In this document: in pieces, positions 1 to 20,665 of the stretch
How positions within the stretch are numbered: the first letter of the stretch is position 1
Layout of the letters: each line of letters begins with the position of its first letter
The notes under the pieces: generated by a model
Told to the model about the DNA's origin: nothing
Seen by the model: the letters and a program-made list of their open reading frames with translations, nothing else
Database searches by the model: none
Made by a program: the position numbers and the translations under genes
Source: a virus
Length of the DNA stretch: 20,665 bases
Virus record (IMG/VR): IMGVR_UViG_3300006924_000271
Coordinates: 1-20,665 of that record
Direction: 5' to 3' (one strand)

Positions 1-3
1 CAT
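1..3 (-). CDS. Start codon of a minus-strand gene running off the window
   Basis: Only the ATG is inside the window (CAT on the plus strand at 1-3). It is called because it is preceded by the same A-rich start block, 5' stem-loop and promoter found in front of the other minus-strand genes (positions 4-81). The product cannot be read. Confidence 0.6.
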
Positions 4-31
4 TTTAGTTTTGATTTGTTAATAAAAATAT

Positions 32-81
32 GAAAGCTATTGCCTTCAATATAAGTATATTATAGCTCTAAAATAAGTCAA
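32..81 (-). promoter_or_regulatory. Promoter with 5' stem-loop (copy M1)
   Basis: On the minus strand TTGACT (76-81) and TATACT (54-59) are separated by 16 bp. After TATATT (48-53) comes a stem-loop GAAGGC-AATA-GCTTTC (47-32; 6 bp with one G-U) at the predicted mRNA 5' end. It drives the gene starting at position 3 and is divergent from the dnaN promoter. Confidence 0.75.
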
Positions 82-115
82 GGGGTTTCGGTTCTTTTTT
101 TAGACTCAAAAACCC

Positions 116-161
116 TTGACATTTTTAAGGTAAACAACATAATTAATACGAGGACGACCTC
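116..161 (+). promoter_or_regulatory. dnaN promoter with 5' stem-loop
   Basis: TTGACA (116-121), 16 bp, CATAAT (138-143), then TAATAC and a stem-loop GAGG-ACGA-CCTC (150-161). The distance from -10 box to stem-loop is 6 nt, as in the minus-strand copies. Transcription would start near 150 and leave a leader of about 50 nt before the ATG. Confidence 0.65.
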
Positions 162-201
162 AATTCTACATAACAAATTATAACAAAATATAAAAACAAC
201 A

Positions 202-1392
202 ATGACATTTCATATAAGATTTAGTGACTCAAGGGAATTAAAAGATGCACTAGCTCCGCATAATAGCTTTGCAAGTAAATTACACCTTGGAAGTTCACCG
301 CTTACAAAGTTTACAACAAAAGGGCATAGTGTTATTTTGACCTCTTTTAGTCAAAAGGGTTCTTATATAGATAACTTTATTGCCGAAGTTGAATATTGCT
401 TAATAGAGGGTGAGGGCGAGGCAGTAATACCTATTGATAAATTATTCAAGATAGCAACCAAACTTCCACAAGGCAAAGAAGTAGAGATGTGGACGGAGGT
501 TGATGAAAATCTAGACTTAGAAGATGATAACTCTATAACGGGTGAGTTAAAAATTAAATGCGGAAAGGCAAGTTTTAAATTACCATTATTTAATAGTGAT
601 TTATATCAACCAATTAGCTTTAACGAGGAAAAGATAGTATGTCAGATTGACATCGTTTCAAATAAGTTGCTTGAATGCCTTAAGAAAGTAGGAAGGTTTG
701 CCCCTACTAGTGTAAACTTTGCTACTTTTAATAGTTTTTACTTTAACTATGTGAATGAGGCTATTGATGTGGTTGCGACTAACGGTAAAAGTATTAATAT
801 TTGTGAGCTAATTGCAAGGGTTCGGACAAGCGATCCTGAAAACTCAAAAGCAATCGTTCCAACCGAGTCTATGAAAAAAGTAGAGACTGCATTGAGTAAT
901 TTACAATATGAAGGGGTGGTTGCTATACAAGTTACAGATAAACGGATTAAGTTTGTTGCGGGTGAATATTCATTTATCCTTAATCTTCTAAATGGAACTT
1001 ACCCAGATTATAAATCTTTAACTCCAACAGAGTTTAATAATCACTTTAATGTAAATCCAATGGTTGTAAAAGATGTTGTTGAAAGAAGTGTAATATTTGA
1101 TGAAGTAGAAGGGGTTCATGCGGTATTACTCAAAAAAACAGATGAGGGTTTATTACTTGCCAATCAAGCGATAAACAAACAAGGCTTTGAAGATACCTTA
1201 GATGTTGACCTAACTAATTGTGAAGATTTCAGCAGGAGCTACAATGCAAAGTATATCCTTGATACCTTAAGTGTTCAAAATGGAACTGATTGCAGAGTGG
1301 ATATACTTAAGGATGGAGCTTTTTTTATTAAAAGCAGAACAAAGGAGGGTATGTTGATGCAGTGTATGGTTATGCCGTTAAGATGGAGTTAA
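202..1392 (+). CDS. dnaN: DNA polymerase III sliding clamp (beta subunit)
   Basis: At 396 residues it has the length and three-domain layout of the bacterial beta clamp, the ring that tethers the replicative polymerase to DNA. Recognisable segments are the domain 2 stretch AIDVVATNGKSI, the domain 3 stretch around LLNGTYPDYKSLTP, and a C-terminal MPLRW close to the canonical MPMRL end. The start is the first ATG, in an A-rich context with no Shine-Dalgarno sequence. It lies just ahead of the capsid genes rather than beside dnaB, which is about 17 kb away. A viral clamp would be expected to load viral replisomes or recruit the host polymerase. The family call is firm; the viral role is inferred. 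Confidence 0.9.
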   Translation: MTFHIRFSDSRELKDALAPHNSFASKLHLGSSPLTKFTTKGHSVILTSFSQKGSYIDNFIAEVEYCLIEGEGEAVIPIDKLFKIATKLPQGKEVEMWTEVDENLDLEDDNSITGELKIKCGKASFKLPLFNSDLYQPISFNEEKIVCQIDIVSNKLLECLKKVGRFAPTSVNFATFNSFYFNYVNEAIDVVATNGKSINICELIARVRTSDPENSKAIVPTESMKKVETALSNLQYEGVVAIQVTDKRIKFVAGEYSFILNLLNGTYPDYKSLTPTEFNNHFNVNPMVVKDVVERSVIFDEVEGVHAVLLKKTDEGLLLANQAINKQGFEDTLDVDLTNCEDFSRSYNAKYILDTLSVQNGTDCRVDILKDGAFFIKSRTKEGMLMQCMVMPLRWS

Positions 1393-1435
1393 ACACGTGA
1401 AACCGTTGCAATCAAAGAACAGTATTTGTTTTAAA

Positions 1436-1852
1436 ATGAGTAGTCTACCATATCAATACTTTGTAAATCTGATTCGCAAACAAACTTTACTCTCTGAAGA
1501 GTTTACAGGGCTTTGCAAACAAAAGGATGTAAGTCAAAAAGACATTGTATATAAATATCGTGAGTTTGAAGATGTTATATTGGAATTGTGCTTGCATTAC
1601 TTATCTTGCAAAATAGATAAAGCTTTGTCCTATTATATTGTATCAAAGATAATTATTGCATTGGCAGAGAGTCAAGCATTTGATATACATTGCGTTCAGG
1701 ATTTTGAGTGGCTAGAGAATGCTTATCGCAAAGCAAAGCAACAACATTACAAAAGCAAAAATCCTTTTAAATATATATTTGTTAAACTCTTACCTTGTAA
1801 GTTCTTAACAAGGTGGAAACTAAAGGTCAACCCACTGTTTAATAGTGAATAA
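1436..1852 (+). CDS. Hypothetical protein, basic C-terminus
   Basis: I do not recognise a family. The ORF opens with a GTG at 1397, but the ATG at 1436 follows a TTTTAAA stretch more like other starts here, so I prefer a 138-residue product. The sequence is mixed helical-looking with several cysteines and ends in a basic tail (KFLTRWKLKV). It follows dnaN by a few bases and is probably cotranscribed with it. Confidence 0.6.
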   Translation: MSSLPYQYFVNLIRKQTLLSEEFTGLCKQKDVSQKDIVYKYREFEDVILELCLHYLSCKIDKALSYYIVSKIIIALAESQAFDIHCVQDFEWLENAYRKAKQQHYKSKNPFKYIFVKLLPCKFLTRWKLKVNPLFNSE

Positions 1853-1861
1853 CTCTAAAAT

Positions 1862-1909
1862 TTGACATTCAAATAATATATATTATTATGTGGTTGTATT
1901 AAATACAAC
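1862..1909 (+). promoter_or_regulatory. Capsid operon promoter with 5' stem-loop
   Basis: TTGACA (1862-1867), 16 bp, TATTAT (1884-1889). Downstream is an inverted repeat GTTGTAT-TAA-ATACAAC (1893-1909); if transcription starts at 1896 the RNA would begin with GTAT-TAA-ATAC. It would drive the protease and capsid genes. Confidence 0.6.
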
Positions 1910-1922
1910 TATATATAATATA

Positions 1923-2945
1923 ATGACACAAGAAAAAGTTCAAAAAGAATATACCATAAATCTAAAAGGTGTTAGAGAGGAAGTTGAAAAGGTCTCTTAT
2001 GTAAATCTTGAGACTCAAAAAGAAGAAGAACGATCGGAGTCTGTCGGTTATGTTGAAACCTACATCGCCGCTTTTGATAACAGAGACAAGCACAAGGAAA
2101 TAATATTACCAACAGCTTTTAATAAATCAATCAAGGGTATTACTCAACTGTTTGCTTTATTTCAGCATAACTTACCATATGATATTGAGTCAATAGATAA
2201 CATAGTTGGGGTTCATACTAATCTTGAAGTTGACGAATACGGTCTAAAGAGTCAAATGAAAATCTACCTTGACAACGATAAAAGAAAATACCTTTGGAAA
2301 TTAATAAAAGATGGGGTTTTAAATAAGATGTCTATTGGTATGATAGTGGAGGAGGTTAGCTATGATGAATCACAAGACACGACTTATATTATTAAGGCAA
2401 CACCAATTGAAGGTTCAGTTGTTTTGATACCCGCGAACGATAATGCAACAATTAACATTAAAAGCTTTGAAGTGAAAGAGAATTTTAATGAAGTTCCAAA
2501 AGAATTAGCAACAAAATTTGACAATCAAAATAAACAAGATAAAATGGAAGTAAATATTAACAATAATATAGAAAAAAATAATATGGAATTAAACACAGTT
2601 ATAAAGTCATTTGAAGATTTAAAAACAATTGAAAAGTTTTTAAAAGAAAAACTGGATATTTCACAAACAGAGGCTAAAACTCTTATATCAAAAATTAAAT
2701 TTTTTGGTGATATTGATTTAAAAAGCTTTGTAGAGGAAAAACTTGAAGAGTTTAAGGAGTCAATGGAAAATACATTTAATACAAAACTTGCCAAACTTGA
2801 AACAAAGGGAGGCGATCAAGATAACCAACCTACAGATGAACTTAAAGAGTCTGTGGAGGTTAAAAGTAATCAATGCGATGTTGATTACAATTCAATCTGT
2901 AAGTTTGCTCAAGAGCAACTGGCGGATATTTTTAAAATTAAATAA
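1923..2945 (+). CDS. HK97-family prohead protease (peptidase U35), long C-terminal extension
   Basis: This is the capsid maturation serine protease that trims the capsid protein inside the prohead. Residues 40-70 (from ATG 1923) hold the typical VGYVETYIAAFDNRD and LPTAF segments. The likely catalytic His82 is in LFQHN and the likely catalytic Ser137 in NKMSIGM. A GTG at 1890 is in frame but lies inside the promoter, so ATG 1923 is preferred, giving 340 residues. The protease domain ends near residue 180; the remaining 160 residues are charged and helical, like a fused scaffold. An in-frame internal ATG at 2583 could yield that part alone (see findings). The capsid gene follows directly. Confidence 0.88.
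   Translation: MTQEKVQKEYTINLKGVREEVEKVSYVNLETQKEEERSESVGYVETYIAAFDNRDKHKEIILPTAFNKSIKGITQLFALFQHNLPYDIESIDNIVGVHTNLEVDEYGLKSQMKIYLDNDKRKYLWKLIKDGVLNKMSIGMIVEEVSYDESQDTTYIIKATPIEGSVVLIPANDNATINIKSFEVKENFNEVPKELATKFDNQNKQDKMEVNINNNIEKNNMELNTVIKSFEDLKTIEKFLKEKLDISQTEAKTLISKIKFFGDIDLKSFVEEKLEEFKESMENTFNTKLAKLETKGGDQDNQPTDELKESVEVKSNQCDVDYNSICKFAQEQLADIFKIK
2518..2545 (+). promoter_or_regulatory. Possible internal promoter inside the protease gene
   Basis: TTGACA (2518-2523), 16 bp, TAAAAT (2540-2545). The box pair, spacing and the bases TTGACAATCAAA match the promoter at 11002-11029. In-frame ATG codons follow at 2544 and 2583, the second in an AATAATATGG context like the tail tube gene. AT-rich coding sequence can produce such matches by chance. 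Confidence 0.35.
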
Positions 2946-2965
2946 TCAACACATCATAAATAAAT

Positions 2966-4270
2966 ATGTCACAAGCAGAAGCATCGCAAGTGCAAAAAGA
3001 GCTCAACCAAACATTAGGAGCAATTAAATCCTTTCAAGAGGAGCAAGCAAAAGAATTAAAAGACAGCAAAGAAGTCTCGGGTGAGCTGAATGCTAAATTT
3101 GAAAAAGCTACAAATGAATTAGTAGAATTACAAAAGAAGTATGCAACACTAGAGCAGAGACTTGAACTTGAAACTAAATCGCAAGACGATGACGGAGTAG
3201 AGGCTATTAGTGATTACAAAAACTTTGTAAGAAAAGGACTTGCTACTAACAACAAGGATGCTGGTTATACAGCAGAATACAAAGAAAAGCTTTCTTCGGC
3301 GGTAAGGGCAAGCTTGTCTAAAAAATATAAAGGCAAACTTCCACAAGCTGAAATAGAAGAAATGGCTAAAAAGTTTGTATCTACTGATATTGCAGGTCAA
3401 GGTGGTTTATTACTAGCTCCAGCTATCATTGAAGATATAGAAGAGGCAAGAGCTTTTAATGAAACTGGTCTTTTGTCTGTATCGGATCAAGAAACTGTAA
3501 GAGGTCAGCAAGCTATTATTACTTACTCTTACACTCGTCCTGAATCTTATCTTTCAATTGAAAGAGAGGAAGATTCTAATGAAAGTGAAATGAACTTTGC
3601 ACAAATAGAGGCTCAAATGCAAAAAATTGTATCAAGAGTTCCTATTTCAAGAGAGGCTATGGACTCACCTTACAACTTTCAAAACAGAGTTGAGAACGCA
3701 ATCTTAAGAGACTTTGGAGGTAAAAAAGGTTATCTTGCAGTTCACGGCTCTAAAAAAGTAAAAGGTCTTAACTCTTACGAACTAACAACTGGTGGTTTCG
3801 AAAGAGGTAAAGTTGGCTCTGTTGAATACACAGGTTCTACTTTTGGATATAAAGACTTACTCAAGCTAACAACTGGAGCATTGGCAAGTAAATACCAACT
3901 AAATGCAAAACTTCTTGTAAGTAGAGCATCACTTGTTGCTTTACAAACTATGGTTGACGATGCTAACCGCCCTGTATTTCAAATTGTATTAGCTCCAAAC
4001 GGTCGTTCATTCCTATGGGAAGGTGTTGAGGTTGTAATAGACGACTTCCTTGGTATAAACAAGGATGAGTCAGCAATTGATTTATCTGCCTCTGGTGCAA
4101 GAGCGGTATACTACGGAGACTTCTCACAAGGTTATATCTCACTTAACAACCCACAAATTGGTATGGTTCCTGACAACACAAAGGTAGGAAAATACATAGT
4201 GCAGGCTTATACTTACACAGGGGGTCTTGTAAAAGATTACGATGCAATTAAATGTCTTGTTAAATCTTAA
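2966..4270 (+). CDS. Major capsid protein, HK97 fold
   Basis: A 434-residue shell protein. Residues 1-75 form a charged heptad-rich coiled coil (around QVQKELNQTLGAIKSFQEEQ), the scaffolding delta domain that the upstream protease would remove. The shell domain begins around GQGGLLLAPAIIEDI, followed by segments typical of HK97-type capsids (SRVPISREAMDSP, RNPVF-like NRPVF, GVEVVIDDFL). Length and order (protease then capsid) fit HK97-type phages. It starts at ATG 2966 with the A-rich context CATAAATAA. The family is clear; the cleavage site cannot be placed by eye. Confidence 0.92.
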   Translation: MSQAEASQVQKELNQTLGAIKSFQEEQAKELKDSKEVSGELNAKFEKATNELVELQKKYATLEQRLELETKSQDDDGVEAISDYKNFVRKGLATNNKDAGYTAEYKEKLSSAVRASLSKKYKGKLPQAEIEEMAKKFVSTDIAGQGGLLLAPAIIEDIEEARAFNETGLLSVSDQETVRGQQAIITYSYTRPESYLSIEREEDSNESEMNFAQIEAQMQKIVSRVPISREAMDSPYNFQNRVENAILRDFGGKKGYLAVHGSKKVKGLNSYELTTGGFERGKVGSVEYTGSTFGYKDLLKLTTGALASKYQLNAKLLVSRASLVALQTMVDDANRPVFQIVLAPNGRSFLWEGVEVVIDDFLGINKDESAIDLSASGARAVYYGDFSQGYISLNNPQIGMVPDNTKVGKYIVQAYTYTGGLVKDYDAIKCLVKS

Positions 4271-4306
4271 TTGTAATTATTAATATTAATATATATAAAA
4301 AATAAA

Positions 4307-4735
4307 ATGTCTATAGCAGTAGAAAAAATATCAGAGGCAAAAACACTTTTAGCTTCTGGAGTTGAGGCAATTAATGCAGATGCAGACTCTAACTCTTCAA
4401 TCATACTTGATCTTGAAAATTATAATTTTGCAGAGTTTGCTTTAACTTGTTCAGCTTATACAGCAGGTGATGTAACTCCATTTATTACAATTGGAGATGA
4501 GTCAAATTTATCAGATGGAGTTAAGTTGACAGATGCTAGCTTTAATGTTGTTAATGAGCTAGGTAACAATAAACTAGGCTTTTCAAATGCTAAAGTATCT
4601 GGACTTAATGAGGTAAAAACTTTTGGTCTTATCCGTAATAAAAGATATGCAAGGGTAGGCTTTACAGGTGCAAACAGTGCTAATTTATCAGTTTTGGCAA
4701 CTGTAAGAGTATCAGTAACAGATCAGCCTGCCTAG
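4307..4735 (+). CDS. Capsid-associated (decoration-like) protein, putative
   Basis: 142 residues, mostly short beta-prone stretches with many Ala, Ser, Thr and Asn. The pattern of an N-terminal DLENYNFAEFALTCSA segment and a C-terminal RNKRYARVGFTG followed by LSVLATVRVSV resembles small head proteins commonly encoded straight after HK97 capsid genes, which probably decorate the shell. It lies 36 bp after the capsid gene and one base before the next ATG (TAGTATG). Position is the stronger evidence; the decoration role is inferred. Confidence 0.55.
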   Translation: MSIAVEKISEAKTLLASGVEAINADADSNSSIILDLENYNFAEFALTCSAYTAGDVTPFITIGDESNLSDGVKLTDASFNVVNELGNNKLGFSNAKVSGLNEVKTFGLIRNKRYARVGFTGANSANLSVLATVRVSVTDQPA

Positions 4736-4736
4736 T

Positions 4737-4979
4737 ATGTCAAAATACACAGCAACTCAAGATTTTGGTTTTTACACAAAGCAGAATGATTATTTTTGCT
4801 TTAAAAAGGGTGATGTAATACCTTTTGAGTCAAGAGATGATATAAATAGACTTCTTAACAAAGGATTGGCAAGGGAAGTAGAAGAGCAACCTATTAAGAA
4901 AGCTGAATATTCAAATGCCATACCTTCAAAAGAAGTATCACCCGCACCAAAAAAAAGATATAAAAAGAAAGCAGATTAA
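4737..4979 (+). CDS. Small head-region protein with lysine-rich tail
   Basis: 80 residues. The N-terminal half reads like a small beta barrel (YTATQDFGFYTK, then FKKGDVIPF), a pattern common in short proteins encoded between capsid and connector genes. The last 15 residues are lysine-rich (KKRYKKKAD). It starts one base after the previous stop, so translation is likely coupled. No firm family. Confidence 0.6.
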   Translation: MSKYTATQDFGFYTKQNDYFCFKKGDVIPFESRDDINRLLNKGLAREVEEQPIKKAEYSNAIPSKEVSPAPKKRYKKKAD

Positions 4980-4986
4980 TTAGTTT

Positions 4987-5709
4987 ATGAGTAATACATA
5001 TTGTTATGAGGTTGATAATTTTATAAGATCGGATAACACTGTATTACTTGCAAACGACTCAACAAACCCCGTCCCATTGGAAGAGGTTAAAAGTTTTCTA
5101 AAAATATATAATGACGATCAGGATGTATATTTAGAAAGTTTGCAAAAACTAGCAATTCAAACAATACAAGACTTTACGGGCATTGATATAACTATCAAGA
5201 CATATAAGAGCTTTTTAGATGGTTTTCCTTGCAACAACTCATACAAGACTATAACTTACTGCTCAAGCTATAACAAGCAAGCATATGGCTTGCAAATACC
5301 AATGACACCATATGTCAATAATACACTAATTGTTAAATATATAGACATAGAAGGTATAGAGCAAACTGCAGACTTGAACGACTGGAATATTAAGAGATAC
5401 GATGTCCGTTCAAAAAAGTATTCTTATGCAATACCAAAAGTAGATGAGGCAACGGGTTTGCCAAAATACCCTGCTACATTACAACAGCCCGATGCCGTTA
5501 CACTTGAATATCAAGCTGGAATTACAAGCGACGGAGCTAACTTACCTATTGATATAAAACAAGCTATACTATGCCAAATGAACTGGTTAAGAGAAAAATA
5601 CGGTGATGAGTGTGGTGATTGTGTAGATGGTTCAATATCTTTTATGGTTCAGCCTCTTATGCGGGCTTTTATAATAAATCCTAGTTATTCTTATAGTCGG
5701 GTAGGTTGA
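4987..5709 (+). CDS. Head-tail connector protein, gp6-like
   Basis: 240 residues. The N-terminal segment PVPLEEVKSFLKIYNDDQDV, then a helix with LAIQTIQDFTGI, is typical of HK97 gp6/QLRG-type connectors that form the ring under the portal. The C-terminal part (LPIDIKQAILCQMNWLREKYG) matches the usual end helix. Its gene order between capsid and head-closure genes agrees. The last 29 bases overlap the end of the convergent methyltransferase gene, so no terminator separates them. Confidence 0.75.
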   Translation: MSNTYCYEVDNFIRSDNTVLLANDSTNPVPLEEVKSFLKIYNDDQDVYLESLQKLAIQTIQDFTGIDITIKTYKSFLDGFPCNNSYKTITYCSSYNKQAYGLQIPMTPYVNNTLIVKYIDIEGIEQTADLNDWNIKRYDVRSKKYSYAIPKVDEATGLPKYPATLQQPDAVTLEYQAGITSDGANLPIDIKQAILCQMNWLREKYGDECGDCVDGSISFMVQPLMRAFIINPSYSYSRVG

Positions 5710-6445
5710 GTTCTTGATGTATTCTTTTATTTGATATATCCACACAGTCTTGATTAGAATCACAACCTAAAAACTTTCTATTTGTAATTATACTTGCAAT
5801 TGCAGTTGAGCCACTACCAGCAAACGGATCTAGTACAGTATCGCCCACATTACTTGATAACTGTATTAGTATTTTTAATAACTCTACATTTTTTTGATTA
5901 GGATGTAGATTTTTTTTAGTGTTTGCCTTACTGTTTGCAAATACAAAATCCCAAAAATTAGGGTATGAATATGTATAAGGCTTCGGCTTTGTATTTCTTT
6001 TGTCTTTTAACCAAGCCTCACTCGTCTTGATAAAGTCTACTTCATTAAGTTTTTTTGATTTACCTTTTGACAAAAATAAAATGTGTTCTGTCCTGTAATA
6101 GAAGTTATTTTTTAAATACTGTCCATTGCAATAAGAAGGTAAATTGATTATGTTTTGAAATATAAAGTCACTGTCTTCAATTGCATTTAACCATAACCGC
6201 AAGCTTTTCGTTCCTGTAAATATATAGCAATGTGAGTTATCTTTTAATACATTATACATTGAGTTTAACCACAGAGGGGCTTGTTGTGTAATATAATCTT
6301 GTGAGTCGTTATATATGTCTGTTTTAAAATTTACCCCATACGGGGGATCGGTGACTATCAAATTCACAGACTCTTTTTCTAGTGAGCTTGTGAATTTAAT
6401 GCAGTCTTGATGTATAACTTGATTATATGGTGGCTTAAATTCCAT
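5681..6445 (-). CDS. DNA methyltransferase (DPPY class, N6-adenine or N4-cytosine)
   Basis: 254 residues. It uses S-adenosylmethionine to methylate an exocyclic amino group in DNA. The catalytic motif IV TDPPYGVNF is at residues 32-40, ahead of the cofactor motif LDPFAGSGST (205-214), with HPNQK (181-185) just before it. That order is the beta class of amino-methyltransferases; DPPY is commoner among adenine enzymes. No partner endonuclease is beside it, so it looks like an orphan enzyme protecting phage DNA from host restriction. Its start overlaps the preceding gene by 11 bp; it is last in a three-gene minus-strand operon. Confidence 0.88.
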   Translation of the reverse strand: MEFKPPYNQVIHQDCIKFTSSLEKESVNLIVTDPPYGVNFKTDIYNDSQDYITQQAPLWLNSMYNVLKDNSHCYIFTGTKSLRLWLNAIEDSDFIFQNIINLPSYCNGQYLKNNFYYRTEHILFLSKGKSKKLNEVDFIKTSEAWLKDKRNTKPKPYTYSYPNFWDFVFANSKANTKKNLHPNQKNVELLKILIQLSSNVGDTVLDPFAGSGSTAIASIITNRKFLGCDSNQDCVDISNKRIHQELNLPDYKNN

Positions 6446-6677
6446 TGCCTGCTAAAATTTTATCAAAAGAGTTGACTATATGCTTTGCATCTGCAAGGGT
6501 ATATCTGTGCGGTTCTTTAATGAAGATTTTGTAAACTAAATCGTGCTTTGTATATAAGTTCATTGTTATCTTCCATAGTCCCATTTGTTGTAAAACATAT
6601 TTTATCTGTTCTCTAGACAGGTTATCAAAATAATTCTTAATTAATTCAAGTTTTAAAGTGCGTTCTGTTTTAATCAT
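6435..6677 (-). CDS. Hypothetical protein, methyltransferase operon
   Basis: 80 residues, predicted mostly helical (LELIKNYFDNLSREQIKYVL), with no family I recognise. It overlaps both neighbours (8 bp upstream, 11 bp downstream), so translation is probably coupled with the methyltransferase. Confidence 0.7.
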   Translation of the reverse strand: MIKTERTLKLELIKNYFDNLSREQIKYVLQQMGLWKITMNLYTKHDLVYKIFIKEPHRYTLADAKHIVNSFDKILAGNGI

Positions 6678-7035
6678 ATTCCACCAAAACCTCTTCCCCG
6701 TCTTTTAGTTCTTTTTCTAAGTCTATTAAAAATCTTACAAAGTCGTTAGCATATTCTGTAATATCGTGCTCTAGTTCTTGATTATAATCACCTGAACCAC
6801 TCTCCTGACAAATAGACCAGTCACCATATTCTGTATAAGTCCATTTATATGGTTCAATTTGATTAATAATATTTGTAATGTCTTCTTTATTTGTTTTAAA
6901 GCCGTCTTTTGTAAAATCGCAGTCAATGTTTTCTTCAAACACTTTTTTAAAAGATACCATAACCTCTTCTTGATTTTTTTCGTCAATCATCCCGCTAAAA
7001 CCGTCAAAGTGAAAATAATCTGTTTTAATTGTCAT
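6670..7035 (-). CDS. Hypothetical acidic protein, first gene of methyltransferase operon
   Basis: 121 residues starting MTIKTDYFHFDGFSG. I choose ATG 7035 because the conserved leader, stem-loop and promoter lie immediately upstream; an in-frame ATG at 7083 would lie inside the promoter. The sequence is acidic with several Trp and Tyr and a C-terminal EKELKDGEEVLVEY. No family is recognised. Acidic small proteins in this position may be DNA mimics, but nothing here proves it. Confidence 0.7.
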   Translation of the reverse strand: MTIKTDYFHFDGFSGMIDEKNQEEVMVSFKKVFEENIDCDFTKDGFKTNKEDITNIINQIEPYKWTYTEYGDWSICQESGSGDYNQELEHDITEYANDFVRFLIDLEKELKDGEEVLVEYD

Positions 7036-7065
7036 TGTAATTTGTAATTTGTTAATAAAAGTTAT

Positions 7066-7115
7066 GAAACCTACTGGCTTCAATATAAGTATAAATAACT
7101 TTTAGAATAAGTCAA
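7066..7115 (-). promoter_or_regulatory. Promoter with 5' stem-loop (copy M2)
   Basis: Minus strand: TTGACT (7110-7115), 16 bp, TATACT (7088-7093), TATATT, then stem-loop GAAGCC-AGTA-GGTTTC (7081-7066, 6 bp with one G-U). It drives the methyltransferase operon. Confidence 0.8.
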
Positions 7116-7123
7116 GGGGTATT

Positions 7124-7151
7124 TTGCTTTTTTTAGTTTTTTTGTTATAAT
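7124..7151 (+). promoter_or_regulatory. Plus-strand promoter for head-closure genes
   Basis: TTGCTT (7124-7129), 16 bp, TATAAT (7146-7151), about 22 bp before the ATG at 7173. The -10 region (TTTTTTGTTATAATTAA) is nearly identical to that at 8481-8497. No 5' stem-loop is visible. It restarts structural transcription after the minus-strand insertion. Confidence 0.6.
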
Positions 7152-7172
7152 TAAGAAAACTATTCACATACT

Positions 7173-7565
7173 ATGGCTTGCAAAAGAATAAAAAGAGACA
7201 CATTTAAAGCTTGCTTAAGAGATATGGTAAGGCTGGATTTTATAGAAAGAAAAAATTACAATGGACTAGGTAAGCCTCGGGTGATTGAAGAGGTTGTTAA
7301 GTCCGTTGGAGGCGTTCCTAAAACAGTAAGTAGAATTGGATTGTCTCAAATAAATGGCGTTGCTACAAACTCACGGATTGACACTGTCTTTTATGTCAAG
7401 TATGGTGATTTATTAAATATAGATCAAGCAAAGGTTAAATATGTAAAGTATAACAACTTTATATATGCAATTGAAAGCTATGAAAACAAAGACTTAAAAA
7501 ATGAGTGGTGGACTGTCTATGCAAGATCAAGAGGTGATGATAGCAAGGAGGCAAGCAAGATTTAG
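7173..7565 (+). CDS. Head-closure / head-tail joining protein
   Basis: 130 residues in the size range of HK97 gp7/SPP1 gp16-type head-closure proteins, which plug the connector and join head to tail. The C-terminal pattern NNFIYAIESYENKD followed by EWWTVYARSRG matches the usual ending of this family (an element describing the surface strand followed by an aromatic-rich strand). The position after the gp6-like connector gene and before the gp10-like gene is as expected. The family call is moderate because these proteins diverge strongly. Confidence 0.65.
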   Translation: MACKRIKRDTFKACLRDMVRLDFIERKNYNGLGKPRVIEEVVKSVGGVPKTVSRIGLSQINGVATNSRIDTVFYVKYGDLLNIDQAKVKYVKYNNFIYAIESYENKDLKNEWWTVYARSRGDDSKEASKI

Positions 7566-7571
7566 CTTTTT

Positions 7572-8036
7572 ATGAATACCATTAAATTTAAAACATCCGC
7601 ACAAACAAAGCAAGTATTAAAAGACTTATCAAGGCAACCACATCAAGTAAAAACTGCATTAAAAAAAGCAGGTTATGATTTTGGTATGTTAGTCACTAAA
7701 GATGTAAGAAATGACATGACCTACGGAGTAAAAACGGGTCGTAGGTATTTAATAAACATTGGGAGAGGTGGAAGGCAATTAAAGAGGGCGAGGTGGCATC
7801 GTGCATCGGCAACGGGTGAGTCTCCAGCGGTTATAACGGGCAATTTAAGAGCCTCTGTAGATTTTAGAGTAAAAGGTTATCGTAGACTTGAAATAGGGGC
7901 GGGTAATAGCAAGGTAAACTATGCAGAACAGCTTGAAGTTGAAATGCGGAGGTTTTATTTAAAAAATGGTATTAAAAGAAATATGAAGGCAGGTCAAAGC
8001 CTCATTGCTAAAAGATTAAGTAGTGTTCTTAAGTGA
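7572..8036 (+). CDS. Tail-completion protein, HK97 gp10-like
   Basis: 154 residues, very basic. The motif SATGESPAVITGNLRASVDF is the hallmark of HK97 gp10-like proteins, which cap or complete the tail. A C-terminal stretch with YAEQLE also fits the family. It follows the head-closure gene by 6 bp. Its last 21 bases overlap the convergent gene 8016-8363. Confidence 0.75.
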   Translation: MNTIKFKTSAQTKQVLKDLSRQPHQVKTALKKAGYDFGMLVTKDVRNDMTYGVKTGRRYLINIGRGGRQLKRARWHRASATGESPAVITGNLRASVDFRVKGYRRLEIGAGNSKVNYAEQLEVEMRRFYLKNGIKRNMKAGQSLIAKRLSSVLK

Positions 8037-8363
8037 GTCAAGACATTTAAGAAAATCTTCTCTGCCTTTTTTGCAACTGTAATCTGCTACAAAATTAAGG
8101 AAAACCTCTCTTTGCTTTTGTGTTAGTCTTGGGGGGATGTGCTTCAATATCTTTTTAAGTAAAATTTTTTCAAAGCCTGCAAGTGTTTTAAAGCTAGTCC
8201 TAGTTTTAGGGTAGTATCCTTTTGCTTTTGTCAGCGAGTTTAAAAGGTTTTCTGTGTAATACAATATACTTTCAAAATTTCTATACTTTTTATTCTTGCA
8301 ATAATTCATTAAGTAGCAATATCTTAAAAGAGACATTCTTCTCTCTGACCTGTTGTATCTCAT
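8016..8363 (-). CDS. Hypothetical basic protein
   Basis: 115 residues, rich in Lys and Arg with several Tyr and Cys, helical in appearance (PPRLTQKQREVFLNFVADY). No family recognised. The first ATG (8363) is used; a second in-frame ATG begins MSLLRYCY. It is a single-gene cassette with its own promoter (copy M3), inserted between two structural genes, so it behaves like a moron. Confidence 0.65.
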   Translation of the reverse strand: MRYNRSERRMSLLRYCYLMNYCKNKKYRNFESILYYTENLLNSLTKAKGYYPKTRTSFKTLAGFEKILLKKILKHIPPRLTQKQREVFLNFVADYSCKKGREDFLKCLDSLKNTT

Positions 8364-8413
8364 ACTAGTTTTAAGTCTGTTATTTTTGCTTATGATTTGT
8401 TAGTAAAAGTTTC

Positions 8414-8458
8414 AACCCTTGGTTAATATAAGTATATAATACTTGTGAGATAAGTCAA
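8414..8458 (-). promoter_or_regulatory. Promoter with 5' stem-loop (copy M3)
   Basis: Minus strand: TTGACT (8453-8458), 16 bp, TATACT (8431-8436), TATATT, then stem-loop AACC-AAG-GGTT (8424-8414). The stem bases differ completely from those of copies M1, M2 and M6, but stem and position are kept. Confidence 0.75.
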
Positions 8459-8465
8459 GCATTAT

Positions 8466-8493
8466 TTTACTTTTTTAAATTTTTTGTTATAAT
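8466..8493 (+). promoter_or_regulatory. Plus-strand promoter for the 8515 gene
   Basis: TTTACT (8466-8471), 16 bp, TATAAT (8488-8493), followed by an A-run and the ATG at 8515. It is nearly identical around the -10 box to the promoter at 7124-7151. It has no 5' stem-loop. Confidence 0.6.
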
Positions 8494-8514
8494 TAAAAAA
8501 AATACTTATATACC

Positions 8515-9600
8515 ATGACCTTTAGGATAACAGATCTAGCAACTTACTTATCTAATAATGTAAACAACTACATACCAGACTTAGAAGATGGTAGTTTATC
8601 AATAGACACGATAACAAAAGCAGGCAATACTGCAACCATTACATTGACAAGCCCTACTGATTTAAGTCAAATTATTGCAGATGGTGACGCATTTAAAATA
8701 AGGGGTGTTCGTGGAGTTCATAATATTGAAAGCATAGAATATATAGACGATAATAGTGATTATAACTTTAAAATTACAACCACGACCCCATATGTAAAAA
8801 ACTTCAATGACAAAATCATAATTCAAGATTGTGATTATGCACTACTTAACAATGAATTTGAAATAATAGATATATACGATTCAAAAAGCATTTATATTAA
8901 TGTTGCTGGGAGCGAGGACACGGTAATAACCACTCTAGGTAAATTACAAGAGCCTTTTATTGCAAGCAATACATATGGTTATAACTTATTTACAACTCTA
9001 ACAAAAATTGACAACTCTACTTATACCTACCAAGTAAATGAAAACCTACCAGATGAGACCACGGGTGATATGCACATTGCTTTTTCTGTCAATGTTAAGG
9101 CAACCGCTGATTTAAGTCGTGCAGATGTGGATTTTAGAGGTGAGACTAGCAATCCATTTACTTTATATGTAGTAAACCAAGGCATTGAATACAATCTAAC
9201 GGGTAGTGGTGGTAATTCTTTTTCAATTGGTGATACAGACTATGCTAACACGGACAATAAAGTCTTTGGAAGTTATGCAATTGCTAATGTTGGTATATAT
9301 GCATTTATAACAACATCACAAGACTCACTAGGAGCGGAAACAATAGATAAGTGTTATAATGAATACAGATCCGCTTTAAACAAGTGCTTGTTATCAGAGG
9401 GTTATACAATGACATCCTGCGGGACATCACCCGATTATGCAGAAAATGGAGCTTATTTAACCTTTGACTATCAATTTCAAAAGACATTTCAATTTGATAA
9501 AAATGAGTATGTTGACAATGGAAGTCAAGTACCGCTATCAAGAATTAATAATACAATTAATAAGGATGAGGCTGGGTATAGTCAAGTGATTAATTATTAG
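8515..9600 (+). CDS. Hypothetical tail-region structural protein
   Basis: 361 residues, beta-rich (many Thr, Asn, Tyr). No family can be named with confidence. It sits where the tail-terminator gene would be expected: after the tail-completion gene and before DUF2635 and sheath genes, as in Mu. The C-terminal third (NEYRSALNKCLL, then YLTFDYQFQKTFQF) looks like a separate module with conserved-looking aromatic residues. It is much longer than ordinary terminators, so it may combine a terminator with an extra domain, or be an unrelated virion protein. Confidence 0.6.
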   Translation: MTFRITDLATYLSNNVNNYIPDLEDGSLSIDTITKAGNTATITLTSPTDLSQIIADGDAFKIRGVRGVHNIESIEYIDDNSDYNFKITTTTPYVKNFNDKIIIQDCDYALLNNEFEIIDIYDSKSIYINVAGSEDTVITTLGKLQEPFIASNTYGYNLFTTLTKIDNSTYTYQVNENLPDETTGDMHIAFSVNVKATADLSRADVDFRGETSNPFTLYVVNQGIEYNLTGSGGNSFSIGDTDYANTDNKVFGSYAIANVGIYAFITTSQDSLGAETIDKCYNEYRSALNKCLLSEGYTMTSCGTSPDYAENGAYLTFDYQFQKTFQFDKNEYVDNGSQVPLSRINNTINKDEAGYSQVINY

Positions 9601-9670
9601 TATTGCATTTTAGGGGTTGTTTTGCAATGAAAAAGTCAATTAAGGCTGTTTGTATTGCAAATGTGTTATA

Positions 9671-10558
9671 CTAGCTATTAAAAAACCTCTTAACATCTTT
9701 AATAGCTATATCAAGCCGTGGATGGTCTTTAAAGTGAAATTCTATTATTTTAAGAATGTTATCTTGAACTGGGTCAGGAGCTTTGTCAAGTATTGCCATA
9801 GAAGGAGGGGAGGGTTTAGCTTTTACTTCTTTTATCACATCCCTTTTAACAGCCTCCTTAACCCTTTCTTGTTCTTGTTTTTTCTTGTCTATTAAAGTTT
9901 GTAGTTTTTGATTGTATACATGTTTATCTTCTAATACAAAGCTTTTAATGTCCTCTTCTGTGAGTTTAATAATTAGATTGTTTTCTTGTGATATATTTTT
10001 TAAATACTTAATTCTATCATAACATATCTTTTGAGTCTCAAGGGAATTAAAAAACCTTTCCTTGATCTCTTGTTTTATTTTATATTTGATGTCATCCGTT
10101 GGTTCAAGATTACTCACTTTTAACAAGTCTTCAATGTCAACGATTAAGTAGTTTTCTCCTATTGAAAATTTACTTTTTAAGTCTTCAATATAGTTATCTA
10201 TTAAGTCTTGTAGTAATTGCAATTTAATCTCTTCAAAATGCTTGTTCTGGGACTTAATATTACTTTGGACTTCCTTGCAAGAGTCTATTAAACTTTTTGC
10301 TTGATTTTCAACAAACTTAATTTGCTCTTTGTATGGTGCAAGGCAATCCCTTCTTTTTGTTTCAATAGATTTAACCATCTTGTTGAGTTCGGTGACGCAT
10401 TGCTTGCCTTCTTTGTAGGTCTCGTAAGTAACCACGATGTTCTTATAATTTTCAAGGTATTTTTCAAGTTCTTGCTTCAGTATGTCAAAATTACTTGATA
10501 ATTGTAATTGCCCGCCTTCAATTGAGACCTGATCTATTAGTGTTGTTATGTTAGTCAT
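9671..10558 (-). CDS. DUF1351-family phage protein
   Basis: 295 residues, mostly long charged helices. The N-terminal pattern FDILKQELEKYLENYKNIVV, then KQCVTELNKMVKSIETKRRD and LAPYKEQI, is typical of DUF1351 proteins. Those are often encoded beside recombination or single-strand-binding genes in phages; their biochemical role is not settled. The C-terminal 70 residues add another helix-rich segment (DHPRLDIAIKDVKRFF). It is last in a minus-strand pair. Its ATG follows an AACAAGTCAAAAC leader like those of the other cassettes. Confidence 0.7.
   Translation of the reverse strand: MTNITTLIDQVSIEGGQLQLSSNFDILKQELEKYLENYKNIVVTYETYKEGKQCVTELNKMVKSIETKRRDCLAPYKEQIKFVENQAKSLIDSCKEVQSNIKSQNKHFEEIKLQLLQDLIDNYIEDLKSKFSIGENYLIVDIEDLLKVSNLEPTDDIKYKIKQEIKERFFNSLETQKICYDRIKYLKNISQENNLIIKLTEEDIKSFVLEDKHVYNQKLQTLIDKKKQEQERVKEAVKRDVIKEVKAKPSPPSMAILDKAPDPVQDNILKIIEFHFKDHPRLDIAIKDVKRFFNS
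9672..9708. repeat. 11-bp perfect inverted repeat at the 3' end of the DUF1351 gene
   Basis: TAGCTATTAAA (9672-9682) and TTTAATAGCTA (9698-9708) flank a 15-base loop, between two convergent genes. There is no T-run right after either arm, so a classic intrinsic terminator is not supported, though it may block or protect converging transcripts. A weaker pair ATTGCA/TGCAAT lies at 9602-9628. Confidence 0.55.
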
Positions 10559-10639
10559 TTTAGTTTTGACTTGTTAATGTTATTAATCTTATTAATATTC
10601 ATACTACTGTCAACCTCGTTACCAAAGGCATCCCAGTAG

Positions 10640-10897
10640 TTATTTATTACTACGGTGTTTCTCATAGTAAATTTGTTTTGCCACTTCCCACATTTTGTAA
10701 TCTTTAACCACCCATTCTCTTGTTGTATAAGTACAACCTTTCCACTCATCTTCAATTGCCTCTTCTACCTGCTTTCTTGCATCTGCTTCGCTAGTAGCAT
10801 TAACAAAGTATACACAGCCGTAATTGGCTCTTTTAGTGCAAACTTCCACTTCTATTTTGTAGTTTGAGTCTGGCTTTGCTCCAAATTTGTTTATCAT
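10640..10897 (-). CDS. Hypothetical protein, DUF1351 operon
   Basis: 85 residues. The pattern VYFVNATSEADARKQVEEAI, with flanking strands KIEVEVCTK and a tryptophan-rich end, resembles small phage proteins with a strand-helix repeat. I do not recognise a named family. It is first in the operon driven by copy M4 and is followed 81 bp later by the DUF1351 gene. Confidence 0.7.
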   Translation of the reverse strand: MINKFGAKPDSNYKIEVEVCTKRANYGCVYFVNATSEADARKQVEEAIEDEWKGCTYTTREWVVKDYKMWEVAKQIYYEKHRSNK

Positions 10898-10926
10898 TTT
10901 AATTTTGATTGATTAATAAAATATAT

Positions 10927-10976
10927 GAAGCTCATTGGCTTCAATATAAGTATAAACCGACTACAAAAAATGTCAA
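10927..10976 (-). promoter_or_regulatory. Promoter with 5' stem-loop (copy M4)
   Basis: Minus strand: TTGACA (10971-10976), 16 bp, TATACT (10949-10954), TATATT, then stem-loop GAAGC-CAATGA-GCTTC (10942-10927). Confidence 0.8.
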
Positions 10977-11001
10977 GGGTTTTTAAAACTATTATTAAAA
11001 T

Positions 11002-11048
11002 TTGACAATCAAACAATATAAAGTAAAATAGAATTGTTATTAATAATT
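11002..11048 (+). promoter_or_regulatory. Promoter for DUF2635-sheath genes
   Basis: TTGACA (11002-11007), 16 bp, TAAAAT (11024-11029), then a possible stem AATTGTT-ATT-AATAATT (11032-11048, one G-U). Here the stem begins nearer the -10 box than in other copies, so the stem-loop is less certain. Confidence 0.6.
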
Positions 11049-11058
11049 ATATATTGAA

Positions 11059-11307
11059 ATGTTAAAATATTTCTTAAAAGTAAAGGTCAACACAGACTTT
11101 AAATGGATATTACAAAATAAACAACTACGAAAAGATGAGGTTGTTATTATTGAATGTGACTCTGGCAAAAAACCATTGGAAAGGTTTTGGAGGGAAAGAG
11201 TAAAAGATATACCTCTTGACAATGCAATTGAAATATTAGAGTTTTTTAATTCTAACGACTCATTAAATGAAGTTAAAAAAAAAGTTAAATCAACAAGTAA
11301 AAAATAA
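11059..11307 (+). CDS. DUF2635-like protein, Mu gp38-like
   Basis: 82 residues. The central KKPLERFWRERVKDIPLDNA resembles the DUF2635 signature (a Trp then an Arg-rich W-x-R-R-x-x-D pattern). The gene lies directly before the sheath gene, as Mu gp38 does before gpL. The segment VIIECDSGKK in front also fits. The C-terminal tail is lysine-rich. Its role in Mu-like tails is unknown. The family call rests on a short motif plus synteny. Confidence 0.6.
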   Translation: MLKYFLKVKVNTDFKWILQNKQLRKDEVVIIECDSGKKPLERFWRERVKDIPLDNAIEILEFFNSNDSLNEVKKKVKSTSKK

Positions 11308-11309
11308 AT

Positions 11310-12845
11310 ATGGAAAGACCACTAATTACAACTACATTTTCAGCCTCACCAGGATCAGCGAGTGTTGGTGAAAGAAAATTATTATTTGTAGGGCAACAAC
11401 TATCCACTGGAACGGCAACAGCGGGTGAGCTAACAGAAAATATTGTAAGCAGAAAGCAAGCAAAGGAACTCTTTGGAGCAAAGTCAATGTTATATCAAGG
11501 TATTAGAAAATATTTTGACTTAATAGACTTTACGGGCACTATAGAAAAACCTTCTCTTAATGTTATACCATTGGCGGATGATGGCTCTGCAACAAAGGCA
11601 AGTAGTGCGTTAATATTTACAGGTACAGCAACAGAGGTGGCAGATTATACCATATCTATAAATCAATACACTTATACAGTATCTGTTGCACTAGGGGACG
11701 ACCCTGAGCAGATAATGGGTAAATTCAAAGCTTTACTTGATGCGGATTTGGAAGTGCCAGTAACTTACACGGTTTCAACAACAACTACAACAGATGACAC
11801 AATTACATTTGAATCAGCAAATGGTGGAAGTGTTGGTAATTCAACTCAGTTAAAAATTGATGGCTCTGTTGCGGGTATTACCTATACAATAGGGGGAGCG
11901 TCCGTGAGTAAAGCATTTTTTACAGGTGGAGCAACTAACCCATCATTAACAAGTTTATTTGATGCAATAGAAGGTAAAAGATTTACAAGTTTTATATATC
12001 CTAACGAGTATACAAATACAGACTTACTTACTCTTCTAAGGTTAAGAGCAAAATATAATAACAAAGTGCTTGAAGGGTACGCAGTAATTACAAAGGATGA
12101 CACATATGCTAATATACAAGGTACTAATAACTTTAGCAACGAGCATCTTGTTTATACAACTTTCAAAAAGGGCTCAAGGCAGGCAACTTCTTACGAGGTT
12201 TCAAGTCAATTGGCAAGTTTACTTGAACTATACTTAACAGAGGGTGCTATTGTTTCTAACCTTGCTTTTTCCGTTGTTACAAGTGGTGGCATTCAAAACG
12301 CAGTCGTGCCTTACCATAACTCAATACTTCCAACAATTGATGTTGAAGTGGATGGATTTACACAAGAAGAAAACCAACAACTAGGAAGTGAGGCGTTTAC
12401 TTTAATAGTAAATAATAATAATAATACTTACCCGCAACTTGATATTGTTTACACAACAAGAACAGAAAACTTAAACGGTAACCCTGACTCATCACTGCTT
12501 GAATTCAATGATAGAATGGGTATGTATGTCTGTGGTGAGTATATATTTAATAATTTAAAAGCAGATCGTGACTTGTCAAAAGCAACTTTAACAAGTGGCT
12601 CAATTGTAAATAAAACACAGATAAACAAGGAGGCGATTCTTGCAAAGTATAACACTTATCTTGAGTTCCTATCAAATACGGCTGGAATAATTGATAACGG
12701 CAGATTGAAAGAGCTAAAAGGCCTTGTTGCTGCGAATACAGAATTGAACTTTGAGGAACGCTCAATATCAAGTGAAATTAGTGTAATACTAGTAGGGCAG
12801 TTAAGAAAAATAGCTTTAAACATAGTAAAGAGACCGAATGCTTAA
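11310..12845 (+). CDS. Contractile tail sheath protein, Mu gpL-like
   Basis: 511 residues, the usual length of short-form sheath proteins. The N-terminus ITTTFSASPGSASVG leads into the FVGQQLSTGTA segment typical of the family. The middle is a variable beta-rich region. The C-terminal third, NTAGIIDNGRLKELKGLVAA and beyond, is the conserved domain that interlocks neighbouring subunits. Sheath subunits surround the tail tube and contract to drive injection, which identifies a myovirus-type particle. ATG 11310 follows the preceding stop by two bases, so translation is probably coupled. Confidence 0.87.
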   Translation: MERPLITTTFSASPGSASVGERKLLFVGQQLSTGTATAGELTENIVSRKQAKELFGAKSMLYQGIRKYFDLIDFTGTIEKPSLNVIPLADDGSATKASSALIFTGTATEVADYTISINQYTYTVSVALGDDPEQIMGKFKALLDADLEVPVTYTVSTTTTTDDTITFESANGGSVGNSTQLKIDGSVAGITYTIGGASVSKAFFTGGATNPSLTSLFDAIEGKRFTSFIYPNEYTNTDLLTLLRLRAKYNNKVLEGYAVITKDDTYANIQGTNNFSNEHLVYTTFKKGSRQATSYEVSSQLASLLELYLTEGAIVSNLAFSVVTSGGIQNAVVPYHNSILPTIDVEVDGFTQEENQQLGSEAFTLIVNNNNNTYPQLDIVYTTRTENLNGNPDSSLLEFNDRMGMYVCGEYIFNNLKADRDLSKATLTSGSIVNKTQINKEAILAKYNTYLEFLSNTAGIIDNGRLKELKGLVAANTELNFEERSISSEISVILVGQLRKIALNIVKRPNA

Positions 12846-12999
12846 GAAAAGAACGGTTGCTATTGCCTTTACTGCACTATTTATCCTTGCGGGGTATAGT
12901 GCAAAAAGGGATTGTCCTAAGAGGGAGGTGGTTGGGGATTTTATTATTCAAACAGATCGCAACTGCGTGCCAATTAGTATAGAAGAAATTAAAAAATAA
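12838..12999 (+). CDS. 53-residue exported or membrane peptide with two cysteines
   Basis: A short ORF whose ATG overlaps the last 8 bases of the sheath gene in another frame. It starts MLKKRTVAIAFTALFILAGY: a basic start, then about 15 hydrophobic residues, then a polar stretch with two Cys (KRDCPKRE and DRNCVPIS). That is the layout of a signal peptide or single membrane anchor followed by a short periplasmic or external domain. There is no Cys at the lipobox position. It lies between sheath and tube genes, which are normally adjacent. Function unknown; lysis, entry exclusion and a virion role are all possible. Confidence 0.55.
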   Translation: MLKKRTVAIAFTALFILAGYSAKRDCPKREVVGDFIIQTDRNCVPISIEEIKK

Positions 13000-13024
13000 G
13001 TAATATCAATAGATAAAAAATAAT

Positions 13025-13426
13025 ATGTCAAATATAAATTTAAGTCAACAAGGTATCATCTTGACAAGATCAAATGGCGACTCAATAGCAATAAATGATC
13101 TAATACCCGACTCAATCAATGTTACGAGAGGTGGGGCAAAGGGAGCTATGATAACAACGGCAGGGGCTCCAATGTCAACGCTTGATTACAGTGAGAATTT
13201 TGCAACAATAACCTTTACAATACCGTCATCAACTCTTGAAAGTGAGACAGTTTCTTTTGTAAATGAAATGTATAACGAGTTTTTAGCTGGCAATAAAGGA
13301 ACTTTAAGAGTTCTGGGGACGACTCTTGAATTTGATGGTATATTTCCTGAGAAAATACTAGATATAACAACGGGTAATCAAACAATAGACTTGACTTTTT
13401 ACGGCAATCCTAATACGACTGCCTAA
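13025..13426 (+). CDS. Tail tube protein, putative
   Basis: 133 residues. Tube genes follow sheath genes in Mu-like and other contractile phages, and size and beta-rich composition (SINVTRGG, FATITFTIPSSTLESETVSF, LEFDGIFPEKI) fit a small tube protein forming the inner channel. No single diagnostic motif is visible, so position carries most of the weight. The stop overlaps the convergent gene's stop by 4 bp. No tape measure or baseplate genes follow in the window. Confidence 0.65.
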   Translation: MSNINLSQQGIILTRSNGDSIAINDLIPDSINVTRGGAKGAMITTAGAPMSTLDYSENFATITFTIPSSTLESETVSFVNEMYNEFLAGNKGTLRVLGTTLEFDGIFPEKILDITTGNQTIDLTFYGNPNTTA

Positions 13427-13782
13427 ATATAGTCTTCCATTCTATCAAAAAGATTGCCTTCAACTTTGTGATAATTGGGTAGTAGGGCAAAATATTCTTT
13501 GTTATCCTCATCTCTGACTTCTCCAAAAACTTCTTCATAATCAGCTTTTATAACAGACAAAGCCCAAGCAACTTTTTTATTGTGTTGTACTAGGTTTTCT
13601 GCTTTTACCTCGTGATTAATTGTAATCGCACTTCCAATTACAATTAGAAAGCACAAAAAGAATAAATGAAAGCCCCTAAATGTATAAGCTCCAATCTGCT
13701 TTTTGTAAAGCATTATCTTGTGGTAAGATAGTGGGATCATTGCAATGCCAAAAACAATTGCTATAATTTGTAGTGTTGTCAT
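13423..13782 (-). CDS. Hypothetical membrane protein, two N-terminal helices
   Basis: 119 residues with two hydrophobic segments, about residues 4-20 (LQIIAIVFGIAMIPLSY) and 39-55 (LFFLCFLIVIGSAITIN), joined by a basic loop, then an acidic soluble tail (YEEVFGEVRDEDNKE). It is probably an inner-membrane protein. No family recognised. It is second in a two-gene operon from copy M5. Phage membrane proteins of this size are often superinfection-exclusion factors, but nothing here establishes that. Confidence 0.65.
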   Translation of the reverse strand: MTTLQIIAIVFGIAMIPLSYHKIMLYKKQIGAYTFRGFHLFFLCFLIVIGSAITINHEVKAENLVQHNKKVAWALSVIKADYEEVFGEVRDEDNKEYFALLPNYHKVEGNLFDRMEDYI

Positions 13783-13794
13783 TTTAATTTGTGA

Positions 13795-14022
13795 TTAGTT
13801 AATAATAGAAAAGTTATAAACTTTAAGTTTGTTGTTTACAAATTTGTAAGTAAATTCATAACCTGCATCAAGTAATTTTGTTATAGCCTCTTGTGGTTTG
13901 TTTGTATTGATTATGAAGTCTGATAGCTCGCTTGAAACCGTTGTATCAAGTTTTAAAGTTCTTTCAATGTAAGAAGCGTTGTCAACTTGCTGAGCCGTTG
14001 TTAAGTGAGTTCTGTAAAACAT
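13795..14022 (-). CDS. Hypothetical protein, copy M5 operon
   Basis: 75 residues (MFYRTHLTTAQQVDNASYIE...). It looks like a small alpha/beta fold ending in strands FTYKFVNNKLKVYNFSI. No family recognised. It lies directly downstream of promoter copy M5, and the membrane protein gene follows 13 bp after. Confidence 0.65.
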   Translation of the reverse strand: MFYRTHLTTAQQVDNASYIERTLKLDTTVSSELSDFIINTNKPQEAITKLLDAGYEFTYKFVNNKLKVYNFSIIN

Positions 14023-14050
14023 TTTGTTTGTGATTTGTTGATAAAAAAGT

Positions 14051-14101
14051 AAGGCTTCGTTGCCTTCAATATAAGTATATAGTGATTGTGGAATAAGTCA
14101 A
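14051..14101 (-). promoter_or_regulatory. Promoter with 5' stem-loop (copy M5)
   Basis: Minus strand: TTGACT (14096-14101), 16 bp, TATACT (14074-14079), TATATT, then stem-loop AAGGC-AACGAA-GCCTT (14066-14051). The -35 box overlaps the end of the upstream gene (stop at 14098-14100). Confidence 0.8.
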
Positions 14102-14637
14102 GGGGTTTTTGTCTTTTTTTTATTCATTTTAAATCTATCTATATCGTTTAATAGCATATCGTGAACCTCATCGTCCATGTAGTCTGTTCTTGCTCCCCCA
14201 AACTCTTTTAAAAACTCTTCAGCCTCTTGCTCTGTTAAATCGCTTTCTTGCATGATAGTGTCTATATCGTAGAATTGTCCTACTAGGTAGGTATTCCTGC
14301 GGGTGAGCTCAAGCCAAAGCTCCCAGTCCTCTGCATCTTTTAGTAGTTTATCGTTTTTTGGCTCTTCTATTATTACACTACTTACATTCAATGCCTGCAT
14401 TAGCTCTAGTAGTCTAGCTATACTTCTATAATATATATCGTCCTCAGGTTCAGCACTTATTCTTAACTCTTCTAGTGCATCACTGTCAATCGTATCTATA
14501 CTAAATATATAATACAGTAAATTTCCACAGGCATCGTTTACTGTGTAATAATACTCATTCTGTATTAAAAAGCTTTCCATCTTTTCAATACCCTTCGCAT
14601 CGTAATTAGAAGGAAGAAATTCTTTAATAGTTTTCAT
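14098..14637 (-). CDS. Hypothetical acidic protein, paralogue of 14969-15259
   Basis: 179 residues. Residues about 18-52 contain MESFLIQNEYYYTVNDACGN then LLYYIFSIDTI, nearly the same as a segment of the 96-residue protein two genes upstream in the operon. The rest is acidic and helical, with LTEQEAEEFLKEFGGA. No known family. Being last of five genes from promoter copy M6, it is probably a duplicated and extended form of the shorter protein. Confidence 0.7.
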   Translation of the reverse strand: MKTIKEFLPSNYDAKGIEKMESFLIQNEYYYTVNDACGNLLYYIFSIDTIDSDALEELRISAEPEDDIYYRSIARLLELMQALNVSSVIIEEPKNDKLLKDAEDWELWLELTRRNTYLVGQFYDIDTIMQESDLTEQEAEEFLKEFGGARTDYMDDEVHDMLLNDIDRFKMNKKKTKTP

Positions 14638-14646
14638 TGTTTTATA

Positions 14647-14952
14647 TTATGATTTATCAAAAATTAAAAGCATTGTTGCATCATTCAAGTCTAATGCTTT
14701 TATGATTTTTTGTATTTCAATAGCAACTTGATAATTATGCTCGGTATTGTGTATTATAGTCTCTACAAACTCTTCAAGCTCATCAATATCAAACATTACT
14801 TTACCATCTTCTGCATCATTGAAATATACCCATTCTTTAAAAAGGTCAACATTGATATCATCCCAAACATCTTGAATTTGTATATCACTCATACATTTAA
14901 TAACCTTAATATCCTCTGGGTGGTCAATATAGTGTTGTGTTTTTTTTAGCAT
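14647..14952 (-). CDS. Hypothetical acidic protein, M6 operon
   Basis: 101 residues, strongly acidic (IDELEEFVETIIHNTEHNY), with aromatic and hydrophobic residues. No family recognised. It lies between the two paralogues 14098-14637 and 14969-15259, with 9- and 16-bp gaps. Confidence 0.65.
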   Translation of the reverse strand: MLKKTQHYIDHPEDIKVIKCMSDIQIQDVWDDINVDLFKEWVYFNDAEDGKVMFDIDELEEFVETIIHNTEHNYQVAIEIQKIIKALDLNDATMLLIFDKS

Positions 14953-14968
14953 TTTGTTATTTATTTTG

Positions 14969-15259
14969 TTAATAATTTGAAATTAAAAGGTAATCGGTGC
15001 TGTGTGTATTACTCATCCTTTCCACAATCTTCATAAGTAAAGTGTATTTACCGCCAAACTCTATTTCCATTTTTGCCAATTGTGAGAGTTCTATTGTGTC
15101 TATGCTAAATATATATAATAATATATTACCGCAAGAGTCTCGCATCGTATAGTAATAATCATTTTCTATTAAAAAAGTCTCTATCTCCTTGACCATCTCC
15201 TGATCCCAATCTGATAAAAAACTTTCTATTTTTTGTATTTTTTGTGTAGTTTCTGACAT
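14969..15259 (-). CDS. Hypothetical protein, short paralogue in M6 operon
   Basis: 96 residues. The core IETFLIENDYYYTMRDSCGN then ILLYIFSIDTI matches the 179-residue protein of the same operon. A short helical start and end surround it. No family recognised. The close spacing implies cotranscription. Confidence 0.68.
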   Translation of the reverse strand: MSETTQKIQKIESFLSDWDQEMVKEIETFLIENDYYYTMRDSCGNILLYIFSIDTIELSQLAKMEIEFGGKYTLLMKIVERMSNTHSTDYLLISNY

Positions 15260-15288
15260 TTTATTTTTTTATTTTGTTAATATTGTTA

Positions 15289-15627
15289 TTAAATACCTAT
15301 TTTTATTTTATCGTTATTGAGGGCTTTTCTTACCCTCTCTTCCGCCCCCTCACCACATTTAAATATTCCAACTTTTTTTAATTTAGGTAGTAGCTTTAAA
15401 GGTGTATAGTCTAGATCGGGCATGTGATATAGTAGTATTGTTTCTAGGTTCGCCATCACTTCAATACCATCAAGACTCTTTAGTGTATTAGAATAAAGGG
15501 TAGAAAAATTAAAAAAATTTATACCTTTCACATACTCATCTAAACAAGCAGGTGTTCTTTTGCAAAGAACTCTATCATTTAAGTTTCTCTGGTGAGATAT
15601 ATTTAAAATTTCTTTTATTGTAATCAT
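15289..15627 (-). CDS. Short leucine-rich-repeat-like protein
   Basis: 112 residues. The stretch SNTLKSLDGIEVMANLETIL and the following PLKLLPKLKKVGIF show two or three leucine-rich-like repeat units of about 22-24 residues, suggesting a small binding protein. The Lys-rich C-terminus (KALNNDKIKIGI) is polar. The partner is unknown. It is preceded by an ATTAACAAATCAAAA leader. Confidence 0.6.
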   Translation of the reverse strand: MITIKEILNISHQRNLNDRVLCKRTPACLDEYVKGINFFNFSTLYSNTLKSLDGIEVMANLETILLYHMPDLDYTPLKLLPKLKKVGIFKCGEGAEERVRKALNNDKIKIGI

Positions 15628-15669
15628 TTTATTTTTGATTTGTTAATAATTTTTATTCCCTAACAAGGA

Positions 15670-15891
15670 TTAATCTATATATTCTATATTATATCCAGTT
15701 AGTTCGAACCACTCGCCACCCTCTACTTGATATTTGTAAACTTTTTTATTTTCAGCATAAGAGTTTATAACCTTTTTACCTTCAAGGACATTTTTACCTT
15801 TGACCCAAAGTGAGTAATACTTCTCACCTTTTTCTCTAGTTTTTACCACACCTCTTTTATAAGTATAGCATGTTTCATATTTACTTGTCAT
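15670..15891 (-). CDS. Hypothetical small basic protein, first gene of M6 operon
   Basis: 73 residues with many Lys and Tyr (KRGVVKTREKGEKYYSLWVK), beta-prone. No family recognised. It is directly downstream of promoter copy M6 and carries the full conserved start block. Confidence 0.65.
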   Translation of the reverse strand: MTSKYETCYTYKRGVVKTREKGEKYYSLWVKGKNVLEGKKVINSYAENKKVYKYQVEGGEWFELTGYNIEYID

Positions 15892-15920
15892 TTTAGTTTT
15901 GATTTGTTAATAAAAGTGTT

Positions 15921-15933
15921 TGAGCTAAGCTCA
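15921..15933. repeat. Short palindrome in the M6 leader
   Basis: TGAGCTAAGCTCA (perfect about a central base) lies between the 5' stem-loop and the start codon of the M6 operon. As RNA it could form TGAGC-TTA-GCTCA, a second leader hairpin; as DNA it could be a binding site. No other copy is seen. Confidence 0.4.
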
Positions 15934-15943
15934 GTAAAAGTTT

Positions 15944-15993
15944 GAAACCTATTGGCTTCAATATAAGTATAAATGACTTTTAGAGTAAGTCAA
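15944..15993 (-). promoter_or_regulatory. Promoter with 5' stem-loop (copy M6)
   Basis: Minus strand: TTGACT (15988-15993), 16 bp, TATACT (15966-15971), TATATT, then stem-loop GAAGCC-AATA-GGTTTC (15959-15944, one G-U). It drives the five-gene operon 15891-14098. Confidence 0.8.
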
Positions 15994-15996
15994 TGG

Positions 15997-16773
15997 TTAA
16001 AGTGTGATTAATTGACTTATTTTTTTCACTTTAATTTGATTGAGTTCACCCGTTGCCATTATTTCGGCAAAAATCTTTTGACCCTTTGGGGTTACCAATC
16101 CCTGCATGTGCTTTGTCTTGTTTGTTGTGTTTTCTGTAATCTTAACTTCAAAAAGTCCATTGTCAATATATTTTTGATATGGTAGGTTTTTCTTGTCTTT
16201 TGATTTGATATAATCACTTTCCCTTAACCACTCAATAAACTTATTTGGCTTTACCCCTAACAAAGTTCCCGTCTTTTGATAACCAAGGCTTTTTTCAATA
16301 CTCACCCGTTCAAGTAGTGTTGTTTTTTCCTCTTGACTCTTAATTAATTTTTGTGTGAGTTCTTGATTAAGCTGTTCTTTTTCTTTTAACTCTTGACCTG
16401 CTTTTAATAACAGATCGGCAACTGTTAATTCAAGTGGTTTTTGTTGCTCTATATATTGCCTTTCCACTTCAATGAAATATTCCCTTACCTACTTGCCCTT
16501 TACCGTCCTTTGCATCATTGCAATGTTTTTTGCCGTGTCAATTGTTAGAAAATACTCAATACCAATTTGACCTGTTTTTGAAAGCTCTACTTTTTGGGTG
16601 ACCTTAATATAGTCTTGATCTTCTATAAAACCCTGAAGAAATCTTTTTATCCAAGCAGAAAAGTCTTTCTTTGATTTTAAATTTTTATGTAATTCCCTTG
16701 CACTTACGGTATTTTTAATATCACCAACAAAGTTATTACTCTTAATATTAAAAAGTTGTATATTTTTTTTCAT
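15997..16773 (-). pseudogene. AntA-ANT antirepressor interrupted by an in-frame TAG
   Basis: Read in one frame this is a 258-codon antirepressor. The AntA domain (residues 15-94: SARELHKNL, FSAWIKRFLQ, EYFLTIDTAKNIAMMQRTV) continues directly into the ANT/KilAC domain (LGYQKTGTLLGVKPNKFIEW, GLVTPKGQKIFAEI). A single TAG at 16489-16491 splits it after KGK; the codons on its far side still read VREYFIEVERQY, the conserved continuation of AntA. The stop replaces a position where Gln is common, so C-to-T (CAG to TAG) is the simplest cause. The downstream half has a possible GTG start (16467). It is either a recent knock-out or a gene relying on amber suppression. Antirepressors bind and inactivate phage repressors. 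Confidence 0.75.
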
Positions 16774-16792
16774 AATCTTGTTTATATATTAA

Positions 16793-17419
16793 TTATTTAT
16801 TTAATAATTTTTTAATTACATAGCCTAATAATGCCTTAACTACATAACCACAATTCCACAACATACCATCCTCTTGTCTTACTCTGACAAACTCACAACT
16901 AATTTCATTTATTATGTCCTGCTCTCTTTTAACATCTTCCTCTTGTTGGTTTTTATGATGCCCTTCGTCATATTCAATAGCTATATTTAAGTCTTTTATA
17001 TAGTAATCTATATTGTAATTTAATACTTTATGTTGTCTTTGACCTTTAATATCAAGAGGTTCTAATATTTTTTCTAGTGTATCAAAGAATTCTATTTCTG
17101 CTCTAGTATTTAATATTGTATAATCGTCTAGTGCTTGTAAAAGCTGTCTTTTTAATTCAATGGGTGCATATGTTTTTTGAATGCAACTAATGGCAACTGG
17201 AATGGTTAAAAAGTATTCTTTTAAAGTTGCATTATTTCCCTTCCTTTTTTTATGAAGCCTAATATAGTCTTGATTTTCTGTAAAGTCTTCAAGATATTTC
17301 TTAACCCAAGTGGAATAATCTTGTTTACTCTCCAAGCTTTTGTGAAGTTCCCTTGCGTTTACAGTCTGCTTGACATTGTTGTTAAATTGTTTAGACTCTA
17401 ATTGAATTAGTTTATCCAT
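16793..17419 (-). CDS. AntA-domain protein fused to a PD-(D/E)XK-like nuclease domain
   Basis: 208 residues. Residues 15-80 are an AntA antirepressor domain (NARELHKSLESKQDYSTWVK, EYFLTIPVAIS) closely similar to the adjacent gene. Instead of an ANT domain, residues about 105-185 have the order of DUF559/Vsr-like nucleases: helix around E110, RQHKV, IDYYIKDLNIAIEYDEGHH with D138, E149 and D151, then a basic helix and CEFVRVRQ. Nuclease activity is inferred from that pattern. The ATG at 17419 follows a 187-nt leader holding a C4-like RNA, so expression is probably controlled at RNA level. It could act as antirepressor, nuclease or both. Confidence 0.7.
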   Translation of the reverse strand: MDKLIQLESKQFNNNVKQTVNARELHKSLESKQDYSTWVKKYLEDFTENQDYIRLHKKRKGNNATLKEYFLTIPVAISCIQKTYAPIELKRQLLQALDDYTILNTRAEIEFFDTLEKILEPLDIKGQRQHKVLNYNIDYYIKDLNIAIEYDEGHHKNQQEEDVKREQDIINEISCEFVRVRQEDGMLWNCGYVVKALLGYVIKKLLNK

Positions 17420-17447
17420 TTTCTTACTTTTAAATTAATTATTATTT

Positions 17448-17512
17448 TGGTGGGGAAGTTGCTATTTCTAGCAATTGAACCACGGGATAACATACAAACC
17501 CCAAACCTCCCC
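17448..17512 (-). ncRNA. C4-like antisense RNA (tRNA-like, probable RNase P substrate)
   Basis: On the minus strand the 65-nt segment begins GGGGAGG (17512-17506), which pairs over 7 bp with CTTCCCC (17458-17452), followed by A and CCA (17451-17448). This is an acceptor stem with a CCA end. Inside, GGG/CCC closes a loop containing TATGTTAT; GTGGTTCAATT is free; TTGCTA-GAAA-TAGCAA forms a GNRA-capped hairpin. There is no anticodon or T-arm, so it is not a tRNA. P1/P7 C4 and P4 CI RNAs are known to be cut by RNase P at such stems and to silence antirepressor or lytic genes. It lies directly in front of an antirepressor gene, and two parts are complementary to the leader at 17559-17586. Family assignment is by architecture, not by alignment. 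Confidence 0.62.
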
Positions 17513-17558
17513 AAAAAGAAAATGTTTTTTTGAATGGAAAATATTCATTAAGATGTCA

Positions 17559-17589
17559 TATGTTATTAATCCGTGGAGGCTCAATTCCA
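17559..17589 (-). promoter_or_regulatory. Target hairpin complementary to the C4-like RNA
   Basis: Minus strand: GTGGA-ATTGAGCC-TCCAC (17589-17572) forms a hairpin whose loop is complementary to GGTTCAAT of the RNA (one G-U). CCACGG (17576-17571) and ATAACATA (17566-17559) are also exact complements of CCGTGG and TATGTTAT in the RNA, in the same order. Placed upstream of the RNA, it is in the position of seqA of P4. Confidence 0.6.
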
Positions 17590-17591
17590 CC

Positions 17592-17642
17592 GTAGGTTCT
17601 ACCTACAAATTAATAATATAACAAAATTGATAATTGTCAATA
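17592..17642 (-). promoter_or_regulatory. Antirepressor promoter with 5' stem-loop and operator-like palindrome
   Basis: Minus strand: TTGACA (17635-17640), 16 bp, TATTAT (17613-17618), 6 nt, then stem-loop GTAGGT-AGA-ACCTAC (17606-17592). The spacing matches the other module copies, so transcription likely starts near 17606. A near-palindrome ATTGATAATTGTCAAT (17626-17641, plus strand) covers the -35 box and could be a repressor operator. Confidence 0.68.
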
Positions 17643-17659
17643 GCTCTACTCTTCAATAT

Positions 17660-17720
17660 ATGATATTATATAACTGGAAAAAGTCAAGCTAAAATATCGT
17701 AATATTTACCAATAAGTCAA
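17660..17720 (-). promoter_or_regulatory. Upstream promoter-like sites of the antirepressor leader
   Basis: Minus strand: TTGACT (17682-17687), 16 bp, TATCAT (17660-17665), followed by ATATTGAAG as in the consensus leader but with no stem-loop. A further TTGACT (17715-17720) with a poor -10 (GATATT, 17693-17698) lies just upstream. With the site at 17635 these make three stacked -35 boxes ahead of the antirepressor. Confidence 0.45.
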
Positions 17721-17770
17721 GGGTTTTGGATCGTTTTTTTGGTTTTTTTAGCATCTTATTTTTTAATTGA

Positions 17771-18319
17771 TTAGTTTTTACATACAACAACATCACCTCT
17801 TATAGTAAAACCCATCAAACCCTCAGGGTCTGCAAAGTATAAAGTCATTATACCGCTATCTTTGGGGTGTTGCCAATAAATACTATTATAGCTTTCTATC
17901 ATTTTAGAAAATGCCTGTGTAAGTTTATTAATAGCGTCTATATTTAATAAAACCTGCTTATCCATTGATTGGTTTTCCCTGCATAATCTAGTTTGAACAC
18001 TTTTGTAATCTGGTAGTTTTACATTGCATTTTGGTATTGTATCAAGCTTGTAGTTGTCTTTAATCTGTTTAACAACGGAATCAATATGTGCTTTAGGTAT
18101 TGCATGACTTCCAACTTCTATATTTTGAAAATATTGCAACATGTCCTCACATGTAATCTCAGCGTTTAATAAAGCCTTACCGATGGTTGAAAAAATAGAA
18201 ACTCTGTCCTCTTCTTTGACTATGTTGATATAGTTGAACGGATCGCCTTCTTCTGGTCTAGTGATTTTTTTAAATTGCTGAAATATTGCAATTAGTCTTT
18301 TGTGTTTTGCTTTTGACAT
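17771..18319 (-). CDS. Hypothetical protein, M7 cassette
   Basis: 182 residues. The N-terminal half is basic and helical (KHKRLIAIFQQFKKITRPEE); the C-terminal part ends in strands (GIMTLYFADPEGLMGFTIRG). Low-level helix-rich content and mixed charge; no family recognised. It is a single-gene cassette divergent from dnaB, so a replication-related or early role is possible by position only. The start has the ATTAACAAATCATAA leader. Confidence 0.65.
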   Translation of the reverse strand: MSKAKHKRLIAIFQQFKKITRPEEGDPFNYINIVKEEDRVSIFSTIGKALLNAEITCEDMLQYFQNIEVGSHAIPKAHIDSVVKQIKDNYKLDTIPKCNVKLPDYKSVQTRLCRENQSMDKQVLLNIDAINKLTQAFSKMIESYNSIYWQHPKDSGIMTLYFADPEGLMGFTIRGDVVVCKN

Positions 18320-18354
18320 ATTATTTATGATTTGTTAATAAAAAAAGAAGTAAA

Positions 18355-18409
18355 GAAGTAGCAACTGCTAACTTCATATATATATTATAGCAACTACAAA
18401 ATAAGTCAA
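18355..18409 (-). promoter_or_regulatory. Promoter with 5' stem-loop (copy M7)
   Basis: Minus strand: TTGACT (18404-18409), 16 bp, TAATAT (18382-18387), 6 nt, then a long hairpin with arms GAAGT/ACTTC and AGC/GCT around AGTT (18375-18355, one bulged base). It drives the 17771-18319 gene. Confidence 0.7.
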
Positions 18410-18536
18410 GGGTTTTGGGTCGTTTTTTTGGTTTTTTTCGGTCTTTTTTAATAATACATATATTACAAAAAATACCTTTTTAAATATTAAAGGGTTTATT
18501 TATTTTAAATTTTGTTTAATATATTAAGGGGTGGTG

Positions 18537-18561
18537 CGTGGTTTAAAAAAAATAAACCACG
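18537..18561. repeat. Perfect 9-bp inverted repeat with A7 loop in the divergent region
   Basis: CGTGGTTTA (18537-18545), seven A, TAAACCACG (18553-18561). It lies between promoter copy M7 and the dnaB promoter, 23 bp upstream of the dnaB -35 box. No T-run follows on either strand, so an operator or replication-linked site is more likely than a terminator. The rest of 18410-18649 is AT-rich, with no ORF. Confidence 0.6.
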
Positions 18562-18583
18562 TTATTATTATCACTTTTTTCCC

Positions 18584-18631
18584 TTGACAAATTTCATTTT
18601 TAATACAAAATATAGTGTTAGCAAAACTAAC
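18584..18631 (+). promoter_or_regulatory. dnaB promoter with 5' stem-loop
   Basis: TTGACA (18584-18589), 16 bp, CAAAAT (18606-18611), 5 nt, then stem-loop GTTAG-CAAAA-CTAAC (18617-18631). The -10 box is weak, but the geometry matches the other copies and -35 is perfect. The ATG follows 18 bp later in an A-rich context. Confidence 0.6.
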
Positions 18632-18649
18632 CATATTTAATTAAATTCA

Positions 18650-20140
18650 ATGAAAAATAAACAGGATTCACACTCTCAAGGCTCAGAGGAAATGATATTA
18701 GGAGGGTTGTTATACGATAACTCAAATATTGACTTTATAGATAGTGATTTACAGGAAAGACACTTTTACTTCCCTTTGCATCAGGAGTTTTTTAAGTTTA
18801 TAACAACAAAAATTAAACAAGGTGATGTCTGTCAAGTTACAGACTTGATATTATTTTTACAAAGTAATTTTGAAAAATTAAAAGTTCATTTTGGCAGGGT
18901 AATATTGGAAAATGATATTACTAAAGAGGTTAAACTTGCTTGTGTCAATCTGTTAAACTCGTATACATATAGCACGATAAACTTAAAAGAGCAAAGTAAA
19001 ACAATAATTGATTGCTATATAAGAAGAGAATTTGATATTGTATTACAAAACAAGCAAAAAGAATTAGCAAAAGACTATACAAAAGATGCGGGTGAAATAA
19101 TATCCGCACTTGAAAACGATATTACAAAAATTACTACAATGCAAAGTGATGAGGACGGCTTAAAAGACATTGCAGGTATAACAGAAAACACATTACTTGA
19201 AATAGAGAAGTTATTAGAAAGAAAGGAGGGCGAGTTGGTAGGATTGTCAACAGGATTAGAAGAAATTGACAAACTTACTTGTGGATTGCAAGCACCTGAT
19301 TTAATAATAGTGGCTGGCAGAGCGTCTATGGGTAAGACATCAATTTGTATGAATATAGCTGCCAATGTTGCAAAAACTCTTACACAAGATCAATCCGTTG
19401 CTATATTTTCCCTTGAAATGTCAAGCGAGCAGTTAGTTAAAAGAATGATTGCTTGCGAGACTGGGGTATCGTTGTCCAATAGTGCAACAACAAACAAAAC
19501 AGATGCAGAAAAAGAGTATATTAAGAATGCGGTAGCAGGCGGGGTGGATGTTATGCGAGAGTTACCTATTAATATTGATGACACGGCAAGGATACCACTC
19601 AATGCATTAAAAAAAAGATGTATGAAGTTAGCAAGAAAAAAAGACTTAAAATTAATTGTTATTGATTATTTGCAATTAATCACAACAGAAAGCAAAGGTT
19701 TTGGCAACAGAGTTCAAGAGGTTTCATTGATAACCGCAGAACTCAAGGGGCTGGCAAAGAAGTTAAATGTTCCTATAATTGCATTATCACAACTATCAAG
19801 GCAACTGGAAAACAGAGAGGATAAGACGCCTCAGTTATCGGATTTAAGAGAATCTGGAAGTATAGAGCAGGATGCGGATATAGTTGCCTTTGTGTATAGA
19901 GAAGAGTATTACCTTGAAAGAGTTATCAAGGGGGCGGATGTCCCTAGTGATGAAAGCTCATTAGAATTTCAAAGGTGGTTAGAAGAGAATGAAGGTAAAA
20001 ACCAACAAGTATGGGATAGATATCACAAGTCAAAAGGGAAGGGAAGGATAATATTTGCAAAGCATAGAAATGGATCGGTTGGAGCTATTGATTTAAAATT
20101 TGACAACAATACAACGAAGTTTAGTGATTTGGATGATTGA
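18650..20140 (+). CDS. dnaB: Replicative DNA helicase, DnaB type
   Basis: 496 residues. The N-terminal domain (residues 1-110) matches the DnaB primase-interaction region. The RecA-like motor domain holds Walker A GRASMGKT (223-230), FSLEM (253-257), Walker B LIVIDYLQL (335-343), QLSR (381-384) and LRESGSIEQDAD (399-410). It unwinds the phage replication fork as a hexamer, likely with the phage clamp at 202-1392 and host or phage primase. The last 8 bases overlap the next ORF. The family is certain; the strand and promoter are independent of the cassette on the left. Confidence 0.95.
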   Translation: MKNKQDSHSQGSEEMILGGLLYDNSNIDFIDSDLQERHFYFPLHQEFFKFITTKIKQGDVCQVTDLILFLQSNFEKLKVHFGRVILENDITKEVKLACVNLLNSYTYSTINLKEQSKTIIDCYIRREFDIVLQNKQKELAKDYTKDAGEIISALENDITKITTMQSDEDGLKDIAGITENTLLEIEKLLERKEGELVGLSTGLEEIDKLTCGLQAPDLIIVAGRASMGKTSICMNIAANVAKTLTQDQSVAIFSLEMSSEQLVKRMIACETGVSLSNSATTNKTDAEKEYIKNAVAGGVDVMRELPINIDDTARIPLNALKKRCMKLARKKDLKLIVIDYLQLITTESKGFGNRVQEVSLITAELKGLAKKLNVPIIALSQLSRQLENREDKTPQLSDLRESGSIEQDADIVAFVYREEYYLERVIKGADVPSDESSLEFQRWLEENEGKNQQVWDRYHKSKGKGRIIFAKHRNGSVGAIDLKFDNNTTKFSDLDD

Positions 20141-20665
20141 ATACAAATTACTAAAAAATAAAAAGCCTTCTTATTACTTTATTCCTTTTAATCACGACCT
20201 TGAAGAAGAGTATAGAAAAGGTTTTGGGGTGCAGGAGATTTTTGAGCATTACAATAGTGGCATACAAACAAAAAATGATGCGTTTACTATTAAAAAATCT
20301 AAACAAGATCTTGAAGAGATAATAAATGATTTTCAAAGCAAGTCTTTATCTTACATTAAAAACAAATATCAGGTGCTTGAAAACGTTTGGACTTTGAGTA
20401 ATGCTTTAAAAAGTCTTGATAGTCATAATTTTGATAAAAATAATTTATTAAAAATAGCATATCGCCCATTTGATAATCGATGGACATATTTAAATAGTAA
20501 ATCATCTGGTTTTATAGGCACACCAGGTTATAATCAAATGAAACACATGCTAAACAGGGATAATGTGGGGTTGGTTTTCGAAAGAGGACATGGAATATTA
20601 GATTGGCAACATATTTTTATTACGGATAAAGTAATAGATTGCCATTTAACAGGTTCGAAATCCTC
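20133..20665 (+). CDS. Type ISP/N6-methylase restriction enzyme C-terminal region, incomplete at right
   Basis: An ORF open from ATG 20133 (8-bp overlap with dnaB) to the window end, at least 177 residues. SYYFIPFNHDLEEEYRKGFG, then HYNSGIQTKNDAF and KIAYRPFDNRWTYL, is the pattern of the part following the methyltransferase domain in type ISP and related single-chain restriction-modification enzymes, where target recognition lies. RNRDNVGL-like DNVGLVFERG and ITDKVIDCHL continue the pattern. The usual helicase and methyltransferase parts are absent upstream, since the dnaB gene precedes it. It is either a stand-alone specificity domain or a truncated fragment. Confidence 0.6.
   Translation, partial: MIEYKLLKNKKPSYYFIPFNHDLEEEYRKGFGVQEIFEHYNSGIQTKNDAFTIKKSKQDLEEIINDFQSKSLSYIKNKYQVLENVWTLSNALKSLDSHNFDKNNLLKIAYRPFDNRWTYLNSKSSGFIGTPGYNQMKHMLNRDNVGLVFERGHGILDWQHIFITDKVIDCHLTGSKS

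What the first reader, a model, noticed from the sequence alone, without database searches (positions are those of the whole stretch)
32..18631. Recurrent promoter module: -35, exactly 16 bp, -10, about 6 bp, then 5' stem-loop
At least seven minus-strand copies and dnaN, dnaB and antirepressor copies share the geometry. Stem bases change (GAAGGC/GCTTTC, GAAGCC/GGTTTC, AACC/GGTT, AAGGC/GCCTT, GAGG/CCTC, GTTAG/CTAAC, GTAGGT/ACCTAC) while pairing is preserved. That argues for selection on structure at the mRNA 5' end. It may protect against 5'-dependent decay or serve as a binding site for a phage or host factor. It recalls the start-associated repeats of cluster K mycobacteriophages, but is tied to promoters.
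Basis: partly seen in the sequence, partly recalled or inferred. Interest (0 to 1): 0.75.

Follow-up and report, generated by a model that had tools for sequence, protein, structure and literature searches.

The report
Phage messages starting with a hairpin
In this uncultured phage, nearly every promoter is built so that the messenger RNA should begin, at its very first base, with a small hairpin whose letters differ from gene to gene while the pairing is kept; most likely the hairpin shields the messages from decay that starts at the 5' end.

Summary
The window is a piece of a 42.7-kb phage contig. There, 25 sigma-70-like promoters (TTGAC, mostly a 16-bp spacer, then -10) lie before genes. 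18 of them have a hairpin whose 5' edge lies 4-7 nt after the -10; dinucleotide shuffles give 1.5 on average, at most 6. The edge sits exactly 6 nt after the -10 in 15 of 19 hairpin promoters, on the expected +1 base. A pyrimidine-purine initiator falls there in 13 of 14 distinct copies. The 3' edge and centre vary more. At least ten different 4-bp stems occur, with changes on both sides at every pair; internal G-U pairs occur (5) and A-C mismatches do not (0). TTGAC sites that serve no gene, other phages, and two late-type promoters lack the pattern. The best reading is a 5'-terminal mRNA stem-loop, as in ompA, papA and T7 gene 10, made a near-universal part of the promoter, probably to block 5'-end-dependent decay. 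A separate A-rich start motif (ATTAACAAATCAAAA..ATG) follows and also occurs without promoters. Limits: one genome, no relatives found, unknown host, no transcription-start data, no function test.

The parts
32..81 (-). Module upstream of the 134-aa gene: -35 TTGACT 81-76, -10 TATACT 59-54, hairpin GAAGGC-AATA-GCTTTC 47-32
116..161 (+). dnaN module: -35 TTGACA 116-121, -10 CATAAT 138-143, hairpin GAGG-ACGA-CCTC 150-161
1862..1909 (+).
7066..7115 (-). Module of 137-aa gene: TTGACT 7115, TATACT, hairpin GAAGCC-AGTA-GGTTTC 7081-7066
8414..8458 (-). Module of 115-aa gene: TTGACT 8458, TATACT, hairpin AACC-AAG-GGTT 8424-8414
10927..10976 (-). Module of 85-aa gene: TTGACA 10976, TATACT, hairpin GAAGC-CAATGA-GCTTC 10942-10927
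11002..11048 (+). Weak module of 82-aa/sheath operon: TTGACA 11002, TAAAAT, weak AATTGTT-ATT-AATAATT 11032-11048
   Evidence: does not pass the energy cut
14051..14101 (-). Module of 75-aa gene: TTGACT 14101, TATACT, hairpin AAGGC-AACGAA-GCCTT 14066-14051 (one unpaired 5' nt)
15944..15993 (-). Module of 73-aa gene: TTGACT 15993, TATACT, hairpin GAAGCC-AATA-GGTTTC 15959-15944; a second hairpin GAGCTTAGCTC follows in the leader
17592..17640 (-). Antirepressor module: TTGACA 17640, TATTAT, hairpin GTAGGT-AGA-ACCTAC 17606-17592
18355..18409 (-). Module of 182-aa gene: TTGACT 18409, TAATAT, hairpin GAAGT-(T)-AGC-AGTT-GCT-ACTTC 18375-18355 (one bulge)
18584..18631 (+). dnaB module: TTGACA 18584, CAAAAT, hairpin GTTAG-CAAAA-CTAAC 18617-18631
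7122..7172 (+). Contrast: late-type promoter TTTTTTGTTATAATTAA before the 130-aa gene, no hairpin
8466..8514 (+). Contrast: late-type promoter TTTTTTGTTATAATTAA before the 361-aa gene, no hairpin

Best explanation
Most host-RNA-polymerase (sigma-70-type) promoters of this phage carry a short inverted repeat whose left arm starts at the transcription start. Each transcript would therefore begin with a 4-8 bp stem-loop with zero or one unpaired 5' nucleotide, followed by an unstructured A-rich leader and start codon. The blunt, paired 5' end most likely hinders 5'-end-dependent decay: access of a pyrophosphohydrolase of the RppH type and 5' sensing by RNase E, or 5' exonuclease RNase J, whichever the host has. 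This would lengthen the life of early and replication mRNAs. Shown by the sequence: promoter geometry, position and excess of the hairpins, and covariation of the arms. Inferred: that +1 is at the stem base, that the RNA folds this way in the cell, and that protection from decay is the benefit.
For: 18/25 promoters against 1.45 in shuffles; with >=5/6 matches in both hexamers, 14/16 in this phage against 5/37 in T4, HTVC010P, phi11 and IMG/VR control contigs. The 5' edge is fixed (15/19 exactly 6 nt after -10, SD 0.8) while centre (SD 1.4) and 3' edge (SD 2.5) vary. A YR initiator step at that base in 13/14 distinct copies, against 6/24 at control sites. Ten stem classes with both-side changes at all four pairs, covariation score 1.19 against 0.33 shuffled and at most 0.27 when slid (the 100% pairing itself is by selection). 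Five internal G-U pairs, no A-C. First four nt paired with P about 0.9-1.0 in most leaders at 37 C. Known precedent: 5' stem-loops stabilise mRNA because RppH and RNase E need single-stranded 5' ends (PMC3997798); the T7 phi10 transcript has the same blunt +1 hairpin, and the T7g10 stem-loop raised expression and mRNA abundance in C. necator (PMC6146998).
Against: No mapped transcription starts. Host and its ribonucleases unknown. Some hairpins are weak at 37 C (dnaB, 238-aa gene, g24658, 115-aa gene), though most fold more stably at 15 C. Four promoters before genes lack it, as do the two late-type promoters. One genome only; covariation is among copies in that genome, not among relatives.
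Confidence: 0.62

Rival explanations
1. RNA site for a protein or for RNA polymerase itself: a nascent hairpin read by a phage or host factor, as in lambda nut (boxB) or HK022 put antitermination, acting in cis on early transcripts.
For: Position just after early promoters and phage-wide use; the hairpin is the first RNA to leave polymerase.
Against: Loops and stems vary (loops AATA, AGTA, CAATGA, AAG, CAAG, ACGA, AGA, AGT, TTA, TAA, AACAAAA), leaving shape alone to be read; put and nut elements are long or sequence-specific (own knowledge); no Rfam match.
Confidence: 0.15
2. Leader insulation: the hairpin acts mainly on translation or promoter escape (keeps the 5' end from pairing with the start region, or sets initial transcription), not on decay.
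For: The A-rich leader and start motif that follow are mostly unstructured.
Against: Operon-internal genes have the start motif without a hairpin; insulation does not require an edge fixed at +1.
Confidence: 0.13
3. DNA operator: a dyad overlapping +1 that a repressor dimer binds, switching the early promoters.
For: Dyads over the start site are classical operator positions; an antirepressor gene is present.
Against: No shared half-site among at least ten stem classes; the dyad centre moves while the 5' edge stays; G-U but no A-C departures, which a DNA palindrome would not favour.
Confidence: 0.06
4. Promoter-proximal attenuator or terminator.
For: The mechanical scan flags several of the hairpins, including w81, w7115, w10976, w14101 and w15993, as terminator-like because T-rich sequence follows.
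Against: Stems are short and weak, the T runs are broken and set back, many copies (dnaN, antirepressor, GAGC and AACCC types) were not flagged, and nearly every promoter would terminate within about 30 nt.
Confidence: 0.04

Closest known systems
T7 gene 10 (phi10) 5' mRNA stem-loop
   Same: Hairpin starts at +1 with no unpaired 5' base (GGGAGACC-ACAAC-GGUUUCCC); used as an mRNA-stabilising element (PMC6146998).
   Different: T7 uses its own polymerase and +1 GGGAGA is part of its promoter; here host-type promoters, many different stems, almost every promoter.
E. coli ompA and papA 5' stem-loops
   Same: 5'-terminal stem-loop close to the mRNA end, where base pairing blocks RppH and RNase E (review PMC3997798).
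   Different: Single cellular genes, tested by experiment; here a phage-wide feature, untested.
SAS/ESAS repeats of cluster K mycobacteriophages
   Same: Repeated elements upstream of many non-structural phage genes: an inverted repeat plus a start-codon-associated motif.
   Different: ESAS arms share a consensus and their departures do not support RNA pairing (PMC3203893); here arms covary, sit at +1 of a promoter, and the start motif is A-rich with no Shine-Dalgarno.
lambda nut boxB / HK022 put
   Same: RNA hairpins in early phage leaders.
   Different: Those are specific recognition or polymerase-modifying elements; stems and loops here are not conserved (from own knowledge of nut and put).

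Membership tests
5'-terminal mRNA-stabilising stem-loops (ompA, papA, T7 g10 type) | Stem begins at or within a few nt of the mRNA 5' end | tested here: inconclusive
   Met on the predicted +1: edge exactly 6 nt after -10 in 15/19, YR initiator 13/14. The real start is not mapped.
5'-terminal mRNA-stabilising stem-loops (ompA, papA, T7 g10 type) | Structure rather than sequence is what is kept | tested here: met
   Both-side changes at all four outer pairs, ten stem classes; excess over shuffles
5'-terminal mRNA-stabilising stem-loops (ompA, papA, T7 g10 type) | Loss of pairing shortens mRNA half-life | not testable with these tools
   Needs an experiment
SAS/ESAS of cluster K phages | 13-bp GGGATAGGAGCCC-like SAS next to the start codon | tested here: not met
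   Motif here is ATTAACAAATCAAAA..ATG
SAS/ESAS of cluster K phages | 17-bp imperfect inverted repeats with a shared half-site, not supporting RNA pairing | tested here: not met
   Arms 4-8 bp, no shared half-site, arms covary (PMC3203893)
DNA operator dyad | Conserved half-site and fixed half-site spacing | tested here: not met
   Ten stem classes, loops of 3-7 nt (one bulged case longer), centre varies
Known RNA family (Rfam 15) | Match at gathering score | tested here: not met
   No match in window, L019 or L020

The most novel reading that the evidence does not exclude
Probability: 0.12. Interest if true: 0.8.

Novelty: new variant of a known kind. Interest (0 to 1): 0.52.

Why it matters
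Stabilising 5' stem-loops are known from single genes. A phage that builds one into nearly every sigma-70-type promoter, with a different stem each time, would show that 5'-end protection can be a genome-wide strategy of a virus using the host polymerase. It also gives a simple test (hairpin 6 nt after -10) that can be run on other phages, and a ready set of natural stems for a decay experiment.

Tried and rejected
Relatives: scans of viral contigs with DnaB, DnaN, tail sheath, capsid and ThyX proteins returned only the same phage plus distant DnaB genes on contigs sharing no other gene. The promoter motif is absent from genome contigs and the capsid protein has no relative found there. L010 and L011, found by the promoter pattern, look like T4-like phages and are taken as chance matches. 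One wider DNA pattern was mistyped and rerun: nearly all hits were promoters directly before GIY-YIG-like endonuclease genes (MKSGVYKITN...), not this module. Host: nearest MetK on plasmids is about 49% identical, best in Alphaproteobacteria, too weak to name a host. MAFFT put dnaB and 1862 out of register, so arms were counted on anchored arm-only strings. Operator and attenuator readings rejected as in rivals.

Full report
What the window is. The window (20,665 b) is bases 134-20798, reversed, of IMG/VR contig IMGVR_UViG_3300025084_000068 (G001, 42,702 b, 32% GC), with two mismatches. It is a tailed phage with tail sheath, HK97-type capsid, prohead protease, DnaB, DnaN and an AntA antirepressor. 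G001 adds genes that read as MetK, ThyX, ribonucleotide reductase and SSB, and a Sak-like annealing protein. No tRNA genes and no Rfam families were found.

The observation. A mechanical list of TTGAC + 15-18 bp + -10 sites near gene starts in the whole contig gives 25 promoters. Of these, 18 have an uninterrupted hairpin of -1 kcal/mol or better with its 5' edge 4-7 nt after the -10; 500 sets of dinucleotide shuffles give 1.45 on average and 6 at most. A nineteenth (18409) has a bulged stem, GAAGTTAGCAGTTGCTACTTC, that folds at -6.5 kcal/mol. One more lies cut off at the contig end, GAGCCAAGGCTC. Promoter-like intergenic sites with no gene close behind them (G001 7751, 7768, 22911, 24796) lack a hairpin that passes the cut at this place. 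Other phages tested in the same way show 5 of 37 (looser promoter definition), against 14 of 16 here.

Anatomy. The 5' edge is fixed: exactly 6 nt after the -10 in 15 of 19, with 13 of 14 distinct copies having pyrimidine then purine at that step, the usual initiator. The centre and 3' edge move with stem and loop length. So the repeat is anchored at the start of transcription, not as a dyad. At least ten outer 4-bp stems occur: GTTA, GAAG (with CTTC or TTTC), GTAG, AACC, GAGG, ATAA, AAAG, GAGC, GTTG. All four pairs show changes on both sides; covariation score 1.19 against 0.33 in shuffles and at most 0.27 in slid versions. Because stems were picked for pairing, the 100% pairing is by construction; the honest chance test is. 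In a search that allowed one internal non-Watson-Crick pair of each kind, G-U occurred in five hairpins and A-C in none, which points to RNA of this strand, though some of the five share ancestry.

What follows the hairpin. An A-rich motif, ATTAACAAATCAAAA then AAAATG, precedes many starts, also of genes inside operons without promoter or hairpin. No Shine-Dalgarno is seen in those leaders. It is a separate, start-associated element. Two late-type promoters, TTTTTTGTTATAATTAA, have no hairpin, so the hairpin belongs to the TTGAC class.

Function. From established knowledge, RppH and RNase E need single-stranded 5' ends, and a 5'-terminal stem-loop stabilises mRNA (PMC3997798). T7 gene 10 mRNA starts with such a blunt hairpin, and adding the T7g10 stem-loop raised mRNA and protein in C. 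necator (PMC6146998). The geometry here, zero or one unpaired 5' base in most copies, is what such protection needs. This step is inference: the host, its nucleases and the real start sites are unknown, and several stems are marginal at 37 C.

Compared with the cluster K repeats. There, the authors saw little support for RNA pairing between the arms and proposed DNA-binding sites (PMC3203893). Here the arms covary and sit at +1. The resemblance is in layout only.

Limits. One genome, seen in two overlapping records. No relatives in viral contigs or genome contigs. Literature searches found no report of a phage-wide +1 hairpin, but only open-licence papers were searchable and the search was by words. 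The call that the pattern is new is therefore provisional.

Noticed in passing
G001 (L018-L020), e.g. gene starts at G001 5172, 5540, 5847, 7017, 21203, and minus-strand genes ending at 40516 and 42431: Start-associated motif ATTAACAAATCAAAA..AAAATG (or close variants) before many genes, also operon-internal ones; no Shine-Dalgarno in these leaders.
   Followed up: partly
window 7122-7172 and 8466-8514 (+): Two near-identical late-type promoters TTTTTTGTTATAATTAA without hairpin.
   Followed up: partly
window 15997-16773 (-): An AntA-like 94-aa ORF and a 156-aa ORF appear to lie in the same frame, parted by a TAG codon followed by VREYFIEVERQYIEQQ, so possibly one gene with an in-frame amber stop; the same split appears in G001. 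Read by eye only.
   Followed up: partly
window 16793-17419 (-): Antirepressor with an AntA domain joined to a DUF559/endonuclease-like domain.
   Followed up: no
L019 18267-19889 (-): Ribonucleotide reductase large subunit carries an intein-like insert (begins CVTPETEIITKEYG).
   Followed up: no
L019 12607-13599 and 14419-15357 (-): Two proteins made of ATFxxxF pentapeptide-like repeats, with identical promoter leaders AACCCAAGGGTT.
   Followed up: no
window 15918-15935 region (-) and L019 9165-9180 region (-): A second leader hairpin GAGCTTAGCTC in the 73-aa gene module is identical to the 5' hairpin of the G001 29209 module, hinting at module recombination.
   Followed up: no
L024-L051: GIY-YIG-like endonuclease genes in many viral contigs share a promoter-like sequence TTGACATTACCATAGAATTTGTATATACTTATATT ending directly at the ATG.
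   Followed up: no

What the first reader, a model, noticed from the sequence alone, without database searches (positions are those of the whole stretch)
17448..17512. C4-like antisense RNA with tRNA-mimic end in front of an antirepressor gene
A 7-bp acceptor-like stem with 3' ACCA, an internal stem exposing TATGTTAT and a GAAA-capped hairpin, with no anticodon arm, sits directly before an AntA gene. P1/P7 C4 RNAs and P4 CI RNA have this RNase P-cut stem and control antirepressor or lytic expression. Here it occurs in an AT-rich phage with SD-less starts, far from the classical enteric examples.
Basis: partly seen in the sequence, partly recalled or inferred. Interest (0 to 1): 0.85.

Follow-up and report, generated by a model that had tools for sequence, protein, structure and literature searches.

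The report
Rearranged C4-type antisense RNA before antirepressor
In front of an antirepressor gene, this phage appears to make a small tRNA-ended RNA whose loop and linker match a target at the start of its own transcript: the same switch logic as the C4 RNA of phage P1, but with its hairpins in a different order and only one of the two usual targets.

Summary
The structure is real. Minus strand 17512-17448 folds as a three-way junction: an 8-9 bp acceptor-like stem ending in ACCA, a hairpin with an exposed loop, a linker, and a GAAA hairpin stacked on the 3' strand. Upstream, at the predicted transcript start, two hairpins and a single strand (17606-17556) present sites complementary to the linker and the loop, in the order and geometry of the P1 a1b1 target of C4 RNA. 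None of 6000 shuffled leaders matched both fold and pairing, and the element is unique in the 42.7-kb phage. The Rfam C4, c4-a1b1 and sRNA-Xcc1 models do not match it, the small hairpin sits on the other side than in P1, and no downstream target exists. So it works like C4 but is not a family member by test: a new variant. No independent homologue was found, so covariation is untested. C4-type units before AntA genes are themselves common: in Bartonella prophages 24 loop specificities mostly fit their own upstream and downstream sites. These score as Rfam sRNA-Xcc1, a family of unknown function that appears to be C4-type.

The parts
17448..17512 (-). C4-like RNA, 65 nt: acceptor-like stem 17512-17505 with 17459-17452, then A-CCA 17451-17448
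   Evidence: fold; shuffle test; no Rfam match
17484..17502 (-). loop hairpin; loop 17497-17489; b' recognition bases TATGTTAT 17494-17487
   Evidence: pair probability 0.93-0.98; first six bases of b' unpaired
17474..17483 (-). single-stranded linker; a' recognition bases GGTTCAAT 17481-17474
   Evidence: unpaired probability 0.83-1.0
17460..17473 (-). small hairpin with GAAA loop that abuts the 3' acceptor strand, where a tRNA has its T arm
17592..17606 (-). hairpin 1 of the target element, GTAGGT-AGA-ACCTAC, at the predicted transcript start
   Evidence: fold; same position as in P1 c4-a1b1
17573..17590 (-). hairpin 2 of the target element, whose 8-nt loop ATTGAGCC (17585-17578) is the a site, complementary to the linker
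   Evidence: P1 shows a1 in an 8-nt hairpin loop too
17556..17566 (-). b site ATAACATATGA, complementary to the loop of the C4-like RNA; overlaps an ATG (17559)
   Evidence: duplex -21.9 kcal/mol together with a; 18 of 5000 shuffled leaders as good
17613..17640 (-). promoter-like TTGACA-16-TATTAT, 11 of 12 consensus bases
   Evidence: consensus match only
17468..17548 (-). 26-codon leader ORF that runs into the C4-like RNA; preceded by a 3-codon ORF (17559-17548) whose start lies in the b site
   Evidence: translation; expression untested
16793..17419 (-). antA gene: AntA domain plus DUF559-like C-terminal part, the presumed controlled gene
   Evidence: Pfam
15997..16773 (-). second AntA - KilAC gene downstream, interrupted by an in-frame TAG at 16489-16491

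Best explanation
It is a C4-type antisense RNA unit with permuted hairpins. Shown by computation: the leader of antA holds (i) a target element at the predicted transcript start and (ii) a tRNA-ended RNA whose loop and linker are complementary to that target in matching order. Inferred: the antA leader transcript is cut 5' of 17512, probably by RNase P, which would use the stacked acceptor stem and ACCA. The released RNA of about 65 nt then pairs in trans with the a and b sites of new leader transcripts. That pairing closes the leader (it covers the ATG at 17559 and can rebuild the whole leader fold), so that antA, which has no Shine-Dalgarno of its own, is poorly transcribed or translated and the lysogen stays quiet. 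When the RNA is missing, as after infection of a new cell, antirepressor is made. With only an upstream target, action on leader translation and premature termination, as reported for CI RNA on seqA of phage P4, is likelier than direct blocking of a ribosome-binding site as in P1.
For: Stable three-way junction with A-CCA. 0 of 6000 shuffled leaders reach both its stability and its upstream pairing, and it is unique in the phage. Duplex of loop plus linker with the upstream element -21.9 kcal/mol, 18 of 5000 shuffled leaders as good. The a site fills the 8-nt loop of the second of two hairpins and b is single-stranded after it, the layout Rfam draws for P1 c4-a1b1. Best promoter match places the start at hairpin 1, as P1 promoter P1c4 does. 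Same genomic place as C4-type RNAs in front of other AntA genes (about 50-80 nt before the start in Bartonella, L048, L172). In Bartonella the own upstream site is the best of 24 for 22 loop sequences and the own downstream site likewise. RNase P processing of C4 and the a'/b' logic: PMC5320573; CI/seqA termination: PMC4825925.
Against: No independent homologue: the only other record (IMGVR_UViG_3300025084_000068) is identical DNA, so there is no covariation. No Rfam match. No downstream a2b2 site (best -6.6 kcal/mol in the 70 nt after the RNA), whereas 22 of 24 Bartonella units fit their own. Small hairpin on the other side than in P1. Pairing in trans alone is only moderately significant (18 of 5000; shuffling the RNA instead gives 56 of 5000), and a few stretches inside coding regions pair as well. 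No RNA data. No terminator-like site in the leader.
Confidence: 0.68

Rival explanations
1. Cis switch only: the leader folds back on itself (upstream element with the C4-like region) and controls antA without any released RNA acting in trans, as structure A of the IsrK locus does.
For: The whole leader prefers the long-range fold, -49.4 against -38.2 kcal/mol for the two local folds; IsrK-orf45 of Gifsy-1 works through such alternative folds (PMC4825925).
Against: The acceptor stem with A-CCA and the coaxial small hairpin have no role in a cis switch; the same long-range fold is available in P1, where a released C4 RNA is known.
Confidence: 0.15
2. Chance hairpins in an AT-rich leader, with a partly palindromic DNA operator (TTGCTA-GAAA-TAGCAA) for a repressor as the only functional part.
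For: [quoted passage not shown] pairing in trans alone has odds of only about 1 in 280.
Against: 0 of 6000 shuffles match fold plus pairing; the layout agrees with P1 c4-a1b1 in several independent points; half-site spacing differs between the two places.
Confidence: 0.12
3. A decayed tRNA or tmRNA-like remnant kept as a transcript end or integration site.
For: A-CCA end and T-arm-like hairpin.
Against: ARAGORN finds no tRNA in window or phage; no integrase gene was recognised beside it; loops complementary to the leader are unexplained.
Confidence: 0.05

Closest known systems
C4 antisense RNA of phages P1/P7 (Rfam RF01695) with its a1b1 target (RF03163)
   Same: Acceptor-like stem with 3' CCACC, two inner hairpins, one exposed loop and a linker that read a target; promoter, hairpin 1, hairpin 2 with a in an 8-nt loop, single-stranded b, then the RNA, then the antirepressor operon.
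   Different: Small hairpin follows the linker instead of preceding the loop hairpin; no a2b2 site or icd gene; no match to either covariance model; start codons mostly without Shine-Dalgarno.
sRNA-Xcc1 (Rfam RF02221), as found in front of AntA genes in Bartonella prophages and in 17 of 274 gammaproteobacterial genomes
   Same: RNA before an AntA gene with loop plus linker complementary to an upstream site, the first part of which is a hairpin loop.
   Different: Canonical hairpin order, larger first hairpin, and a second target that ends in the AGGAG ribosome-binding site.
CI RNA of satellite phage P4 with seqA and seqC
   Same: Processed leader RNA that pairs with an upstream site and silences the downstream genes (PMC4825925).
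   Different: P4 also has a downstream site; its genes are not antirepressors. By eye its CI region has the canonical hairpin order; not tested by model.
IsrK-orf45-anrP locus of Gifsy-1 (RF01394)
   Same: Leader element, downstream processed RNA and antirepressor gene in one transcript.
   Different: IsrK expressed in trans activates anrP; a translated orf45 reaches the antirepressor gene.

Membership tests
C4 antisense RNA (RF01695) | Covariance model score at or above 45 bits | tested here: not met
   No match at E 10 in window, phage contig or the 241-nt leader; P1 control scores 68.8.
C4 antisense RNA (RF01695) | Closing acceptor-like stem followed by RCC(A) | tested here: met
   8-9 bp stem then A-CCA, pair probabilities 0.8-1.0.
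C4 antisense RNA (RF01695) | Order small hairpin, loop hairpin, linker | tested here: not met
   Order is loop hairpin, linker, small hairpin; canonical order found for P1, Bartonella and others.
C4 antisense RNA (RF01695) | Loop b' and linker a' complementary to an upstream a1b1 site | tested here: met
   Duplex -21.9 kcal/mol in matching order; 0 of 6000 shuffles with equal fold and pairing.
C4 antisense RNA (RF01695) | Second target a2b2 at the ribosome-binding site downstream | tested here: not met
   Best downstream duplex -6.6 kcal/mol within 70 nt.
C4 antisense RNA (RF01695) | Upstream of and cotranscribed with an antirepressor gene | tested here: met
   AntA gene begins 28 nt downstream; cotranscription itself is inferred from the promoter match.
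C4 antisense RNA (RF01695) | 5' end made by RNase P | not testable with these tools
   Known for P1/P7 (Hartmann 1995, cited in PMC5320573).
c4-a1b1 (RF03163) | Covariance model match | tested here: not met
   Not among matches at E 10 in 17400-17640.
c4-a1b1 (RF03163) | Hairpin 1, then hairpin 2 with a in its loop, then b | tested here: met
   against the P1 alignment.
sRNA-Xcc1 (RF02221) | Covariance model match | tested here: not met
   No match.
tRNA | ARAGORN match | tested here: not met
   None in window.
P4 CI RNA | Pairing with seqA and seqC causing premature termination | not testable with these tools
   Only an upstream site exists here; termination needs an experiment.

The most novel reading that the evidence does not exclude
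A separate, tRNA-shaped class of C4-type RNAs, in which the small hairpin occupies the T-arm position and the RNA silences its antirepressor only through the leader site at the transcript start. It would show that the upstream site, conserved in the double-site systems examined but of unclear role, is enough for control.
Probability: 0.4. Interest if true: 0.68.

Novelty: new variant of a known kind. Interest (0 to 1): 0.58.

Why it matters
In P1 the C4 RNA has an upstream (a1b1) and a downstream (a2b2) target, and so have nearly all Bartonella units examined here; what the upstream one does is not settled. This phage keeps only that one, so a reporter of this leader would test it directly. 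The permuted hairpin order suggests that the architecture, not the sequence or the order of parts, is what selection keeps, which would explain why family models miss it. The comparison also gives a long-unexplained RNA family, sRNA-Xcc1, usually discussed as a virulence RNA, a likely function: a C4-type control RNA of the gene next to it.

Tried and rejected
Rfam at permissive thresholds: only chance matches. tRNA: none. Relatives by the AntA, upstream-gene, second AntA and DnaB proteins and by a 25-base pattern: only the identical contig, or remote proteins in contigs where no such element was seen. Structural scan of 239 AntA loci for the permuted order: no credible second case; the other hits labelled permuted lack CCA, lie far from the gene or look like chance folds. 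A downstream target: none. Other targets in the phage: equal or better duplexes exist only inside coding regions, as expected by chance. Bacteroidota host, suggested by the starts without Shine-Dalgarno: the phage MetK is closest to Alphaproteobacteria with small genomes, so not favoured. AntA in 385 alphaproteobacterial genomes: 3 genomes, loci not pursued. TAG read as an amino acid: rejected, since TAG ends several other genes.

Full report
What is there. The 65 bases on the minus strand at 17512-17448 fold into a three-way junction: acceptor-like stem, hairpin with a 9-nt loop, 10-nt linker, GAAA-capped hairpin, the other strand of the stem, then A-CCA. All suboptimal structures listed share this topology. 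The RNA ends 28 nt before the start of an AntA gene.

On the same strand, 44-94 nt upstream of the RNA, lies a second element (17606-17556): hairpin 1 (GTAGGT-AGA-ACCTAC), hairpin 2 whose 8-nt loop ATTGAGCC is complementary to the linker, and then single-stranded ATAACATATGA, complementary to the exposed loop. The best promoter match, TTGACA-16-TATTAT with 11 of 12 consensus bases, would start transcription at hairpin 1. Phage P1 has the same series: promoter, hairpin, hairpin with a1 in an 8-nt loop, b1, C4 RNA, and then the antirepressor operon.

Chance. Among 6000 dinucleotide shuffles of the 232-nt leader, 440 had some acceptable junction, 24 one as stable, 1 of these with CC at the 3' flank, and none one as stable with as good an upstream duplex. 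No other place in the 42.7-kb phage, either strand, qualified. The duplex alone is less striking: 18 of 5000 shuffled leaders and 56 of 5000 shuffled RNAs do as well. The case therefore rests on the combination and on the agreement of layout with P1. These tests were chosen after seeing the element, so the odds are somewhat flattering.

Is it a C4 RNA? By the models, no: RF01695, RF03163 and RF02221 do not match, while P1 C4 scores 68.8 bits in the same kind of search. Two structural points differ. The small hairpin comes last instead of first, so it stacks on the 3' acceptor strand like the T arm of a tRNA; and there is no second target between the RNA and the gene. It works like C4 but fails membership tests, so I call it a variant.

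Comparative frame. Two protein profiles of the AntA domain brought in 239 AntA loci, some of them overlapping. A structural scan recovered P1 C4 as positive control and found canonical C4-type junctions about 50-80 nt before AntA in Bartonella prophages and several other Proteobacteria. Rfam names some of them C4 (L134, L035, L048, L172) and the Bartonella ones sRNA-Xcc1, several above and several just below its cut-off. In Bartonella, 24 distinct loop-plus-linker sequences were compared with all 24 upstream and downstream sites: the own upstream site ranked first for 22 and the own downstream site first for 22, with 0 of 20000 permutations as good. Their upstream site also sits in a hairpin loop (AGGTG-CCTGAAAAA-CACCT), and their downstream site runs into the AGGAG before the gene. 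No second permuted unit was found.

Side result on sRNA-Xcc1. RF02221 was found in 17 of 274 gammaproteobacterial genomes. For 29 distinct units the own upstream and downstream pairings beat swapped ones (0 of 10000 permutations for both); the downstream effect is weaker per unit. sRNA-Xcc1 was cloned as an 88-nt RNA seen on northern blots (PMC2996969), lies upstream of symE in integron cassettes (PMC12444791), and is discussed as a virulence RNA (PMC12189769). The one paper in the searched library that names both sRNA-Xcc1 and C4 antisense RNA lists them side by side in a table, and the passages read do not connect them. I infer that sRNA-Xcc1 is a C4-type RNA family.

Riemerella. In Riemerella columbina (L143; Bacteroidota) two units carry an upstream site, a junction RNA and a downstream site over an ATG, with about 13-15 complementary bases that differ between the units. 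Thus C4-type logic also seems to exist where Shine-Dalgarno sequences are rare.

Host and copies. The only other record is an identical contig, probably the same virus, so neither compensatory changes nor loss could be tested. The phage MetK is closest to Alphaproteobacteria with small genomes.

Mechanism. Shown: fold, pairing partners, order, promoter match, position before antA. Known for relatives: C4 precursors of P1 and P7 are cut by RNase P, and a' and b' pair with the target (PMC5320573); CI RNA of P4 pairs with seqA upstream and seqC downstream and causes termination (PMC4825925). Inferred here: cleavage at 17512, action in trans on the leader of new transcripts, and silencing of antA through leader translation or early termination, since no ribosome-binding site is covered. 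The ATG at 17559 lies inside the b site, as an ATG lies at b1 of P1, but the short ORFs may be incidental in AT-rich DNA. A cis-only switch remains possible because the long-range fold of the leader is more stable than the two local folds (-49.4 against -38.2 kcal/mol).

Noticed in passing
L023, L108, L146, L168 and other Bartonella loci, about 50 nt before AntA: C4-type RNAs scored by Rfam as sRNA-Xcc1, with 24 different loop specificities that match their own upstream and downstream sites; several prophages carry two to four such units.
   Followed up: yes
L260-L289 (RF02221 matches in gammaproteobacterial genomes): The sRNA-Xcc1 family as a whole shows upstream and downstream target sites, the latter ending in a ribosome-binding site: it looks like a C4-type family of previously unknown function.
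   Followed up: partly
L143 646-1220: Two C4-type units in Riemerella columbina (Bacteroidota) whose downstream targets overlap ATG codons; each upstream site follows directly on a TATATTTG promoter-like word.
   Followed up: partly
window 15997-16773, minus strand: The second AntA - KilAC antirepressor gene is interrupted by an in-frame TAG (KGK*VREYFIEVERQ); TAG ends several other genes, so this looks like a nonsense change, not recoding.
   Followed up: partly
window 9671-10897, 13423-15891, 17771-18319, start regions on the minus strand: Many genes start after a shared leader like TTAACAAATCAAAAATAAA-ATG with no Shine-Dalgarno sequence.
   Followed up: no
window 17711-17752 and 18402-18443: Two copies of an AT-rich direct repeat (AATAAGTCAAGGGTTTTGGRTCGTTTTTTTGGTTTTTTT) upstream of the antA leader and of the gene at 17771-18319; each contains a TTGACTTATT box on the minus strand.
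   Followed up: no
[quoted passage not shown] the same half-sites form the small hairpin of the C4-like RNA.
   Followed up: no
L006 and L007 (rest of the phage contig): Phage carries ribonucleotide reductase, MetK, ThyX-like and pentapeptide-repeat genes; MetK is closest to small-genome Alphaproteobacteria.
   Followed up: partly

What the first reader, a model, noticed from the sequence alone, without database searches (positions are those of the whole stretch)
17473..17589. Upstream hairpin whose loop is complementary to the RNA, like P4 seqA/seqB
Three blocks of the leader (AATTGA with GCC, CCACGG, ATAACATA) are complementary, in order, to GGTTCAATT, CCGTGG and TATGTTAT of the RNA. One block is displayed in the loop of GTGGA/TCCAC, as in kissing antisense systems. 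The target lies 5' of the RNA, as in P4 but unlike P1, where it is 3'. Intramolecular pairing in the same transcript might even act as a timer.
Basis: partly seen in the sequence, partly recalled or inferred. Interest (0 to 1): 0.72.

Follow-up and report, generated by a model that had tools for sequence, protein, structure and literature searches.

The report
Antisense-RNA leader of a phage antirepressor
A phage carries, in front of a gene for an antirepressor protein, a small folded RNA and a matching target just upstream in the same transcript, an unusual version of the antisense switches known from phages P1 and P4.

Summary
The complementarity is real. On the minus strand, leader 17586-17559 pairs antiparallel with 17494-17473 of a folded RNA directly before antA. 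The best duplex is -21.7 kcal/mol; about 0.9% of shuffled RNAs do as well in this leader, though three other places in the 42.7-kb phage record score better.

The nearest known systems are C4 (P1), CI (P4) and IsrK (Gifsy-1). The claim that P1's target is only 3' is wrong: the P1 record marks a1/b1 5' of c4, and Rfam has that element as a family. In reference tests, 31 of 37 C4 loci and 21 of 30 sRNA-Xcc1 loci had a significant 5' target.

The window differs: no Rfam match, the spare hairpin lies 3' of the recognition strand, no 3' target, and no intrinsic terminator after the target (28 of 37 C4 loci have one). No relative was found, so covariation could not be tested. Best reading: a divergent C4-like antisense leader that keeps antA off; the silencing step is not shown.

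The parts
17613..17640 (-). sigma-70-like promoter TTGACA-16-TATTAT; predicted start near 17606
   Evidence: consensus scan, 11 of 12 matches; not shown by experiment
17592..17606 (-). 5'-terminal hairpin GTAGGT/ACCTAC
   Evidence: fold
17573..17590 (-). hairpin GTGGA/TCCAC whose loop shows the first target block
   Evidence: fold
17559..17586 (-). 5' target, a1/b1-like: a1 17586-17578, middle block 17576-17571, b1 17566-17559
   Evidence: duplex -21.7, p = 0.009; coordinates
17514..17558 (-). spacer between target and RNA, without intrinsic terminator
17448..17513 (-). C4-like RNA: closing helix 17513-17505/17459-17451, hairpin 17502-17484 with recognition loop 17497-17489 (b'), single strand 17483-17474 (a'), GAAA hairpin 17473-17460, tail ACCA 17451-17448
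   Evidence: fold, coordinates
17407..17493 (-). possible short leader ORF, 28 codons, ATG in the recognition loop, ends past the antA ATG
   Evidence: 382 of 2000 shuffles give as much, so weak
16793..17419 (-). antA: AntA antirepressor domain with C-terminal DUF559 domain
   Evidence: Pfam
16489..16773 (-). second AntA gene
   Evidence: Pfam
15997..16467 (-). KilAC (ANT) domain gene
   Evidence: Pfam

Best explanation
It is the leader of a phage antirepressor operon, controlled by a C4/CI-type antisense RNA. A promoter at 17640-17613 gives a transcript that begins with a hairpin, then a target (17586-17559), then a folded RNA (17513-17448), then antA. The RNA is probably cut out of the leader; its acceptor-like stem plus ACCA suggests RNase P (inferred). 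The free RNA shows its recognition bases in a hairpin loop (17497-17489) and a neighbouring single strand (17483-17474), pairs with the 5' target of newly made leaders and so lowers expression of antA (inferred). In unprocessed transcripts the same two parts pair in cis. Shown here: complementarity, fold prediction, gene context, and that the same 5'-target layout is general in C4 and sRNA-Xcc1 loci. Not shown: transcription, processing, trans pairing and the silencing step. As there is no 3' target and no intrinsic terminator, silencing would have to work by factor-dependent termination, cleavage of the duplex, or hiding of a coupled leader ORF; I hold the first (a P4-like outcome) slightly likelier than the others.
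For: Local complementarity p = 0.005 to 0.009, as strong as P1's a1/b1 (-21.3, p = 0.02) and P1's a2/b2 (-20.7, p = 0.01) in the same test. Same order of target halves and similar distance to the RNA as in C4 and sRNA-Xcc1 loci. AntA gene directly downstream. CCACC tail as in 25 of 37 C4 loci. Promoter placed so that the transcript starts just before the target.
Against: No Rfam family matches. Hairpin order differs from C4 and sRNA-Xcc1. No 3' target, no terminator. Three better duplex sites in the record. The fold of the RNA alone is only modestly better than shuffles (z about -2 to -2.5). No relatives, hence no covariation.
Confidence: 0.55

Rival explanations
1. Cis switch as in Gifsy-1 IsrK/orf45/anrP. 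The 5' target pairs with the RNA region of the same transcript and hides the start (ATG 17493, in the recognition loop) of a short ORF that is translationally coupled to antA; processing or a trans-acting RNA shifts the balance.
For: Cis pairing is the minimum-energy fold, 6.1 kcal/mol better than with the C4-like fold forced; 22.7 target-RNA pairs expected. Tested precedent in Gifsy-1 (PMC4825925, section 21 read). The 28-codon ORF runs past the antA ATG.
Against: 382 of 2000 shuffles give such an ORF. The Shine-Dalgarno-like GGGGAGG is 12 nt from the ATG. There is no terminator to make a short IsrK-like RNA.
Confidence: 0.2
2. The leader is only a long imperfect hairpin (an inverted repeat from about 17591 to 17449) that controls stability or RNase III cleavage of the antA mRNA; no free antisense RNA exists.
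For: The whole leader folds better than shuffles, z = -3.3, 0 of 200 as good; the pairing extends to GGTGG with CCACC at the base.
Against: It does not explain the acceptor-like stem with ACCA or the loop and single-strand layout that matches C4-class RNAs.
Confidence: 0.15
3. Chance complementarity in an ordinary leader.
For: Three better places elsewhere in the two strands of the record; own RNA only 4th of 76 on this leader.
Against: p = 0.005 to 0.009 in just the place where C4-class loci carry a target.
Confidence: 0.1

Closest known systems
C4 antisense RNA of phages P1/P7 (Rfam RF01695) with its 5' element c4-a1b1 (RF03163)
   Same: RNA in the leader of an antirepressor operon; target halves in the same order 5' of the RNA; three-way fold with a recognition loop and a recognition single strand; CCACC tail.
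   Different: No covariance-model match; the spare hairpin is 3' of the recognition strand, not 5' of the recognition hairpin; no 3' target at a start codon; no terminator after the target.
CI RNA of satellite phage P4 with seqA and seqC
   Same: 5' target in the same transcript and a folded antisense RNA behind it (PMC4825925, passages).
   Different: P4 also has a 3' target and an intrinsic terminator after the 5' target; the window has neither.
IsrK / STnc1160 / anrP of prophage Gifsy-1 (RF01394)
   Same: Self-paired long transcript before an antirepressor gene, possible coupled short ORF (PMC4825925, section 21).
   Different: No isrK match and no terminator in the window.
sRNA-Xcc1 family (RF02221)
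   Same: 5' target significant in 28 of 38 places, 3' target in 4 of 38 by the same test; several lie directly before antirepressor genes.
   Different: No covariance-model match in the window; sRNA-Xcc1 keeps the C4 order of hairpins and has a terminator in 27 of 38 loci.

Membership tests
C4 antisense RNA (RF01695) | covariance-model score at or above gathering | tested here: not met
C4 antisense RNA (RF01695) | spare tetraloop hairpin 5' of the recognition hairpin, recognition strand directly before the closing helix | tested here: not met
   fold against the Rfam structure printed
C4 antisense RNA (RF01695) | target 5' of the RNA complementary to loop and single strand | tested here: met
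   p = 0.009; but no match to model RF03163
C4 antisense RNA (RF01695) | 3' target at the ribosome-binding site of the next gene | tested here: not met
   -10.7, p = 0.78
C4 antisense RNA (RF01695) | lies in the leader of an antirepressor operon | tested here: met
C4 antisense RNA (RF01695) | processing by RNase P | not testable with these tools
   only the acceptor-like stem with ACCA is seen
P4 CI / attenuator type | intrinsic terminator between 5' target and RNA | tested here: not met
P4 CI / attenuator type | pairing with the 5' target causes premature termination | not testable with these tools
   needs transcription assay
IsrK cis switch (RF01394) | target and RNA region paired in the long transcript | tested here: met
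   prediction only
IsrK cis switch (RF01394) | short ORF coupled to the antirepressor gene | tested here: inconclusive
   ORF present, but in 382 of 2000 shuffles too
sRNA-Xcc1 (RF02221) | covariance-model score at or above gathering | tested here: not met

The most novel reading that the evidence does not exclude
This phage has an independently built, permuted C4-like switch in which target and antisense are each other's only partner inside one transcript, with no 3' target and no terminator: a self-antisense leader that must act by cis pairing or factor-dependent termination. It would sit beside a wider rule that the data here suggest: C4 and sRNA-Xcc1 RNAs are one class of antirepressor regulators whose 5' targets are attenuators, where the RNA captures an antiterminator arm next to b1 and lets a terminator form.
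Probability: 0.2. Interest if true: 0.65.

Novelty: new variant of a known kind. Interest (0 to 1): 0.45.

Why it matters
In P1 the 5' sites a1/b1 are still marked putative in the record. The reference survey made here suggests that such 5' sites are half of a general antisense-controlled attenuator. A natural locus with only the 5' site and no terminator is a clean place to ask what the 5' site does alone. It also shows that present covariance models can miss members or look-alikes of this class.

Tried and rejected
Relatives of the window RNA: AntA, DnaB and the neighbouring protein in viral contigs gave only the identical 42.7-kb record or distant helicases; the RNA core and the promoter repeat as DNA patterns gave only that record; blastn against phages and plasmids gave short chance pieces; a one-sequence covariance model found nothing convincing in 94 loci beyond itself and only noise in 398 Pseudomonadota genomes (best E 0.05 per genome); a closing-stem pattern gave 79 stretches, one of them the record itself and none of the other 78 a convincing relative (some read as tRNAs by eye).

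Rejected: the RNA as a tRNA (ARAGORN found none in the window; the TTCAATT block forms no T arm). Rejected: the CrcZ and DGCR5 hits, far below gathering scores. Rejected: an intrinsic terminator in the spacer. Rejected: a 3' target in the next 150 nt.

Limits: the recognition part of C4 and sRNA-Xcc1 was cut by fixed model positions; 100 shuffles per reference locus, so the smallest p there is 0.01; P4's seqA lies at or beyond the edge of the 150 nt tested. The stem detector was written after seeing the window. Shuffle tests count loci, not independent events. Of 36 C4 loci held (L104-L109, L114-L143) L109 was dropped as below the Rfam cut-off; P1 and P4 were added, giving 37. The cross-pairing used 29 of 30 loci (one upstream stretch too short). 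Only 20 of the 31 ORFs found behind sRNA-Xcc1 places were scanned with Pfam.

Full report
What is there. The window is a virus record of IMG/VR, 99.99% identical over its full length to part of a 42.7-kb record (L001, L018-L020). G+C is 32%. On the minus strand lie an AntA gene (16793-17419), a second AntA gene and a KilAC-type gene. The 5' leader of the first AntA gene holds the finding. A good sigma-70-like promoter, TTGACA-16-TATTAT, ends at 17613, which puts the start near 17606. The transcript would begin with a hairpin (17606-17592), continue with a second hairpin (17590-17573), a spacer, a folded RNA (17513-17445) and, after about 30 nt, the antA start at 17419.

All three leader blocks and their partners are at the stated places and in antiparallel order, but CCGTGG and GGTTCAATT overlap by two bases, so the first two leader blocks compete. 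The duplex is stronger than for most shuffled RNAs: 5 of 1000 reach it in the 120-nt leader, and p = 0.009 for a 25-nt recognition part against 150 nt. It is not unique by energy: three other places in the phage record score better; by hand from the ORF list they lie in coding stretches, one on the opposite strand. Cross tests are mixed: this RNA prefers its own leader to 75 others, but three of 75 other RNAs, richer in G+C by eye, bind the leader better.

The RNA. Alone it folds into a three-way junction: a 9-bp closing helix, a hairpin with a 9-nt loop, a 10-nt single strand, a GAAA hairpin and a tail. Seven of the closing pairs followed by ACCA look like a tRNA acceptor end; the same stem occurs in stretches that read as tRNAs (L190, L241, judged by eye). 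This suggests a substrate of RNase P, as reported for phage C4 precursors (PMC5320573, passages); processing here is inferred. The tail CCACC is present in 25 of 37 C4 loci. No Rfam family matches at gathering scores, and C4, c4-a1b1, isrK and sRNA-Xcc1 are absent even among weak matches.

What it works like. P1 c4 is the nearest model. The P1 record shows putative targets a1 and b1 5' of c4, and targets a2 and b2 3' of it at the icd start. Rfam holds the 5' element as c4-a1b1, and Weinberg et al. 2010 list it (PMC2864571, passages; the only paper in the library with that name). P4 CI RNA has seqA upstream and seqC downstream (PMC4825925, passages).

Reference survey. I tested the recognition part of 37 C4 RNAs (35 loci, plus P1 and P4) against 150 nt on either side. 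A 5' target was significant (p at most 0.05) in 31 of 37, a 3' target in 31 of 37, both in 26 of 37. The own leader was the best of 37 leaders in 25 cases and the own downstream stretch in 18. For sRNA-Xcc1 the 5' target was significant in 7 of 8 antirepressor-linked places and 21 of 30 genome loci, the 3' target in 1 of 8 and 3 of 30; the own leader was the best of 29 in 16 cases, the own downstream stretch in 2. The window gives 5' p = 0.009 and 3' p = 0.78: a 5'-only layout, by this test closer to sRNA-Xcc1 than to C4. A looser look is fairer to the 3' side: the best 3' duplex touches the Shine-Dalgarno of the next ORF in 29 of 37 C4 and 17 of 38 sRNA-Xcc1 loci (no control was made).

Terminators. 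Between the 5' target and the RNA an intrinsic terminator lies in 28 of 37 C4 loci (7.7 expected) and 27 of 38 sRNA-Xcc1 loci (6.2 expected); the window has none (one search agrees; a stricter search gave 18 of 37 and 16 of 38). Making the target unavailable, as if bound, raised the computed probability of the terminator by more than 0.2 in 22 of 55 loci and lowered it by as much in 2 of 55. In many loci the bases after b1 can pair with the first arm of the terminator (GCGG with CCGC, GGCGC with GCGCC; read). This suggests an antisense-controlled attenuator for the class. I do not know whether this is in print: my searches were made, and the older P1 and P4 papers tried are not held.

Cis pairing. 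In the window's primary transcript target and RNA pair with each other in the minimum-energy fold (-53.1 against -47.0 with the C4-like fold forced). 22.7 target-RNA pairs are expected; at least 6 are expected in 31 of 38 sRNA-Xcc1 and 19 of 37 C4 loci. In Gifsy-1 the long IsrK transcript is translationally inactive, and a short ORF behind the terminator is coupled to the antirepressor anrP (PMC4825925, section 21 read). The window has an ORF of 28 codons (17493-17407) that starts in the recognition loop and runs past the antA ATG, but 382 of 2000 shuffles give as much.

Relatives. Of 83 AntA leaders examined (L021-L103), only L024, the window's own phage, has such a closing stem within 100 nt of the match start; four others have one 232 nt or more away. 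Rfam scans of 80 loci (79 IMG/VR loci and L022) found C4 in L026 and L076, sRNA-Xcc1 in L022, L036, L074, L100, L101 and twice in L102, isrK in L026 and int-alpA in L053. None of the 94 sources searched with the model of the window RNA holds a relative of it apart from its own record, so covariation could not be tested.

Verdict. The finding is real and belongs to a known kind of regulation, of which it is an unusual variant. It should not be filed as a C4 RNA: three defining features were tested and not met. It works like one in layout. The silencing step is open.

Noticed in passing
L144-L173, L011, L022, L036, L074, L100, L101, L102 (sRNA-Xcc1 places): sRNA-Xcc1 (RF02221, no clan in Rfam) looks like a C4-type antisense RNA: own 5' target, terminator behind it in 27 of 38, and antirepressor-type domains (Bro-N, KilA-N, P22_AR_N, Rha, AntA) in 11 of 20 downstream genes scanned, 7 of 16 without those reached through AntA. 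In the passages read of PMC2996969 and PMC12189769 it is a virulence-linked or vesicle RNA, without mention of antirepressors.
   Followed up: partly
C4 and sRNA-Xcc1 leaders (L003, L009, L104-L173): 5' target, then an arm that can pair with the following terminator, then an intrinsic terminator, then the RNA: looks like a general antisense-controlled attenuator.
   Followed up: partly
17711-17767 and 18400-18455: A 57-base repeat (87.7% identical) with CGAYCCAAAACCCTTGACTTATT on the minus strand stands before both antA and the gene at 17771-18319; perhaps a shared operator and promoter. Found in no other IMG/VR record.
   Followed up: partly
16489-17419: Two AntA genes in tandem, 70.8% identical over 106 bases; the first carries a DUF559 endonuclease-like domain in place of the usual C-terminus.
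   Followed up: no
L019 and L020 (rest of the 42.7-kb record): The phage carries S-adenosylmethionine synthetase, ThyX-type thymidylate synthase, thymidylate kinase, both ribonucleotide reductase subunits and an RNA ligase. The large reductase ORF seems to hold an inserted intein-like stretch (from memory of such motifs, no domain hit). I saw no integrase in the ORF lists.
   Followed up: partly
L053:2358-2430: int-alpA RNA (RF02996) lies directly before an AntA gene; no 5' or 3' target was found with the cut used (p 0.90 and 0.59).
   Followed up: partly
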